From Calditrichota bacterium (GTDB taxonomy: Bacteria > Zhuqueibacterota > Zhuqueibacteria > Zhuqueibacterales > Geothermadaptataceae), in contig QQUE01000003.1 of NCBI GenBank assembly GCA_008501765.1, positions 62,001 through 126,000 of the forward strand: a stretch of 64,000 bases of DNA, given 5' to 3'. Positions 1 through 64,000 of the stretch are shown one piece after another (position 1 is the stretch's first letter; the number at the start of each line of letters is the position of its first letter). The translations under genes were made by a program, and so were the position numbers. Under the pieces are notes generated by a model that saw nothing but the letters and a program-made list of their open reading frames with translations, had not been told where the DNA came from and did no database searches.

Positions 1-801
1 GTAATCAACGGTGTGCAACTTGATGGCACCCGTTATCCATGCTGGAATCCGGTATTGTTTCAGCCGGAAGACCAGCCACTGATGCTTTTTTACAAGGTTG
101 GCCCCAATCCACGTGAATGGTGGGGCATGGTCATGAGCTCGGATGATGGCGGTAAAACCTGGTCGGAACCAGAGCAATTGGCTGATGGAATTTTAGGACC
201 AATTAAAAATAAGCCGATACAATTGGCAAACGGCGATTTGCTCAGCCCGACAAGCACGGAGCACGATGGCTGGAAAGTGCAGATTGAGCGCAGCTCGGAT
301 TTGGGAATATCCTGGTCGACGACGGGTGATTTAAATGACGGTAAAAAAATTGGCGCAATTCAACCAACTATATTATCTTATGCCGACAATCGGTTGCAAT
401 TGCTTTGCAGAACCGAAAATGGCTTTATTTCCGAGTGTTGGTCAGAGAATGATGGTGAAACCTGGGGGCCGATGACTGCCATGGATTTGCCAAATCCGAA
501 TTCGGGGATCGATGGTGTGACGCTCAGTGACGGACGGCAACTGCTCATTTACAATCCAACGGGCGGCAAGTGGGGAGCGCGTGTGCCGCTTACTGTTGCT
601 GTTTCAGAAGATGGAAAAAAATGGACGCCGCTTTTCGATCTCGAGCCTGTCACCGATCCAAATACCGTCGATGATGAAGAATACTCTTATCCGAGTATTA
701 TCCAAACGGCTGACGAGCAAATTCATGTGGTTTACACGTGGAACCGGAAATCTGTGCGGCACGTTGTGCTGGATCCGCGGAAATTGAACTCAAAAGAATA
801 G
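1..801 (+). CDS. Sialidase-fold (BNR/Asp-box) protein, 5' end outside window
   Basis: The reading frame is open from base 1, so the N-terminus is missing; 266 residues are visible. Four Asp-box-like motifs (S-x-D-x-G-x-T-W and variants) occur at regular spacing: SSDDGGKTW, SSDLGISW, SENDGETW and SEDGKKW. This is the signature of six-bladed sialidase/neuraminidase propellers. Proteins of this type cleave terminal sialic acids or related sugars, or simply bind glycans; the substrate cannot be told from this fragment. The next gene, a SIS-domain isomerase, follows after 113 bases on the same strand. A second, distantly similar sialidase-fold lipoprotein lies at 8409-9557. Family assignment is firm; enzymatic activity is inferred. 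Confidence 0.85.
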   Translation, partial: VINGVQLDGTRYPCWNPVLFQPEDQPLMLFYKVGPNPREWWGMVMSSDDGGKTWSEPEQLADGILGPIKNKPIQLANGDLLSPTSTEHDGWKVQIERSSDLGISWSTTGDLNDGKKIGAIQPTILSYADNRLQLLCRTENGFISECWSENDGETWGPMTAMDLPNPNSGIDGVTLSDGRQLLIYNPTGGKWGARVPLTVAVSEDGKKWTPLFDLEPVTDPNTVDDEEYSYPSIIQTADEQIHVVYTWNRKSVRHVVLDPRKLNSKE

Positions 802-914
802 CACATCTGATAATTTCACGGATTATACGTGATTTTATTCCACTTAAAATCGTACCCGTTTGCGTGATCGTTCTCGGACTTGAAGAGCGATTTATGCACA
901 CGCAGGAGAATTTA

Positions 915-1574
915 ATGAGCATATTAACACAAATTGAAAATGACATTTTGCAAGAAATGCTGCAGCGCCGGCCTGATTTAACTGAGGCTGTTCCTGCTCT
1001 CCTGCAGCTCCACGAAGCGCTTGTTACCAGCTATGATTCCGGCGGGAAATTGCTCCTTTGCGGCAATGGCGGTAGCCATGCGGATGCCGTGCATATAGCC
1101 GGCGAGCTGGCAAAAAGTTTTGAGCGCTTGCGTCCTGTCCCGGATGATTTTCGCCAAAAATTAGGTGGTTTGCCCTTCGGAGATGATTTGGCGAATCACC
1201 TGGAAGTCGGCCTGCCGGCCATCGCTTTGGGCGTCGGTGGGGCTTTAAAGACAGCGATCGAAAATGATTCTCCCATGCGGGATATCGCCTTTGCGCAGGA
1301 GGCTTATTCTCTTATAAAAAAAGAAGATGTGCTCCTCGGAATTTCAACCTCCGGCAATGCAGATAATTGCCTGATGGCGCTTTCTGTGGCAAAAGCAAGC
1401 GGGGCTGTGGCTGTTTCTTTAACAGGCCCGGTTGGCGGCAAAATGGCTGCCTTTGCAGATGTCGCCATCAAAGCACCGGGAAATTCTGTGAAGGTCATTC
1501 AGGAAGCGCATCTGGTGCTGTATCATACAACTTGTGCGCTCATTGAAGCGCATTATTTTGAAAATAAACGATAA
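915..1574 (+). CDS. SIS-domain sugar-phosphate isomerase (GmhA/phosphoheptose isomerase type)
   Basis: A 219-residue cytoplasmic protein of the SIS superfamily, closest in pattern to sedoheptulose-7-phosphate isomerase GmhA. CGNGGSHADA (49-58) and STSGN (144-148) are the sugar-phosphate-binding loops. E64 and the QEAH segment (196-199) match the catalytic Glu and His region of GmhA. Compared with E. coli GmhA there is an insertion of about 20 residues after the first motif (about 70-100), so the substrate may differ. I chose ATG 915 because AGGAGA at 904-909 precedes it with good spacing; in-frame ATG 894 lacks such a site. No other heptose-biosynthesis gene is nearby, and the carbohydrate-catabolic context leaves a catabolic phosphosugar isomerase possible. 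Confidence 0.85.
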   Translation: MSILTQIENDILQEMLQRRPDLTEAVPALLQLHEALVTSYDSGGKLLLCGNGGSHADAVHIAGELAKSFERLRPVPDDFRQKLGGLPFGDDLANHLEVGLPAIALGVGGALKTAIENDSPMRDIAFAQEAYSLIKKEDVLLGISTSGNADNCLMALSVAKASGAVAVSLTGPVGGKMAAFADVAIKAPGNSVKVIQEAHLVLYHTTCALIEAHYFENKR

Positions 1575-1643
1575 TTTTATTCGAAGTCAGGACATCTGGG
1601 CTTGTCAACTCTTTGCTGATCAATTATTTCCCGGAGACAAAAG

Positions 1644-2657
1644 ATGAAAAGTTGGCTGATTAAAACCGTGCGCGTATTTCTAAAAACGGTTTTTGCAGTG
1701 CTCGTTTTGTGGGGGATTTTATTTGCTCTTCTCCAGTGGCGCAACAGCGATATTTCGCAACCACCGTTCGGATATCCTTCGGAAAAATTTCTTTTTGCCG
1801 CCCATTATCTCGGATTTGAGCCGTTGGTGAATCTCGAACCCGAAATACCTGAGGGCATTGCAGCATTTAAAGATATTGTTTACAAAAAGGTCGACAGCCT
1901 CGATCTGCAACTGGATATTTATCAGCCCGCTGAGATCGATGCACCGAGGCCGGCGATCATTTTTATCCACGGCGGCTCGTGGAATTGGGGCGAACGCTCG
2001 GATTATCTCGTTTATCTCGTCGATTTTGCGGAACGGGGCTGGATAACGGCAACAGTGACTTACCGTTTACGAAAGCAGGCGCTTTTTCCTGCTGCAGTTG
2101 AAGATGTGAAATGTGCCGTGAAGTGGATCAAAAAACATGCTGCGGAATATAATATTGATCCTGATAATATGGCCCTTGTCGGTGGATCGGCAGGAGCGCA
2201 TCTCGCTATGCTGACGGCATTCACTGCGGGAACGCAGGATTTTTCGCAGGATTGCGGCGATGATAGTTTGACCACGGCTGTCAAAGCATTAGTGGATATT
2301 TATGGCCCGGAAGATTTGACCGTTGAATATGCGACATCCAATAAAAATGTGCAGAAATTTTTAGGCGGTACAATCGAAGAAATACCTGCTATTTATCAAA
2401 CGGCTTCTCCGGGTAATTATGTCACAAAAAATGCACCGCCAACACTCATTCTTCACGGCTCAATCGATACATTGGTTCCAATCGAACAATCAGAAAATTT
2501 ATATGCTAAAATGCAAAAACTGGGTATCCCGGTTGAGTTTTACCCATTGCCAGGTTGGCCCCACGCGATGGATTTAGCGCTGCATCCAAACCGGTATATG
2601 CAATATCGCATGACGGAGTTTTTTGAAAAATATATTCCAATGGCAGGAAATAAATGA
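1644..2657 (+). CDS. Alpha/beta hydrolase (esterase/lipase, BD-FAE type), membrane-anchored
   Basis: A 337-residue alpha/beta hydrolase. An N-terminal hydrophobic segment (about 11-31) is a signal anchor, so the enzyme probably sits in the periplasm or at the inner membrane. The oxyanion motif HGGSW is at 109-113, the nucleophile elbow GGSAG at 180-184 (Ser182), and the acid and base fall at HGSID (Asp275) and WPHAMD (His307). This arrangement is typical of the hormone-sensitive lipase/carboxylesterase branch that deacylates sugars or short esters. Position in a glycan-utilisation region suggests a carbohydrate deacetylase, which is inference. The start has a purine-rich GGAGAC upstream. Confidence 0.88.
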   Translation: MKSWLIKTVRVFLKTVFAVLVLWGILFALLQWRNSDISQPPFGYPSEKFLFAAHYLGFEPLVNLEPEIPEGIAAFKDIVYKKVDSLDLQLDIYQPAEIDAPRPAIIFIHGGSWNWGERSDYLVYLVDFAERGWITATVTYRLRKQALFPAAVEDVKCAVKWIKKHAAEYNIDPDNMALVGGSAGAHLAMLTAFTAGTQDFSQDCGDDSLTTAVKALVDIYGPEDLTVEYATSNKNVQKFLGGTIEEIPAIYQTASPGNYVTKNAPPTLILHGSIDTLVPIEQSENLYAKMQKLGIPVEFYPLPGWPHAMDLALHPNRYMQYRMTEFFEKYIPMAGNK

Positions 2658-2775
2658 ATATTATCTTTAATTTGGAGTGCAATCCCTTTATGGATTGCCA
2701 GTGGTGCACACTGATTTTTCTTAAATTGCCATTGTGTATTAGGTATTGAATATTTCGAAAACTGGGAAGATTTAA

Positions 2776-2967
2776 ATGGAAAAGAAGAAACATCCTTCAA
2801 GAAAGAAAAGAATAATAATTATAGTTGTTACTAGTGTAGTTATAGCGCTCATAATGCGTATTGCATGGACAAATCTTGAAAGAAATTATTTGAAATTATT
2901 TTTAGTAGGTTGGATACTTGTTTTTTGGATTATTGAAATTATTGTTAATAGATCAAATAAGAAATGA
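2776..2967 (+). CDS. Small two-helix membrane protein, unknown function
   Basis: A 63-residue protein with a very basic N-terminus (MEKKKHPSRKKR) followed by two hydrophobic segments (about 13-29 and 41-57) and a basic tail. This suggests a hairpin of two transmembrane helices. GGGAAG lies about 8 bases before ATG 2776. I recognise no family. It is more AT-rich than its neighbours and stands alone between two hydrolases. Confidence 0.5.
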   Translation: MEKKKHPSRKKRIIIIVVTSVVIALIMRIAWTNLERNYLKLFLVGWILVFWIIEIIVNRSNKK

Positions 2968-3061
2968 AACTTCAGTTGATAGGAATATTGAAAAGAATCA
3001 ATTGAGACAAATCAATTGCTAACACAGTGACAAACAAATGAATATTATTTAGGAGACTGAC

Positions 3062-4540
3062 TTGAGCCAGCCATATTTCAATCCGATTCGTCGTAAAGCA
3101 GCAAATCTGCAATCTATTTTTCTTAACAGCTTTCTGATAATAAGCCTGTTTTTCTTCCTTGCTGGATCAAACAGAGCGGAAATCGGAAAAACGGCAGCAA
3201 ACGGACCGCTGGATCGCTATGTTGCCACTCCAGATTCGAGCTTTCATTTTGAGTATGTAAACTTGATACCCGGGGATGGCTACAAAACCCATGTTATCCG
3301 CATGATTTCGCAACGCTGGCTCACCAAGGCTGAAGTCAAAGATCCGGTCTGGTGGCATTGGGTAACGATAGTGGAGCCGAAAATAGTTGCAAGTAATATT
3401 GGCCTTCTTTTCATTGGTGGTGGGAACCGAAGGGCCCGAACTCCTGAAAAAGCCAACTCAGATTTTGTTAAAATAGCGCTCGCTACAAACTCTGTCGTAG
3501 TTTCACTGCACAATGTGCCCAATCAGCCGATGGAATTTGTCGGTGATAATTATGGTCCGCGGGTTGAAGATGAATTAATCTCATTTGCCTGGCGGCAATA
3601 TCTCGAAGCCGGTGCAAAGGAAAACGACGCGCGTTGGTTACCGCGACTGCCGATGACCAATTCTGCGGTGAGGGCGATGGATGTTGTCACCAAAGTTAGC
3701 GGCGAAAAATTGAGCCGAACGATTGATAAATTTGTCGTTGCAGGCGGCTCAAAACGTGGCTGGACAACCTGGACAACAGCGGTTGCCGACAAACGCGTAG
3801 TAGCGATTATACCGATCGTAATTGATATGCTGAATGTTGTGCCATCTTTCCAGCATCACTGGCAGGCCTATGGTTTTTGGGCTCCGGCCGTGGGTGATTA
3901 TGTGGCTGAAGGAATTATGGAATGGCAATATTCTGCTGAATATCAGCGACTGATGGAGGTGGTTGAACCGTTCTCGTTCCGGCAGCGTTTGACGTTGCCA
4001 AAATTGCTGATCAATGCCTCGGGCGATCAGTTTTTTCTGCCTGATTCGTGGCAATTTTACTGGGATCAGCTGGTCGGTGAAAAACATATTCGCTACGTCG
4101 CCAATGCGAATCATTCGCTCCGTGGCAGCGATGCATTGGAAACTGTCGCGGCCTTTCATCATGCGATTATTTCCAACAAATCTCGACCTGAATTCGACTG
4201 GAAAGTGGTTAATGGAACGATTGAAATCGAAACGGATTCTCAGAATCCACCGCAGAGCGTAACGTTGTGGCAAGCTACGAACGCCACAGCCCGGGATTTC
4301 CGTGTTGCAACGATAGGCAGAACCTGGAAAGAACAGCCGGTTCAACTCGCAGCCAATGGAAAATATAAAATTTCAGTTGATGCGCCGGAGTCAGGTTGGA
4401 CCGCTTTTTTTGCTGAACTCAAATATCCCGGCACAAAAGAAATCCCGTTGAAACTAAGCACCGGGATTGTTGTGTTGCCGGATAAACTCCCCAACTCGCC
4501 TTATGAATCAAAAACACCTCGTGGAACGCCAATTAAGTAA
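3062..4540 (+). CDS. PhoPQ-activated pathogenicity-related protein (PqaA family, alpha/beta hydrolase fold)
   Basis: A 492-residue exported protein; an N-terminal hydrophobic segment (about 18-35) acts as signal peptide or anchor. The body matches the PqaA family, seen in VAGGSKRGWTTW (nucleophile elbow, Ser230), the downstream core TLPKLLINASGDQFF and NHSLRGSD near the expected acid and His, and the WWHW stretch near 97-100. The family is named for a Salmonella PhoPQ-regulated protein; its substrate is not established and the name says little about pathogenicity here. The start is TTG 3062, chosen because AGGAG at 3051-3055 sits 6 bases upstream. It belongs with the surrounding hydrolases. 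Confidence 0.85.
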   Translation: MSQPYFNPIRRKAANLQSIFLNSFLIISLFFFLAGSNRAEIGKTAANGPLDRYVATPDSSFHFEYVNLIPGDGYKTHVIRMISQRWLTKAEVKDPVWWHWVTIVEPKIVASNIGLLFIGGGNRRARTPEKANSDFVKIALATNSVVVSLHNVPNQPMEFVGDNYGPRVEDELISFAWRQYLEAGAKENDARWLPRLPMTNSAVRAMDVVTKVSGEKLSRTIDKFVVAGGSKRGWTTWTTAVADKRVVAIIPIVIDMLNVVPSFQHHWQAYGFWAPAVGDYVAEGIMEWQYSAEYQRLMEVVEPFSFRQRLTLPKLLINASGDQFFLPDSWQFYWDQLVGEKHIRYVANANHSLRGSDALETVAAFHHAIISNKSRPEFDWKVVNGTIEIETDSQNPPQSVTLWQATNATARDFRVATIGRTWKEQPVQLAANGKYKISVDAPESGWTAFFAELKYPGTKEIPLKLSTGIVVLPDKLPNSPYESKTPRGTPIK

Positions 4541-4659
4541 TGTCTGAAGTTACTGCACAAAACGGTCAGTATTTTTCCAGCGAATTATGACGTTGGCTAA
4601 TGGTAAAATAAAAAAAATGAAGATAGAATAATTAAATTTTAAGAGTGAGAGGTGAACCA

Positions 4660-6369
4660 ATGGAAGCCCAAAAGTTATCAAATTCAGCCAATAACAATAC
4701 GCTGCCTGTTATTGGTGTCTTCGCAACATGCGATCCACGAATTGATGCTGATGCGCGAAAACGAGCTCAAAATATCATAAAAATGGCTGCGGATATACTT
4801 GCTAGCAATGTCAAGTCTGTGGACCAGCAACCCATACCGGTTGTTTATTCCGACACACTGGTTGATGGTGAAAAAGAAGCGGATGTGGTGGCCCGGCAGT
4901 TTAAGGAAAAAGGAGTGTCAGCAATCGTCTGCGTTCCGGATACATGGGCTTTTCCTCAACTCACCGTGCTCAGCCTGCTGAGCCATTTTCCCGCCGATAT
5001 GCCATTTAATATGACGTGCGGCAATTCGGGACCGCGCCCCGGTGTTGTTTTTACCCACGCGGTTTCCGGTGCGATTTCGCAATACGGAGGAATGGTACAC
5101 ATCAATGTCGGCAACTGGCCCGACACCGGTTTGAACCCTGAGATGAGCGAAAAAACGGCGGCAGATCTGGTGGATTGGGCTTATGCTGCAATTACATATC
5201 AGGGTTTGAAAGGCCGCCGCGTCGTCGTTTTTGGCCACGATTCCATGGGCATGGAAACAGCGCTGGCGCACGTACTGCCGATTCGCAACCAGTTTGGTAT
5301 TGAAATTACCCGTCTCGATATGAAGTTGCTGGCCGATATGCTGCAGAAAAAAGCCTATGACGAAGCCGAGCAAAAAAGACTGCGGAGTTGGCTTGATGAA
5401 TTCATCGGTGGCGGCATAGAAATCAATACTGATGAACATTCGGCCAATTTGAACACCAGCCTGGCGATGTATTTGATTATGCGCGATCTGATGCAAGACC
5501 TCAATGCAGTTGGCGGCGGCTTTATGAGTCAGCTCGAATGGGGCTCGGATTCCCGCGGCCTGCCGCTACCCGTCGCTGATGTGATGGAGTCTCTTTTCAA
5601 CTCAACATTCGATCACAATGGCCCCAAAGCGCCGGTTCCTTTTGCAACCGAAGCCGACGTACAGGGTTTGCTGACCATGTTATTTATGACCCACCTTTCG
5701 GCTGGAAACCCGCCACTTTTCATGGATTTTCGTAAGGTGTGGGAAAATTGGGAGATTAAAGATCTCGCCAAAGAAATCGGCGTTAAACTGAACGGCGAAA
5801 CGGTTTGGGAAAAACGCGGCTTTGTCGATGGCGATAACTCCGGTTCCGCCTCGTTCGATTGGGCAGCGAAACCTGGAACGGCTATCAGTGAAATTTTGAA
5901 AAACATCCGCCTGCCGCAAGTTGGGCGGGATTATTTCCCCGGTGGTGGAAATGCAGTGAATTTTATCTCTCCGGGTGGCATCGAAGGCATCGCAGCGCGG
6001 CTGGCATTCAGTTCACTTTCCGGCATGTTTTCCATGGTTTGGGATGAAGCTGAAACGCAGGAATTGCCCGCCGCGTTGGCTCAGGCTGTGAGCAATACTT
6101 CAACCCCGATCTGGCCACACACATTTATTACCCCAAAACATGCATCAATGGGTGAATATAAGCAATTTGCCCCGGCCAATCATTTCCACATGACCTGGAA
6201 CTTGAACACGGCACGCTTCCAATACTGGATGGATCTCGCCAATGTTTTGTCCGTCGCACCGTGGCAGGAAATGCCAGCTTACCGGGAGAATATTGACCGA
6301 CCGCAGCCGTTGCTCTATCTGCTCAATGGCGGTGAAGACGCCACAAAACGCCTGCGCCGCCGCGGGTAA
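4660..6369 (+). CDS. L-fucose isomerase family protein (FucI-like ketol isomerase)
   Basis: A 569-residue protein of the usual FucI length (591 in E. coli). FucI interconverts L-fucose and L-fuculose in the cytoplasm using a divalent metal. From memory of E. coli FucI, three conserved blocks align: DSMG with the following helix, FNSTFDHNG/FATE, and the F-x-D block. The three metal/catalytic residues appear present: Glu331 (FATE), Asp356 (FMDF) and His508 (NHFHM), matching E337, D361 and H528. Similarity is moderate, so a related deoxy- or aldose substrate is possible. ATG 4660 is preferred over GTG 4645 because GAGAGGTG lies just upstream of it. No fuculokinase or fuculose-phosphate aldolase is adjacent, although an HpcH-type aldolase lies at 19091 and a PfkB kinase at 61367. 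Confidence 0.8.
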   Translation: MEAQKLSNSANNNTLPVIGVFATCDPRIDADARKRAQNIIKMAADILASNVKSVDQQPIPVVYSDTLVDGEKEADVVARQFKEKGVSAIVCVPDTWAFPQLTVLSLLSHFPADMPFNMTCGNSGPRPGVVFTHAVSGAISQYGGMVHINVGNWPDTGLNPEMSEKTAADLVDWAYAAITYQGLKGRRVVVFGHDSMGMETALAHVLPIRNQFGIEITRLDMKLLADMLQKKAYDEAEQKRLRSWLDEFIGGGIEINTDEHSANLNTSLAMYLIMRDLMQDLNAVGGGFMSQLEWGSDSRGLPLPVADVMESLFNSTFDHNGPKAPVPFATEADVQGLLTMLFMTHLSAGNPPLFMDFRKVWENWEIKDLAKEIGVKLNGETVWEKRGFVDGDNSGSASFDWAAKPGTAISEILKNIRLPQVGRDYFPGGGNAVNFISPGGIEGIAARLAFSSLSGMFSMVWDEAETQELPAALAQAVSNTSTPIWPHTFITPKHASMGEYKQFAPANHFHMTWNLNTARFQYWMDLANVLSVAPWQEMPAYRENIDRPQPLLYLLNGGEDATKRLRRRG

Positions 6370-6454
6370 CCTGCGATGAGATCGCTGTCTTTTAGCGATG
6401 TAATCGCTAATGCATTGTTAATTTTTAAATTCACGAAAAAAATTTCAATCCGGA

Positions 6455-6486
6455 TTGATTCCATCACTCCAAAGTGATGGAATCAA
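6455..6486. terminator. Perfect 14-bp stem hairpin downstream of the isomerase gene
   Basis: TTGATTCCATCACT, then loop CCAA, then the exact complement. It lies 86 bases after the isomerase stop codon. No T-run follows, so it may be a transcript-end stabilising hairpin rather than a classic Rho-independent terminator. Confidence 0.5.
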
Positions 6487-6640
6487 AGTACCAACCGACT
6501 CTTTGCGTTGAATTAATCATGTTTGTATTGTGTCCTGTAGAAATTGTAAACATATGAAAAAACATCAAGTAGCATCCTGAGTGTTCCGCTTGTTTTTTTA
6601 GCGGCCTGTACCGAAGGGTGCTGATAACAAATTTAAATAA

Positions 6641-6805
6641 AACGTGAGTTCGATGTAAAAAAAATTGGGACAAAACGAATTAATTATAGGATATAGTCCG
6701 AAGGCGTCCCGCTGAGGATAACACACGAAACGCTCGGCAAGACGCCTTCGCTCTATTTTAATTATGCTTGGTAAAGAATGTTACAGCTTGAATCGAACTC
6801 ACGTT
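6641..6805 (-). mobile_element. MITE-like element, copy A (165 bp)
   Basis: Bounded by AACGTGAGTTCGATGTAA at the left and its degenerate complement ending ATCGAACTCACGTT at the right. It is the reverse complement of copies at 32754-32917 and 39053-39217, with only scattered differences. The centre holds an imperfect hairpin whose arms are GAAGGCGTC and GACGCCTTC. No coding capacity. A perfect target duplication is not seen at this copy; AAAT occurs immediately to the right and two bases outside the left end. Confidence 0.85.
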
Positions 6806-6857
6806 AAATATAGTTACTTAAAAGGTTCAAGTCTCATCCATATGATTTGGAGAAACA

Positions 6858-8219
6858 ATGCGAAATATGATATTCATGATTCTGATAAGCCTGGTCATGA
6901 TTTATTCGTGCCAAAAAGAAGGGGATACAACCATGTGGACTGAAAAACAGCTCACCTTTGACGCTAAAAACCACGATCTCGATGACAACTATAATTTTTC
7001 TCCTGACGGTCAGTGGCTGGTTTACGATATTCGCGATGAAGGGGGCATCGGTGACAATCCGGCCATTGAAAAAGTCAATGTTAAGACGGGTGAAATGGTG
7101 ACCGTTTACGAAGTGCCAAACCAAGCGCCATACGGCCCGGGCTGTGGCGCAATGAACTACCATCCGACTGAAAATAAGCTGGTTTTTATCCACGGCTTGT
7201 TCAATTGTACGCCCGAAAATCCCTACCAGCAGTGGCATCGATTTGGCATGATAATCGACGAATCAAATCCGGATGTGCCAATAATTATGGATGCGCGCGA
7301 CATCGTAAAACCAACCACGCCGGGAGCATTAAGCGGTGGCACACACAGCCACAGATGGAGCGCTGACGGGCAATGGATTGGTTTTACGTACAATGATGCG
7401 CATCTGGCTACAGTTGAGCAAAAAACAGGGAAAAAAGTGAATTTGCGAACCGTCGGAGTTTCACACAACACCGGGCCTGTTTCTGTTGAAAAACTACCTT
7501 CCGGCGAAAATTTTGATGGAGCGTGGTTTTCAGCGCTTATAGTTAAAGTCGTGCCAGATCCGAAACCGGGATCTGATCAAATCATTCGCGCCGACGGTGA
7601 CCGCTGGCTCGGTACATACGGTTATAAAATCACCGACGGACGTATGCAGCAGGCACGAACTTTTCTCGGCCATGTGAAAGAGAAAAACGGCAACACGGTA
7701 AAGGAAGTATTTGTCGTTGATGTTCCGAAGCGCATCGATGAGCCAAGTGAAATACTCGCATTGCAAGGTACGGATTTGTACATCCCGCGCGGCGCTACGC
7801 AGCGACGTTTGACATACACTACTGAATGGAAACATGCAGGCGTTGCCCGCGTTACCAGCTCGGAGAACGGCTCGATTATCAGCTTTTTAGCGAAGGATGC
7901 AGCTGGACGTTACCAAATATATTTTATCCCACCAACCGGTGGAGAACTGGCACAGGTCACCCATCACCAAACAACCATTCAATTGGAAGGCGGCTTGCGC
8001 TGGCAACCCGGTAAAAATGCCATCAGTTACCTTCTGGACAACACATTAATGCTCTATTCTGTCAGTGAGAAAAAATCGTACGCCATTTCGAAACAGCATA
8101 AAATGACACCGTTCAATCTCGCATGGTCGCACGATGGCCGGGTGCTTGCGTACAATAAAATTCTCCCGACAGGTGGGCAGAACTACAAACAAGTTTTTGT
8201 ACTGCGGAAGTCAAATTAA
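6858..8219 (+). CDS. DUF3748 / YidR-like beta-propeller lipoprotein
   Basis: A 453-residue protein with a lipoprotein signal peptide ending at Cys18 (MIYSC). The body matches E. coli YidR (DUF3748) along its length: LTFD near the start, the SPDGQWLVYD repeat, PENPYQQWH, TPGALSGGTHSHRWS, and later QRRLTYT. SPDG/SADG/SHDG motifs in successive blades are those of TolB/WD40-like propellers. The family's function is unknown, though it often sits beside sugar-catabolism genes. Here the neighbours are an isomerase and a sialidase-fold lipoprotein, suggesting a periplasmic or surface role in glycan use. GGAGAAACA precedes ATG 6858. Confidence 0.85.
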   Translation: MRNMIFMILISLVMIYSCQKEGDTTMWTEKQLTFDAKNHDLDDNYNFSPDGQWLVYDIRDEGGIGDNPAIEKVNVKTGEMVTVYEVPNQAPYGPGCGAMNYHPTENKLVFIHGLFNCTPENPYQQWHRFGMIIDESNPDVPIIMDARDIVKPTTPGALSGGTHSHRWSADGQWIGFTYNDAHLATVEQKTGKKVNLRTVGVSHNTGPVSVEKLPSGENFDGAWFSALIVKVVPDPKPGSDQIIRADGDRWLGTYGYKITDGRMQQARTFLGHVKEKNGNTVKEVFVVDVPKRIDEPSEILALQGTDLYIPRGATQRRLTYTTEWKHAGVARVTSSENGSIISFLAKDAAGRYQIYFIPPTGGELAQVTHHQTTIQLEGGLRWQPGKNAISYLLDNTLMLYSVSEKKSYAISKQHKMTPFNLAWSHDGRVLAYNKILPTGGQNYKQVFVLRKSN

Positions 8220-8245
8220 TCGTTCAAATTACTGCATCCCGAGTA

Positions 8246-8267
8246 ACCCGCCCGTTTTTAGGCGGGT
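8246..8267. terminator. GC-rich hairpin after the YidR-like gene
   Basis: ACCCGCC, an 8-base T-rich loop, then GGCGGGT, 27 bases after the stop codon. The 7-bp stem is strong but no T-run follows. A terminator role is plausible, not certain. Confidence 0.4.
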
Positions 8268-8408
8268 GTATCGAGGCGTGGAATGTATTTAATCATAGCC
8301 CTTGTAATCCCTTCCGTTAAGTAACCGTATGGCATCGTTCGCTAGTGCTCTTAAAAAATAAATTTGAAATTGACAGACCAAAAAATCCAGTATATTGGAG
8401 AAGAAGTA

Positions 8409-9557
8409 ATGCAGCCAGTTGTTAAAAAATACAGCTTACCAAGCTTGATAATCTTAATTCTTGTCCTATTTTCGAGCTGCTCAAAATCCCCCGACCATTC
8501 CAAAGTGCCCGGGGTTATCATCAGCCATTCTCCGGCTTCATCGGGACGATACATCGGTTCGCCGAGTATTACGGTTTTGCCCAATGGTGATTATGTGGCT
8601 TCTCACGATTTTTTCGGACCGCAAGCGAACCACAAAGTCAGTCCAATATCGTTAATTTTCACTTCTAACGACCGCGGCAAATCCTGGCAGCAAATTGCCG
8701 AAATCGAACCACTATTCTGGGGCAAACTATTTGTCCACAACGATGCACTCTACTTGATCGGCACCCGTCACGAATACGGTGATGTGCTCATCCGCCGCTC
8801 CGAAGATGGCGGACGAACTTGGACGACGCCCGATTCCCCGGAAACAGGTATTCTCAAAACCGGGCCGTACCACTGTGCACCGTGCCGGATTTTAATTCAC
8901 AATGGCCGAATCTGGCGCAGTTTTGAGCTGGCAGAAGGGGAACGGCCAGAATGGTCTGCTCTGGTTATTTCAGCTTCGGTCGACGCTGACCTGCTCGACG
9001 CAGCAAGCTGGACATTCAGCGAACCGTACCAGCATCTCTGGTCAGAATCCCAGTGGATTGAAGGTGATGTGAATCTGACTCCGGACGGAAAACTGGTAAA
9101 TATTCTGCGCACCAACCGTCAGGGGGACGACCGGGCCGCCATAACTTTTGTGGCTGAAGACGGGCTGTCGTTAACACACGATCGCGAAAAAGACATTATC
9201 GATATGCCCGGCGGCGGGGTGAAATTCACCATTCGATTTGATGAAAAATCAGGGCTATACTGGTCAATCGCCAGCAAACAGACCGACCCGAAAGCCTACC
9301 GCAATAGTTTGGTTTTGATTTCCTCGCCCGATTTGCGACAGTGGAAAGTGGAATCGCCGCTGTTATTTCACGCAGACTCTGAGAAACATGCCTGGCAATA
9401 CATCGATTGGCTTTTCGATGGCGACGACATCATTTTTGCCAGCCGTACCGCTTTTGATGACGGTCTCGGCGGCGCCCACCGCGCCCACGATGCCAACTAT
9501 TTGACATTTCACCGGATCGTGAATTTTCGCACCCGCGAGCCGGCTTTGATGGACTGA
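8409..9557 (+). CDS. Sialidase-fold exo-glycosidase-like lipoprotein
   Basis: A 382-residue lipoprotein (lipobox LFSSC, Cys24). Two clear Asp boxes, SNDRGKSW and SEDGGRTW, lie in the first half, and the rest continues the propeller (SSPDLRQWKVESP, ASRTAFDDG). ATG 8409 is chosen because GGAG at 8397-8400 is well placed; an upstream in-frame ATG at 8364 would bury the signal peptide. It likely acts at the cell surface or in the periplasm on glycans. Whether it removes sialic acid is unknown, since catalytic Arg/Tyr residues cannot be placed by eye. Its last 208 residues are duplicated as a truncated copy at 11413-12042. Confidence 0.85.
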   Translation: MQPVVKKYSLPSLIILILVLFSSCSKSPDHSKVPGVIISHSPASSGRYIGSPSITVLPNGDYVASHDFFGPQANHKVSPISLIFTSNDRGKSWQQIAEIEPLFWGKLFVHNDALYLIGTRHEYGDVLIRRSEDGGRTWTTPDSPETGILKTGPYHCAPCRILIHNGRIWRSFELAEGERPEWSALVISASVDADLLDAASWTFSEPYQHLWSESQWIEGDVNLTPDGKLVNILRTNRQGDDRAAITFVAEDGLSLTHDREKDIIDMPGGGVKFTIRFDEKSGLYWSIASKQTDPKAYRNSLVLISSPDLRQWKVESPLLFHADSEKHAWQYIDWLFDGDDIIFASRTAFDDGLGGAHRAHDANYLTFHRIVNFRTREPALMD

Positions 9558-9600
9558 AAAAACAGGCGGCACCTATCATCAGCGATTTGTTCAAAGCGCA

Positions 9601-10650
9601 TCACTCTGCCTCTTCATCATTTGTTCTATTTTCAGATTTTCCTTTACGGGCTGCCTCCTGTAAATCGACCACTCTGTCGGTTTCATCGACGATTTCACTG
9701 CCAAGTAACGTTTCCAGAAGGTCTTCCATGGTGACCAGTCCATCAACTCCGCCGAATTCATCAGAGACGATGGCGATGTGTTTTCTGTGTTTCAAAAAGC
9801 TGATTAAGATCGTCAAACAATTCATGGTTTCTGCGACAAAGGAAATGGGTCTCGCAATTGATTGAAGCGTGTCTGTGGACTCTTTTTGCATTTTTACGTT
9901 GCCGATGTCATGGCTCACAACATACCCGACTATATTCTCCCGGTCATTTTCGTAGATGGGAATGCGTGTAACTCCTTTTCCGCTGATGGTTAGGATCGCT
10001 TCCTCAATGGTCATCGTTGCCGGCAAAGAGAAAATCATCCTGCGCGGTGTCATAATTTCCCGTATCTGTCGTTCTTCCAGGTTGATGATATTTCGCACCA
10101 TCCGGCTTTCTTCTTTGGTTATTTCGCCTTCGTGTGCCCCTAAATGCACTAATGCCAGAATTTCTTCCTCGGTGATAGTCGCGACTCGCTGCTGACTGGT
10201 TAATAATCTCGAAAGTCTCTCGGTAACCAGGATAGCGGGATATAAGGCTGTCTGCATTACTTTTAGCGGATATACGATGAACGGCCAGAGAGCTCTCCAA
10301 TGAACCGCGCCAACTGTTTTCGGAATTATCTCGGATAGAAATAAAATAGCAAGGGTAAAAATAATGGAAAATACGGGTACCATATAGGGGCCGAGTACGT
10401 TCGTCGCGTACATTCCCGCCATGGTGGCGCCTGCGGTATTGGCGAGCGTATTCAAGATGAGAATAGCAGCGATGGGTTTTGAAATGTTTTTTTTCAGTGC
10501 GATGAATTGCGAAGCCAATTTCCCTCTTTTAGTCTGTTTTTTAGCAGCTTCTAATGTTGCTGGTCGAGTGGAATAGAGTACCGCCTCATAAAGAGAACAA
10601 CTTGCCGATACGAGCAGGGTTACTATTACGACGATAATCAAAATGGTCAT
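9601..10650 (-). CDS. CNNM transmembrane / CBS-pair protein (CorC/HlyC-type magnesium or cobalt efflux)
   Basis: A 349-residue inner-membrane protein. The N-terminal half has four hydrophobic segments, the pattern of the CNNM/DUF21 domain, including the conserved SEIIPK motif. The C-terminal half carries a CBS pair, seen in REIMTPRRMI, VTRIPIYE and the closing GGVDGLVTMEDLLE motif that links to the second CBS domain. The family exports Mg2+ or Co2+ and senses nucleotides through the CBS pair. It ends in an acidic/basic tail without the usual CorC_HlyC domain, so it is the short form. GAGGAG precedes the start. It points against the surrounding carbohydrate genes and seems unrelated to them. 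Confidence 0.9.
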   Translation of the reverse strand: MTILIIVVIVTLLVSASCSLYEAVLYSTRPATLEAAKKQTKRGKLASQFIALKKNISKPIAAILILNTLANTAGATMAGMYATNVLGPYMVPVFSIIFTLAILFLSEIIPKTVGAVHWRALWPFIVYPLKVMQTALYPAILVTERLSRLLTSQQRVATITEEEILALVHLGAHEGEITKEESRMVRNIINLEERQIREIMTPRRMIFSLPATMTIEEAILTISGKGVTRIPIYENDRENIVGYVVSHDIGNVKMQKESTDTLQSIARPISFVAETMNCLTILISFLKHRKHIAIVSDEFGGVDGLVTMEDLLETLLGSEIVDETDRVVDLQEAARKGKSENRTNDEEAE

Positions 10651-11410
10651 GTTTTTCTCCTCATTCCCTTACGGGATAAAATATATTATAGCACATGTCT
10701 TCCGTGTCCCGGCTTACTTCCCGAACCAGCAGTTATCTTGCGCGACGTGCGTTTGTCAATAACAAATGGTTTTCTTTCCAGTTTTGCTTCCTGTTGTTCA
10801 ATTTTTAAAGTTATCTCTTGCCTGTATTGCAGGTGGGGGAATCAAACTCACTCTGAAAATTTCTGATGAGCTGATTTAAATATATTTTCCAGAATAACGA
10901 TTCCAACAGCTTTGCTTTACTCATCCACTGCAAATCCCAAGTATGTCGTATCGGTTGAAATTGATTGGGCAAATGGCTTGTGTTGTTCCATATTCAGTCA
11001 GTTTATTTCGGGGGTATCTGAACAGCGGTAAAATCGGCTGCAATAAATATCTATTTAAAAAGGTAAAAATTACAGCCAGAATAATTTGTATGTTTTCCAT
11101 TATCAAAATTGATATTTCAGTCCGTCTCTCCGCGCTTGATTAATATTTTTGAAGTCCAATTTAATGTTTAATGTGAAATAATTCCAGTTATTTAAAGGAT
11201 GTCCGGTTAAATAATAGGATATCGACGCAGGAAATACTTTTCTATTAATGAAAAGCATTGTTCAGGAAAACACCGGTAAACACATATTCGCCGGGGATTC
11301 TTGCAGAACGATTGCAACTTTTATCATAATATCCTAAAAGTCTGTGTCAGTATCTGACGAACGTGATTTCATAAATAAAAGCGGATTGGATTGAAGTCAG
11401 GTTAAATCGT
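10651..11410. other. Gene-free stretch
   Basis: About 760 bases between the start of the CNNM gene and the breakpoint of the truncated sialidase copy. I see no supported gene, repeat or hairpin, only the ribosome-binding site and presumably the promoter of the minus-strand gene. The missing 5' part of the sialidase copy is not recognisable here. Confidence 0.6.
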
Positions 11411-11412
11411 AA

Positions 11413-12042
11413 CTGGTGGAAGGCGAAAGGCCGGAGTGGTCGGCGCTGGTCATTTCAGCCCCGGTTGATGCCGATCTGCTCAATACAGCCAACTGGACAT
11501 TCAGCGAACCCTACCAGCATCTGTGGTCAAAATCACAGTGGATTGAAGGTGATGTCAACCTGACGCCGGATGGAAAGCTGGTCAATATTTTGCGCACCAA
11601 CCGCCAGGGCGACGACCGGGCAGCGATAACTTTTGTGGCTGAAGATGGGCGTTCACTTTCCCACGACCGTGAAAAAGATCTCATCGACATGCCCGGTGGC
11701 GGGGTGAAATTTACCATTCGATTTGATGAAAAATCCGGACTTTACTGGTCGATCGCCAGTAAGCAGACGGAGCCGAAAGCCTATCGCAATAATCTGGTAT
11801 TGATTTCATCGCCCGATTTACGGCACTGGAAAGTGGAGTCGCCGCTGCTTTTTCACGAAGATTCTGAAAAACATGCCTGGCAATACATCGATTGGCTTTT
11901 CGATGGCGACGACATCATTTTTGCCAGCCGCACCGCCTTCGATGACGGCCTCGGCGGCGCCCACCGTGCCCATGATGCCAACTATTTGACATTTCACCGA
12001 ATTGAGGATTTTCGAACGCGGGAGCCGGAATTATTGGAGTGA
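11413..12042 (+). pseudogene. 5'-truncated duplicate of the sialidase-fold gene
   Basis: The frame matches the last 208 residues of the lipoprotein at 8409-9557 at about 91% identity by my count (some 18 differences). Similarity starts abruptly around 11411: an in-frame TAA at 11410-11412 stands directly before the homologous part. The signal peptide and both Asp boxes are gone, and no convincing ribosome-binding site precedes the first usable GTG at 11416. Many differences from the intact gene are at third codon positions. It is best read as a partial gene copy left after duplication and deletion. Confidence 0.85.
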
Positions 12043-12407
12043 ATTAGATAAGCATTGACTCTGTTTATTTTGATGGTGATATAGGTTTGGTGTGGGTGTC
12101 TCGTTGTTCAACGGAAATTATGACACATTAAAATTCAATTAATTGTTGCCAGAGAATTGGCTTGATTGAGCGTAACTAAATGCTAAGGTTGTGCAAGTCG
12201 TTGGGGATTAATATTATTTTTTACAAATTGGCCGCAAATCTGAAACATTGAATTACTTCAGGCCGTTTGTATTCATCCTGAGGTAAGATTCTTGTGAAAA
12301 AAGAGATATTTGAGCAAGGCCCTGCCAAAATTGACAAGAAATTTTCTAGCATGGTTAGCAAATATCGATTCATGCGTAAATTGATGTATTCACCTATGAA
12401 AATCATT
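12043..12407. other. Gene-free stretch between convergent ends
   Basis: This gap lies between the 3' end of the truncated sialidase copy and the 3' end of a minus-strand gene. It is AT-rich. I see no gene and no strong terminator. Confidence 0.5.
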
Positions 12408-13565
12408 TTATAAAGTTTCAGGGGGGGGGTAATATAAAACTAAATGTGTCATTTTATTTTTTTCATAATCAGGAAATTTGTATTTCCTATTCATAAATAA
12501 AGTCCTTGATTCTGATCCTCCAAAGTTTGCAAAGAGATAACCACTTTTAAACGCAATCTCTAACATTATTAAAGTTAGTACCTCTGAACACCCCGGAACC
12601 CCAGTCTGATGAATTGTGTCCCAAGTTAAATGTTGAGATTCAGCTCTTTGATGCAAGGCAATTTCAGAATAAATACCTGCAGTAGTATCGGATATTCTAT
12701 CAATAAATCCAAAAGCGATAACCTTACTTTCCCCTTTTCTTGCTAACCTCATCACAATTGATTTTGATAGTTTGGTAGTAGTGTAGTTAAATTTATAAGA
12801 TCTCCCTGAATTAATATTATCTACGTTCGGTAAAAAACATTCATGCGAATCTAGTAAATCTCCGATTTCTTCTTCACGGTGCCTTAGTTTTCTAAATTTC
12901 GCCCATGTAGAGATCATTTCTTTTACATCTGTATAATCCTTTTTTGGATTATACGAATTTATATTAATTGAACAATCCTCTTTATCTAGCCAATTGATGA
13001 ACCTCCGAGCATGGCCGCGTAAGTTTGATGTTTTTGTTGCATATGGGACAGGAATTCTTGAAATATTATTCCTGCCAGATAAGTATCGTTCAATGTTAAT
13101 TATAAACTCAGGGTAATCATCATCATCATATTTATAGCTTACACTCCATCCATCATTATCCAAATACTCAGTAAAACCTGCTGAATGGAATTCGTTAACA
13201 AATTTAATTGGTATTTTTTTTAAAATGACTTTTTCACCAGAATGTTTTTGTAATTTTAATGCAAGGTTTCGACAGTTTTGGGCAAGTATTTTTGTACTTT
13301 TTCCCATTGGATATACTATAACAAATGGAGGTCTACCATTTGGATACTTTGTAGTGATTGTAATTAAATTAGCTTTTCCAGGAGGTAAGTAATATGCCCA
13401 AAAATTTCTGGAAGATTGAAAAAAGTATGTCATCGAGTGACTATAGTCTCTTGTTTTTTTATTTTTAAGAAAAAATTTGGAGTAGACAGATAAACTCTTT
13501 GTTGTATCATCTTCAAACAAGTGAATGTTTGGTATTATATTAATTATTTGTTCGCTGTCCAGCAT
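12408..13565 (-). CDS. Unknown protein, possible double-GNAT (DUF2156-like) acyltransferase fold
   Basis: A 385-residue soluble protein without signal peptide. The C-terminal part (FANFGGSES, then LFMNRKYKFP) resembles the end of GNAT-like domains in the DUF2156/aminoacyl-phosphatidylglycerol-synthase group, where a GGSE-type motif precedes a lysine-rich strand. This is weak, pattern-level evidence. I chose ATG 13565: GGGAG lies 8-9 bases upstream, and it overlaps the upstream membrane-protein gene by 26 bases, which suggests translational coupling. A run of nine C on the coding strand (12421-12429) encodes the prolines near the C-terminus. Base composition is visibly more AT-rich than in the neighbouring glycan genes. 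Confidence 0.6.
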   Translation of the reverse strand: MLDSEQIINIIPNIHLFEDDTTKSLSVYSKFFLKNKKTRDYSHSMTYFFQSSRNFWAYYLPPGKANLITITTKYPNGRPPFVIVYPMGKSTKILAQNCRNLALKLQKHSGEKVILKKIPIKFVNEFHSAGFTEYLDNDGWSVSYKYDDDDYPEFIINIERYLSGRNNISRIPVPYATKTSNLRGHARRFINWLDKEDCSININSYNPKKDYTDVKEMISTWAKFRKLRHREEEIGDLLDSHECFLPNVDNINSGRSYKFNYTTTKLSKSIVMRLARKGESKVIAFGFIDRISDTTAGIYSEIALHQRAESQHLTWDTIHQTGVPGCSEVLTLIMLEIAFKSGYLFANFGGSESRTLFMNRKYKFPDYEKNKMTHLVLYYPPPETL

Positions 13566-14250
13566 CAAAAGCACTCCCGAAATAATAGCTTTTTCCACCC
13601 CAAATATCCAGCCAGGTAATTACTAGCAAAATTGCGGCACTAAAACCAAAAAAGATTTGCTGATTTGTAATCGATGAGCGTACTCCCAAAAGTAAAATGA
13701 CAGCAGGAAAAAGGAACAAAGTATCAAGTATAAACCATTTTTTTACAATACTACTTCTCCCTTTGATTTCAATAATATCTGTATGGGATTTTAAAACATT
13801 TGCTGATTTTCCTAATTTGTTAAATGCGATTGTTAAAATCCCGTTTCGAATAACAAATAGAATTGATGAGAGCAAAAAAACCCATGCAAAAGCTACATAT
13901 AAGTGAAGGATCATTCCTTGGAAAACCAAGGTTAAAACTATAAACATCATTGCAAGAAAATCAATAAGTCTTACAATACTCAGGCTTTCTTTACTTACAA
14001 TTTTTTCATATTCTGGATCATATAGTGATTCATCTTGATAGAATTTTACAAAACCCAAGAATGTTCGTAGGAGGTTTGAAAAATAGATTATAAATAAAAA
14101 CGATAAGTGTAAAAATGCCGTATCCTCGTAAGTAAGATTAAGCTGATCATGAGAGCTAGGTAATAATCTTGTTACAAAAGTAGCAACACCCGCACCTAAG
14201 CACAAACCTAATGCTACGTTAATAAATAATAGCATACCATCTCTGCGCAT
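13540..14250 (-). CDS. Multi-pass membrane protein, unknown function
   Basis: A 236-residue protein with about six or seven hydrophobic segments spread over its length and short charged loops. No family is recognised. GGAGG lies about 10 bases before ATG 14250. It is the first gene of a two-gene unit with the possible acyltransferase downstream, overlapping it. A membrane protein paired with a GNAT-like enzyme would suit lipid or envelope modification, but this is speculation. The AT-rich composition sets the pair apart from its surroundings. Confidence 0.6.
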   Translation of the reverse strand: MRRDGMLLFINVALGLCLGAGVATFVTRLLPSSHDQLNLTYEDTAFLHLSFLFIIYFSNLLRTFLGFVKFYQDESLYDPEYEKIVSKESLSIVRLIDFLAMMFIVLTLVFQGMILHLYVAFAWVFLLSSILFVIRNGILTIAFNKLGKSANVLKSHTDIIEIKGRSSIVKKWFILDTLFLFPAVILLLGVRSSITNQQIFFGFSAAILLVITWLDIWGGKSYYFGSAFDAGQRTNN

Positions 14251-14400
14251 ATTAGTTAATCCTCCAATTAAAACATATTGATCTTGCAGTCTGTTTGCAC
14301 TACTCAGTATGTTTTTTTATACCCTTATGTTAATTATCATAAAAATAAATACCTACAAAGTCAATGATTTTCATCCCACCTTTTGAATTATGCTGCCGCT

Positions 14401-14431
14401 ACCCAGGCAAGATTTTTAATCCTGCCTGGGT
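14401..14431. repeat. Hairpin in a divergent intergenic region
   Basis: ACCCAGGCA and TGCCTGGGT form a 9-bp stem, and the inner GATT/AATC extends it. It lies between two divergently transcribed genes, so it is not at a transcript end. A further repeat-rich stretch at 14503-14571 has tandem GCCAAAA and GCCAATA units facing inverted copies (TTGGCTATT). Confidence 0.5.
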
Positions 14432-14636
14432 TAATTCGGTTACAATTGATGATAATCCCATACTTGCTCAAAGTGATAAAAATCACGATCTTGATTGGGG
14501 CGGCTGTTAGCTGTATGCTGTTGGCTATTAGTAAAATTACCAAAAGCCAAAAGCCAATAGCCAATAGCTACAACATCAGCAAGATCAAGAAAGAGTTACT
14601 TAAAAACAATCTGATGGATTAATTAAAAGGACTCTC

Positions 14637-15893
14637 ATGATACGAAAACAAATACATATCCTTCTCTCTCTCTTATTTTTCCCAATTTTACTATTCGCAG
14701 GCACTGAATTCAAAGCCGGGGCGGCGTTACGCGTAGTAACGCCCGATCCGCTGCTGCCCATTTCCGGTGGCGTGGGAATACCCCAGCCGGCCACTATGAA
14801 AAAAGGCGATTTATTCGTTCGGGCTCTGGTTTTGGATTACGGCCGGACGCCGGTTGCCTTCGTCAGTATTGATAATTTGGGTTGGCCGGCGGTTCTCGGC
14901 GACCGTGTGCGCAAACAGGTCAAAGGCATTGCCCCGGAAAATATTCTCATCGGCGCGACGCACACGCACAGCGCCCCGGATGCCTATGGCTTCGCCGACG
15001 CCGATGGAAATACCGGCGCTGATCTCAAATACATCGATTTCTGTGTGCGGAAAATGGCTGAGGCCATTCAGGAAGCGTTTGACAAGCGGCAGCCGGCCGG
15101 ATTGAAAATTGCCATGGGTGAGGCAAAAGGCAAAATTGCGTTTAATTATTACGCCGCAGAGCTTTACGATCCCCGTTGCGGCGTTATTCAGGCTGTGGCC
15201 AAAGATGGAAAAAATATCGCGACGCTGGTTAATTACGCTATTCACCCGGAAGTTTTGGGCAACGACCGCGGTATCCTCAGTCCGGATTTGTGTGGGCCGT
15301 TGTACGAGCGCATCGAAAAACGTGGCGGCGGCTTGGCCATTTTTATGAACAGCGCTATCGGTGGCATGGTCACCGCCGATGTGCGCGACGGCAAAGGTGG
15401 GCAAAACAATACCTGGGAAGAGTGCATTCGCATCGGCGAGCTGCTGGCTGACGAAGCCTTGCGCATCGTCGCACCTGCTAAATTCCTTGAAAATCCAGCG
15501 ATCCATTGCACAAATCGCATCGTTAAATTTCCATTAGACAGCCCGCTTTTGCGCGCAGTTTTGCAGCAGGCGGTACTGGATTATCCCATCGGATCGGACG
15601 GCATGGTTTCCACCCGTATCAATTTACTCAATGTTGGGCCCGCACAAATTCTCACAATTCCCGGCGAAGCGCTGCCCAATATCGGCTATTTTCTCAAGCG
15701 AAAAATGAAAACCGATTATCCGTTTCTTTTCGGGCTCACCAACGACGCTTTCGGTTATATTTTGACTCCCGAAGATTTCGATAGCTTCAAGCGCTACGAT
15801 TATATCAGCAGAACCAGTTTGGGTGAAATGACGGGGGAGATTTTTGTTGAGCAGGCGTTACAGATGATTGCAGAAAATCCAGCGGCTAAATAA
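14637..15893 (+). CDS. Neutral/alkaline ceramidase-family hydrolase (N-terminal domain only)
   Basis: A 418-residue exported protein with a signal peptide (about 1-21). It matches the N-terminal domain of neutral/alkaline non-lysosomal ceramidases. Visible landmarks are the early PISGGVGI, the zinc motif THTHSAPDA, the later zinc histidine in NYAIHPEVLG, and NSAIGGMV where the family has its nucleophile-bearing loop. True ceramidases are longer (about 650-700 residues) and have a C-terminal immunoglobulin-like domain, absent here. The short bacterial relatives are uncharacterised amide or ester hydrolases. AAAGGACTC precedes the ATG. Confidence 0.82.
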   Translation: MIRKQIHILLSLLFFPILLFAGTEFKAGAALRVVTPDPLLPISGGVGIPQPATMKKGDLFVRALVLDYGRTPVAFVSIDNLGWPAVLGDRVRKQVKGIAPENILIGATHTHSAPDAYGFADADGNTGADLKYIDFCVRKMAEAIQEAFDKRQPAGLKIAMGEAKGKIAFNYYAAELYDPRCGVIQAVAKDGKNIATLVNYAIHPEVLGNDRGILSPDLCGPLYERIEKRGGGLAIFMNSAIGGMVTADVRDGKGGQNNTWEECIRIGELLADEALRIVAPAKFLENPAIHCTNRIVKFPLDSPLLRAVLQQAVLDYPIGSDGMVSTRINLLNVGPAQILTIPGEALPNIGYFLKRKMKTDYPFLFGLTNDAFGYILTPEDFDSFKRYDYISRTSLGEMTGEIFVEQALQMIAENPAAK

Positions 15894-15914
15894 AGATTGA
15901 TCAGCGATTTTTAA

Positions 15915-15951
15915 GCCACGGATAGACACAGATCAAACACGGATTTTTTTT
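15915..15951. repeat. Half-site of a dispersed intergenic repeat (GCCACGGAT...CACGGAT type)
   Basis: GCCACGGATAGACACAGATC and the following bases up to the T-run closely match one arm of the long inverted repeat at 52408-52494. It is a known style of bacterial intergenic repeat. Confidence 0.5.
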
Positions 15952-16024
15952 GGATTATAAGGCCAGTGATTGATTCGTTAAAGCGGCAAAGTTAATCGGT
16001 TTTCTTATTTTACGAAAATAAATC

Positions 16025-16100
16025 ACGCAGAGCCGCAGAGCACGCGGAGTTTTTATTAATCACCTTAAATCTATTCTTTGCGGTCTCTGCGACTCTGCGC
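16025..16100. repeat. Inverted repeat with CGCAGAG arms
   Basis: CGCAGAGCCGCAGAG (16026-16040) faces CTCTGCGACTCTGCG (16085-16099); 14 of 15 bases pair, with a loop of about 44 bases. It lies 36 bases upstream of the phosphoesterase gene and could fold in its leader. Confidence 0.6.
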
Positions 16101-16135
16101 GAGAATAATATGTTTAATAAAAGGCGGGCATAGAA

Positions 16136-18457
16136 ATGCAAAAGATCATACGATTTTTCTTGTTGATATTCATTTTATCTGCATCACAGCTTTTAGGAAA
16201 TGAACGGGTGCACGGGCCTTATTTACAGGATGTGCGGCCATCTGAAATTACCATTCTGTGGGAAACTGAGTCCCCGGCTATTGGCAAGGTTCTTTTCGGA
16301 AAAGAGGCGGACGTTCTAAATATGTCGGTTGCTGAAAATGAACCCAAATCCCTGCACCAAGTTCGATTATCAAATCTCCAGCCACGCCAGCAGTATTTTT
16401 ACAAATGTGTCTGGCATAATGGCGAATCTGCTGTTGGCAGCTTCCGCACCGCACCTGCAAATGAGACAACGCCGCTGCGTTTCGCCGTGGTGGGCGATTC
16501 GCGCAGTGATTTGGTCATGTGCAAAAAAATATCCGATTTGATTGTTGCAAGTAACCCGGATATCGTTCTGCATTCCGGCGATATTGTGGCACGTGGAAAA
16601 AATCTCCACGAGTGGAAAACATTCCTTTTCGATCCCATGGAAGAGCTTCTGCGCAACATACCCATCTATCCGGTTCTGGGAAATCACGAGCAGGAATCGC
16701 CGCACTATTACAACTTTTTTCCGCTGCACGAGAACAAACCGTGGTGGTCGCGGGACTACGGCCCGGTGCATATCATCGGATTGGACACCAGCGTGCCGAC
16801 AGATCCGCAATCGGAGCAGTACCAGTTTTTACTGGCTGATCTAAAGCAAAATACCAAAGAGTGGACAATTGTCGTTTTCCATTACCCGCTTTTTCACGCC
16901 CATCCAACGCGGCCAATTTATGAATTTCGTTATGACTGGCAGCCACTTTTCATGGAACACGGCGTCGATCTTGCGCTCACGGGTCACGATCACTATTACC
17001 ACCGCTCATTCCCAATCGGGCGTATGGCGGAGGATCAAAAAGGGGTGGTGCACATAACTTCTGCGGGGGGAGGTGCGTCGTTGTACCCCATCGCGCCGGA
17101 ACCTTACTCAGCTTATTATCGCAGTTTGTACCATTTTCTCACCATCGACGTTACAGAGAATGAGCTGGAAATTCGAGCTATCGATCAAGATAATCGTGTT
17201 TTTGATGGCATAATTCTCAACAAAAACCAGGATTATTCGCCGGCTAATTTTGTCGAATACGGCATGTTTGAGCTTGAACGAAAGTTAAAAAATCAATTGG
17301 GACAGCTTTCACCCACCAATAGCAAAAACAACGTCGTTTTTTTTGATACGACATTTGCAATCGAAACGGATTTCTATATGCCGGTCAGCGGGCATTATGA
17401 ATGGCAAGCGGGAAGTGCATGGAAATTAAAAAGCAGTTCGAAGAATTTCACACTCACACCCGGTCAAAAATTGCAGATTAAATTCAGTGGGGAGGTGGAT
17501 AAGAAAAATTTTATGCCGACACCGGAACTTAAACTGCATTTGGAAGCTGATAATTCGACGCGCAATGTTTTGGGGCACAGGCCGTACCAGCGCTTTCTCG
17601 GATTCCGTAATCAGGACTTGCATTTTTCCATCGAAGAGGCGGCATATAAAAATGCTGTTTTATCTTCCGTCGAGAACTTGCAGCCGGTCTTTTATTTCCT
17701 CGATTATTATGCTGAAAGCAAATATGCCTACGATGTGATTGTTGCGCTCGGCACACGGATTTTGCGCACGCAGGACAGGCGAATCTTAACTAATCTCGAA
17801 ACTTTATTGCAGAAGAATCCCAGCGATTTGAACAAGTTTCGCATCTTCCCATTTTATTTTCTCTTTAACGATTTTTCCCATCTCGAGGAATGGATTGCTG
17901 TTATGGGCCGCCTGCCTTCCGAGCACCTTTCCTTTGCTCCAAAACTCATTTGTACACTGACAGATTTGGATTTTTTTAATACAAACAAAGTTGAAAACTG
18001 GCAACTGCTTGGCCCGTTTGCAGCAGAGAAAGGGCAGGGGCTTGTCCATGTTTATCCGCCAGAACAAGAACTGAATTTTACTAAAAAATACGATGCCGGA
18101 ACCGGCGCAGAAGTGCAGTGGCATCCGTACGCCGGTAAAACGATCGATTTATTGAAAGCACTGACAGCTCCGGATTTTGCTTTTAAGGAAGGTATTGCTT
18201 ACGCTCACACAACTGTAAGTGCCAGTAAAGATGGCGAAATTTTACTGCTATTGGGAAGCAATGATGATCCGGCTGTGTGGGTGAATAACAAGGAAGTGCA
18301 TCGGAAAAAGGGTGGACGCAGCGAGCAAGCATGCCAGGATATGATTATCGCTCCGGTGAAAAAGGGCCGGAATGATATTCTGATAAAAGTAGGCCAGCAC
18401 GGCGGCGCCTGGGGATTGAATCTTCGCATCTCGGATTGGAAGAAAATTTTAGAATAA
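16136..18457 (+). CDS. Purple-acid-phosphatase-like metallophosphoesterase with extra C-terminal domains
   Basis: A 773-residue exported protein (signal peptide about 1-20). An N-terminal fibronectin-III-like domain (about 22-105, HGPYLQDVRPSEITILWET) is followed by a calcineurin-like phosphoesterase domain with all main metal motifs: GDSRSD, SGDIVARG, GNHE, FHYPLFHAH and GHDHYYHR. The rest (about 400-773) is all-beta or mixed with no family I can name; near the end, GSNDDPAVWVNN resembles a carbohydrate-binding jelly-roll. Secreted enzymes of this kind release phosphate from monoesters. Upstream of the start the RBS is weak (AAAGGCGGG). Confidence 0.85.
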   Translation: MQKIIRFFLLIFILSASQLLGNERVHGPYLQDVRPSEITILWETESPAIGKVLFGKEADVLNMSVAENEPKSLHQVRLSNLQPRQQYFYKCVWHNGESAVGSFRTAPANETTPLRFAVVGDSRSDLVMCKKISDLIVASNPDIVLHSGDIVARGKNLHEWKTFLFDPMEELLRNIPIYPVLGNHEQESPHYYNFFPLHENKPWWSRDYGPVHIIGLDTSVPTDPQSEQYQFLLADLKQNTKEWTIVVFHYPLFHAHPTRPIYEFRYDWQPLFMEHGVDLALTGHDHYYHRSFPIGRMAEDQKGVVHITSAGGGASLYPIAPEPYSAYYRSLYHFLTIDVTENELEIRAIDQDNRVFDGIILNKNQDYSPANFVEYGMFELERKLKNQLGQLSPTNSKNNVVFFDTTFAIETDFYMPVSGHYEWQAGSAWKLKSSSKNFTLTPGQKLQIKFSGEVDKKNFMPTPELKLHLEADNSTRNVLGHRPYQRFLGFRNQDLHFSIEEAAYKNAVLSSVENLQPVFYFLDYYAESKYAYDVIVALGTRILRTQDRRILTNLETLLQKNPSDLNKFRIFPFYFLFNDFSHLEEWIAVMGRLPSEHLSFAPKLICTLTDLDFFNTNKVENWQLLGPFAAEKGQGLVHVYPPEQELNFTKKYDAGTGAEVQWHPYAGKTIDLLKALTAPDFAFKEGIAYAHTTVSASKDGEILLLLGSNDDPAVWVNNKEVHRKKGGRSEQACQDMIIAPVKKGRNDILIKVGQHGGAWGLNLRISDWKKILE

Positions 18458-19090
18458 GAGCCTGTCGGAATACATTTTTGTCATGCCCGGGTGTTTTTAT
18501 TGCATTGGCGTCAATTTAGCGTTTGAGGCTATACCCAGACATCCCCCTAAATCCCCCTTCAAAGGGGGACTTTTAAATTCTCCCTTTGAAGGGAGACGAT
18601 TTGTGCTCGTCATGAGCACAAATCAGAGGGATGTTTACCTCGATTTATGAGTTATCCAAATATATAATAATCTTTAAGTTGATGTGCATGCGAACACTTT
18701 TATCGGGCATCCACTGCTGCCACATAGCAAAAGCATGGATTCTGAATAAATGCATTTGGAACCACAAGTCTCTGGTTATCCAAATAAGTCAGCAAACTTA
18801 AAACTATGATTAATAGATAATTGTCCGCTAATTTCGCAAATTTTACGAATAAAAATAATTGAAAATACAGGCCCGTTTACTCAAAAAAAATATTCGTGTA
18901 AATTCGAGTGATTTGTAGTTTGGCTTTAGAAAATAATGAGTTATCCGTGCGGAGTTATTTGGATAGCCAGTCCACAAGTCGGCTAAGCAATTGCGTTTAT
19001 TAGCAGCCGCAAAGTAAAACGATTTTTGTTATACGAAGTAAAATAACAGTTTCAGGATTTCTGGATAGGCTCAAATAATATGGAGCGCTT
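18458..19090. other. Gene-free stretch containing an intergenic repeat
   Basis: Some 630 bases without a supported gene. The left part contains the repeat unit at 18539-18634. The right part is AT-rich; direct copies of GGTTATCCAAATA-like and GAGTTATCC-like words recur (18647, 18773, 18938), which may be remnants of repeats. Confidence 0.5.
18539..18634. repeat. Composite palindromic intergenic repeat (CCCCCTAAATCCCCCTTC type)
   Basis: The outer arms ACATCCCCCT and AGAGGGATGT pair. Inside are three hairpins: CCCCCTTCAAAGGGGG, TCCCTTTGAAGGGA, and ATTTGTGCTC with GAGCACAAAT around a 5-base loop. This motif type is widespread in bacterial intergenic regions. Confidence 0.7.
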
Positions 19091-19906
19091 ATGACTGGCA
19101 AAGAACTCAAATCGACATTAAAAAACGGCGGACGGATTTACGGTTCGGCTATCGTCAGCCCGTCACCCCACTGGCCGGGTGCTGTTGGTCAGGCCGGGCT
19201 CGATTTTGTCTTTCTCGATTTAGAGCATACTGCCTGGTCGCGGGACAAATTAGCACAAATGTGTGTCGTTTATGCGAGTCTGGGTTTGCCGCCCATCGTT
19301 CGCACACCTTCTCCGGATCCGTTTGAGGCCAGCAAAGCTCTCGATGGCGGTGCTGTCGGTATTCTCGCGCCGTATATTGAAACTGTGGACCAACTCCAGG
19401 CATTGGTCGGCGCTGTCAAATACAAACCGCTCAAAGGCGAAAAATTACAGCAGGTTTTGCAAGGGAAAATACGACTCGCGCCAGCAATGCAAAAATACAC
19501 TGCTTCACGAAATGAAAATAATATTTTACTCATAAATGTGGAAAGCGTGCCGGCGTTTGATAATTTGGATGCGCTGCTTGCAGTACCGGGATTGGATGGC
19601 ATTATCATTGGCCCGCACGATCTGTCCTGCAGTATGGGTATTCCGGAAGAATATCAAAATGATGAATTTAAGCAAACGGTGAATGAAATAATCAAGCGTG
19701 CACGGGCACGTAAAATCGCGGTGGGGATTCATTTTTCGGAAACTGCCCAGGTTCAAATTGATTGGGTGCAGCTCGGCGTCAATATTATTATGCACAGTTC
19801 GGATATTTCAATCTACAGTCGCGCTTTAAAAAACGATATCGCTGAAATTCGGACGGCATTCGGCGATGAAATTACCGGCAAAGGCGGTCCGGAAATGATC
19901 ATCTGA
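19091..19906 (+). CDS. HpcH/HpaI-family class II aldolase (2-keto-3-deoxy sugar acid aldolase type)
   Basis: A 271-residue cytoplasmic TIM-barrel enzyme. DLEH (early strand), VRTPS, NVESVPAFDN (metal-binding Glu) and GPHDLSCSMG (metal-binding Asp) are hallmarks of the family that cleaves 2-keto-3-deoxy acids to pyruvate plus an aldehyde. Members act on 2-keto-3-deoxy-L-rhamnonate, glucarate or homoprotocatechuate products. In this sugar-rich context a deoxy-sugar acid, such as the rhamnonate or fuconate route, is the likeliest substrate, by inference. GGAGCG precedes the ATG. Confidence 0.88.
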   Translation: MTGKELKSTLKNGGRIYGSAIVSPSPHWPGAVGQAGLDFVFLDLEHTAWSRDKLAQMCVVYASLGLPPIVRTPSPDPFEASKALDGGAVGILAPYIETVDQLQALVGAVKYKPLKGEKLQQVLQGKIRLAPAMQKYTASRNENNILLINVESVPAFDNLDALLAVPGLDGIIIGPHDLSCSMGIPEEYQNDEFKQTVNEIIKRARARKIAVGIHFSETAQVQIDWVQLGVNIIMHSSDISIYSRALKNDIAEIRTAFGDEITGKGGPEMII

Positions 19907-20006
19907 AGCGAATTCAATATCATTTGATTGAGAAAGGGGGAGTTCGGATTTAAAATAGAGAGAGTGTCTTTTAATTTGAATCAACAAAAAAAGTAAGGGT
20001 GTTGTG

Positions 20007-22208
20007 ATGAAGAGAATTGCATTATTTTGTATTTTACTGGTTGGTATTACTTTTGGTCAACACAAACACACAGATAAATTCCAACAGGATGTGGCGACCG
20101 TATTTGGACCGAAAGATGGTTTGCCTGCTGAAATCATCGAATCCATCTTTCTAACTGATGCCGGGAATCCGGTTGCTGTCGCTGCGAAGGCTGCTTTTAT
20201 TTTTGAAGATTCGAAATGGAAGAAATTCAGCGGCGACAAGATGAAAAAACAAGATTTTAGCAAAATCAATCTTCCGGCGAAAGCTGGAACCATCTATAGC
20301 ATGGCCCGGTTCTCAGGCAAGCAATTTGTCGGTGCGGAGTCCGGTTTGTTTTATCTGAATGAGAATAAAAAATGGCGCCGCGTTTTGCCCGCAGACGAAA
20401 ATTATAGCTGGGCGCTCAGCTCAGTACGCGTGCTCACCGTCGATTCGAAAAAGCGATTGTGGTTTGGTGCAAAACAGGGAATCGGATTTCTCGACAATGA
20501 AAAATGGCATTTGTTCACTGGCAAAGAAGGGTTACCCTATAAAAATTTCACCTCAATTGCTGCTGCAGAAAATGGCGCTGTCTGGTTCGGCACAAAAAAA
20601 GGCGCATTCAAAACAGACGGCACGTTTTTCAACTACCGCTTCAGCCGTCGCTGGCTGCCGCACGATCACGTCAATGGAATCGTGGTGCAAGCAGATGGCA
20701 CCGCCTGGAATGCCACAAATGCCGGCGTCAGCCGGATCGTGCGCAAATCCTTGAATTACGAAGACAAAGCAGCGTATTTTACCAATCAGGTGGAAACGCG
20801 CCACAACCGCATGGGATTTATTGCACAAAATCATCTGCAAGAGCGCTACAATGCGGATTCATGGCGGTACGCAATTTCAGATAACGATGGCATGTATACC
20901 TCCATGTACGGTGCGGCCCAGGCATTTCGCTATGCGGTGACAGGCGACAAAGAAGCTCGAAAACTGGCAAAACGCAGTTTCGAAGCCTGCAAATGGCTGG
21001 TTGATATCACCCATGAAAAAGGTTTCCCTGCTCGAGTCATCGTTCCGAAAGACTGGCACGAACCTGTCAATGAACAATATGATGCGGCTTATAACAAAAA
21101 GAAACAGGAAGAAGATCCTTTTTGGAAGGATATACTGCCGCGATTTGTGAAAAGCAAAGACGGTAAATATTTATGGAAATGCGATACAAGTTCCGATGAA
21201 TTAGCCGGACATTATTTTTTTTACGGGATTTATTACGATCTGATCGCTGAATCCAAAGAAGAAAAAGCGGCAGTGCGCGAGGTTGTACGCGACGTGACCG
21301 ACCATTTGATCCGTAATGGATTTTTGCTGCGCGACCACGATGGCAAACCGACGCGCTGGGCTAATTTTTCGCCCGAATTTTTTAATTCTGTCTGGGGATG
21401 GGATCAGCGCGGTTTAAACTCGATGATGATGCTGTCGTTCCTCAATGTAGCCCACCATGTTACCGGCGATGCAAAATATCTCGAAACAGCAAAAATGCTG
21501 CGTGAAAAACATGATTACCACATCAACGCGATGCAATCCAAAATGTTTTTCCCCCCTGACGATGTGGTGCCGTGGGACAACAATTTATGCCTGATGAGCA
21601 TGTACGGTCTGATGAAATATGAAACCGATCCGGAACTGATGATGATGTACCGTGAGAGTCTGGAAAATTCGTGGTTGCATATCAGCAAGCAGAAAAGTGC
21701 GTTTTGGAACACGCTCTATGCCGCGTTGGCGAAGAAATTCAACAAAATGGTGGATTCCGGAATCTATGACTCGGGTAAATATTTTAAAAAGGCAGGAACT
21801 TACGCCCAATTTACTGCCCGAGAGTTTTATAAGACAGATTTTAAAGTGAACGACATAATCGAAACATTGCAAAAATTACCGTTGGACCTGATCGGCTACC
21901 GCATGGATAATCGCCATCGGTTGGATATCGTTTTTGATCCGACTCCCGGGCAAGTGGTGAATGAAGGCTGGCGTCCGGAGAATCCTGAACGGCCGGATAA
22001 TGTATTTGAGAAAGCTCAGGAACACCAGTTGAAAGTCGGCTGGCATGTGAGCGGCAGTGCTTTGCCGATCGATGAGCGCTGCCACGTCCGGCTCGACCGG
22101 GATGGTTTTGCACTCGATGCGAAAGAAGGCAGCGGCTATTCCGAGCACGAAGGAACGATTTATTTGCTGCCATATTATATGGCACGGTATCATGGTATAA
22201 TAAATTAG
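20007..22208 (+). CDS. Exported beta-propeller fused to an alpha-toroid (glycosidase-like) domain
   Basis: A 733-residue exported protein (signal peptide about 1-17). Residues about 20-260 form propeller blades of the two-component-regulator type, with repeated LWFGAKQG, VWFGTKKG and AWNATNAG motifs. Residues about 270-730 are helical with paired aromatic and Gly-rich loops (GMYTSMYGAAQAFRY, SSDELAGHYFFYGIYYD, WGWDQRGLNSMMML), an arrangement typical of (alpha/alpha)6 toroids in glycoside hydrolases and lyases. No catalytic residue can be assigned. ATG 20007 follows AAGTAAGGG at 19991-19999. The neighbours suggest glycan sensing, binding or cleavage at the surface. Confidence 0.7.
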   Translation: MKRIALFCILLVGITFGQHKHTDKFQQDVATVFGPKDGLPAEIIESIFLTDAGNPVAVAAKAAFIFEDSKWKKFSGDKMKKQDFSKINLPAKAGTIYSMARFSGKQFVGAESGLFYLNENKKWRRVLPADENYSWALSSVRVLTVDSKKRLWFGAKQGIGFLDNEKWHLFTGKEGLPYKNFTSIAAAENGAVWFGTKKGAFKTDGTFFNYRFSRRWLPHDHVNGIVVQADGTAWNATNAGVSRIVRKSLNYEDKAAYFTNQVETRHNRMGFIAQNHLQERYNADSWRYAISDNDGMYTSMYGAAQAFRYAVTGDKEARKLAKRSFEACKWLVDITHEKGFPARVIVPKDWHEPVNEQYDAAYNKKKQEEDPFWKDILPRFVKSKDGKYLWKCDTSSDELAGHYFFYGIYYDLIAESKEEKAAVREVVRDVTDHLIRNGFLLRDHDGKPTRWANFSPEFFNSVWGWDQRGLNSMMMLSFLNVAHHVTGDAKYLETAKMLREKHDYHINAMQSKMFFPPDDVVPWDNNLCLMSMYGLMKYETDPELMMMYRESLENSWLHISKQKSAFWNTLYAALAKKFNKMVDSGIYDSGKYFKKAGTYAQFTAREFYKTDFKVNDIIETLQKLPLDLIGYRMDNRHRLDIVFDPTPGQVVNEGWRPENPERPDNVFEKAQEHQLKVGWHVSGSALPIDERCHVRLDRDGFALDAKEGSGYSEHEGTIYLLPYYMARYHGIIN

Positions 22209-22260
22209 TAGCTCGAGAAGCATATCCGCCGAATAAAATTTACATTTACTAAACCTGGAG

Positions 22261-22775
22261 TTGTGCAATGAAAACCCCCAGTGCTGCAGTTTTGCCCCGG
22301 GTGCACTATTCGATATCAATAATGATGGTCAACTGGAGTATGTTTTGTCGACTCAACAGGGACGTTTGCTGGCTTTGGATAATGCCGGTTCCAGCATTTT
22401 TAATCATCAAGTGGATACGCGCACATCAATGTTACACTTTCGGTAGGTAGAGTTTTGGGGCGCGCAAACAAACTGGAAATTCTGCTCACCGGTGGTGAAT
22501 CCGGACAGGTTTTTTGCTTTGAAACACCAACGATAAATACGACGCTGCAGCACTGGGCAGCCTACCGTCAGAATATCAGAAACACCGGCTCATGGTTTGG
22601 ATTACGACAAAGCAAATCATTCCGCATGATTCCACAAAACCTGCAGATGGATCAGGTTCTTTGCAGAGAAGATATTCGATTTAAAATCTACAATCCCAAT
22701 TCTGTTGAAAACCCGGTTCGTTTACTTCGCACGGATGTTCCTGGCGAACATCAGCCGGTGTCGCTGATGCCATGA
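22261..22775 (+). pseudogene. Remnant of an FG-GAP/PQQ-like repeat protein
   Basis: Two adjacent frames carry parts of one protein. The first (to about 22443) reads LFDINNDGQLEYVLSTQQGR, a classic FG-GAP repeat. After a stop and a frame change the next frame (22455-22775) continues KLEILLTGGESGQVFCFETP, then a W-x-x-YRQNIRNTGSW motif typical of the end of such proteins. No start fits and the piece ends at a stop within unrelated sequence. It is a C-terminal fragment with at least one frameshift. Confidence 0.7.
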
Positions 22776-23055
22776 ATTCAAAATTGCTGGGATCGATCTC
22801 GATGACCTGCGAAAATGGGTGAAAGGAAAAATTACATTTTGGGGTGAAATGGACCGGCAGTTCGTTCTCACCGCGCCAGATCCGCACATAACCCGGGAAG
22901 CCGTGCGCCAGATTGCTGACGCATTTTATGATCCAGCCGGCGGACTGATTGCACAGTTTGAATTTGGGTTGGGTACACAGCCTGATTCAGCATGTGCTGT
23001 ATTCGATGAATGGGAAAAAGTTGCAATCGAAAGTGGGAAAAGTATTATTTCATAG
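22768..23055 (+). pseudogene. C-terminal fragment of a uroporphyrinogen-decarboxylase-like (methyltransferase) gene
   Basis: About 95 codons open after a stop at 22765-22767. KGKITFWGEMDRQFVL, then GGLIAQFEFGLGTQPDS and FDEWEKVA match the C-terminal part of UroD-superfamily proteins found in carbohydrate loci of several phyla. Full-length proteins have about 350-400 residues, so roughly three quarters are missing. The next gene (GH127) starts 38 bases on. Confidence 0.7.
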
Positions 23056-23093
23056 TTTGATAAATATTTTTTTAACGTCGGCAGGAGAAAGTC

Positions 23094-25070
23094 ATGATTA
23101 AAAGAATAATTATTTTGATTTTGAGTTCAATATTAATTCAATGCAATTCCGAAAAAAACAGTGGAAAGAATTACGCAATCCAACCAATCAAATTTTCAGA
23201 AGTAGAGATAACTGATAATTTTTGGGCACACAGAATTGAAACCAACCGCAAAGTCACCATCCCGTTTGATATTAAAAAGAGCGAAGAAACTGGGCGCATT
23301 AATAATTTTGCCATTGCGGCTGGATTGAAAAAGGGCGCCTTCGAAGGCATCCGTTACAATGACTCGGATGTTTATAAAATAATGGAAGGCATTGCCTATT
23401 CACTAAGCGGCCACCCAGATCCACGGCTGGAAAAATACATGGATGATTTAATCGAAATCATCGCCGCTGCGCAGGAAGATGACGGCTATTTGTACACGCA
23501 GCGCACAATCGACAGCACAATAATGGAGAAGAATGCGGGAGATAAACGCTGGTCATATTTGCCACATAGCCACGAACTTTACAACGTCGGGCATATGTAT
23601 GAAGCTGCGGTGGCCTGGTTCGATGCTACTGGCAAAAGATCCCTGCTCGATGTGGCTATAAAAAATGCCGATTTCTTGCTCACAGTTTTCGGACCGGGTA
23701 AAAAACACGACATCCCAGGGCATCAGGAAATCGAAATTGGGCTTGCCAAACTTTACCGTGTAACCGGAAAAAAAGAATACCTCGATCTGGCAAAATTCTT
23801 CCTCGACGAGCGCGGAAATGCTACCCACCGTGAGCTTTACGGCGACTATTGCCAGGATCACAAACCAGTCATAGAGCAGACGAATGCAGTTGGCCACGCC
23901 GTACGGGCGCTTTACATGTATTCCGGAATGGCGGATGTAGCGGCGCTGACAGGAGATGCAGCCTATATTCGCGCCCTCGACCGTATCTGGCAAAATATGG
24001 TTATGAAGCGAATGTATGTGACCGGGGGTGTCGGCGCCCGCCGCAGTGGTGAGGCATTTGGCGATGATTATGAATTGCCCAACGACACGGCGTACAACGA
24101 GACATGCGCGGCCATCGCGAATATGATGTGGAACCACCGTCTTTTTCTATTGCACGGACATGCCAAATACTTCGATGTGCTGGAGCGTACTTTGTATAAT
24201 GGATATTTGGTGGGCACTTCGCTGGAAGGCAATCTGTTCTTTTACCCGAATCCATTGCATTCAGATGGAAAAACAGCATTTAATCGCGGGACAGCCGAAC
24301 GACAGCCATGGTTCGATTGTTCCTGTTGTCCGGTCAACGTCGTGCGCACGATGCCAGCGATTCCGGGCTATATTTATGCACAAAATGATCAGTCCATTTT
24401 CATCAATTTATTTATCAGCAGCAATGTGCGGATGAAAATTAGCGGAAATAATGTGGCAATCCAGCAAAAGAGCGATTATCCATGGAACGGCGACATAGAA
24501 ATTACCGTTGACCCAGAAAAAACAAGTGAATTCGAATTAAAAATTCGCATTCCAGTCTGGGCGAGAGGCAATCCTGTTCCAGGTGATTTGTATACATTTT
24601 TAAATGAAAAATCCGAACAGGTCACCCTTCAAATAAATGGAACCGATTTCCCATTGCAACTCAATGAAGGATACGCCATCGTACATCGAAAATGGCAAAA
24701 ACGAGACCGAGTGAAATTGATCCTGCCAATGCCAGTCCAGCGGATTTTAGCGCATGAAAATGTTACTGCAGACAGATGGAAAATGGCTCTACAGCGCGGC
24801 CCGGTTGTGTATTGTGTCGAAGGTGCAGATAATGATGGTCAGGTTTTAAATATGAGTCTCGCTGATGAAACGACTTTTCAAATCAAATTTGAAAAAGAGA
24901 AACTCGGCGGCATCGTTGAGCTTATTGGTGAAGCGATTTCTTTTGATGGGAAATCGAAACAGAGCAAAAATATAACAGCTATTCCCTATTTTGCCTGGAA
25001 TCACCGGGGTCCAAATGAGATGCGGGTCTGGATTCCACGAATAATGACCATTGTGGATCAGGAGAATTAA
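23094..25070 (+). CDS. GH127-family beta-L-arabinofuranosidase-like lipoprotein
   Basis: A 658-residue protein with a lipoprotein signal (LIQCNS, Cys17). The central (alpha/alpha)6 barrel and C-terminal beta domains follow the DUF1680/GH127 pattern. The zinc/cysteine-nucleophile centre is intact: Glu336 and Cys338 (NETC), Cys411 and Cys412 (CSCCPVN), equivalent to E338, C340, C417 and C418 of Bifidobacterium HypBA1. It should cleave terminal beta-L-arabinofuranose from plant-type glycans. GGCAGGAG lies just before ATG 23094. The stop codon abuts the start of a UroD fragment. Confidence 0.92.
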   Translation: MIKRIIILILSSILIQCNSEKNSGKNYAIQPIKFSEVEITDNFWAHRIETNRKVTIPFDIKKSEETGRINNFAIAAGLKKGAFEGIRYNDSDVYKIMEGIAYSLSGHPDPRLEKYMDDLIEIIAAAQEDDGYLYTQRTIDSTIMEKNAGDKRWSYLPHSHELYNVGHMYEAAVAWFDATGKRSLLDVAIKNADFLLTVFGPGKKHDIPGHQEIEIGLAKLYRVTGKKEYLDLAKFFLDERGNATHRELYGDYCQDHKPVIEQTNAVGHAVRALYMYSGMADVAALTGDAAYIRALDRIWQNMVMKRMYVTGGVGARRSGEAFGDDYELPNDTAYNETCAAIANMMWNHRLFLLHGHAKYFDVLERTLYNGYLVGTSLEGNLFFYPNPLHSDGKTAFNRGTAERQPWFDCSCCPVNVVRTMPAIPGYIYAQNDQSIFINLFISSNVRMKISGNNVAIQQKSDYPWNGDIEITVDPEKTSEFELKIRIPVWARGNPVPGDLYTFLNEKSEQVTLQINGTDFPLQLNEGYAIVHRKWQKRDRVKLILPMPVQRILAHENVTADRWKMALQRGPVVYCVEGADNDGQVLNMSLADETTFQIKFEKEKLGGIVELIGEAISFDGKSKQSKNITAIPYFAWNHRGPNEMRVWIPRIMTIVDQEN

Positions 25071-25328
25071 ATGGCAATTCAATCAGATCAATTGGTTAGC
25101 TACATTGCTCCAGCAGCACCGGCTACGCGTAGGCCGGGGAATGGCAACGAGCCATTTATTCGTCCGAAAATTGGTTTTACGCCAAAATGGTATCGACATG
25201 CTCCAGGTATTAATTTTGACGAAAAATGGCATACAGACCCGGCTTTTCGACGGGAAACAATCTTACGCATGCGAGTTTTAGATTTTATTAATAGTTGTGA
25301 TGAAATCAGCCGGGCAGAGGGGAAATAG
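25071..25328 (+). pseudogene. N-terminal fragment of a uroporphyrinogen-decarboxylase-like gene
   Basis: An 85-codon frame starting directly after the GH127 stop, with GGAG at 25061-25064. TRRPGNGNEPFIRPKIGFTP and WHTDPAFRRETILRMR are characteristic of the N-terminus of UroD-like proteins of carbohydrate loci. Similarity ends near codon 65 and a TAG closes the frame, against about 370 residues in intact relatives. It could still be translated as a short peptide. Confidence 0.65.
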
Positions 25329-25460
25329 CCAGAAATATTTTTTTGCAGATTGACTTGGTTTTTTGTTTTGGTTGAACAAACGAAGCTTATTTTCATAGTG
25401 TTAATTCGCTCTACTTGTTTTGAATCGCAGTGTTTATCCTATTAACGGGAGATGCTAAAA

Positions 25461-28400
25461 ATGAAAATCTATTTTGTTGCAAGTCTATTCGTATTTATCG
25501 GTATTTGTACTGCAGTAGCTCGAACAAACGAAAACAACAGGAAGACAATGATTCATTCGATGGAACAACTGCAATCCCTTTTCAAAACCCCACCCGTTGC
25601 ATATCGCAGTGCCCCGCTTTGGGTGTGGAATGATGAAATGACCGAAGATCAGATCGATCAACAATTGCAGGACTTTAAATCGGCCGGAATTGGCGGCGTT
25701 TTCATCCACCCGCGACCGGGATTGATTACAGCCTATTTGTCCGACAAGTGGTTTTCTTTGTGCAAATACACGGTTCAAAAAGGAAAAGAAATGGGGATGA
25801 ATGTATGGCTGTACGATGAAAATTCTTATCCAAGTGGATTTGCCGGCGGCCACGTTCCGGCGGAGATGCCTGAATCGTACAACCAGGGGCAGGGATTGAC
25901 GCTTCAACGCATTGGACAACTGCCTGCAGATGCAGATAAATCTTTTATCGTTTTGAGGAAACAGGATTCGAAATTTATCGATATCACCGATAAACTGGAC
26001 CACCATAAAAACAGCACAGGCGATTTTTTTCTTTATCAAAAGAGCTATTATAAAAATATGCCATGGCACGGGGGCTACTCTTATGTGGATTTATTGGTCG
26101 ATGGGGTGACGGAAAAATTTATCGAAGTGACAATGACCGGCTATGAAAAATCCATCGGCAGCGAGTTTGGCAAAACGGTTCCGGGCATCTTTACCGATGA
26201 ACCCAATATTTCCTCCCCGGGTGGCCTCCGTTGGACACCGGCACTTTTTCCGGAATTCGAAAAACGCTGGGGATATGATCTCAAAACCAATCTTCCGTCA
26301 CTTGCCTACGAAATTGGCGACTGGAAACAGGTGCGCCACAATTATTACACAACATTGCTCGAATTGTTTATCGAAAAGTGGAGCAAACCCTGGTTTAAAT
26401 ATTGCGAACAGAACAATATGGACTGGACAGGGCATTATTGGGAACACGGCTGGCCAAATCCGCACCATGGCGGCGACAATATGGCTATGTACGCCTGGCA
26501 TCAAATGCCGGCCATCGACATTTTGATGAATCAGTACAGTGAAAAAGTAAACGCGCAGTTTGGCAACGTGCGGGCAGTTAAGGAGCTAAGCAGTGTTGCC
26601 AACCAGATGGGGCGGCAGCGCACTTTGAGCGAGACCTACGGCGCCGGCGGCTGGGAATTGAGCTTCGAAGATATGAAGCGAATCGGGGACTGGCAGTATG
26701 TTCTCGGTGTTAATTTTCTCAACCAGCATCTGTCTTATGTGACGATCGAAGGCGCCCGAAAACGGGACCATCCGCAGTCATTTTCCTATCACGCACCGTG
26801 GTGGAAAAATTATAAACCATTGGGCGACTATTTTGCCCGCTTGTCTCTGGCACTTTCAGCGGGAAAACAGGTGAACCGAATTCTGGTATTTGAACCCACG
26901 TCAACAGCATGGATGTATTTTTCAGATGTGCAGTCCCACAAAAATTTTTCTGCACTGGGCCCACAATTTCAAGAATTTGTTTTGAGCCTGGAGAAAAATC
27001 AGATAGAATATGACCTGGCTTCAGAAAATATTGTCAAAGATATCGGGAAAATCAGCGGAAAAGAATTTATCGTGGGAGAACGTGCTTATGACACAATCAT
27101 TTTCCCGCCGGGCATGGAAAATCTTGATAAATCCACGTTCAACCTGGTTAAAACGTATTTACAGCAAGGCGGAAAATTGTTCTCATTTTCTGATATCCCA
27201 AGGTTTGTCGATGGCCGGGAATCAGATGAATTAAAAGCAATTGTTGATGAGTATTCAACACAGTGGACCCGAGTCAATTCAGTCCACGATCCACAATTGC
27301 TGCAACGGCTTGCCTCTGATAAAATTCAGTTTCATCAGCCTGAACAAGTCGGAGGAACTTTTTATCATCACCGTCGTGAATTGGCCAATGGGCAGGTGCT
27401 CTTTCTGACAAACACCAGTCAGGATAAATGGGCAACAGGTTCGCTGGATATGAGGGGAAAATCTGTTTCCGAACTCGATTTATTGACAGGTGTCACGAAA
27501 CCGTATTTTAGCACAGCAATGGACGGTTTTCTTAAAATATCGTTTGATTTGCCGCCTTGTGGCAGCGTGCTGCTTTTAGTCAGCGACTCAATAGCAAAAA
27601 CAACAACTGAAAATCAGCCGGGCAAAATAAATATAATTCCGCCGTTAAACACGGTGCAAATAAGTAAAACTTCACCCAACGTTCTAACGCTGGATTATTG
27701 CGATTTACAAATGGGCGGCATGCTTGAAAAAGACGTCTACTTTTTTAAAGCAGCCGATAAAATTTTCAAGCATCACGGATTTGCCGGCAATCCGTGGAGT
27801 CGGGCTGTGCAGTACAAATCTGCCATCGTTGACCGCGATACATTCGCGGTTGGTTCCGGATTTGAAGTTACCTATTCATTTCAAATTGACGGTGATGTTG
27901 AGCGCTCGAAATTACAAGCTGTGATTGAACATCCGGATTTGTGGCAGGTTTCGATTAAAGGAAAAATCGTTAAACAGAATTCAGCACAATTTTGGCTCGA
28001 TCGAAAGTTTGGTGTTTACAATATTGGCAGCCATGCTATTGCTGGGAAAAATCATGTCAAGCTCGTCGCCTCACCGATGTCAGTGCACTCCGAAGTTGAA
28101 GCCATCTATATTTTGGGTGATTTTAATCTGAAACCACTGGAAAAAGGATGGAAACTCAGCAAAGCGCAAAGGTTAAATTTGGGAAGCTGGCGCGGGCAGG
28201 GGCTGCCATTTTATTCTGACCGGGTCAATTATTCGAAATCCTACGCCATCAAAAAATCGGACAAGCGATTTGTGGTGAAACTAACTGACTGGCGCGGCAG
28301 TGTTGCAGAAGTCCTGATTAATGATAAATCTGCCGGAATTATTGCCTGGCCGCCTTATGAGCTTGACGTCACGGACAACCTTGCTAATGGCGAAAATGAA

Positions 28401-29294
28401 GTTGTGGTTGTTGTTACGGGAACCTTGAAAAACTTGTTAGGTCCGCACCACATTGGCCCTGTTCGCGGAACAGCATGGCCGGCCTCTTTCGAGTCTGCCC
28501 ACGAAAATATGCCGGCAGGCAATGAATATGATTTCATCGACTATGGATTGTTCGAAGATTTCGTGCTTCTTGAATCGGATGGCCCTGTGCAAAAAGTATA
28601 CTGGCGAATTGAGCAGGCAGCCAGCCCTGTTTTTGGTACTATGGACACAGTTAGTATAAATTCTCCGGTACGCGTTTCAATTTCCTCGGCTACGCCCGAG
28701 GCAGATATCCGATATACGCTGGACGGTAGTGCGCCAAATAAGACATCCAAAATATATACTGGCCCATTTACCTTGAAACAAAGTGCAGCCGTAAAAGTTT
28801 GTGCATTTAAAGATGGATTAAAACCGAGCTCAGTAGTGGAGCGTAATATCTATATCGTTAGCGAAAAAACGGGCCTTGTGTTCCGGTATTTTGAAGGGAA
28901 TTGGGAAAAATTGCCTGAATTTGAATCCCTCTCGCCGCTGAAAAAGGGACGTATTTATGATTTCAATTTGGCTAGTTTGCCAAGACGGGCATCTAATTTT
29001 GCAGTTGAATTCAGCGGATTTTTAAAGATTGAAAAAGCTGGTGAATATAGATTTTATACCAATTCCAATGATGGCAGCCGGCTCTTTATAGGCGAAAAAA
29101 TTGTGGTAGATAACGATGGTTTGCATGGCAATTTTGAGCGGCAGGGGAGAATAAATCTCAAATCAGGATTGCATCCCATTAAAGTGCAATATTTTGACGG
29201 CGGCGGGAGCCAGGCATTGCGGGTGCTTTACAAAGGACCGGGCATTGCGCGGCAAGTCATTCCGGTGGATAAATTAAGGTTCTCCGATGAATAA
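25461..29294 (+). CDS. GH106-like alpha-L-rhamnosidase with HEX and PA14 modules
   Basis: A 1277-residue exported protein (signal peptide about 1-20). The catalytic region has the GH106-type opening: APLWVWNDEMT, GIGGVFIHPRPGL, then MNVWLYDENSYPSGFAGG. The GH106 family hydrolyses terminal alpha-L-rhamnose. A chitobiase/HEX C-terminal-type domain (about 1062-1135, RYTLDGSAPN) and a PA14 domain (about 1138-1277, YRFYTNSNDGSRLFI) follow; both are non-catalytic and probably bind carbohydrate. ATG 25461 is preferred to 25452 because GGGAG at 25447-25451 then has correct spacing. With the GH127 gene upstream it suggests attack on a rhamnose- and arabinose-bearing polymer such as rhamnogalacturonan. 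Confidence 0.85.
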   Translation: MKIYFVASLFVFIGICTAVARTNENNRKTMIHSMEQLQSLFKTPPVAYRSAPLWVWNDEMTEDQIDQQLQDFKSAGIGGVFIHPRPGLITAYLSDKWFSLCKYTVQKGKEMGMNVWLYDENSYPSGFAGGHVPAEMPESYNQGQGLTLQRIGQLPADADKSFIVLRKQDSKFIDITDKLDHHKNSTGDFFLYQKSYYKNMPWHGGYSYVDLLVDGVTEKFIEVTMTGYEKSIGSEFGKTVPGIFTDEPNISSPGGLRWTPALFPEFEKRWGYDLKTNLPSLAYEIGDWKQVRHNYYTTLLELFIEKWSKPWFKYCEQNNMDWTGHYWEHGWPNPHHGGDNMAMYAWHQMPAIDILMNQYSEKVNAQFGNVRAVKELSSVANQMGRQRTLSETYGAGGWELSFEDMKRIGDWQYVLGVNFLNQHLSYVTIEGARKRDHPQSFSYHAPWWKNYKPLGDYFARLSLALSAGKQVNRILVFEPTSTAWMYFSDVQSHKNFSALGPQFQEFVLSLEKNQIEYDLASENIVKDIGKISGKEFIVGERAYDTIIFPPGMENLDKSTFNLVKTYLQQGGKLFSFSDIPRFVDGRESDELKAIVDEYSTQWTRVNSVHDPQLLQRLASDKIQFHQPEQVGGTFYHHRRELANGQVLFLTNTSQDKWATGSLDMRGKSVSELDLLTGVTKPYFSTAMDGFLKISFDLPPCGSVLLLVSDSIAKTTTENQPGKINIIPPLNTVQISKTSPNVLTLDYCDLQMGGMLEKDVYFFKAADKIFKHHGFAGNPWSRAVQYKSAIVDRDTFAVGSGFEVTYSFQIDGDVERSKLQAVIEHPDLWQVSIKGKIVKQNSAQFWLDRKFGVYNIGSHAIAGKNHVKLVASPMSVHSEVEAIYILGDFNLKPLEKGWKLSKAQRLNLGSWRGQGLPFYSDRVNYSKSYAIKKSDKRFVVKLTDWRGSVAEVLINDKSAGIIAWPPYELDVTDNLANGENEVVVVVTGTLKNLLGPHHIGPVRGTAWPASFESAHENMPAGNEYDFIDYGLFEDFVLLESDGPVQKVYWRIEQAASPVFGTMDTVSINSPVRVSISSATPEADIRYTLDGSAPNKTSKIYTGPFTLKQSAAVKVCAFKDGLKPSSVVERNIYIVSEKTGLVFRYFEGNWEKLPEFESLSPLKKGRIYDFNLASLPRRASNFAVEFSGFLKIEKAGEYRFYTNSNDGSRLFIGEKIVVDNDGLHGNFERQGRINLKSGLHPIKVQYFDGGGSQALRVLYKGPGIARQVIPVDKLRFSDE

Positions 29295-29855
29295 ATTGTT
29301 AATGAAAAATGCCGGTTCTCAAGTACTGTTGCGTTGATTCGTTGGCAGTTTAATAATTCGCCCGAATACGCCTTCCTTTTCCCGGAAAATCATGATTACA
29401 AATCGGTTTGTAAACTTTAAAATATTATATTTTTTTATTCCTTATTTTATGATTTCTAATATATTGTTTATAAGGAGATTGTGACGATATGATGTTGGTC
29501 TTTTTTTAGTTGTGTTTTCGGAATTTTTTACATTAATTTCTCTTATTAATCTACGCAGATATCTTCTTGCAGTTAATTTTTTTTATGTTTCAATAAAGAA
29601 CTTCCAAGCACAAGAATTTGAAATATTTGAAAAGATAAGTTTAATTTTTACTTACAAAAATTAAAATAACTGCTCCTCCAAATTTTTTATTGAATAGTTG
29701 CCTTATCTCTTTTTTAAAGCTTCGGTTCTAACCTGCTGTAATTTGAACTTGTTTAGGACCCGATTCGACAAGCGCCTGATTAAAGCAAAAACCAGATTTC
29801 TTTATAATATTTTTCGGATAATCCATCTTCCTAATAATTTATCAAAGGACCTGAC
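29295..29855. other. AT-rich gene-free stretch
   Basis: About 560 bases between the rhamnosidase-like gene and the cytochrome operon. It is very AT-rich, with no gene or strong hairpin seen. It probably carries the promoter of the electron-transfer operon, but no box can be named with confidence. Confidence 0.5.
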
Positions 29856-30659
29856 GTGAAACTACTTGATCAAACACGGCAGCTTTTTGAACATTTAAAG
29901 AAGAGGTTGCTTTCAATGAAATTACCCTGGAAAAAACTGCCTGAGCAAATCCGGCGATTGGCGGTTGTGAGCTTATTTCTTGTCGTCCTCCCTTTTATAG
30001 TGCGGTCTATTTTAGTGCCCTCCGATTTTGGAAAATACGGCCACTATCGCGCCTCGGCTGTTGATGAAATAATTGCAATGGAAATTAAGTATGCCGGTCA
30101 TCAAGTCTGTTACGACTGCCACGATGAAGAGGTTGAAAGCAAACAAGCAGGTGTGCACAAAAATGTGTCCTGCGAAATATGTCACGGCCCTGCAGCCGCG
30201 CATTCCGAAGATGATGAAATTGAACTTATTGCCCCACGAGACCGGGATTCCTGTCCCTTGTGTCATGAATATCTTTCATCCCGGCCAACGGGATTTCCGC
30301 AGATTGTGTCAGATTCGCACGAACCCATGAAAGCGTGCATCAGTTGTCACGATCCCCATAATCCTAAATCTGAAAAATCTACGGAATGCGAAGCATGTCA
30401 TACGGAAATTGCGAATACGAAATCACTCTCGAAGCATGTAAATATCGCATGCAAAGAATGCCATGAGACTCCTGATGCGCATAAAACCCAGCCAAGAATG
30501 TTTTTACCAGGCAAACCTGTGAATCGAGAATTTTGTGGCCGCTGTCATGCGGAAACTGCACCTAGCGATAAAGATATACCACGCATCGAAATGGAAACGC
30601 ATGAAGAAGCTTACGTTTGCTGGCAATGTCATTATCCCCATTTACCGGAGGCCGAATAA
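29856..30659 (+). CDS. Membrane-anchored octahaem c-type cytochrome
   Basis: A 267-residue protein with one N-terminal transmembrane anchor (about 35-53) and eight CxxCH haem-binding motifs, at Cys85, 106, 133, 161, 178, 199, 227 and 255. The rest should lie in the periplasm. Spacing resembles cytochrome c3/NapC-NrfB-like electron carriers, not an octahaem nitrite or hydroxylamine enzyme (no CxxCK). GTG 29856 is supported by AAAGGA at 29844-29849. Its stop overlaps the next gene's start by one base. It likely passes electrons between the quinone-linked partners downstream and periplasmic acceptors or donors. Confidence 0.88.
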   Translation: MKLLDQTRQLFEHLKKRLLSMKLPWKKLPEQIRRLAVVSLFLVVLPFIVRSILVPSDFGKYGHYRASAVDEIIAMEIKYAGHQVCYDCHDEEVESKQAGVHKNVSCEICHGPAAAHSEDDEIELIAPRDRDSCPLCHEYLSSRPTGFPQIVSDSHEPMKACISCHDPHNPKSEKSTECEACHTEIANTKSLSKHVNIACKECHETPDAHKTQPRMFLPGKPVNREFCGRCHAETAPSDKDIPRIEMETHEEAYVCWQCHYPHLPEAE

Positions 30660-31459
30660 TGAAAAAAAATCTGCCAAATAAATCTCAAAACGTGAATAGA
30701 AGAAAATTTATCAAAAATCTTGTGCTCGCTGTTACAGCATTCTCGGTACCTGCAGTTCTCACTGCAAAAGAACAATTAAAACGCATGCAATCCTGGATTT
30801 TAGGCAAAGACTATAATCCATTTGATCACTATTGGGGGATGGGAATCGATATTAACAAGTGCATCGGCTGTGGCCGCTGTGCTGATGCTTGCAAACAGGA
30901 AAATGATGTTCCTTCCGAACCTTTTTTCTTTCGCACTTGGGTTGAACGCTATCGCATTTTTCATGACGGGGAAGTGAGAGTAGATAGTCCCAATGGAGCC
31001 GTTGATGGATTTAAAAAACAGAATATCGAAAAAGGAAAAGTAACGATTCGAAGTTTTTTTGTACCCAAAATTTGCAACCACTGTGATAATCCACCCTGTG
31101 TTCAAGTCTGTCCAGTCGGGGCAACTTTTATAACTCCTGATGGGGTTGTTCTTGTCGATTCCGATTATTGCATCGGCTGCCGTTACTGTATTCAGGCTTG
31201 CCCTTACGGTGCACGATATATCGATCCTATAAAGAAAACAGCAGAAAAATGTACATTTTGCTATCACCGGGTTGTGCAAGGTTTAGTACCTGCATGTGTC
31301 GAAGTCTGCCCGACCCAGGCACGGGTGTTCGGTGAAGTCAAGAAAAAAGCCAGTCCTTTAGTCAGGTTTATGCGCATGAATAAAATCGGTGTATTAAAAC
31401 CCGCGTTGAATACTGAACCCAAAGTATATTATGCGAATCTTGATATGGAGGTAAATTAA
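30659..31459 (+). CDS. Tat-exported four-cluster [4Fe-4S] ferredoxin-like subunit (DsrO/HybA/NrfC type)
   Basis: A 266-residue protein. A twin-arginine signal (NRRKFIKN, Arg14-Arg15, then a hydrophobic stretch) sends it folded to the periplasm. Sixteen cysteines form four cluster sets: 68/71/74/78, 139/142/147/151, 171/174/177/181 and 198/201/213/217. This is the electron-wire subunit of complex iron-sulfur molybdoenzyme-type systems and of DsrMKJOP. ATG 30659 overlaps the upstream stop, with GGAGG at 30647-30651. The next gene, an NrfD-type protein, starts three bases after its stop; the usual Fe-S/NrfD pair is therefore complete. Confidence 0.92.
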   Translation: MKKNLPNKSQNVNRRKFIKNLVLAVTAFSVPAVLTAKEQLKRMQSWILGKDYNPFDHYWGMGIDINKCIGCGRCADACKQENDVPSEPFFFRTWVERYRIFHDGEVRVDSPNGAVDGFKKQNIEKGKVTIRSFFVPKICNHCDNPPCVQVCPVGATFITPDGVVLVDSDYCIGCRYCIQACPYGARYIDPIKKTAEKCTFCYHRVVQGLVPACVEVCPTQARVFGEVKKKASPLVRFMRMNKIGVLKPALNTEPKVYYANLDMEVN

Positions 31460-31461
31460 TT

Positions 31462-32673
31462 TTGGAAGAGATTATCCAACATCTGACGCCGCTTTTCAAA
31501 GAAATCAGCGGTTACATATATCCGAATGAAATCGAACTCCATTGGAGCCTTTTGGTGGTGATTTATCCTTATTTAACAGGATTGGTCGCAGGTGCTTTTA
31601 TTTTGGCATCTCTGGTGAAAGTATTTAATGTCACGGCCCTGAAACCTGTTTATCGTATTTCATTGCTTACCGCGCTGGCATTTATGCTGGTCGCGCCACT
31701 TTCCCTTTTGGCCCACCTTGGGCATCCGGAAAAATCTTATGAAATCCTGCTAACGCCCAATCTAACCTCAGCTATGGCCATGTTCGGATTTGTTTATATG
31801 TGGTATTTGATGGCTGTGCTTTTACAGGAAATTTGGTTTGATTATAGAAAAGATCTCATTTTGTGGGCACAAAAGGAAAGAGGAATTAAAAAATGGCTGT
31901 ACAAATGTGCTTCTCTTTTCTCCAAGGACATCTCTGAAAAAGCCTTGAAATTTGATGATAAAGCTGAAAAAGTTATCACAATACTCGGTATCCCTTCGGC
32001 ATTTGTGCTGCACGGCTATGTCGGTTTTATTTTTGGGTCGGTTAAAGCCAATCCGTTTTGGTCAAGCGTTCTTATGCCGATCGTATTTTTGTTTTCAGCA
32101 ATCGTTTCCGGGATCGCTCTTGTATTGTTGATTTACATGGTGGTTACCCCCCTGCGAAATAAAGTTATGGATACAAAATGCCTCGATACATTGGCCAGTT
32201 TTTTGTTCTATGCCATGATTGTCGATTTTTCACTTGAGATATTGGATTTCATCCACAGAATTTATGAATCCGAGGAGTCGATTCATATTCTTTCAGAACT
32301 GGTGGCGGGGAAGCTGCAATTCAGTCTCATAGTTGTGCAGTTAATTATCGGCATGATTATCCCACTCGCGTTGATCGCCGGTGTAAAAATGTTTAATACA
32401 CCAGTGGAATTAAAAAGATTGCTCTATTTTGTTTCTGCATTGCTGGTCCAAGTGGGCATCTTTTTTACCCGCTGGAATGTTGTTATTGGCGGGCAGCTTT
32501 TTTCGAAAAGTTTCCGCGGGCTAACAGCTTACAAAATGAATATATTAGGAATTGAAGGACTTTTGGTTTCTATTGCTATTCTCCTGTTGCCGTTTTTAAT
32601 TTTGTATGTCCTGTTCAAGTTTCTCCCTCCATGGGGTGAAACCCATGTTACAACTCAACCAGAATCTTCATAA
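31462..32673 (+). CDS. NrfD/PsrC-family quinol-interacting membrane subunit
   Basis: A 403-residue integral membrane protein with about nine or ten hydrophobic segments and a charged loop of about 50 residues near 130-175. The topology and the LAHLGHPEKS motif between early helices are those of NrfD/PsrC/DsrP, which oxidise or reduce menaquinone and exchange electrons with the partner iron-sulfur subunit. TTG 31462 is assigned because GGAGG at 31447-31451 precedes it and the protein begins in the expected place. It is the last gene of the operon; no catalytic molybdopterin subunit or maturation gene follows. Confidence 0.88.
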   Translation: MEEIIQHLTPLFKEISGYIYPNEIELHWSLLVVIYPYLTGLVAGAFILASLVKVFNVTALKPVYRISLLTALAFMLVAPLSLLAHLGHPEKSYEILLTPNLTSAMAMFGFVYMWYLMAVLLQEIWFDYRKDLILWAQKERGIKKWLYKCASLFSKDISEKALKFDDKAEKVITILGIPSAFVLHGYVGFIFGSVKANPFWSSVLMPIVFLFSAIVSGIALVLLIYMVVTPLRNKVMDTKCLDTLASFLFYAMIVDFSLEILDFIHRIYESEESIHILSELVAGKLQFSLIVVQLIIGMIIPLALIAGVKMFNTPVELKRLLYFVSALLVQVGIFFTRWNVVIGGQLFSKSFRGLTAYKMNILGIEGLLVSIAILLLPFLILYVLFKFLPPWGETHVTTQPESS

Positions 32674-32753
32674 AATTGACTCAGTTGGTCGTGCCTGGAA
32701 ATGATATAAATTTCGATGGCACGGCCAACAAAACTCCCGCCTCTTTATTATTT

Positions 32754-32917
32754 AACGTGAGTTCGATATAAGCTGTAACATTCTTTACCAAGCAAATTAA
32801 AATAGAGCGAAGGCGTCTCGCCGAGCGTTTCGTGGGTTATTCTCGGCGGGACGCCTTCGGACTATATCCTATAATTAATTCGTTTTGTCCCAATTCTTCT
32901 TACATCGAACTCACGTT
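32754..32917 (+). mobile_element. MITE-like element, copy B (164 bp)
   Basis: Begins AACGTGAGTTCGATATAAG and ends CTTACATCGAACTCACGTT. It is flanked on both sides by ATTT, a 4-base target duplication. The internal arms CGAAGGCGTCTCGCCGAG and CTCGGCGGGACGCCTTCG pair with one mismatch (G-U in RNA). It sits between the NrfD gene and the GH38-family gene and has no coding capacity. Confidence 0.9.
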
Positions 32918-33071
32918 ATTTAGGATTCCGCATATAATTCCGGCCATTTCAAAATCTGTTATCAAGACAATGAATATTTGAATCATTCATAAATCGCTTG
33001 AATAATTATTTTGAACAAGCGTGAATCTTTCTTATTTTTGTGCAACCCATTTTATAAAAATAAGGCCTAAA

Positions 33072-35864
33072 ATGAAAAAATACCAGATTCACGTAATTTC
33101 CAATACACACTGGGACCGCGAGTGGCTCTACAATTTCCAGGAAACGCGCTTGATGCTGGTGGAAATGATGGATGGTTTGCTTGATATTCTCGAAAAAGAA
33201 CCGGAGTACAAATCGTATGTCCTCGATTCACAAACGGTGTTATTGGAAGATTATTTGGAATTGCGGCCTGAAAATAAAGAGCGTCTGAAAAAACAGGTTG
33301 AATCCGGCCGATTGCTCATCGGGCCATGGTACAGCGCACCGGAAAGTTTTTCAGTCAATGGCGAAAGTCTTGCACGAAATCTGCTCATGGGACATCGTAT
33401 CGCCCGGGAATTTGGCGCGGTTATGAAAGTCGGTTACACGCCTTTCGGCTACGGACAAAACAGCCAGATGCCACAACTCTATCAGGGATTTGACATCGAG
33501 AGCATGCTTTTTTACCATGGCGTATCGCATGATGAAGTGAAAAACGAGTTTATTTTTGCGGGTGCTGACGGCACACAAATTTTAGGCTCACAGATGAGTT
33601 CGGGGGCGCGCTATTGTTTTTATCACAATGTGTACCGACCCGTTGTTTGTGGCAAATCGATCAAAGAACGTGAATTCCAATGGAAAGAGGGCGGCATGCC
33701 TTTTCGGTTGGCAGATGTGGCAAGGAACCGCGATCACCATCGATTAATTCAGCCTGAATTCCAATTCGACGAAGACAAACTCAAAAGGTGCGTCCGCAAT
33801 TTGATGGAAGATGAAAAAAATGTTGCCACAACGCGATTTCTCACTTTTATGAGTGGCCATGACAGCAGCATTGCAGATTCCGTTGAACTCAAGCTTATAA
33901 ATAGCGCAAAAAAACACCTGCCGGATGCTGAAATTTTTCACAGCAGCCTGCCGGAATTGATGGATAAAATTAAAAGTGAAGCGCGAAATTTAACAATTTT
34001 AACCGGGGAGCGCCGAACACCAAAATTGATGAATGGCCGGGTTCACTTGTACAGTGACGTGCTTTCGAGCCGGACGCGCATGAAAATGCAGAACGCGCGC
34101 GCGGAATACAATCTTCAACGTGTGGCGGAACCACTTGCCGTTATCGCAAATATGCTTGGCTATGAATTTCCAGCATCGGCAATAGAATATGCCTGGAAAT
34201 CGTTGCTCAAATGCCACGCTCACGACAGCATCGCCGGCAGCGGCGTCGATGATATTGAGCGTGATATGATGAACCGGCTGCAACAGGTGAATAATTTATG
34301 CGATAGCCTGACCCGTCGAAGCCTTGAAAAAATTCAGTTATCAATCGATATGTCTGGCGTGGCGAAAGACGCGGTGATTCTTACAATTTATAATCCATCT
34401 CCTTTTCAACGTTCTGAAGTCATTTCGGCTGTGCTGGATATTCCTGCTGATCCTTCGATGACCGCATTCTCTCTTAAAAAAATACAGAATGACGAGCCAG
34501 TTGCTGTGCAAATTTGTGCTCGAAAACCACACAAAGCTGTGATAAATCAACCTTCAGATGCAACATTGATGATGGACACCGAGCAGGTCTTATTTCATTT
34601 TTTAGCAGATGAAATTCCTTCAATGGGATATTCCACATTTTACTTGAATTCGACGGAGCACCCAAAACGGGGCGGTCTTGTCTGTGGCCAGAACGCGATG
34701 GAAAATGAATTTTTGCATGTGCAGATTAATCCAAACGGCACGCTTCGAATTAAGAATAAGGAAACAGGACATATTTTTGATAATCTGCATTATTTTGAAG
34801 ATAGCGGTGATGCGGGCCATGCCTGGATGTTCATCGAACCTGCGATGAATCAGATCATCAATACTTTGGGACAACCGGTGATTATTTCTCTGGAAGAAAA
34901 TGGGCCATTATTGGCGCGTTTTCAGGTGATTTATTCGTTGCAAATTCCTGTAAGTATTGATTATAACGAAAGTGATAAATGGCAAAGTCTCGATGGCGCC
35001 GGTGGCCACGCGAAGCGCAGCAACCATACTTGTGAAATGAAAATAATTTCGCAGTTCACCTTGCGAAAAGGCAGCCGCGTTGTCGAAGTAAAAACCTCAT
35101 TTGAAAATAATGCCGAAAATCACCGCCTGCGCGTGATGTTTCCAACCGGTCTTGAATCTGCAAAAACATGCCATGTTGAGACTGCTTTTGATGTCGTTGA
35201 GCGGGAAGTCGTTATGCCACCCGACAGCCCGTGGTTTGGTGGTGAAAATGCCACCTTCCCGATGCAGCGTTTCGTGGACGTGCACGACGAAGAAAACGGT
35301 TTGGCGATAATAAACAACGGTTTGCTGGAATACCAGGTCACCGATGATTCGGAGCGCACGATTGCACTTACCCTGTTGCGGGCTTACGAAGTCAATTTAA
35401 CGACGGTGAGTTGGCGCTGGGAATCTCATCCCGAAATGAAAGGCTCGCAATGCCTGGGGTTTCATGAATTTGCGTACAATATTTATCCTCATGCAAAATC
35501 CTGGTCCGAGGTCAAAGTAGTGCAGCAAGCAGAGAAACTAAGCGTGCCGTTGCTGCCTGTTCAAAGTGGTACTGGTACCGCCGGGACTTTGTCCCCAAAT
35601 TTTAGTTTTTTGAAAATCGCGCCAGCTGAACTAATTTTGAGTGCGCTGAAACAGGCCGAGGATGGCGAAGGAATTGTCATTCGTATTTTTAATCCCACTG
35701 AAAAAGATTGTGCGGGGAAAATCAGGCTGTTTAAAGAGCCCATTGCGGCGGAGATAGTCAATCTGGAAGAAACATTTCAGGCCGTACTGCCGGTTAAAAA
35801 TAACATTATTTCAGTTCCTTGCGCGGCGAAAAAAATTGTGACCGTCAAGTTCAAAATATCCTGA
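33072..35864 (+). CDS. GH38 alpha-mannosidase-family protein lacking the catalytic Asp
   Basis: A 930-residue protein without signal peptide, so cytoplasmic. The N-terminal GH38 domain starts with SNTHWDREW (zinc ligands His13, Asp15) and includes CHAHDSIAGS (His382 region); the C-terminal beta domains (about 420-930) follow the usual order. The family nucleophile and zinc ligand normally sits in P-D-x-F-G-x-x-x-Q-M-P. Here that segment reads PFGYGQNSQMP, with Phe125 where Asp is expected. Either the enzyme is inactive, uses another residue, or has a different reaction. ATG 33072 is preferred to ATG 33021 because homology starts at MKKYQIHVIS. Confidence 0.85.
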   Translation: MKKYQIHVISNTHWDREWLYNFQETRLMLVEMMDGLLDILEKEPEYKSYVLDSQTVLLEDYLELRPENKERLKKQVESGRLLIGPWYSAPESFSVNGESLARNLLMGHRIAREFGAVMKVGYTPFGYGQNSQMPQLYQGFDIESMLFYHGVSHDEVKNEFIFAGADGTQILGSQMSSGARYCFYHNVYRPVVCGKSIKEREFQWKEGGMPFRLADVARNRDHHRLIQPEFQFDEDKLKRCVRNLMEDEKNVATTRFLTFMSGHDSSIADSVELKLINSAKKHLPDAEIFHSSLPELMDKIKSEARNLTILTGERRTPKLMNGRVHLYSDVLSSRTRMKMQNARAEYNLQRVAEPLAVIANMLGYEFPASAIEYAWKSLLKCHAHDSIAGSGVDDIERDMMNRLQQVNNLCDSLTRRSLEKIQLSIDMSGVAKDAVILTIYNPSPFQRSEVISAVLDIPADPSMTAFSLKKIQNDEPVAVQICARKPHKAVINQPSDATLMMDTEQVLFHFLADEIPSMGYSTFYLNSTEHPKRGGLVCGQNAMENEFLHVQINPNGTLRIKNKETGHIFDNLHYFEDSGDAGHAWMFIEPAMNQIINTLGQPVIISLEENGPLLARFQVIYSLQIPVSIDYNESDKWQSLDGAGGHAKRSNHTCEMKIISQFTLRKGSRVVEVKTSFENNAENHRLRVMFPTGLESAKTCHVETAFDVVEREVVMPPDSPWFGGENATFPMQRFVDVHDEENGLAIINNGLLEYQVTDDSERTIALTLLRAYEVNLTTVSWRWESHPEMKGSQCLGFHEFAYNIYPHAKSWSEVKVVQQAEKLSVPLLPVQSGTGTAGTLSPNFSFLKIAPAELILSALKQAEDGEGIVIRIFNPTEKDCAGKIRLFKEPIAAEIVNLEETFQAVLPVKNNIISVPCAAKKIVTVKFKIS

Positions 35865-36001
35865 GCCTGAGAAAATAGCACCTGCTGTAAAATTTTGTCA
35901 TCTGTAAATCGAGAAATTGATTTTCTGAATAATTTTATTATTTTATCCGATCGGGTAAAAATAAATTCAATTAAACTATACAGACTGAGGAGTATATTGC
36001 T

Positions 36002-36679
36002 ATGATTAAAAAGTGGATTAATATTCTGTTTGTCCTGGGATTTATAGCTGGAATTTCGGGGATTTTAGGGCAGGATAAAAAAGCAGACATGGCGCCCATA
36101 AAAATTGATCTGCCAAAACCGATGTTTGTTGGAACGCCACAAAATATGCAAGTCCCAAATCTGGAAAAACCTTTGGGAAAACCGCGGCCTCCATTTCTCG
36201 CTCCGGCAGGGACAAAAAACCTGGTTCTCGGGCAAATCCCGGCAAGTACCGATGATATGCCAATTATCGGTGAACTGGAGATGATTACGGATGATGACAA
36301 AGAGGCGCCGGAAGGGCATTTCGTTGAATTGGGCCCATTTTTACAGCATATTACCTTTGATTTGGAAAAGGCCAGTAATATTTACGCCGTGCTAATTTGG
36401 CATTTCCACAAACAAGCCCGGGTATATTTTGATGTCATCGTGCAAGTCGCTGATGATAAAGATTTTACCCAAAATGTTCGCACAATTTTCAACAACGATC
36501 TCGATAATTCCGCCGGACTCGGCGTTGGCAAAGACCGGCATTATGTTGAAACTTCGGAAGGCAAACTTATTGACGCGGCCGGGGTTGTCGGTCGATTTGT
36601 GCGTATTTATTCCAATGGCAATACCAATAACGACTTGAACCACTACGCTGAAGTTGCGATTTACGGCAAAGCTCAGTAA
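36002..36679 (+). CDS. Exported discoidin-like (F5/8 type C-like) protein, unknown role
   Basis: A 225-residue protein with a signal peptide (about 1-23) and a Pro-rich linker (about 30-75). The C-terminal portion has the rhythm of a galactose-binding-like beta-sandwich: DLEKASNIYAVLIWHF, RVYFDVIVQVADDKDF, then GRFVRIYSNGNTNN and HYAEVAIYG at the end. Such domains bind glycans or cell surfaces. Its stop overlaps the start of the next gene (TAATG), implying coupling with the membrane glycosyltransferase-like protein. ACTGAGGAG lies upstream of the ATG. Confidence 0.65.
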   Translation: MIKKWINILFVLGFIAGISGILGQDKKADMAPIKIDLPKPMFVGTPQNMQVPNLEKPLGKPRPPFLAPAGTKNLVLGQIPASTDDMPIIGELEMITDDDKEAPEGHFVELGPFLQHITFDLEKASNIYAVLIWHFHKQARVYFDVIVQVADDKDFTQNVRTIFNNDLDNSAGLGVGKDRHYVETSEGKLIDAAGVVGRFVRIYSNGNTNNDLNHYAEVAIYGKAQ

Positions 36680-38256
36680 TGCGCTCGACCGCTTTATTTT
36701 ATTTCATTTGTGGAGTTCTCATAAGCCTGGCAGTTTGGCTGCGAATCCAGAATTTGGATTCGCGGCCAATGCACACCGATGAGGCTGTGCATGCCGTAAA
36801 ATTTGGCACCTTATTGGAACAGGGCGATTACGTTTACGATCACCAAGAATACCACGGACCCACCCTCAACTATTTCACGCTGCTGCCCGCATGGCTAATT
36901 GGGCAGAAAACTATCGAAAAAATTGACGAATTCACACTGCGAATTGTCCCGGTGATTTTTGGCATCTTAGTGTGCGTGGCGTTTTTGCTCCTTGCTGGTG
37001 CATTGGGTCGGATAACGGTTGTTGCGTGCCTGTTTTTTACAGCGGTTTCACCGGCAATGGTGTTTTACAGCCGTTATTATATTCAGGAAATGCTGCTGGT
37101 TTTTTTTACATTTAGTCTGATTGTTTCAGGTTATTTCCTTTTCCGCACATCCAAACTCCGGTGGGCTGCAACAACCGGTGTTTTTTTAGGATTAATGCAC
37201 GCCACAAAAGAGACGTGGATAATTGCAGTGGCAGCCATTGTACTCGCCGCAGGGGGAATAATTTGGAGCGAACGTGATAAACTGCAATTCCCACCGCGCT
37301 TTACTTTATTAAAAATAACTGGCATTTTATTCGTCTGTTTCACGCTCACTTCAATTTTGTTTTATTCCTCATTTGGCGCGAATCCGGCGGGTATTTGGCA
37401 ATCGGTCTATGCTTACCTGACATATTTTGATCGAGCAACAAATAATGCTATCCATCTGCACCCCTGGCACTATTATTTGAAAATTCTTACTTTTTTTAAA
37501 GCGGGCGACGGGCCGGTTTGGTCCGAATTTGCTGTATTATTCTTCTCCATCGTTGGCATCGTGTACGCATTCTCTCGCTATGAACTCGATCAAAGTAAGC
37601 GTTTGTTGCAAAGGTTTTTCAGCCTGTACTCAATTATAATGGTAATAGTTTACAGCTTGATTCCGTATAAAACGCCGTGGAATCTGTTAAGTTTTTACCA
37701 TGGATTTATCATCCTGGCGGGCATTGGTGTTTGCAGTTTGTGGAACAGATATCGTTCCGGTTTTAAGCGGGGAATGTTGATTGGCGTCTGCGCAATTGGC
37801 GGAACGCATCTTCTTTGGCAAACGACGTTAATGAGTGGAGAGTACGAAGCGCATCCGGCGAATCCCTATGTTTATGGCCACACGCATCCCGATATATTTG
37901 AGATCGTGCAACAGATTGAGAATTGTGCGGCCGCACAGCCCGGGAAGAAGGCATTTTATATGCAGGTTATGTGCAGCGCAGGAGATTATTGGCCGTTGCC
38001 GTGGTATTTGCGGAACTATTCGCACATCGGATGGTGGGATAGGCTACCGGAGCATATCCCGAATGCGCCACTGGTCATTTTTTCACCAGATTTAGAGAGT
38101 AACTTCGTCCACAAAATCTATGATTTGGCGCCTCCGGGTGAGCGTTATCTTTATATCAGACTGTTTGACGAACCAATGTATTTGCGCCCGGGGATTGAAG
38201 TGCGTTGTTATGTTCGCAAAAAGGAATGGGACATTTTGCACAGAAGTACAGATTAA
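36679..38256 (+). CDS. TIGR03663-type multi-pass membrane protein (glycosyltransferase 39/ArnT-like fold)
   Basis: A 525-residue integral membrane protein with about ten hydrophobic segments. RPMHTDEAVHAVKF near the N-terminus carries the acidic loop typical of GT-C enzymes, followed by DHQEYHGPTLNY, a signature of the TIGR03663 family. Family members are membrane-bound and thought to move sugars from polyprenyl-phosphate donors, but no activity is established here. It starts within the stop of the discoidin-like gene. A C-terminal soluble portion (about 415-525) faces the periplasm in the usual topology. Confidence 0.8.
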   Translation: MRSTALFYFICGVLISLAVWLRIQNLDSRPMHTDEAVHAVKFGTLLEQGDYVYDHQEYHGPTLNYFTLLPAWLIGQKTIEKIDEFTLRIVPVIFGILVCVAFLLLAGALGRITVVACLFFTAVSPAMVFYSRYYIQEMLLVFFTFSLIVSGYFLFRTSKLRWAATTGVFLGLMHATKETWIIAVAAIVLAAGGIIWSERDKLQFPPRFTLLKITGILFVCFTLTSILFYSSFGANPAGIWQSVYAYLTYFDRATNNAIHLHPWHYYLKILTFFKAGDGPVWSEFAVLFFSIVGIVYAFSRYELDQSKRLLQRFFSLYSIIMVIVYSLIPYKTPWNLLSFYHGFIILAGIGVCSLWNRYRSGFKRGMLIGVCAIGGTHLLWQTTLMSGEYEAHPANPYVYGHTHPDIFEIVQQIENCAAAQPGKKAFYMQVMCSAGDYWPLPWYLRNYSHIGWWDRLPEHIPNAPLVIFSPDLESNFVHKIYDLAPPGERYLYIRLFDEPMYLRPGIEVRCYVRKKEWDILHRSTD

Positions 38257-38394
38257 GATTCAAATATTAAATTTTTTGTGCGATCAATTAATTTATTTTG
38301 TATATTCCATCATCGAATTTGCATCCTGCCACGCATTAAATCATCTACCTGCCAAAAATAGTGATACTCTGAGGAATGGAGGAGCCATCTTTCT

Positions 38395-39006
38395 ATGTTT
38401 AAAAGGGGTGTGACATTTTTCATTTTCTTAATTCTGACCAATTGGGGATGCAGCCACCGCCGGCCGCCTTTAATACCTGAATGCAATATTAAAATCCCAC
38501 TATCACAAAGGCTGATTGAAGAATACATCACCCCGGGTCTGGATCCGGTTATATTACAAAGTTTGTACAATCTGCAATTTTCTCTGGAAAAGGAGCTTAT
38601 AGTAAAACTTGATAAAGTGAGGAAAAGCGGGCGTGTTCTGCCACAACATATATTGCAACTGCAACGGGACTATAACCTGAAAGAATTAAATTTTCCACCG
38701 CGTGTGAAAGGGCGGGCTGTGGCGATAATTCCACCTGACTCTGGAATTATGTTTCAACCAATGAAATTAAAAGTTGAATTTGATATGCCACCGGGGATGC
38801 CTGGCATGGTTCTAACGTTTGTGCCCCGGGGACCGAATGGTACATTCGTCGTCGATAAATCCTTGTGGGGAAATAGCATTGAAGTGAATAACATGGACTA
38901 CGATTGTGCGTGGGGATGTAACTACAACCGTCTCCTGGTTCCGATTTGTTTGATTGAAGAAATTTATAGAAACAGACGGGTGGCGAGAGGATTCACTTTT
39001 CCTTAA
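38395..39006 (+). CDS. Lipoprotein of unknown function
   Basis: A 203-residue protein with a lipoprotein signal (LTNWGC, Cys19). I recognise no family. The C-terminal half is Pro/Gly-rich (FDMPPGMPGMVLTFVP) and contains the Cys-bearing YDCAWGCNYNR. GGAGG lies about 15 bases before ATG 38395. It is followed by MITE copy C and then by a convergent sensor-kinase gene. Confidence 0.6.
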   Translation: MFKRGVTFFIFLILTNWGCSHRRPPLIPECNIKIPLSQRLIEEYITPGLDPVILQSLYNLQFSLEKELIVKLDKVRKSGRVLPQHILQLQRDYNLKELNFPPRVKGRAVAIIPPDSGIMFQPMKLKVEFDMPPGMPGMVLTFVPRGPNGTFVVDKSLWGNSIEVNNMDYDCAWGCNYNRLLVPICLIEEIYRNRRVARGFTFP

Positions 39007-39052
39007 CCTGCATCATTTTAGTCAATCAAAACGTGTCTAAGGTTCACTGATT

Positions 39053-39217
39053 AACGTGAGTTCGATGTAAGCTGTAACATTCTTTACCAAGCATAATTAA
39101 AATAGAGCGAAGGCGTCTCGCCGAGCGTTTCGTGCGTTATCCTCAGCGGGACACCTTCGGACTATATCCTATAATTAATTCGTTTTGTCCCAATTGTTCT
39201 TGTATCGAACTCACGTT
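39053..39217 (+). mobile_element. MITE-like element, copy C (165 bp)
   Basis: Begins AACGTGAGTTCGATGTAAG and ends ATCGAACTCACGTT, with GATT on both sides as a 4-base target duplication. It has the same orientation as copy B and differs from it at about a dozen positions, including a disturbed base pair in the internal hairpin (ACACC for ACGCC). It lies between two convergent genes. Confidence 0.9.
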
Positions 39218-39272
39218 GATTAAATCTATCCCCTTCGAAGGGCCCGATTTGCGGGTTGCTTGCCGAAAGTAT

Positions 39273-42107
39273 TCAACTGATTACATCTCCGATAATCTGC
39301 ATCAATTCTTCAACCGAGAATGGCTTTTGCAAAAATCCGGATATATTTTCCCCCTCAAAATGCTGCGAAACCTCAAGCTCGCTGTAACCGCTGGTGAGAA
39401 TGACCGGAATATTGGTGGTATACTCTCGAATTTTATCGATAACTTGCTTGCCGTCCATTTTCGGCATGGTCAAATCGAGAAGAATGCAATTCAGCGATTT
39501 ATAGTTATCGTGTACATACTCTATCGCCTCAATTCCATCGGCGGCTTCGACGATGGAGTAGCCCATGCGCGACAATATTTTGCGCGCCATATCACGAACA
39601 ATTTTTTCATCGTCGACGACGAGAATTGTCCCCTGGCCTTGTTTTATCGCTTTTTTTCGGCTCGGGCTTTCAGTCATCTTTGCAGCGGAACTTAATACGG
39701 GTGGAAAGAGAACCGTAAATGTTGAGCCTTTTTGTAAATTCGATTCCACAACGATGCCGCCATTGTGCCCCCGCATTATGCCAAGGACGGCTGAAAGCCC
39801 TAAACCTCTGCCGGTAAATTTGGTCGTGAAAAAAGGATCAAAAAGTTTGGAAATTGTTTTCGCATCCATGCCGCAACCGGTATCCTGAACTTGCAGGAAA
39901 ACATAATTTCCAGCCATTAATTCGTTGCCGGCAGCATTCCGCTCCACGAAATCTCCGTTAAAAAAACGGTGCCCGGTGGAAATTGAAATAACACCGACCT
40001 CGTCTTCGAGTGCGTCCGATGCATTGGTTATCAAGTTGAGAATGACTTGCCGTAGTTGCGTAATATCGGCTCGAACAGAGGGGATGGAATCATTGATATT
40101 TAATTTGATAATCGCTTTTTTGGAGCGGGATGCATCCAGCATTTGCATCATGTCTTTTATTATTGCACTCAAATTGAGATCGGTGATGATAAAATTTCCC
40201 CTGCCCGAATACGCAAGCATTTGCTTACACAAATCAGCAGCCCGAAAGGCTGCTTTTTCAATGTCTTTTATGTTTTCATAAATCAATGAATTTGAGTCTA
40301 ATTCACTTAAAACCAGGTCCGCATTTCCTAAGACGGCGACAAGTAAATTGTTGAAATCGTGCGCGATCCCACCAGCTAAAATACCGAGACTCTCAAGTTT
40401 TTGCGTATGCTGCATCTGGCGTTCGAGCTTCTTTTTTTCTTCGAAATCTCTCTTGCGCTCCGTAATGTCCCGTCCCGTAAAAACGATGCCGTGAACCCCG
40501 GGTTGGTTCAGCAATATGGTCATCACACCTTCGATCATGCGAATGTCACCATTTTGGCAACGCACCCTTAGTTCATCAATTTGAACACTCTGATTGTCTT
40601 TATAATTAATTGCGCGCAGCTTCTTTACGGCATTTTTATAGTCATTTCTATCGATAAAATTAAACAGAGGTTGATCGATTATCTGTTCCAGTTTGTGGCC
40701 AAAATGCTCCACTGAGGGGCTGGCATAAAGGCATTCTCCTTCTTTGCTAAAAATTAAAACGAGATCCTGGACTTTTTCGGTTAATGCCCGGTAGCGCAGC
40801 TCATGGAATCGAAGTTTTTCCTCCACCCGTTTTTTCTGCAGTGAGAATGCAATATGCTGTGACACGAAAGTAAGCACTTCCAAATCCTTTGTGCTGTAGC
40901 ACAACTCATCTGTGTAGCTCTGAACGACGACAACACCAACCACATTTTTCATGATATGAAACGGAATGCCCATCCAGATTTTTGGATCATGGCCTACGCG
41001 ATCAATGATTCCATCCTGAATTAATTTTTCCCTTTCAGCACTCTGGATGAGCATCGCTTTGCCGTGGCGGCGCACATAATCTGTCATTGAAGTTTTTAGG
41101 ATTTTAATGGGAAAGTTTGGAGCGGGATCGTATTCATCGACAAAATAAGGGAAGGAGTAATTGTCTGTTTTAGCCTCATAAATTGCTGTAAAAAAATTCC
41201 GGGCGTCCATCAAGCGCGATATTTCCCGGTGTATTATTTTCAGCAAATCAGATACGGCGGCTGCTGTGGTTGTGGCTTGTGAAATATTAAAAAGAACAGA
41301 ATGGAGAATTTCGTTTTGCTTCCTGTCCGTGATATCACGGAAAAGGACTTGCGTGGCTTTTTCTCCCTTGTATATAATTTTCGAATTTATGACTTCCACA
41401 TCTATCACACTGCCGTCGATGCGAATAAATTTCTGCTCCAGAATAGAATCGAAGGATTGATTTTGGGGGATGGAGGCCGAAGTTATGATATCGTGAAAGT
41501 CCGGGTGGAGAAATTCAAAAATATTTTTACCAATAAAGTCTGTGGTTTTCATCCCGCCAATCGCTTTGCAGGCCAACGAATTTATATGAACCAGCTTGCC
41601 CTTCCGGTGAATGGCTAAAGGAAATACGGAGTTGGTAACGAACTGACTTTCATCGTTTCTATTTGTGGGGGAGTTGAGATCGCCATCGTGCCAATTACTC
41701 AGGTTTTGCAACATCCCGATAATTTTTGAACTGCCATCTTTGCTTGATTGTTTGGCACAATGGATATAACCTGTTATTGAATCACCGGTCGTGGTTGTGA
41801 TCCGCAGTTTGAGCGCCATTTTCACATCATTTTGCAAAAGAGCCCGGGCTGATTGTGCAAATTTATTTCGGTCGTCCGGATGAATGACCTTCAAGCAATT
41901 TTTAAATGTGATATTTTTCCCGGCCTGTGGGATATCAATTTCTGTCGAGGCCAGCCAGCGCGTACTTTTGCTTGCGAGATCAATTTCCCAGGCAATAACA
42001 CCCATAATCGAAAAAGCAGAGAAGAAATTTTCCGGATCAGGCTCTGAAATTAGATTTTTAGTAAGAATATTCGATTCGGTCTCGGGGCTTCCAGTGTGGA
42101 ATTTCAT
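39273..42107 (-). CDS. Soluble hybrid histidine kinase (PAS-PAS-GAF-PAS-HisKA-HATPase-receiver)
   Basis: A 944-residue protein without transmembrane segments, so cytoplasmic. Order by eye: PAS (about 25-140), PAS (about 150-270, ending TQVLFRDITDRK), GAF (about 275-430), PAS (about 440-560, ending FTGRDITERK), HisKA with phospho-acceptor His583 in GGIAHDFNN, HATPase with DTGCGMD and GRGLGLSAVLG, and a C-terminal receiver with phospho-acceptor Asp878 (LLDLTMPKMDG). It senses an internal signal and may pass phosphate to its own receiver, then by phosphorelay. It is divergent from the next kinase gene (644 bases apart). Confidence 0.92.
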   Translation of the reverse strand: MKFHTGSPETESNILTKNLISEPDPENFFSAFSIMGVIAWEIDLASKSTRWLASTEIDIPQAGKNITFKNCLKVIHPDDRNKFAQSARALLQNDVKMALKLRITTTTGDSITGYIHCAKQSSKDGSSKIIGMLQNLSNWHDGDLNSPTNRNDESQFVTNSVFPLAIHRKGKLVHINSLACKAIGGMKTTDFIGKNIFEFLHPDFHDIITSASIPQNQSFDSILEQKFIRIDGSVIDVEVINSKIIYKGEKATQVLFRDITDRKQNEILHSVLFNISQATTTAAAVSDLLKIIHREISRLMDARNFFTAIYEAKTDNYSFPYFVDEYDPAPNFPIKILKTSMTDYVRRHGKAMLIQSAEREKLIQDGIIDRVGHDPKIWMGIPFHIMKNVVGVVVVQSYTDELCYSTKDLEVLTFVSQHIAFSLQKKRVEEKLRFHELRYRALTEKVQDLVLIFSKEGECLYASPSVEHFGHKLEQIIDQPLFNFIDRNDYKNAVKKLRAINYKDNQSVQIDELRVRCQNGDIRMIEGVMTILLNQPGVHGIVFTGRDITERKRDFEEKKKLERQMQHTQKLESLGILAGGIAHDFNNLLVAVLGNADLVLSELDSNSLIYENIKDIEKAAFRAADLCKQMLAYSGRGNFIITDLNLSAIIKDMMQMLDASRSKKAIIKLNINDSIPSVRADITQLRQVILNLITNASDALEDEVGVISISTGHRFFNGDFVERNAAGNELMAGNYVFLQVQDTGCGMDAKTISKLFDPFFTTKFTGRGLGLSAVLGIMRGHNGGIVVESNLQKGSTFTVLFPPVLSSAAKMTESPSRKKAIKQGQGTILVVDDEKIVRDMARKILSRMGYSIVEAADGIEAIEYVHDNYKSLNCILLDLTMPKMDGKQVIDKIREYTTNIPVILTSGYSELEVSQHFEGENISGFLQKPFSVEELMQIIGDVIS

Positions 42108-42750
42108 ATTGTAATACTACCGTGCGATGAATTAGAATTCCAGGGTGAGTTAGCGGTAAAATATAAACTTAGCAACGATTCTCCGTTTTAGGGCAGTTTG
42201 TAAATAAATAAAATATATTAAAAAGGCAAATGAAATTGCATATGCACTTTTTAACAGGTCGGCAATGGAGTTAACCCAGCGAGCGAAAAAACTCATACAA
42301 AAATCCTGAACGGTTGAACTGCTATTCAATTTGGAAGTTATCCTCCTCACTTTGGGATTTTCAGGCGTAAACCATAAAAAAAAGCGATAAAATGTTACAA
42401 AAGACTGATTAATTTATCATTAAATAAATTAAGAAATTAGGTCGAAAATTTAGGAGGCAACGCACGGTACCGGAGTTTTCAATAAGTTTTTTTGTAGATA
42501 TGACGACATCTCAACTTATGGTCTACACGTTTTAAACGATAACCAATACATTTAATTTAAAAAAATGTTGTGCCTGCATTTGGCGCCAAATACACAATTC
42601 CTGTCCCGGGTGATTGGGGAAGGTTGGAAAATATTTCAAAATGAATTTTTTGATGGACAGATTTCCAAGCCAATTAAATAATCGAGTTATAGTAGCACCT
42701 ATCGGTAATTTTTAGATAGAAAAGCATCAGTTTTTTAATAAGAAAAATGT
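42108..42750. promoter_or_regulatory. Divergent intergenic region between two sensor kinases
   Basis: About 640 AT-rich bases between oppositely transcribed kinase genes, so it must hold both promoters. No clear box, operator or hairpin stands out. A minus-strand frame at 42150-42350 has a GTG start, no RBS and no homology I recognise. Confidence 0.4.
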
Positions 42751-45700
42751 ATGTTGAAAAAAAACAAACTGCAAATTAGCGCACTCCTCTTCTTCGTATT
42801 TTTAAGCCTAATATGCTTTTCCGTAAGTGAGAACACTTCTCGCTCCATCGGTTTCACTGAAAATCTGCAAAAAAGAGTTGCAATCTACGAAGAAATGGGC
42901 CACGTCCTTTTTGCACTATCTAAAGAAAAAAGCCTGGCTCATTTTCATTTTAAGACGCTCGATCTCAATTCCTTCACTGAATATGAAAAACAATGGCCGA
43001 AAACGGCGATATCCCACCGAAACTTAAAAAATCAATTGGAATTTGATGCTTTACCCACCAATGATTTCAAACTGAAAGATATAATTCGTTCAACATTCTC
43101 ACAGTTGGATCAGTTGGATCAGATCAGGGTATCGGTGAAGGAAAACAATATTTCGTTGCAAAAGGTTTTAAAAGCCTATTCCGGTGTTGAGTCTGAACTG
43201 GTTAGCGTACTAAACGCTGAAATTGACCGTACTAAAAATAGTATTATTTCGGCCCAGATCGAACACTGGTTGGATTTTATACTGATATTTAAGGATTTGT
43301 TTTTTGAACGTACAATTATTGCGGATGCCATCGCGCGAAATAATGTGTTAGGCGAAATTAAAGTATTTCTCGAACATTCTGACTCCAGTTTAAACCGTCG
43401 TTTTGCCGGAGTTTTGCGTCCATTCCCGGAAATCTATTTGACGAAATTTTCGGTTTTAAGAGAAGAGCCGGAAATTAAAAATGCGAAAATTCTGCAAGAA
43501 AAAATCATCGATTCCCAAATTGAGATTGAACTGGAAAAATATTGGCAAAGCCAGGATATTCGCCTTTCCCGTCTTTATGACTTCTCAGCTATGCTCACTG
43601 CACATATCGCCAATGGCGTAGCGAAGGAAGCGGCTCATTTCCGATTTATTTACTCATTATTTTTAGGCTTGATGTTGGTTTTTATGAGTGGCGCCATCTG
43701 GACCATTATCCTGCTCGTAAAATCTCTGAGATTCCCTTTTATCCAGGAAGTGAAGAAATCGGTAAAAAACAAATCCGGTCAACTTTTGCAAAAGCAGGAG
43801 CAGCCGATCCCGGTGCAAATGGGTGTGTCGTTGGCCGACCCCGATGTCCAGCTACACGCATTCATTGAAGCGATGCCGGATGGGATTATTGCGATTGACG
43901 AATCCGGGAAAATTCGAATAATCAACACAGAGGCTGCTAAAATCTATCATTGCGGTGATAGAAACATGGCCGGGAAAAATATTGTCGATTTATTTGCTAA
44001 AAAATACCGTCGGCGGTATGCAAAGGAATTAGCATCTATTTTGGATAAAACAGACTCAAGTCTGCTGGGCAAATCAATCGAATTGCGTGGCTTGCGTTTT
44101 AATGGCGAGGAATTTCCCGTCGAACTATTTCTCCACGAAATGTCCTGGCAAGAAACTTCCTGGATTATTGTCACAGTCCGGGATGCGACGGAAAGAATCG
44201 AAATCGAGGGCCAGCTCGAGTACATGGCGCAATCCCGCTCCGTGCTCAATTATCTTTTGCAGATGGCTTCGGATGCCAACTCGATTGAGGATATGCTGCA
44301 ATCGACTTTGGATAATATTTTGGTTTTGCGGTTCCTCAACCTGGAAAATTCCGGTGCAATTTTATTGGTTGACGAAAATCCGGGCCAATTAACATTAAAG
44401 GTTGAGCGAAATGTTGATGCAACGTTTAAGTCAGTTTTTGCTGAAATTTCCATCAAAAATATTCCTGAAACACCGCATATCGGCCCGATTAGTGATTTTA
44501 TCCCAACGGAAATGGGAAAAAATTTAAAGTTCGACTTAAGCAAATTCAAGAATCAGAAAGTAGGAACTTTCCCGATTCGAATTGCGGGCACAATGGCCGG
44601 CGCGATTGTTTTAATTCAGATGCCTGCAATCGAACAAAAAAATGATCATATCTATTTTATCAGTGCAATTGCTGATATTGTTGCAAATGCACTAAAACGT
44701 TTGCGCAGCGATGTTCAGCTCCGGTTTAGCAACGAGAGGCTGCGCGCCGCAGTAAATCGGGAAAAGCAAATATCCGAAGATCTGGAAAAAACTTTAACTT
44801 ATCTCGCCAAAGCGAAAGAAGAAGCTGAAGCTGCCAATAACGCCAAATCCCAGTTTCTCGGAACCATGAGTCATGAAATCCGCACGCCGCTAAACGGTGT
44901 GATCGGGATGGCTGAACTTTTAAAAGACACGATGCTGAACAACGAGCAACGGGAATATGTTGCGGCAATTTCGACTTCAGCAATCAGTTTACTCCACATT
45001 TTGAATGACATCCTTGATTTTTCAAAAATTGAAGGCGGCAAACTGGGGATAAATATCGTTTCGTTTAACCTGCGTCAAATGGTTGATTCTACCAGCAAAT
45101 CACTCCTTGTGGCTGCTAATAATAAAAATCTGAAGTTGTTCGTATTTTATGATCCCAAGTTGCCGGACTACTTTTTTGGTGATTCCGGGCGCATAAGACA
45201 GATTCTGCTGAGCCTGATGGGCAATGCGGTAAAATTTACCGAGCGAGGTTATGTTTTTATTGAAGTTCGCGGTGAATTCAAAGATGATGAAATCGATCTG
45301 GCAATCGCTATTATGGATACTGGTATTGGGATGCAAAAGGATGTGCGCGAAAAAGTGTTCGAAAAATTTACCCAGGCGGATGCCTCCATGTCACGCAAAT
45401 TTGGCGGCACCGGACTTGGTTTGACGATTTCGAACGAACTGGCAGAACTGATGGGGGGCAAATTGACTGTCGAAAGCGAACTTGACCGTGGATCTACTTT
45501 TACTTTGCATATGCATTTGACCATCGATAGTGAAAAAGAAAAAACAGAACGAAAAGTTTATAACCTGAATAATAAGTGTTTTATTTGCTTTGATACAGCT
45601 TATCATGACAGAATGATCATAAAAGAATTTGTCGAATATCATGGCGGAAGCCTGCTGGAGGCAAAAACTATTGATGAACTCTATTATCAGGTTAGCCAGA

Positions 45701-46395
45701 AATTGGAGAAAAATGAAAAAATAGATGCTTTGATATTGGAGAATAAACCGCCTGTGCTCGACGTCATAAAAATGATAGGGCATATTGATGCCAATTTGCA
45801 GGGAGCAAAAATCCCCAAAATTGTTTACTCCAATACAGATGAATTTATCGAAAAGATAGATAAGCGGCAGCTGAAAATTTCCGCCAATCTTTCCAAACCG
45901 GTTCAAATGGAGCCGTTGCTATCCATTCTGGAAAAATCAAGCGATCAAAATGGGCAGAATAGGAACCAAGACGCAGGACGGCCTTCCCAGGAAAATCTGG
46001 GTAAATTTGTACTGCTCGTCGAGGATAATATCGTCAATACCAAGGTGGCAAAACGCATATTGGAAAAAGCCGGATGCCGTGTTGAGGTTGCGGAAAATGG
46101 ACAGGAAGCGCTCACGAAAGTGACTTCGACAGAATACGATTTGATATTTATGGATTGCCAAATGCCAGTGATGGATGGATTTGATGCGACGCGAAATATT
46201 CGCAAAATGGAGAATGGCAAAAAACGCCATCCAATCGTGGCGCTCACTGCCAACGCCATGGAAGGGGATCGGGAAAAATGCCTGGATTCCGGAATGGATG
46301 ATTATCTGACTAAACCTGTTGATAAAAATGACATCGCAAAAATGATTCTAAAATGGACCGGCGGCATGCCGGGCGATGGCGAAGCAGTAAACTGA
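42751..46395 (+). CDS. Membrane hybrid histidine kinase with NIT-like sensor domain
   Basis: A 1214-residue protein. A periplasmic helical domain (about 28-300) lies between two transmembrane segments (about 7-24 and 300-325); its opening ([13 protein letters not shown]) and all-helical make-up resemble nitrate/nitrite-sensing NIT domains. Then come PAS (about 368-490), GAF (about 500-650), a coiled coil, HisKA with His708 ([11 protein letters not shown]), HATPase with DTGIGM and [10 protein letters not shown], and two receivers. The first (about 940-1065) is degenerate: Glu997 stands where Asp is expected. The second has Asp1135 ([11 protein letters not shown]). No HPt domain is present. The NIT identification is tentative. 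Confidence 0.88.
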
Positions 46396-46551
46396 AATTT
46401 AAAAATTGTACGTAGCCGGCAAACGGGGAATGAAGTTAAGCTAAGCCGGCAAAGCTTAACACTGAGCGGCTCATCGTATTGCCTCTACTTTGGAATGTGC
46501 GTAAAACACGGATGAAGGAAGCAGCGACAATTGCTACGCTTTGGAGAAAAA

Positions 46552-48591
46552 ATGAATGCATCATTTATCGAACTTGCGCTCAACGTTGAAATGAAACCAA
46601 CGCTGCATGATTTTTTTGATCAAACTATCAAGCCAATTATTTGTAAAACGCAGTTTTCAGCAGGTGTCGTGCTGGCGCAAAATCAGGCCGGTTCCAGTGA
46701 TTCGCCGCTGGAAATCATCTATTCTTTTTCTCAGTCTGATGAGGCAATGAAAATACTAGTGCAGATAACAACTCAGGAGGCGTACCGCACCCAATTTCTT
46801 GAACTTGCAGAACAATCAGAGCCGCAACGGCTTAAATCAATGACCGAAGGTAAGTGGGTATTGACATTGTGCCAGCTTCCCGGTTTTGGCCTGATGATTT
46901 TTATAAATACAATCGATTTAAAAATGGCAGATGAGCTTAATTTCCTTGAGATTATCAATAACAAGATCGCCGGCTTATGTGTGAAAATTCGTAATACAGA
47001 AATACAAAACACAGTACAAAACCAAAGTTCAGATTGCAGTCAGACCGGTTGGTTAAAAAACTTTCCTGATACGGTTTTCCTCGCCGATGAAGTTTTTAAT
47101 ATTACAAATGTATTGTCATCCGGCTTGCCGCTCCCTGAATACTGGAACGCTGTCGAATGGAGATATGCGATCGATGATATTTTTCCTCTCAGTGTGGCAA
47201 CAGCTATTCGGACGAAATGCCAAGATGAGGTTGGTCAATCGATCCCGCAAAAAATTGAATACAATGATCCGGATTCGGATCGATGTTTTGAAGTAAGATT
47301 TTCGAAAATTGCAGACAGTGCACATAAGCACAGCACTCTTTTCACCGTTCGCGACATGACAGAAACACGGCGAAGTCAGGAAGTTTCACCCGCGTCACAT
47401 TCGGAATCGGAACAACTTTTGGCTTCGATATCCTCAATCTTGATCGGCGTCGATGCCAAAGACAATATTAACAGATGGAATAGCACGGCCGAAAAAATAT
47501 TCGGTATTAAAGCTGAAGCTGTATTAAATAAAAAATTCCTCGTCAGCGGCATTAATTGGGATTGGAGTGATATTTTGACGATAGTGAACAGGTGCCGTGA
47601 AAAATCTGAGGTGAGTCAAATCAGTGAAAAAATTCCTTATGTGAAAAATAATGGCGATAATGGATTTTTGGGACTGACCATCTATCCTGTTTTTAACAAC
47701 GAAGATGAACATGGTGGTTACCTTTTGCTGGCTTCGGATTTGACCGAACGAATAGCAATGGAAACGCAACTTGTTCAGGCTCAAAAACTGGAATCCATCG
47801 GCCAGCTCGCCGCTGGCATCGCTCACGAAATAAATACACCAACTCAGTATGTGAGCTACAATGTTGATTTTTTAAAAGATACATTTGAAGATATTACCTG
47901 CTTTTATAACCATTTTAATGAATTTGTTAACAAAAACAAGGCTGAACAAATTATTCAAATTTCGGCACTGACCTCCGAATTTGCTGAGCAGCTCGAGGGC
48001 TTAAAAATGAATATGGAAGAAATTCCTGAGGCTATCGAACAGACACAACAGGGTGTAAAAAATGTAGCGCGAATCGTCAAAGCGATGAAAAATTTTTCGC
48101 ATCCGGGTGGAATCGAGAAGACTTTCGTTAATTTGAATGAAGCGTTGGATAATACCATAACTGTGTCACGAAACGAGTGGAAATACATCTGTGAGTTGCA
48201 GACAGATTTTGATGAATCTCTGCCCATGGCACCCTGCCTGCCAAGCGAACTAAATCAGGTATTTTTGAATATGATCGTGAATGCAGCGCATGCGATTAAT
48301 GAAAAAAATGATGCCGAAAATAGCAACGATGGCCTCATAACGATCAAAACCGGATCGGATGAAAACTATGTAATTATTACAATTAGCGATAACGGCATCG
48401 GGATTCCCGAATATGTGCAGGCAAAAATATACGATCCATTTTTTACCACCAAAGAAGTAGGCAAAGGGACCGGTCAGGGGTTGGCAATTTCGCATCATGT
48501 GATTGTCGAAAAACACGGTGGCAGAATCGAAATGGAGTCGCAACCGGGAATGGGAACGACATTTAAGGTATTTTTGCCGCTTAACGAGTGA
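46552..48591 (+). CDS. Sensor histidine kinase with PAS and uncharacterised N-terminal domain
   Basis: A 679-residue cytoplasmic protein. The first 160 residues look GAF-like but no family can be named. A degenerate second module (about 165-280, ends [12 protein letters not shown]) and a clear PAS (about 290-400, ends LLASDLTER) follow. HisKA is of the HEINTPTQ subtype with His425 (GIAHEINTP), and the ATPase has DNGIGIPE and GTGQGLAIS. Proteins of this subtype often act with HDOD or receiver partners. ATG 46552 is preferred to TTG 46531 because GGAG at 46543-46546 precedes it. The gene follows the hybrid kinase by 156 bases. Confidence 0.9.
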
Positions 48592-49006
48592 GTCCCAGAT
48601 TTTATTGATAAATTTCGATATCCAGATTTGCGGTGTCTGGAAAATGAATAATATCCAAATTCATGAAAGAGTATTAATAATCGATAGATTGAACAGACAG
48701 AAGCCATTTTGTAATTTTGGCGATTTTATTAGAAAACGTAGGTGCGACATAAGGAAATTGCACAAATATGTCACGTCATCCCGGTTTTTGCAGCGCAAAA
48801 TCCCGGGATCTAAAAGGAATAACTCGAACAAAGGATTAAATGCTTTGCCAGGGAGATCCCGGCATCCCGTTGGTACTCGAGCTGGGATGATTTGTTTGAT
48901 ATTGATTTTGTGCCAGCATTGAACGCATGTTAAATAAATAATTTGGATTTCCCGGTTGCTCAGATTGCATGGCAGTTAAATATTCTAAATTCGGAAACGG
49001 AATAAT
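48592..49006. other. Gene-free stretch with imperfect inverted repeat
   Basis: About 415 bases without a supported gene. At 48776-48890 TCATCCCGG faces GCTGGGATGA, and the palindrome ATCCCGGGAT and further GATCCCGG words lie between. This is a TCATCCCGG-type intergenic repeat common in bacteria. Confidence 0.5.
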
Positions 49007-50227
49007 ATGGAAGAAAAACGCGTAATTTTCGTTGATGATGACGTTGTTAGTCTGAAAAGCTTACGACGCATGCTCATAAAAATGCCCAATCAGTGGGAAT
49101 TCGAATTTGCAGATAGCGGGGAGAGCGCACTCGATATTCTTAAGAAAGAGCCGTTTGATGTCGTCGTGGCAGACATGCGAATGCCGAAAATGGATGGCGC
49201 ACAACTGTTGACGAAAATAAAAGAGATTTATCCGGGAATGGTTCGCATTATTCTTTCAGGGCATTCAAGCAAGGATATGATTATCGATTCAATTGGGCCC
49301 TGCCATCAGTTTTTGGCCAAACCCTGTCAGTCCGATGTGCTTATCAACACGATTAAAAGAGCCTGTGCTCTGCGGGAACTGCTTGGAGATGAATCGTTGC
49401 AGACTTCGTTGGCAAAACTCGAAGGCATCCCCAGCGTTCCGCAGATTTATGTTGAGCTCAACGCTGAAATAAAATCTCCAACCGCTTCGTTGCGCAAGGT
49501 CAGCCAGATAATTGCCAAAGACATGGGAATGTCTGTCAAGATTTTGCAACTGGTCAACTCGGCATTTTTTGGGCTGCCGCGTCATATTTCAAATATCGAA
49601 CAAGCAGTTAGTTTGCTGGGCATGGAAATCATTAGCGCACTGGTTCTTTCCACGAAAGTTTTCAGCCTTTTTAAAGCGAAAAAAATAGAGCATTTTTCCA
49701 TTGAATGGTTGACGAACCATAATTTCATCGTTGGCAATTTCGCTAAAATAATAGCGCAGGAAGAAGGTTGTTCAAAAAAAATATGCGAACAGGCTTTTCT
49801 TGCAGGATTGCTGCACGATATTGGCAAGCTGATTTTGTGCACCATTCACGGGGAACTCTACGGGGATGCCGTGGCCCATGCAGAAGATGAAGCCATTGAA
49901 ATTACCAAATCAGAGTATAAATTTTTTAACAGTTCCCACGCGGGTATTGGCGCCTATTTGCTGGGATTGTGGGGTTTACCGGATCCGGTCATTGAGGCTA
50001 TCGCATTTCATCACAATCCGGGCCATTGCCTTGGCAGCGAGTTTAGTCCCCTTGCGGCAGTGCATGCTGCGGATGTGCTCTATTATAATTTAAATCCAAC
50101 AACAAAAAAAGTTCAGAAAATGGGATTTGACAAAACATTTTTAGAAAATCTGGATGTATGGAATAAGGTCGATGTCTGGCGAGAATTGTGTCAGAATTTA
50201 AGTGCGACCGGAGAAAAGAATGAATAG
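49007..50227 (+). CDS. Receiver-HDOD response regulator
   Basis: A 406-residue protein. A receiver domain (about 4-120, phospho-acceptor Asp56 in VADMRMPKMDG; K-P at LAKPCQ) is followed by an HDOD domain (about 130-330), seen in MSVKILQLVNSAFFGLPRHI and LLHDIGKLILCTI. HDOD proteins are non-enzymatic or weakly enzymatic relatives of HD phosphohydrolases that often link to chemotaxis, c-di-GMP or stress outputs. The gene overlaps the next by 8 bases and follows the kinases on the same strand, so the kinases may phosphorylate it. Confidence 0.92.
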   Translation: MEEKRVIFVDDDVVSLKSLRRMLIKMPNQWEFEFADSGESALDILKKEPFDVVVADMRMPKMDGAQLLTKIKEIYPGMVRIILSGHSSKDMIIDSIGPCHQFLAKPCQSDVLINTIKRACALRELLGDESLQTSLAKLEGIPSVPQIYVELNAEIKSPTASLRKVSQIIAKDMGMSVKILQLVNSAFFGLPRHISNIEQAVSLLGMEIISALVLSTKVFSLFKAKKIEHFSIEWLTNHNFIVGNFAKIIAQEEGCSKKICEQAFLAGLLHDIGKLILCTIHGELYGDAVAHAEDEAIEITKSEYKFFNSSHAGIGAYLLGLWGLPDPVIEAIAFHHNPGHCLGSEFSPLAAVHAADVLYYNLNPTTKKVQKMGFDKTFLENLDVWNKVDVWRELCQNLSATGEKNE

Positions 50228-51368
50228 AAAAGTACTTTTTGTTGACGATGATGAATTGATGTTGGATTCCTATAAACGCCGTTTTGCAAAAAAGTTTGAT
50301 CTTTCCCTGGCCAATGATGGCAAGCAAGGCCTGGAAGTGCTGCAAAAAAAATATCCGTTTGCGGTTATTATTTCAGACTTTAGAATGCCAAAGATGGACG
50401 GAGTTGCGTTTTTGGCCCAGGCGCAAAAAATGACGCAGGATACAACACGAATTATGCTAACCGGACAAGCCGGTTTTCAGGATACGGTCAATGCTGTCAA
50501 TGAGGGGAATATATTTCGATTTCTGACAAAACCGTGCCAGCCTGAACTCCTCGAAAATGCTGTGGAAGCAGGGATTGAACAGTTCCGCTTAATCAATGCC
50601 GAGCGAGAGCTGCTGGAGAATACGCTGACAGGATGCATTAAAATGTTCTCGGAAGTTTTAAGCTTGTCCCAACCTGATGCCTTTAGCCGTGCTTCCCGGT
50701 TGCGCCATTATATAAATCTGATGGCTTCCCATTTGGAACTGGAAAATAAATGGCAGTATAAACTGGCCGCTGTTTTGTCGCAAATCGGTTTTATTTCGCT
50801 GCCAACGGATTTGTTAAAAAAGTTGAACGAACATGTGGATTTGACCGCAACAGAAGAAAAAATGGTTGCAGGAATCCCTGAAATAGCCTATTCATTGATT
50901 AAAAAAATACCACGGCTTGAGGCCATCGCGGAAATGGTGAGAATCCAAAAATTAACATTTAATGAATCACAAGAATATACCAGAAAAAAAGATGGACACA
51001 CCATTGCCCTCGGCGCTCAACTTTTGAAAATAGCTATCGATTATGATGCCGAAATTATGAAAGGGGCGGCGCGACAGGAAGCACGAACTATACTCAATAG
51101 CAAAAAAGCTGATTATAATCCCGAGTTTCTCGATGCGCTGCAATACATTGGTGTAGGCAATGAAAGCCTGGTCACGAAATCGATAACGGCAGATGAACTG
51201 CAGATTGATATGGTTTTGGATGAAAACATAATTGCCAATAACGGGCATATTCTCGTTTCACGTGGTCAAGTTGTTACTGAGGCTGTATTGCGACGGGTTG
51301 AAAATTTCTCAAGCGGCATGGCTCTTGCGGAGCCATTGCGGGTAAAATGCCATAGTAAATCGCTATAA
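50220..51368 (+). CDS. Receiver fused to a degenerate HD-GYP-like domain
   Basis: A 382-residue protein. The receiver (about 3-120) has Asp53 in SDFRMPKMDG and the K-P pair in LTKPCQ. The rest (about 135-375) follows the order of RpfG-type HD-GYP proteins, but the metal HD pair is lost: the segment LSQIG stands where LHDIG is expected, and no GYP motif is seen. The final part (ELQIDMVLDENI and GHILVSRGQVV) resembles the tail often seen after such domains. It may be a regulatory pseudo-phosphodiesterase. ATG 50220 is assigned because GGAGA lies upstream; it overlaps the previous gene's stop. Confidence 0.85.
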   Translation: MNRKVLFVDDDELMLDSYKRRFAKKFDLSLANDGKQGLEVLQKKYPFAVIISDFRMPKMDGVAFLAQAQKMTQDTTRIMLTGQAGFQDTVNAVNEGNIFRFLTKPCQPELLENAVEAGIEQFRLINAERELLENTLTGCIKMFSEVLSLSQPDAFSRASRLRHYINLMASHLELENKWQYKLAAVLSQIGFISLPTDLLKKLNEHVDLTATEEKMVAGIPEIAYSLIKKIPRLEAIAEMVRIQKLTFNESQEYTRKKDGHTIALGAQLLKIAIDYDAEIMKGAARQEARTILNSKKADYNPEFLDALQYIGVGNESLVTKSITADELQIDMVLDENIIANNGHILVSRGQVVTEAVLRRVENFSSGMALAEPLRVKCHSKSL

Positions 51369-51575
51369 ATCCGGTTCAGCAGTTATACATAATAATTTAT
51401 TTCATCATCAAATCCTCACACCGCATTAGTCTTGTTAGAATTTTCCTATCCTTGTTGTTTTAAAGTTCTTGCCAAAGTTGCATTTTTCAGTCATTTGGCT
51501 TAGATTGCAGCGCGCTGAAAAATACAATAAATTCAGCGTCCAACTTTAATTTTCCGCATAAATATTGAAGGCAAC

Positions 51576-52292
51576 GTGGATCTGTCAATAATTATCCCGA
51601 CACTCAATGAAAGTTCAAAAATCAGCGCTGATATTCAATCAGCAGCCCGATATTTAAGCGAAGAAAATCTGTTGGCAGAAATAATAATAGTTGATGACGG
51701 CAGTACCGATGATACCTGTGAAATCGCTAAAAATGCACCTGTTGAGCAGCCCGTCGAATTGCGGATTTTTCAATCGACACAGCATCATGGGAAAGGATTT
51801 GCTTTGCGCAAGGGATTCGCACAATCGCGAGGCACATACGCCATGTTTGCCGATAGCGGCAGCAACGTCCCCTGGCATTTTATTGGAACAGGTTTGCAAT
51901 TGATTAAATCCGGGGAGTGCGATATTGTGCATGGTTCGCGCCATTTGCCGGAGAGTGAAATATCAAAGGATCAGACGTGGAAAAGAAAATTGACCTCGCG
52001 GATTTTCCGGATTCTCATGCGCCGGACTATGGGTATTCCGGCAGTATTTTCAGATACACAGTGCGGATTTAAAATATACCGTGACGTGGTGGCCAAAGAG
52101 CTGTACTCCGAGGCTGTTTCGAATGGTTTTATGATCGATATTGAGATTATCAGGTTGGCCTTGCGGCGATCTTTTCGTATTCGTGAAATTCCAATCGAGT
52201 GGCACTGTGATTCGGATAGCCGTCTGTCGTTAAGGACCAATTTTTTAAATATTTATCGTGAGTGGCGACTATTGAGAAAACAATTTAAATAG
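51576..52292 (+). CDS. Family 2 glycosyltransferase (dolichyl-phosphate glucosyltransferase/DPM1-like)
   Basis: A 238-residue soluble enzyme. SIIIPTLNESSKI, VDDGSTDDT, GKGFALRKGF and DTQCGFKIY are the hallmark segments of GT2 enzymes that move glucose or mannose onto polyprenyl phosphate. The usual D-A-D metal motif is altered: the local sequence reads FADSGSN. No transmembrane anchor is present. GTG 51576 has GAAGG upstream. It may supply lipid-linked sugar to the TIGR03663-type protein, by inference. Confidence 0.85.
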   Translation: MDLSIIIPTLNESSKISADIQSAARYLSEENLLAEIIIVDDGSTDDTCEIAKNAPVEQPVELRIFQSTQHHGKGFALRKGFAQSRGTYAMFADSGSNVPWHFIGTGLQLIKSGECDIVHGSRHLPESEISKDQTWKRKLTSRIFRILMRRTMGIPAVFSDTQCGFKIYRDVVAKELYSEAVSNGFMIDIEIIRLALRRSFRIREIPIEWHCDSDSRLSLRTNFLNIYREWRLLRKQFK

Positions 52293-52407
52293 ACTAACTT
52301 ATTGTTTCTGCGCGCTAGTTTAAAACTATGCGCTTCCAGCGCAAGACTTTCCGTTACTGCCATAAAAAATAAAGATGCAATGCAAATATTGAATTGAAGA
52401 AACTTCA

Positions 52408-52494
52408 GCCACTGATTTACACTGATTGAACACAGATTTTATCGGGTTTAAAAAATCCGTGTTTCATCGGTGTTAATCTGTGGCCAATAAAAGC
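52408..52494. repeat. Long inverted repeat (GCCACTGAT...ATCTGTGGC type)
   Basis: Arms of about 35 bases, GCCACTGATTTACACTGATT and on, versus the complement ending AATCTGTGGC. About 28 of 35 bases pair, with a loop of about 17 bases. One arm also matches the repeat at 15915-15951. It lies in the gap between the convergent glycosyltransferase and ApbE genes, which otherwise holds no gene. Confidence 0.65.
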
Positions 52495-52633
52495 ATTTCC
52501 TGTTTGGCGTAGGCGCTGGGCGAAAGATCATTTTAATGACCAATTGAAAAAGATGGCTTACAAATTATGAAAATTTAATGCTTGAATAATGGACTTTCAG
52601 TCCTGGCCAAACCTATGCACTTGCAGTGCTGGT

Positions 52634-53575
52634 TTAGTTGAAATAATTACCGAATTTTTCAGTCTTCTCCTCTTTGAGAATCAGTGCGCTGATCTCTTTC
52701 TGGTCTTCACAAACTCGCTTGATTTCATCGGAATCCAAAATGAGAAATGCCGTCGAAAGGGCATCGGAGAGCGCCGCATTTGGTGCAACAACCCAGGATG
52801 CTGATTTTGCTGCAACAGGTTGCAATGTACGCAAGTCGAGGATGTGTTCGCCTTTCAATAGTCCGGAGCCGCTGATTGACGCATTTTTTAAACAGATTTT
52901 ATCAAGCGTAGACGGCCCATTTCCAGGAGGAATCAGGGAGACTGGCCAGCCTTCCGATTGGAAAGACGGCGCCCCCAATGCGAAAATCGAACTTTGCCCG
53001 CCATGAATGAAAGCTGAGTGAATATCCCATTCCTGCAATAGCTCACTCATTTTGTCGACGGCGAATCCTTTACCAATTCCGCCCAAATCAAGTTCGACTT
53101 TGTGACCGGATATTTTTCTTACGGCAAACCGTTTTGAATCGAGTTCAAAGTGCTTCTTGCCTAAAGTGTGTGCCAATCTCTCGATTTCATCGTAAACAAG
53201 CGGAATCCCCTCTTTGTATTTTTTTCGCCATTTATCAACAAGTGCCCCGGCCGTGATGTCAAAACATCCCTGCGTCAGCAGAAAGATGTCAGTGCTAATT
53301 TGCAGGCATTCGAACGTCTCAGGGCTGACGATGGTCTCCTGGCCCATTTCGAGTTTATTGATGCGGTTCACATCGCTGTTCTCGATGAATCGGCTGAGGT
53401 CAATTTCTAACAGGTCGAGTAATTTGAAAGCTTCAAACGCAGCATATTGTGATTTCTCTTTATCGCTGTCTTCAATGAATATTTCAAAAATCGTCGCCAT
53501 AGCTTTGTGCGCAAAACAGTGGATATTGGGCTTCTGCCGCCAATGACGGAATAGTTCGTTAGTTCGCTGATCCAA
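52634..53575 (-). CDS. apbE: FAD:protein FMN transferase (ApbE family)
   Basis: A 313-residue enzyme that attaches FMN covalently to Thr/Ser of partner flavoproteins (such as RnfG or NqrC-like proteins). Landmarks are AMATIFEI near the start, CFDITAGALVDKW, the FAD-binding DLGGIGKGFAVDK, HILDLRT (for HIIDPRTG), and SDALSTAFL. ApbE proteins are usually exported, yet no signal peptide or lipobox is visible; the start TTG 53575 may be wrong or the protein may act in the cytoplasm. An inner ATG at 53500 also fits the family's core. No flavoprotein target is in the window. Confidence 0.88.
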   Translation of the reverse strand: MDQRTNELFRHWRQKPNIHCFAHKAMATIFEIFIEDSDKEKSQYAAFEAFKLLDLLEIDLSRFIENSDVNRINKLEMGQETIVSPETFECLQISTDIFLLTQGCFDITAGALVDKWRKKYKEGIPLVYDEIERLAHTLGKKHFELDSKRFAVRKISGHKVELDLGGIGKGFAVDKMSELLQEWDIHSAFIHGGQSSIFALGAPSFQSEGWPVSLIPPGNGPSTLDKICLKNASISGSGLLKGEHILDLRTLQPVAAKSASWVVAPNAALSDALSTAFLILDSDEIKRVCEDQKEISALILKEEKTEKFGNYFN

Positions 53576-53798
53576 AATAAAATTCCAGAGACAAAGTAAG
53601 CTCGCGATTTCGAGTGGTTGGAATCATAGAATTGTATAAAACGAAATTTACAATTCCATCTGCACCAGTTAATTGGACTTTTTTACGAAGAAGTATACAT
53701 TCCGATCAATTCCGCTGGCGAGAGAAAAATAGAAAAATAAACCGCGACTTTATTGGTGAAAGTGCAAAAGTCCAGGGGTGGCCCCCCGGACGAAAATT

Positions 53799-54491
53799 TT
53801 ATTTAAACATCTTGCCCGGCATCATGCGGTTTTGCATTGGATTTTGCATTTCGCGAATCTTTGCACCCTTGGGAAGGGTTACTTTGGCTTTTGGAATCGG
53901 GACGTTAAATTTGGCACTGACAGCTTCCGAATTCATTTTCATGTTTCCAAGGCCGGCTTCTATTTTGAAAGCCACCCCATTCCAAATCCAGGTTTTTGAA
54001 TAGGCTGCTTTGATTTCCCAGACTTCGCATAGCTTGCCGAGTAATTTTTCCATGCCGATTTTTTTTCCGCCCATATCTTCCATCATTTTTTTGCCAACAT
54101 CGGTCAAATCCTGATTTTTTGCATTTTTTTGCAGCTCCTGAAACAGGGGAGTTGCCATTTTTGTGCCCGTGTTGGTGTCAAGATCGATGTTGTAAGTCCA
54201 TTCTCCATCGAGTAAAGTAAGCGTGTTGGTTTTTTGCGTCATGCCCATCATCGACATAACTGTTTTGGTATACTTTGCTTCCAACATGCCCCAGTTATCA
54301 AAATAAACAATTTCTTTACCGCTGTTCACGCCGGTGAGTTTGTACTCAATTATCCCGGATTTGATTTTGTAGCGTTTCATCATCGGCTTCAAAGGATGGC
54401 TTGAATTTGGAGACACAGGAGCGCTTGAATTGGCCCCCACCAGAAAAAGAGCCGCGACTAATGAGATTGTGAGAAAGCTGATTTTTCGCAC
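53799..54491 (-). CDS. Exported protein of unknown function (lipoprotein-carrier-like fold possible)
   Basis: A 230-residue protein with a signal peptide (about 1-24, cut near GANSS). The body has strand-rich repeats with many Met and Lys residues (LTLLDGEWTYNIDLDTNTG, CEVWEIKAAYSKTWIWNGV), which recall LolA/LolB-type or DUF4412-like beta sheets, but no family can be fixed. GGAAGC precedes the ATG. It stands alone between the ApbE gene and the secreted sorting-domain protein. Confidence 0.6.
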   Translation of the reverse strand: MRKISFLTISLVAALFLVGANSSAPVSPNSSHPLKPMMKRYKIKSGIIEYKLTGVNSGKEIVYFDNWGMLEAKYTKTVMSMMGMTQKTNTLTLLDGEWTYNIDLDTNTGTKMATPLFQELQKNAKNQDLTDVGKKMMEDMGGKKIGMEKLLGKLCEVWEIKAAYSKTWIWNGVAFKIEAGLGNMKMNSEAVSAKFNVPIPKAKVTLPKGAKIREMQNPMQNRMMPGKMFK

Positions 54492-54662
54492 GGTGCTTCC
54501 TTTCTTTTAAATTAGATTGTAAAATTGTTCCCTTAAAATGAAGGTATGAAATTCATATTTAAATTTCAACGCGTGTGATCGCACATTTGTTCATGCAATG
54601 GTCAAGCAAAATAATGAAGCAGAAGTAGACCAGGGGATGCCCCCTGATCAATTTATGCAAAC

Positions 54663-55790
54663 TTAATGCAGCAGTAACATTTTTTTGCTTTGGGTTGCAC
54701 TGCCAGACATGAGTCTGTAAATATAAAGGCCTGCCGCAACTTTATCCCCGTTAAAATTTGTTGCATCCCAGGTCATTTTGTGATGACCCGCGGCTAATTC
54801 ACTATTTATGAGAGTTTGAATTTTTTGGCCGAGCAGGGTATAAATATCTAATTGAACCCGCTCATTCTTTGCCAATTCAAATGCAATGGTCGTTTCCGGA
54901 TTGAACGGATTTGGATAATTCTGCAGCAGATTAAATTCCTGTGGCAGCTCTACAGCCTCGCTCACAGCAGTGATTGGCATCACTGCATCAAGGCGGCCCC
55001 AGCCCCAGGCATCGGTGAAGTTCGGGTCTGTTTCGCCAGGTTGACTTTCCACATAAGCAACTTCCCAAAGTCCCTTGGTCCACCAACGATATTCGATATT
55101 TGAAATTGAGTTAGACTGCACAATGATACCATTGGCAACAGTGGTTTGAGTTGATTTTGAATCGACACGCATTCTCAAACATTCAAAATCGCCCATAGGC
55201 AGTCGAACAGTACCCCAGGCATCAATAGTATTCGTCGCGGTATCCGCATCAACTACGTAGTACAAACCGGGAATTGTAACAGTTGTATCGGCAGAAGCCG
55301 TTAGCCACGTATCACCAAATTGCAGCGGGAGACCAGCAATAGTATCATTTGAAACGGTCACAAAGCTTGTATCAAAACCACCCAGAGAAACATAAAAACT
55401 ATCGCCTAAATTAAGTGCATAGTTCGTTGTAATATTATAAAAATTATAGAAACTGCCATCAATTGTGTCTGGTGGTAAAATTTCCTGAACCAAATTAGCG
55501 TCGGGAAAAACATTTGCTTCAGGTGTGCCCTGTGGTGAGTAAAATCGGAGAACTGTGGGTATAGGCGTTATAAAATTTCTGGCTCGAAAATCCCAAACCT
55601 GGTTCCCACCGGCTGATCCGGAATCGAAGTTATAATTTCCCTCTTCCTCCAGGAGTATAGTTTCCTGATTGCCGCGAATACTTAATAGATCTGTGGCTGT
55701 AATTGTGATTTGGGCTAAAACAGAATTCGTGACAAGCGCGGATAGCCATAAAATGGCGGGTAAAGATACTTTTTGTAGCATTTTTTTCAT
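54663..55790 (-). CDS. Secreted protein with type IX (Por) C-terminal sorting domain
   Basis: A 375-residue protein with a signal peptide (about 1-27) and a C-terminal sorting domain of about 85 residues containing LLQNYPNPFNPETTIAFEL, DIYTLLGQKI and the closing LYIYRLMSG, then KKMLLLH. Substrates with this domain cross the outer membrane through the Por system and are often processed at the cell surface. The N-terminal part is beta-rich with no family recognised. The sorting domain is the strongest clue to the lineage of the organism. An oligo-purine RBS lies upstream. Confidence 0.85.
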   Translation of the reverse strand: MKKMLQKVSLPAILWLSALVTNSVLAQITITATDLLSIRGNQETILLEEEGNYNFDSGSAGGNQVWDFRARNFITPIPTVLRFYSPQGTPEANVFPDANLVQEILPPDTIDGSFYNFYNITTNYALNLGDSFYVSLGGFDTSFVTVSNDTIAGLPLQFGDTWLTASADTTVTIPGLYYVVDADTATNTIDAWGTVRLPMGDFECLRMRVDSKSTQTTVANGIIVQSNSISNIEYRWWTKGLWEVAYVESQPGETDPNFTDAWGWGRLDAVMPITAVSEAVELPQEFNLLQNYPNPFNPETTIAFELAKNERVQLDIYTLLGQKIQTLINSELAAGHHKMTWDATNFNGDKVAAGLYIYRLMSGSATQSKKMLLLH

Positions 55791-56271
55791 GGTTTCCCTC
55801 GTTGTTAGATTAGTGGTATTTATATAAGAATAAAGTTTTTCTTAATTAAAGTCAATAAACAAGATGCATCTATCTGTGATACAGGCAAAATACTATCAAA
55901 GCTAATTTTTATTTTTGAGTTGAGAATGGTGAAATTAATCGGATAAGCGGTGCTTTTTTAATAAATCTAAAAAGACGGATGTTTCAGGGAGATGGGATTG
56001 GCTCTGTTTAAGTAACAAGTTGAATTATAGCCTGATATAATTCTCTCATAAAGGCACAAAGAATGACTTAAAGATATTAAAAATAACACTCTGTGAGCTC
56101 CGTGGCTTTGTGAGAGTTGTTGCCTGAATAATATTTCATTCCAAACAGTTGGATAATTCATACCGTTTCTTTAACAGAGCGATAGGATTTTAATTGAAGC
56201 AAAAAAAAGCTCCGGTACAAGACCGGAGCTCATGGGGAATAATTCACTCACACGATCGTTTTCCAATTCAG
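55791..56271. other. Gene-free stretch
   Basis: About 480 AT-rich bases between two minus-strand genes, containing the terminator at 56200-56230 and presumably the promoter of the sorting-domain protein. No gene seen. Confidence 0.5.
56200..56230 (-). terminator. Rho-independent terminator of the rhodanese gene
   Basis: On the minus strand AGCTCCGGT, loop CTTGT, ACCGGAGCT is followed by a run of eight T. It lies about 40 bases after the rhodanese stop codon. Confidence 0.85.
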
Positions 56272-56841
56272 CTAATCATTTTCGATGTATATCAGGTTCG
56301 GTTCTATCTTGTTCGTCCAGGGTGCGCCTGAATTTTTCCAGCCGTTGACAATCCTTTGTCCAAAGTTGTAACTGTCTGCCAATTTTAAAGTTGTGCCTTC
56401 AAATCCATCGTGAATATTATAAACATTTTTGAAGCCGGCTTCTCGTAAGATTTTTACAGACTTGGCGCTGCGTGATCCGGAGCGACACATGACCAAAAGC
56501 GTATCGTCTTGCTGAAATTTTCGTGTTACCTCTGCAAGAAAATTCTCGTTAACCGGCATGTGAATTCGCTCATTTTCAACATCCCATTTTGATTCCAGAA
56601 ACATAATCGGGATGTTGTGGGCCATGGGTGCATGTCCGACAAAAATATATTCGCCCGGCGTCCGTACGTCAAGAATATTTATATTTTTTGGTGCCGATTG
56701 CCACCTGTCATAAGCTTCCCGTGCATTAAGCGAAAATTCTGGTTTGTTTTCCTTTTTTTCCTGCGCTTGTAGAGAACTCAGACTAAAAATGCCGGCAAGC
56801 ATCAGTGAGTTGAAAAGGTAAATAAATGGTTTCAATTTCAT
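56272..56841 (-). CDS. Exported rhodanese-domain protein
   Basis: A 189-residue protein with a signal peptide (about 1-26). The rhodanese domain spans about 35-165: ILDVRTPGEY and the active-site loop CRSGSRSAK with the catalytic Cys. It could move sulfane sulfur in the periplasm. The domain is intact, the last residues (NKIEPNLIYIEND) are a short extension. No substrate can be named. Confidence 0.87.
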   Translation of the reverse strand: MKLKPFIYLFNSLMLAGIFSLSSLQAQEKKENKPEFSLNAREAYDRWQSAPKNINILDVRTPGEYIFVGHAPMAHNIPIMFLESKWDVENERIHMPVNENFLAEVTRKFQQDDTLLVMCRSGSRSAKSVKILREAGFKNVYNIHDGFEGTTLKLADSYNFGQRIVNGWKNSGAPWTNKIEPNLIYIEND

Positions 56842-56983
56842 TTGGTAACCTTATAAATGGATTTCATTTTCCTAATGTTTATTTTGATGCCACTATTAGA
56901 AAAATTGGCTAAATTATTTTTGTAAAATATAAAAAATGATACTTCAGGTTGTACATGAGTAGTTTTAAAAATGATTCATCCCA

Positions 56984-57769
56984 TTAATTTTCAAGAATTC
57001 TTCTCAGCCTTGCAGGATAGTTGGTGATAATATTATCAACCCCAAGGGAAATCAATCGCTCCATTTCGGTGGAATCATTCACCGTCCAGACATGAATTTC
57101 TTTGTTCTTCTGGTGTGCTTTGGTGATGAACTCTGCCGTTGCTAATGATTTATGAATACTAAATATTTTTGTTTCGGCAGCGAATATGTCAATATTTTCC
57201 GGTAATCGGGAAAAAATAAACCCGGTTTTGATCTTTGGATTTAATACCTCCGTTTCCCGCACAGTATCAAAATCAAATGAGGTGACGATGCACTGATTGA
57301 CGAAGTTGTTTTGTTCGATTATTCTGACGACACGTTCGGCTAATTTTTCATCGTGCCCGTTTACTTTCAACTCGATATTTAACTTCATTTTCCCCCGCAC
57401 CTGGTCAATAACAGCCTCTAACAAGGGGAGGCTCTCACCGGTAAATTCTTCTGAAAACCACGAACCGGCATCCAGATTTTTGACCTGATCAAAATTTTTC
57501 TCCCAAATAGCGCCGCTGTCGTTTGTCGTTCGTCGCAAATCGTCATCGTGCAGCAAAATTATTCGACCATCAGCCGTTTCCTGAACATCGATTTCGGAGA
57601 AATGTGCGCCTGAGAAAATGGCTTCGTCAATACTGGCAATGGTATTTTCCGGTGCTGTTCCCGATGCGCCACGATGGGCTGTAATTAACGTAGCAGGTTG
57701 ATTTGAGCATTGAAAAATAAACGCTGCAAATAATAGAACCAAAAATGCGCTGATTCCTTTTTTAAACAT
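56984..57769 (-). CDS. Glycerophosphodiester phosphodiesterase lipoprotein
   Basis: A 261-residue lipoprotein (lipobox FIFQCSN, Cys21). The GDPD TIM-barrel signature is clear: TAHRGASGTAPENT at the start (catalytic His), SEIDVQETADG, LLHDDDLRRTT (second His), MKLNIELKV, HVWTVND and VDNIITNYP. It splits glycerophosphodiesters to glycerol-3-phosphate and an alcohol and probably acts on envelope lipid debris. The gene stands alone. Confidence 0.92.
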   Translation of the reverse strand: MFKKGISAFLVLLFAAFIFQCSNQPATLITAHRGASGTAPENTIASIDEAIFSGAHFSEIDVQETADGRIILLHDDDLRRTTNDSGAIWEKNFDQVKNLDAGSWFSEEFTGESLPLLEAVIDQVRGKMKLNIELKVNGHDEKLAERVVRIIEQNNFVNQCIVTSFDFDTVRETEVLNPKIKTGFIFSRLPENIDIFAAETKIFSIHKSLATAEFITKAHQKNKEIHVWTVNDSTEMERLISLGVDNIITNYPARLRRILEN

Positions 57770-58060
57770 CCGGCCTCCGTATATTTAAATAAATTTGTTT
57801 AAGTGGTCATAAAATGTGAGCATGAATTTGATTGCAAGTTAGAAAAATTTCGCGCAAGTTAAGGTAGCAATTTTTCGCTGAAACTACAATCTTCATTATA
57901 GATAATCAGTAGCCATTGTCGAGATAATTTCTCAGCATTAAGTAATTTTTGATTAAATTAGGGCGTTGTTATTAATATTAAAAATTGTTTTTTATTCTGA
58001 GATTGCGAATATTCACTGTATTTAAAATTCATATCGGATTCCGTTTTATTGGAAACAGCC

Positions 58061-58723
58061 ATGCTAAAAATCGAATTATTAAAAAAATTACCGCTTTATC
58101 AGGAAGCGTCGTCACGGCAAAAAGGCGAAATCGAGGCTGCTGCCATGGTCGCTGAACTGAGTCGCGGCCAATATTATTTCCATGAAGGGGATGTTTGCGC
58201 CAATATCGCGGTCGTCGTCGATGGCCGAATTCGAGTTTTTAAAATGGGGGAGAGTGGCAGGGGAATTACCCTTTACAATGTTGAACCGCGCGAAACATGC
58301 ATTTTAACTACATTTTGTCTTTTGTCAAATCGCCACTATCCGGCAACGGCTCAGGCCGAATTAGACACCCGGGCTTTGATATTTCCAGCTCCGGTATTCC
58401 GCAATTGGATGAATGATTGGCCTTTTGTTCGGTCTTTTATTTTTGCGACAATGGGGGAGCGTGTCGCTGATATGATGGCGTTGATCGAGGAGATTACATT
58501 TAAAAAACTGGACCGGCGGTTGATCGAATTTTTGCTGGAAAACGGGAAAAAACAAAGTAATATTTTAGAGATAACCCATGAAAAGATTGCCATGCAAGTT
58601 GGTTCGGCCCGGGAAGTAATTAGTCGGTTGCTCAAAGAATTTGAGCGATTGGGTGCAATTGAGCTACGGCGGGGACAAATTGTAATTAAAAATATGAGGG
58701 TATTGCAGGATTCTCTTAAATGA
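58061..58723 (+). CDS. Crp/Fnr-family transcriptional regulator
   Basis: A 220-residue regulator. A cNMP-binding-type beta roll (about 10-125, with YYFHEGDVCANIAVVVDGRI) is followed by a dimerisation helix and a winged helix-turn-helix (about 155-205, AMQVGSAREVISRLLKEFER). The effector loop is not that of cAMP-binding Crp. Two Cys lie in ETCILTTFC, so redox or sulfur sensing is possible. ATG 58061 is preferred over TTG 58049 because GGAAA lies 5 bases upstream of it. It is next to the DUF2892 gene, a pairing common with sulfur-related genes. Confidence 0.9.
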   Translation: MLKIELLKKLPLYQEASSRQKGEIEAAAMVAELSRGQYYFHEGDVCANIAVVVDGRIRVFKMGESGRGITLYNVEPRETCILTTFCLLSNRHYPATAQAELDTRALIFPAPVFRNWMNDWPFVRSFIFATMGERVADMMALIEEITFKKLDRRLIEFLLENGKKQSNILEITHEKIAMQVGSAREVISRLLKEFERLGAIELRRGQIVIKNMRVLQDSLK

Positions 58724-58908
58724 GCTGCGGAAAAAACTTTTTCCTGGTTAAACGACTATTCAGGCACTTGGGGGTAGATACGGTTCCGTTATTTATAATC
58801 AATAATAATTTTGAGTTTCTGTGATTTAGTCACCGACAAATACGATTTTGCATTTTATATTGAGCCCATCATAAATAGAAATTTTAACTAATTTCGAAAG
58901 GATTTATT

Positions 58909-59106
58909 ATGAATGCAAATGTTGGAAACACCGAAAAAGTAATCCGGATTATTGTCGCATTTGTTTTGTTCAGCATGTGGTTTTATTTGGAAGGAAATTT
59001 ACGCTATATCGCGTTAATTGGAATCATTCCTCTGGTAACGGCATTGGTATCGTGGTGCCCATTGTGGACACTTTTTGGTATCAATACCTGCACCAAAAAA
59101 AACTGA
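58909..59106 (+). CDS. DUF2892 small membrane protein
   Basis: A 65-residue protein: MNANVGNTEKVIRI, two short hydrophobic helices (about 13-28 and 32-48), then WCPLWTLFGINTC. This is the DUF2892 pattern seen at the C-terminus of YgaP rhodaneses and as free-standing proteins. The CP...C pair may matter for sulfur handling. GAAAGGA precedes the ATG. It follows the Crp/Fnr gene by about 185 bases, so the regulator may control it. Confidence 0.88.
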   Translation: MNANVGNTEKVIRIIVAFVLFSMWFYLEGNLRYIALIGIIPLVTALVSWCPLWTLFGINTCTKKN

Positions 59107-59115
59107 ACCAGATAA

Positions 59116-59145
59116 CCCGGCTCGAATTGTAATCAACGAGCCGGG
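59116..59145. terminator. GC-rich hairpin after the DUF2892 gene
   Basis: CCCGGCTCG and CGAGCCGGG form a 9-bp stem around a 12-base loop, 10 bases after the stop codon. No T-run follows immediately. It may serve both convergent genes. Confidence 0.55.
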
Positions 59146-59190
59146 CTTCAAACGCAATCTGATAATATAATTTTCCTTCCACTTAAAGTA

Positions 59191-60408
59191 TCAACTTGTG
59201 CTGTCTTTTCCAGCCAGTCGAATTACAGTCACTTCTGCCGGCGCATGGTAACGAATTGGCGCCAATGTATTGCCTATCCCATTCGTCACGATAATCTTTA
59301 ATTTCTCCAGTGTAAACAATCCGGAATAATACCGGGTTTCTTTTTGGCTTGGCGTAATCGGGATGCCGAAAAAGTGGCTGACAATGCCACCGCCGTGTGT
59401 GTGACCCGCGAGCATGAGTTGGTAGTCATTTTCTGCTGCCTCCTGCGCGATAAATTCCGCGGGCTGGTGTACGAGAAGAATTTTTAAATCGGCTTGCGGG
59501 GCAGTTTTTAGCAAGGCGCGTAATTTTTCGGGGTTGGTTTTTTTGCTGTAAATATGTGTCACCCCGGTGATAAGAATTTTTTTTCCGGCATATTCAATTA
59601 TTTTGTGCTCATCCTGCAGAAAAATCCAGCCACCTTCTTTTAATTCTTGCGGAATGCGCTGGGGATCGGACCAGAAATCATGGTCTCCAAGGACGGCAAT
59701 TCGATTTGGGGCCTGAATATGTGTCATCACTTTTGTTGCCTGCGCCGTATACTTTTTCCCGGAAGTGACCAAATCCCCGGCAAAAAAAACAAATTCCGGA
59801 TTTTGTTTTTTTATGATATTTTGGAACTGGTCCAATTTGGCCTTTTGTGTGTAGCGGTCGATTTGAAGGTCGGCAAAAAAAGCCAAATTAAGGTCATACA
59901 TTTCTGGCGGTAATCCATCAAAGAATGCGGTCTCCTGGTCAGTTTTAACGTCATACGTGTCAATGTAGCTGCGAAAACTAACATAAAAAGCCAGAAAACT
60001 GACGACAACTATTTTTACTACCGCTTGCGATTTGTCCCATATTTGATGGTTTCGTTTTTTGAATAAACGGGCAAATAAATTTGCTAAATCAATAAATATA
60101 AAAAATGGGGAAGCCTCCAGGATTATTATCAGCCCGACCCAAAACGGAAATAGTAAAACGAAATCGGTAACACCCAGAGTTGGGCTTTTTGTAAAAATTT
60201 GGTCAAAGCTGCCAAACACGGCGGTTGTGAGGTAAATTGCTGGTAAGATTAAGTACCAGAGCAGTGGCAGGAAAGCGATAGTTAATCGTTTTTTAACCGA
60301 AAGCGTAGATAAAGAGCGTAGAGCAGCATTAATACGCATCGTCAAATAGATGGCAAAAGGAAGTGTAAATGCTGCGATTATTGTCGTCATGCGAAATTCC
60401 CAGGACAC
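59191..60408 (-). CDS. Membrane-anchored metallophosphoesterase (YkuE-like) with altered motif I
   Basis: A 405-residue protein with about four transmembrane segments in its first 165 residues, then a calcineurin-like phosphoesterase domain. Motifs in order are ADLQID (normally D-x-H), AGDLV, GDHDFW (normally GNHD), VHQP and AGHTHGG. The DxH histidine is Gln here and GNHD reads GDHD, so metal site 1 is unusual. Relatives cleave UDP-sugars or phospholipids. AAAGGAGAA precedes the ATG. Confidence 0.85.
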   Translation of the reverse strand: MSWEFRMTTIIAAFTLPFAIYLTMRINAALRSLSTLSVKKRLTIAFLPLLWYLILPAIYLTTAVFGSFDQIFTKSPTLGVTDFVLLFPFWVGLIIILEASPFFIFIDLANLFARLFKKRNHQIWDKSQAVVKIVVVSFLAFYVSFRSYIDTYDVKTDQETAFFDGLPPEMYDLNLAFFADLQIDRYTQKAKLDQFQNIIKKQNPEFVFFAGDLVTSGKKYTAQATKVMTHIQAPNRIAVLGDHDFWSDPQRIPQELKEGGWIFLQDEHKIIEYAGKKILITGVTHIYSKKTNPEKLRALLKTAPQADLKILLVHQPAEFIAQEAAENDYQLMLAGHTHGGGIVSHFFGIPITPSQKETRYYSGLFTLEKLKIIVTNGIGNTLAPIRYHAPAEVTVIRLAGKDSTS

Positions 60409-60656
60409 AAATTCTCCTTTGTTGAAAACGAATAGTGGGATTCTGGTAAAAAGTTTGATTTTAAGGAATTATTGTCATAAATAAAATTTAATTTTACTCT
60501 ACTTCAGGATTTCCACAAAATCTATAATGAAGACGTATTGGGTTGCAAAATGTTGTTAGCCTTCTGCGCCGTTTGCAAAATAATCTGTGAAGCGTAAACG
60601 ACTGATGCAATCGATTATCTACCAAATATATCTCGATAAAATTTTCAGGAGATAAT

Positions 60657-61136
60657 ATGCAAGATTTGAAAATAAACTGGTATTTTCACCATTTTTCTGA
60701 ATTGACATTAGGGCAATTGTACGATTTATTGGCGGAGCGGCAACGCGTTTTTATTATCGAACAGACCTGCCTTTTTCCGGATATCGATGGGCTGGATCAA
60801 AAGAGTTGGCATCTGTTAGGGTACTCTAAACTTGAAGATGGCAGCCAATTGGTGGCTTATTCGAGGATTTTACCGGCCGGATTGAGCTTTGCCGAAGCTT
60901 CCATTGGCCGGATTATAACTTCTAAAAGAGCCCGGGGTACGGGCGCTGGAATTGAGTTGATGGAAGAATCCATCCGTCATCTTGAAAAAATGTGGGGTAA
61001 GGTGCCCATCAAAATTGGGGCGCAGGAATATCTAATAAAATTTTACCGAAAATTTGGATTTGAAATTGTCGATGAGCCGTATGTTGAAGATGGCATTCCG
61101 CATGTTCACATGCTGCGGCAGGGGGGCGGACTATAA
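60657..61136 (+). CDS. GNAT-family acetyltransferase (ElaA-like)
   Basis: A 159-residue GNAT enzyme. AERQRVFIIEQTC, IGRIITSKRARGTGAG (the acetyl-CoA R/Q-x-x-G-x-G/A loop, here RARGTG) and FYRKFGFEIVDEPYVEDGIPH match ElaA-type proteins of this length, which are mostly of unknown substrate. CAGGAGA lies upstream of ATG 60657. A terminator follows directly. Confidence 0.87.
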   Translation: MQDLKINWYFHHFSELTLGQLYDLLAERQRVFIIEQTCLFPDIDGLDQKSWHLLGYSKLEDGSQLVAYSRILPAGLSFAEASIGRIITSKRARGTGAGIELMEESIRHLEKMWGKVPIKIGAQEYLIKFYRKFGFEIVDEPYVEDGIPHVHMLRQGGGL

Positions 61137-61138
61137 AA

Positions 61139-61173
61139 GCAAAAAAGCGAGCCATGCCGACTCGCTTTTTTGC
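61139..61173 (+). terminator. Rho-independent terminator of the GNAT gene
   Basis: GCAAAAAAGCGAG, loop CCATGCCGA, CTCGCTTTTTTGC: a perfect 13-bp stem ending in T-run. It starts 2 bases after the stop codon and could work in both directions. Confidence 0.88.
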
Positions 61174-61366
61174 AGGAGGAATTATGCGAAGAAGAAAGTC
61201 CAATGGACACCGGCCTCACCAAACCGGCATTTTCTTCTTCCAGAGGATGAATTATGAAGTATTCATCTTTGTATATCGGCAGAATTTTTGATGACTTAAT
61301 AACAAAAAAATTACAATAATTGGAATTTCGACAAATTGAGTTCACAGGAAATTTACTGCTAAGTTG

Positions 61367-62485
61367 CTATTTCCAATCATGCAGGAACTCTATTAAGTCA
61401 GGAACGGTTGGGCTTTGGGCTTTGCGCACATAAAATCCTGATGTTGAAACGCCGGTCAAGAGCGATGATGTCAGGTCGAGCTCAAGTAAAGTTGCGAGGG
61501 AAAAACCGGCATTAAAATGATCGCCCGCACCGGTCGAAATTAGTGGTTGAGCAACGAAAGGCCCGTCGACATAAGCCGTGCTGTACTGGTTCGCAGCAAC
61601 CGCGTATTTTACCGGATGGATGACGGTTGTCTGAATTTTAAGTTTCTTACATATTGCCGCTGCACGTTTCTGCAGGGATTCAGGTGAATTCGGACCATCT
61701 CCGATATCCAAAACTGCGGCGATTTGATCGCTCTCTTTTTCATTAACACCAAGTATGACAGTATAATATTTGGCGAACTCGGCTAAAGTGTGCAGCGCCT
61801 CGAGAATGTCTTCTTTAGAACGTTTTTCCGGATCCGCAAGGTCAAAAAATACCACACGCCGTTCGCCTTCCGGAAGATTCGGGCAATTCTTCGCCAATAA
61901 TTCTTGCCAGATTTCCGTCATCGCGTCCAGCATCGTCCAGTTAACCATGCCGACGAACTGGCTCTGCTGCCAGAGTTGATCAAAATTTTCCGCACCGGCG
62001 CTCCGTGTGATACTTTGGTAATTTATACCATGCAGCGCTTCATGTTTTCCCATCAATATTTTGCCGTCTTCAAATTCGAGTGCATCGGTGACTGCAGGCT
62101 CGCCGAGACTGTAAACTTGTGCGCGCTTGGAAAAATCGACAAATGCCGGGTGGATTTCTGATGCACCGAGGGAACCAAAATAAGTGATTGGCAGGCCGAA
62201 TTGACTCATTGCGTTGGCCATAATCGGCCCATTGCCACCCAGTTTTACCTGTTGAATGCGCAGCTCAATATTGCTGCTTTTGCCGGCTGCTCGCTGCAAA
62301 CGCTCAGCAAAAGATGAAATTGTCGGAATAAATGTGATGTCATCTTTGGTAATTTTTTTGTCCACCATGCGGATGATATAATCTACGAATCCATCAAAAC
62401 CGAGCAGGCAGGGTCGGTTCTTTAAATCTACAGCGCTTTTTTTGAGTTTTTGGGCAGCATCTATTCTTTGGTTTGATTGGCTCAT
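61367..62485 (-). CDS. PfkB-family carbohydrate kinase
   Basis: A 372-residue cytoplasmic kinase. GFDGFVDYIIRMVD near the start is a substrate-side segment, GGNGPIMANAMSQFG resembles the PfkB N-terminal signature, and STGAGDHFNAGF near the C-terminus holds the anion hole and catalytic Asp. The substrate may be a ketose, ribose or a nucleoside; it cannot be deduced. It could phosphorylate the products of sugar isomerases such as the FucI-like enzyme, by inference only. The gene is divergent from the Smr gene. Confidence 0.88.
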   Translation of the reverse strand: MSQSNQRIDAAQKLKKSAVDLKNRPCLLGFDGFVDYIIRMVDKKITKDDITFIPTISSFAERLQRAAGKSSNIELRIQQVKLGGNGPIMANAMSQFGLPITYFGSLGASEIHPAFVDFSKRAQVYSLGEPAVTDALEFEDGKILMGKHEALHGINYQSITRSAGAENFDQLWQQSQFVGMVNWTMLDAMTEIWQELLAKNCPNLPEGERRVVFFDLADPEKRSKEDILEALHTLAEFAKYYTVILGVNEKESDQIAAVLDIGDGPNSPESLQKRAAAICKKLKIQTTVIHPVKYAVAANQYSTAYVDGPFVAQPLISTGAGDHFNAGFSLATLLELDLTSSLLTGVSTSGFYVRKAQSPTVPDLIEFLHDWK

Positions 62486-63041
62486 TCTGTCTTCCGCTTA
62501 ATTTGTTTCTGGGTTTGCAAGTTTAGTATTTTCATAAGATAAAAAAGAATTAGCTTAAATCATAGTCACCAAATTTTTGCGTAACGGTTTATTAGCGTAC
62601 AAATTTTAATAGGGTCGCTATCATGGCAAAAATCTGGAGATAACGTGCTAAGACTAAGCATATTTATGAAGCTGAAAATCTAATAAAAAATAATGGCAAT
62701 CCAAATAAAAATGTATGAATATACACAAAATTGATTTGTTATCTATTGTCCCTATTTCGCAAAGCTGTCGTTGAATTTTTGAAATAGTTGATGTCTTCTT
62801 CGGGGAGATTTTCGAATGACAATTTAAAGTTGATTGTTTTTAATTGTAATTTTTAGAATGCATAATGAAAAACAAATGAATTTCAATTGCTTTTTGTAGC
62901 TCAAAATGAGATATTGTCGGTTATTAATTTTGCGTTCATTTATGCATTCGCAAATTTACAGATCGATTAGTGCAATTCGATTTCAAAATTATTTTTTCTT
63001 GTGATGATAAATCATGTTAAATTTATATCCGGAAATCTTCT
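62486..63041. other. AT-rich divergent intergenic region
   Basis: About 555 bases between the starts of the PfkB and Smr genes. It is very AT-rich, no gene or strong repeat is seen. It should contain both promoters. Confidence 0.5.
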
Positions 63042-63392
63042 GTGTCGAACGAAAGTTATATTTATACGATAGATACAGCACATCCTCCACGGCACCCGGA
63101 ATTGGTCGAAGAGGCGTTGCTCGAAACGTGGATGCGTGTTCGTAATCATTCGGTGCTGCGTGTCATTAAAGTGATCCACGGGCATGGCAGTTCAGGAATC
63201 GGAGGCAGCACAAAGGAAACGGTTCTCAATTGGGCCTATCAACATCGGGGCCGATTCAAAAATATTATTCCTGGTGAGCAATTTTCTTTGTTTGATGCGA
63301 CGACCCAGGAAATGATTGCCGAATGCGGTTCAATTCATGATGATGATTGTGGTAACGCCAATCCGGGGATTACCCTCCTGTGGGTGCATTAA
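63042..63392 (+). CDS. Smr-domain protein
   Basis: A 116-residue protein that is mostly one Smr domain, the nuclease/RNA-binding module found at the end of MutS2. The motif IDTAHPPRHPEL is the D/L-H-like opening and IHGHGSSGIGGSTKETV the H-G-x-G core. Free-standing Smr proteins are thought to act on nucleic acid or ribosomes. GTG 63042 is assigned with CCGGAAA upstream; this start is not certain. Confidence 0.8.
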   Translation: MSNESYIYTIDTAHPPRHPELVEEALLETWMRVRNHSVLRVIKVIHGHGSSGIGGSTKETVLNWAYQHRGRFKNIIPGEQFSLFDATTQEMIAECGSIHDDDCGNANPGITLLWVH

Positions 63393-63805
63393 ATTAATTC
63401 GCTCCTCAAATTGTGAAAATAATGGGTATGATTTGTTCCTGGCGAAACTTGTAAAGTTTTAAATTAAAAATTTGATTGTGACCTTAGCTCCGCTGTACTT
63501 AATTTAATTGCAAAATTTTTAATGTGTTGTGCATTTTCTTTTTTGCTTGATCAAAAAAGAAACAAAAAAATCAAGGCTGACGAAAAATCGGCTAAACTTT
63601 TTGAGAATTTCCTAAATCATTTTAAACTCGCTGCGCTCAAACAAAAAATGATTCTTAACGGAAATTCTCAAAAAGTTCTTAACGCCATTTTTCGAAGGCC
63701 GTTTAAGAAAAAGGCCGCGGAGCTAAAGGCCTAATCAATTAAAAATTAATGTAGTTCTGTCTTAAAAGAAAATTAAACAGCGCTAATAACTTAAGGAGAT
63801 AAAAT
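63393..63805. other. Gene-free stretch with long hairpin
   Basis: AACTTTTTGAGAATTTCCT (63595 onward) faces GGAAATTCTCAAAAAGTT (to 63678), and inner AAATCATTTT/AAAAATGATT extends the pairing. A 70-codon frame over it (63522-63734) is probably spurious. The right end carries the RBS of the phosphofructokinase gene. Confidence 0.55.
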
Positions 63806-64000
63806 ATGGGACCCAAAAAAATTGGAATCGTTGTTGGAGGCGGACCTGCCCCCGGAATTAACAGTGTAATTGGCGCGGCGTCAATTCGCAGTGTAATTTC
63901 GGGACACGAAGTTGTCGGTATCCGTGATGGTTTTAAATGGTTGATGCGCGGCGATATCTCGCATGTAAAAGAGCTTAATATTAAAGAAGTTAGCAGAATT
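63806..64000 (+). CDS. 6-phosphofructokinase, 3' part outside window
   Basis: Only the first 65 codons are visible; the frame is open at the window edge. The protein starts MGPKKIGIVVGGGPAPGIN, the nucleotide/phosphate loop of phosphofructokinases (GGGDAPGMN in the ATP enzyme), and continues GIRDGFKWLM. The change of D-A-P-G to P-A-P-G is seen in pyrophosphate- or ADP-type members, so the phosphoryl donor is uncertain. AAGGAG lies 7 bases before ATG 63806. It would provide the committed glycolytic step for the sugars handled elsewhere. Confidence 0.88.
   Translation, partial: MGPKKIGIVVGGGPAPGINSVIGAASIRSVISGHEVVGIRDGFKWLMRGDISHVKELNIKEVSRI

Follow-up and report, generated by a model that had tools for sequence, protein, structure and literature searches.

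The three repeats found in the window (the whole 64,000-nucleotide stretch of a Calditrichota bacterium contig that was analysed) are very probably copies of an IS982-type MITE that captured a REPIN of a RAYT system and was copied, with this REPIN as a passenger, by an IS982-type transposase acting in trans. A non-autonomous shell with IS982-family ends (ACGTGAGTTCGAYRTAAG) would have captured the REPIN, the transposase would have recognised the ends of the shell, and the whole unit would have been inserted at TAWWTA or TAAWTTA with duplication of 6-7 bp. The REPIN would thereby have been multiplied to about 110-125 copies, not by its own RAYT. The movement would now have stopped in the genome of the window, since no IS982-type transposase was found in it.

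In the window, copies A, B and C align over 164-165 columns with identical architecture (Table 1). They are 162-163 bp long, with 18-base inverted ends and without transposase or coding capacity, which are the features of a MITE. A search of the window for the 19-base end with ≤3 mismatches gave six matches, versus 0.04 expected from shuffles. A previous sequence-only reading of this DNA had described the three copies, with A inverted relative to B and C, and all of them are present as described; the duplication length alone had been misread. Copy B forms one long hairpin (fold z of -8.6 and -8.0 versus shuffles for the two strands), and the search with Rfam at gathering scores gave no known RNA family in the window. 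Regarding their location, the three copies had been placed directly 3' of genes, which is only partly right: copy A is about 270 bp 3' of a fucose isomerase gene but also some 50 bp 5' of the following gene, copy B is located 80 bp after an NrfD gene, and copy C sits between convergent genes.

Table 1. Position in the window of the three MITE copies, their REPIN cores and their target duplications.
Feature	Position	Strand	Basis
Copy A, inverted; IS982-type MITE with REPIN core	6642..6804	-	alignment, end search
Copy A, REPIN core	6694..6755	-	
Copy A, left target duplication TAAATA; two extra As between it and the element	6634..6639	.	read from sequence
Copy A, right target duplication TAAATA	6805..6810	.	
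Copy B; IS982-type MITE with REPIN core	32755..32916	+	alignment, end search
Copy B, REPIN core	32803..32864	+	
Copy B, left target duplication TATTTA	32749..32754	.	
Copy B, right target duplication TATTTA	32917..32922	.	
Copy C; IS982-type MITE with REPIN core	39054..39216	+	alignment, end search
Copy C, REPIN core	39103..39164	+	
Copy C, left target duplication TGATTA	39048..39053	.	
Copy C, right target duplication TGATTA	39217..39222	.	

The family is much larger than these three copies. In the whole genome of the window (G000; 5.9 Mb, 21 contigs, 98.9% complete), the ends gave 123+129 matches at ≤3 mismatches, versus 7 for a reversed control, and the core gave 112 matches. The element is present in roughly 110-125 copies, of which 83 distinct ones were read, and hence the description as a MITE family stands but its count of three does not. 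The mean pairwise identity of the copies is 0.94 (sample of 44) and is even along the whole element.

The reading of all these copies also moved the boundaries and the target site duplication (TSD). The base preceding the supposed 4-base duplication is T in 96-100% of the copies and the base following it is A in 95-100%; a 4-bp TSD was therefore rejected, as this T and this A are part of a duplication of 6 or 7 bp (TAWWTA or TAAWTTA) and had been miscounted. The boundary was set at 5'-AC, one base further in at each side than initially drawn, which gives ACGTGAGTTCGAYRTAAG as the inverted-repeat end; 57 of 69 IS982 elements begin with 5'-AC (PMC7335449). With this boundary, 29 copies have a TSD of 6 bp and another 24 one of 7 bp (53/83), mostly TAWWTA and TAAWTTA, and a further 16 of the 83 copies present a duplication within one mismatch. 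Exact flanking duplications of at least 6 bp were found in 54 of the 83 copies, versus a mean of 5 and never more than 11 in shuffled flank pairs, which supports the proposal that the copies moved as units. One copy, L037 (G000:C3:342831-345849), is 363 bp long and carries about 200 extra bp within its right arm, near the right end.

Concerning the parent element, the dependence on an element outside the window that had been suspected was borne out, and its type could be identified as the IS982 family. The end ACGTGAGTTCGANNTA fits the IS982-end pattern AC(N)6T(N)5TT (PMC7335449) except for the last T. Two related genomes have broken IS982 elements with this end: in G034 the shell end precedes the beginning of a transposase matching NF033520 (IS982) at 3e-11, and in G028 it comes after the final part of an IS982 transposase. 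The G028 fragment was the starting point for finding complete IS982 elements, and two of 1035 bp with these ends appeared on plasmids of Bacteroides finegoldii and Parabacteroides distasonis. The former encodes a transposase matching NF033520 at 3.7e-75, with 1 and 2 mismatches in its ends and the TSD TAAATA; the latter has 0 and 1 mismatches in its ends and an interrupted reading frame. Consequently, the transposase flanked by the same ends, which had been proposed as a check, does exist in IS982 elements outside the genome of the window. Four strong IS982 elements from this phylum carry ends (ACCCGTTGTG) unrelated to those of the shell, which makes the match specific to one subgroup of the family. 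The ends, the TSDs, the target motif, the copy number and the IS982 elements with the same ends elsewhere are all read directly from the sequence; the ends, TSD and target together point to an IS982-type enzyme as the probable mover.

In the assembled genome of the window, no IS982 element was detected by protein or family search. A search for an autonomous element with PF01609 and NF033520 gave only an IS5-family transposase, at a locus with none of these ends. It is unlikely that an IS982 parent was collapsed in the assembly as a multicopy repeat, because the shell end is absent from the outermost 127 bases of all 40 contig ends read, out of 42. Most contigs of this genome (L411-L450) end in exact 127-base overlaps common to 3-7 ends, which indicates that the assembly broke at multicopy repeats, and one of these contig-end repeats reads like the end of an IS3-type transposase.

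The cargo is of a different origin. Its 62-bp core consists of two short palindromic REP units that are inverted relative to each other and fold into one hairpin. In the sister species G002, such units flank both sides of an ORF with a Y1 transposase domain (L330), which presents the HUH motif MPNHVHF and matches the NCBIfam RAYT model at 5e-20, below the curated cut-off. The RAYT of the genome of the window is 66% identical to it and has degenerate REP units on both sides. The neighbours seem to be the same in the two genomes, a sialidase-like and a GH2-like ORF, as judged from translations only. In the genome of the window the first His of the HUH motif is replaced by Leu (LIH in place of HVH), so this RAYT is probably inactive, a dead enzyme. 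Two features count against the link with RAYTs: the RAYT proteins score 72 and 57 bits, below the NCBIfam cut-off of 80, and the tag of the REP unit is CTAG, or ATAG in the genome of the window, instead of the canonical GTAG (or CGTC). A PDB sequence search with the RAYT gave no match.

The conserved internal hairpin noticed previously is thus present, but it is not an ordinary internal fold of the element, since it is a REPIN that also appears outside this shell elsewhere. As for the genome of the window, the check covered 26 core sites for which no exact end match was listed, and all of them have shell ends, some degenerate; one is cut on one side by another insertion. Free REPINs were thus ruled out among the core sites checked, all cores being inside the shell except the units of the RAYT locus, which lie outside it as expected of the original home of the REPIN.

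A different explanation is that the hairpin is kept for a role at the RNA level, as a transcript 3' end, a terminator or an mRNA stabiliser, mobility being only its mode of arrival. This is unlikely, although it deserves consideration since the core is better kept than the spacers, which a pure passenger does not predict. In 44 copies that were not chosen by their core, 1.3% of the G/C positions of the core differ from the consensus, versus 5.7% in the spacers and loop, that is, about 4.5 times less; leaving out shared polymorphisms, the values are 1.1% in the core and 3.0% outside it. The p-values of these comparisons (7e-10 and 5e-6) are indicative only, as the copies share ancestry and the cells are not independent. 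This conservation leaves room for selection on the hairpin, for a low mutability of the paired stem or for conversion between copies. An RNA role would also be in line with the very stable fold of copy B, with the weak terminator-like tail that B and C have on their minus strand, and with a run of seven Ts after the same core in relatives. However, the core stem shows virtually no compensatory changes. The terminator role finds no support in the placement of the element either: terminator-like sites are at the level of shuffles (8 versus 7.7), and the gene context of 42 copies is tandem in 28, divergent in 10 and convergent in only 4, with no enrichment of convergent pairs. In the reconstructed empty sites (L006-L050), the duplicated target overlaps the stop codon of a gene in 11 of 45 cases (10 TAA and 1 TAG). 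Targeting of stop codons was rejected, because this is only somewhat above the approximately 6 cases expected from the TAA-containing target alone, which explains most of the overlap.

The capture of a REPIN by an IS982-type shell, on the other hand, is consistent with the finding that shell and cargo are separable across genomes. The same core was found at 13 loci of G001, from the same genus, with none of the three shells around it. In two genomes from another family of the class, G031 and G037, the core is enclosed by GGGCTGTCCAAAAAG ends at L297, L301, L303, L311 and L313, and by AGTGATTGACCGAAAA ends at L298 and L305. Conversely, the IS982-type ends enclose different palindromes in G028, G031, G038, G024 and G064 (another class of the phylum), often with AT-rich duplications. 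Each of the 17 exact copies of CGTCATTCCGGCAATC in G031 has an IS982-type end within about 50 bp, as determined by position comparison, and the 79-bp copy L241 of this genome is a shell with its cargo deleted. These exchanges between shells and cores, the RAYT-flanking units in two species and the position of the core inside the shell throughout the genome of the window, except for the RAYT locus, are likewise direct readings. Concerning other phyla, a scan with exact 16-mers of the core gave a partial hairpin arrangement in only one of the matches listed, and the remaining ones among them look like chance.

These results make it improbable that the element is a plain IS982-derived MITE with a central hairpin that simply belongs to its internal sequence and is unrelated to REPs or RAYTs. 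Such an origin would agree with the presence of essentially every core copy of the genome inside the shell and with the even identity along the element, but not with the core occurring without this shell in G001 and within two further inverted-repeat shells in G031 and G037, nor with the units of the core flanking a RAYT in two species. More improbable still is that RAYT activity brought REPINs, in many independent insertions, into shells that already existed and were empty, for although the genus has REP units and a RAYT, and the same kind of shell holds different palindromes in different genomes, the position of the core and the spacers are the same in all copies of the genome (identity 0.94), the shell of each copy is flanked by a duplication of its own, no core-less shell with matching spacers was seen there, and the composite elements of this genome and G002 are 76% identical end to end. 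This last identity over the full length favours, regarding the captured REPIN, a single capture in the common ancestor of both species, and the REPIN would have been taken up once, in an ancestor of the genus.

Several parts of this arrangement are already known, since a MITE containing a REP (QMITE2) and an IS982-derived MITE (in Cardinium) have been described. In the portions consulted of the report on QMITE2 of Coxiella burnetii (PMC5896051), this is a MITE of 150-190 bp that contains a GTAG REP, has duplications of 7-11 bp and is located mostly 3' of genes or in intergenic regions; its REP is described there as an IS1111 target, and these portions name neither a parent IS nor a cognate RAYT. 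Unlike QMITE2 as presented there, the shell studied here is of IS982 type, the RAYT of its REPIN was found, and across genomes shell and cargo can be separated. MITECca01/02 of Cardinium (PMC9769881) are, in the corresponding portions of that report, IS982-derived MITEs of about 240 bp in many copies; they differ in having their parent, ISCca4, in the same genome, and these portions mention no REP cargo. The core studied here resembles the REPINs associated with RAYTs (PMC3116915, PMC2817692) in being an inverted REP pair whose units flank a RAYT in the sister species. REPINs are considered to be mobilised by RAYTs, whereas this one is inside DDE-type inverted repeats with TSDs.

The CGTCATTCCGGCAATC unit of G031 is similar to the CGTC-tagged REPs (PMC3733652), with the CGTC tag, an 8-bp stem starting with AT and the CCA tail, but its loop is longer than the 4-5 bp described for them. 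CGTC REPs are said to have no dedicated transposase, and how they spread without one is an open question in the literature (PMC3733652). REP dimers within longer palindromes were reported in A. variabilis and H. neapolitanus (PMC3733652); unlike the shells described here, those palindromes had not been connected with an IS family or with target duplications. In the open-licence literature, no report was found of one shell with several REP families or of one REPIN in several shells; in that same literature, with most subscription journals outside its scope, there was also no report naming both parent enzymes.

The presence of the same outer shell with different hairpins in relatives suggests a possible route by which some orphan hairpins spread. 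Two packaged cases are available: every exact copy of the CGTC-type REP in G031 and the RAYT-type REPIN in the genome of the window. It is tentatively proposed, as a reasonable possibility, that REP palindromes, those of CGTC type included, routinely switch vehicle, being captured in DDE-type IS shells (the IS982-type one and at least two other inverted-repeat shells) and multiplied across a phylum by the enzymes of these shells, so that orphan REPs would be MITE cargo. This idea is directly testable because both parent enzyme families were identified by sequence. If it is true, the number of REPs in a genome may mirror the activity of an unrelated transposase instead of that of its RAYT.

Other arrangements of shells and palindromes were observed. 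In G031, a third inverted-repeat shell, CAGGCTGTTGCA, with a GCCACTGATGAACGCGGATT palindrome is nested inside an IS982-type MITE at L237, L239 and L250, with apparent duplications of 8-9 bp (CTGCAATC in L237 and TTAAAGATT in L250), and in G038 a palindrome very similar to GCCACTGATGAACGCGGATT is located directly in an IS982-type shell. The genome of the window contains degenerate IS982-like shells with weak end matches at L424 (G000:C7 end) and L450 (G000:C19 start), which enclose palindromes of other kinds, namely a CGTCATCCCGGT unit and a GCCACAGATCC palindrome. Finally, L272 of the sister species (G002:C753:4200-5500) is a head-to-tail array with a period of 176 bp, whose unit holds the REPIN core and a partial IS982-like end.

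Follow-up and report, generated by a model that had tools for sequence, protein, structure and literature searches.

In the GH38 enzyme of Streptococcus pyogenes (SpGH38; 2wyh/2wyi), zinc is bound by H13, D15, D125 and H351, and D232 serves as acid/base (PMC2815779). Asp125 has a double role as nucleophile and zinc ligand; it is supported by R149 and Y192, and a bound sugar analogue is contacted by Y574 and D352 (PMC2815779). One catalytic residue is enough for an inverting phosphorylase, and a 2022 review of these enzymes names no GH38 member (PMC8950772). Within GH130, phosphorylases and hydrolases can be told apart by basic phosphate-binding residues in the former and carboxylates in the latter (PMC4599007).

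The window examined here, a stretch of 64,000 nucleotides of Calditrichota DNA, encodes a GH38-like protein that departs from this description at the nucleophile. Its open reading frame starts with ATG and has no internal stop codons, and the protein begins MKKYQIHVISNTHWDREW. The four-domain GH38 architecture (PF01074, PF09261, PF07748 and PF17677) is recognized with every domain scoring above its Pfam cut-off. An AF2 model (pLDDT 89.4, falling to about 67 near residues 121-130) matches 2wyh with a VIA Z of 41.6 and an rmsd of 2.1 over 854 aligned residues at 26% identity, which corresponds to a full-length GH38 fold. The nearest ortholog is 73% identical; against it pN/pS is 0.23, synonymous sites being saturated, so that purifying selection appears to act on the gene. 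A preliminary description had called the protein full length, intact and under selection and had proposed a profile check against PF01074; these results bear it out. A pseudogene or an assembly error is ruled out by the intact reading frame, the pN/pS value and the occurrence of the same change throughout a clade (see below).

The same description reported that the zinc-ligand segments are kept and that phenylalanine stands at the catalytic aspartate. Both observations hold. Searches with phmmer align GYTPFGYGQNSQMPQ of the window protein to GYFPDTFGNMGQTPQ without gaps in 3lvt, 5kbp and 2wyh, placing Phe125 at the nucleophile, and positions 13, 15 and 125 carry identical numbers in SpGH38 and the window protein. 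An alternative GMII-type register, with Thr123 at the D of D-P-F-G, had also been offered, but it needs a two-residue shift ahead of the common Q-M-P and finds no support in an alignment of 98 sequences. The window protein therefore lacks the aspartate that serves retaining GH38 α-mannosidases as nucleophile and fourth zinc ligand, and it retains their acid/base and remaining zinc ligands (Table 1).

Table 1. Features of the GH38-like gene and a related gene in the window
Feature	Position	Strand	Basis
GH38-like protein (930 aa) lacking the catalytic Asp	33072..35864	+	ORF, Pfam, AF2 model, structure match to 2wyh
H13-W14-D15, with zinc ligands His13 and Asp15 both kept	33108..33116	+	SpGH38 alignment; invariant in alignment
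Phe125 codon (ttc), at nucleophile and zinc-ligand Asp site	33444..33446	+	Alignment to solved structures, clade alignment
Clade-specific insertion, ~residues 178-203, predicted helix 179-193	33603..33680	+	Alignment, AF2; borders vary with alignment
Arg180, inside the insertion at predicted helix start	33609..33611 (codon)	+	Invariant in clade
Residue 212 (Arg in the window protein), basic throughout the clade (65/65)	33705..33707	+	Alignment
Asp264, kept general acid/base (= SpGH38 D232)	33861..33863	+	Alignment
His384-Asp385, kept third zinc ligand and adjoining Asp (= SpGH38 H351-D352)	34221..34226	+	Alignment
Trp585, replaces near-invariant Tyr of canonical GH38	34824..34826	+	Alignment
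GmhA-like SIS protein, downstream of the paralog's GH38/HAD operon, whose end precedes the window	738..1574	+	

Relatives gathered from 99 genomes and 80 GTDB loci yielded 98 aligned proteins, in which site 125 is Phe in 57, Asp in 32, Thr in 8 and Ser in 1. The 65 Phe/Thr proteins form one clade (SH-aLRT 99 in a 98-sequence tree from a quick search without bootstrapping); the Ser protein and a single Asp protein branch near its base. According to record titles, the clade covers about 15 phyla, among them Calditrichota, Ignavibacteriota, Bacillota, Verrucomicrobiota and Armatimonadota. Clade, fold and residue pattern together establish the window protein as part of a monophyletic GH38 offshoot that has lost the nucleophile; it is a member of a widespread group, not a lone degenerate copy. 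Most members have almost no residues ahead of the barrel and no hydrophobic leader-like segment, and so are probably cytosolic. The Thr-type members (GYTPTSYGQLSQIAQ) adjoin a DUF4185 protein in each of the seven loci L015-L020 and L051.

Gains and losses were scored in an L-INS-i alignment, the 65 Phe/Thr proteins against the 32 of Asp type. Asp125 is the sole acid that is universal in the Asp-type proteins and fully missing from the clade. No Asp or Glu position has been gained across the 65 members, so the earlier suggestion that another acidic residue takes its place is unsupported. The zinc ligands H13, D15 and H384 are invariant in these divergent proteins and the acid/base D264 is kept. 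What the clade gains instead are Arg180 and a basic residue 212 (each 65/65), both missing or gapped in Asp-type proteins, along with Tyr137 and Gln129 (each 64/65); residue 149, His in the window protein, is R, H or K throughout. His11 is mostly lost. The Tyr found at 585 in 31 of the 32 Asp-type proteins, taken from the alignment as the equivalent of SpGH38 Y574, is Trp in 63 of the 65 clade members. The equivalent of SpGH38 Y192 is column 181 or column 205, according to which alignment is used, and Tyr is conserved in the clade at neither. With these losses and gains the active site is remodelled around the retained zinc triad and acid/base, and the best explanation is an offshoot that was re-tooled rather than inactivated.

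Clustering of flanking genes finds HAD-superfamily proteins adjoining Phe-type genes only; none was found beside Thr-type genes. When only loci whose flanks exceed 3 kb are counted, 20 of 39 Phe-type cases have a HAD gene at a distance of 1.5 kb or less, compared with 0 of 20 Asp-type cases (Fisher p 3e-5, a value that ignores relatedness). Likewise, Pfam HAD_2 is assigned to 15/75 immediate neighbours on the Phe side versus 0/31 on the Asp side, where GH125 α-mannosidase accounts for 4/31. About half of the clade loci have no HAD neighbour.

Three HAD groups can be recognized. Group A (12 loci) spans both major subclades, group B (12 loci) occurs mainly in Ignavibacteriota and Bacteroidota, and group C belongs to Calditrichota and kin. 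Groups A and B resemble β-phosphoglucomutases: the best PDB matches of their joint profile are TM_1254 and β-phosphoglucomutases. A single HAD protein gave no PDB match by phmmer, and HAD-A scores 31.1 bits on the β-phosphoglucomutase model TIGR01990, below its cut-off of 189.4. HAD-C is less β-phosphoglucomutase-like and may be a phosphatase. It is present in 20 of 22 genomes that carry the clade versus 10 of 77 that do not. HAD-A was found in only 3 of the 99 related genomes searched, so it is not what usually accompanies the GH38 gene in the window's class. A HAD-C domain is also fused to a PfkB kinase, with no GH38 gene nearby, in some relatives (L123:2996-4909, L127:6812-8809). In the cultured species Faecalicatena orotica, one gene run (L090:7636-13864) carries HAD-A together with two GH38 genes, one of Phe type and the other very divergent.

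At its own locus, the window gene lacks a HAD neighbour. Such genes do lie beside its paralog and beside two relatives of the same class (G042 and G035), in which HAD-C is 4 bp from a GH38 gene whose product is 50% and 47% identical, respectively, to the window protein. PF01074 identifies three GH38 genes in the window genome: the window gene, one distant gene and a 42%-identical paralog that ends about 0.6 kb ahead of the window start. The paralog closes a run of genes for LacI, an SSS symporter, a DHDPS-type protein, an HldE-like transferase and kinase, and a HAD protein. Window-type and paralog-type genes share one cluster in another genome (G056). Proteins of ~366-410 residues with weak deoxyhypusine-synthase or ArgZ-like matches adjoin paralog-type GH38 genes or the HAD-C gene (L132:9705-10802, L137:6528-7709, L122:7233-8405, L045:4878-6107) and are a possible further partner.

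Elsewhere in the clade, Ignavibacteriota clusters place the GH38 gene near a GH94 phosphorylase, a PGM-type mutase and NanE, and one Thr-type gene adjoins GH65 (L073). HldE/GmhA-like genes lie near some members, and the transporters identified are of SSS and ABC types. Directly 5' of the window gene (29856-32673) are genes for a multihaem cytochrome, a 4Fe-4S protein and an NrfD-like membrane protein; no functional link between these and the GH38 gene was found, and the nearest ortholog is preceded by 1.5 kb of sequence that does not resemble the window. Farther upstream, genes for a GH127 enzyme and, after it, a GH106-like protein bearing a PA14 domain (23094-29294) probably constitute a glycan-degradation cluster.

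Replacement of Asp by Phe and the frequent presence of a sugar-phosphate-enzyme neighbour suggest that clade enzymes may cleave with phosphate rather than water. Our preferred reading, a tentative one, is that the window protein is a cytosolic inverting glycoside phosphorylase acting on an α-manno-configured glycoside, with phosphate replacing the lost Asp. The proposal rests on a combination familiar from inverting phosphorylases: a carboxylate lost, basic residues gained, one acid kept and a sugar-phosphate enzyme paired. The GH94, PGM-type mutase, NanE and GH65 neighbours and the absence of a leader-like segment in most members point the same way. By sequence, D264 would be the one catalytic acid, with no carboxylate left or gained to act as base or nucleophile, and the invariant Arg180 and basic 212 are candidate parts of a phosphate site. 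In the scheme that we infer for the activity, substrate, phosphate binding, phosphate step and stereochemistry of these enzymes, as well as for the role of the HAD protein, Asp264 would protonate the leaving group while zinc, coordinated by His13, Asp15 and His384, grips the sugar at O2/O3. Inorganic phosphate, bound by Arg180, basic 149 and possibly 212, would attack C1 from the face formerly occupied by Asp, and the adjacent HAD would convert or dephosphorylate the resulting β-sugar 1-phosphate. Counting against phosphorolysis are the bulky Phe at the presumed phosphate entry, which is not obviously helpful, the loci without a HAD neighbour, the window copy included, and the possible phosphatase nature of HAD-C, which is the HAD type associated with relatives of the window protein.

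The foremost alternative, which we consider unlikely, is an inverting hydrolase in which water, activated by zinc or by an already conserved residue, attacks directly. The acid/base is kept, and since the lost Asp is also a zinc ligand, the metal site may be free for water. A switch from retaining to inverting hydrolysis has a parallel in GH97, whose retaining and inverting members differ at the nucleophile position; however, the GH97 inverters have a dedicated conserved Glu base (PMC2670981), and the present clade gains no acid. Direct water attack also leaves the invariant Arg180 and the sugar-phosphate gene neighbours unexplained. The invariant Arg180 and basic 212 would suit a glycosidase for phosphorylated or otherwise anionic sugars, in which they contact the charged group of the substrate and the HAD is a phosphatase, which HAD-C resembles more than it does a mutase; HldE/GmhA-like neighbours fit as well. 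That reading is distinctly improbable, since a replacement nucleophile would still be required and the nearby transporters are not PTS systems.

The geometry of α-ManNAc permits a substrate-assisted route, in which the axial 2-acetamido group, trans to the α leaving group, replaces Asp through an oxazoline. NanE in five clade loci and an N-acylglucosamine 2-epimerase in another (L056) agree with such an α-N-acetylmannosaminidase, but these genes are confined to a few subgroups and the mechanism requires neither the new Arg nor a HAD, making it a poor prospect for the clade. Least probable is a non-catalytic sugar-binding or regulatory protein, which would suit the loss of the nucleophile in every member but not the full fold, the location among catabolic genes and transporters, or the invariance of acid/base and three zinc ligands in 65 divergent proteins. 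For the roles first envisaged (another chemistry, binding, or another acidic residue), another chemistry is accordingly the best supported, and pure binding, though conceivable, is less likely because of that conservation.

Searches of open-access journal papers turned up neither a GH38 clade without the nucleophile nor any phosphorylase that belongs to GH38 or acts on α-mannosides, and the Phe/Thr clade is provisionally regarded as undescribed. Homology easily labels its proteins α-mannosidase or mannosylglycerate hydrolase, and the known GH38 retaining mechanism is impossible for them. Large and broadly distributed, the clade also has members in cultured species, such as the homolog of Ruminiclostridium cellobioparum subsp. 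termitidis (L074:9974-12787), and it represents a natural departure from a retaining mechanism for which the candidate residues are clear. It might, we suggest with reserve, comprise the first GH38-fold phosphorylases and the first inverting phosphorylases of α-mannosides or α-N-acetylmannosaminides, derived from a retaining hydrolase in which a phosphate site took the place of the nucleophile; the product released would be a β-manno-configured sugar 1-phosphate. If phosphorolytic, these enzymes would fill the α-mannoside gap among phosphorylase specificities and provide a tool for making α-mannosides.

Compared with SpGH38, the window protein shares the fold, domains, three zinc ligands, acid/base Asp and adjoining Asp. 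It differs in Asp125 to Phe, in the presumed Y574 equivalent to Trp, in the unconserved, alignment-dependent Y192 and in the extra ~25-residue insertion with Arg180. The only curated NCBIfam model that it matches is that of the MngB family (mannosylglycerate hydrolase, NF007331), at 516.9 bits, far under the equivalog cut-off of 1138, and MngB of E. coli keeps the Asp that is Phe125 here. GH97 is alike in being one family with and without a nucleophile Asp, differing in the Glu base of its inverters. A functional likeness is proposed to the inverting phosphorylases of GH130 and GH65, whose folds are unrelated to GH38: one acid, attack by phosphate, basic residues in place of a carboxylate, a cytosolic location and, for GH65, a β-sugar 1-phosphate product like that proposed for this clade.
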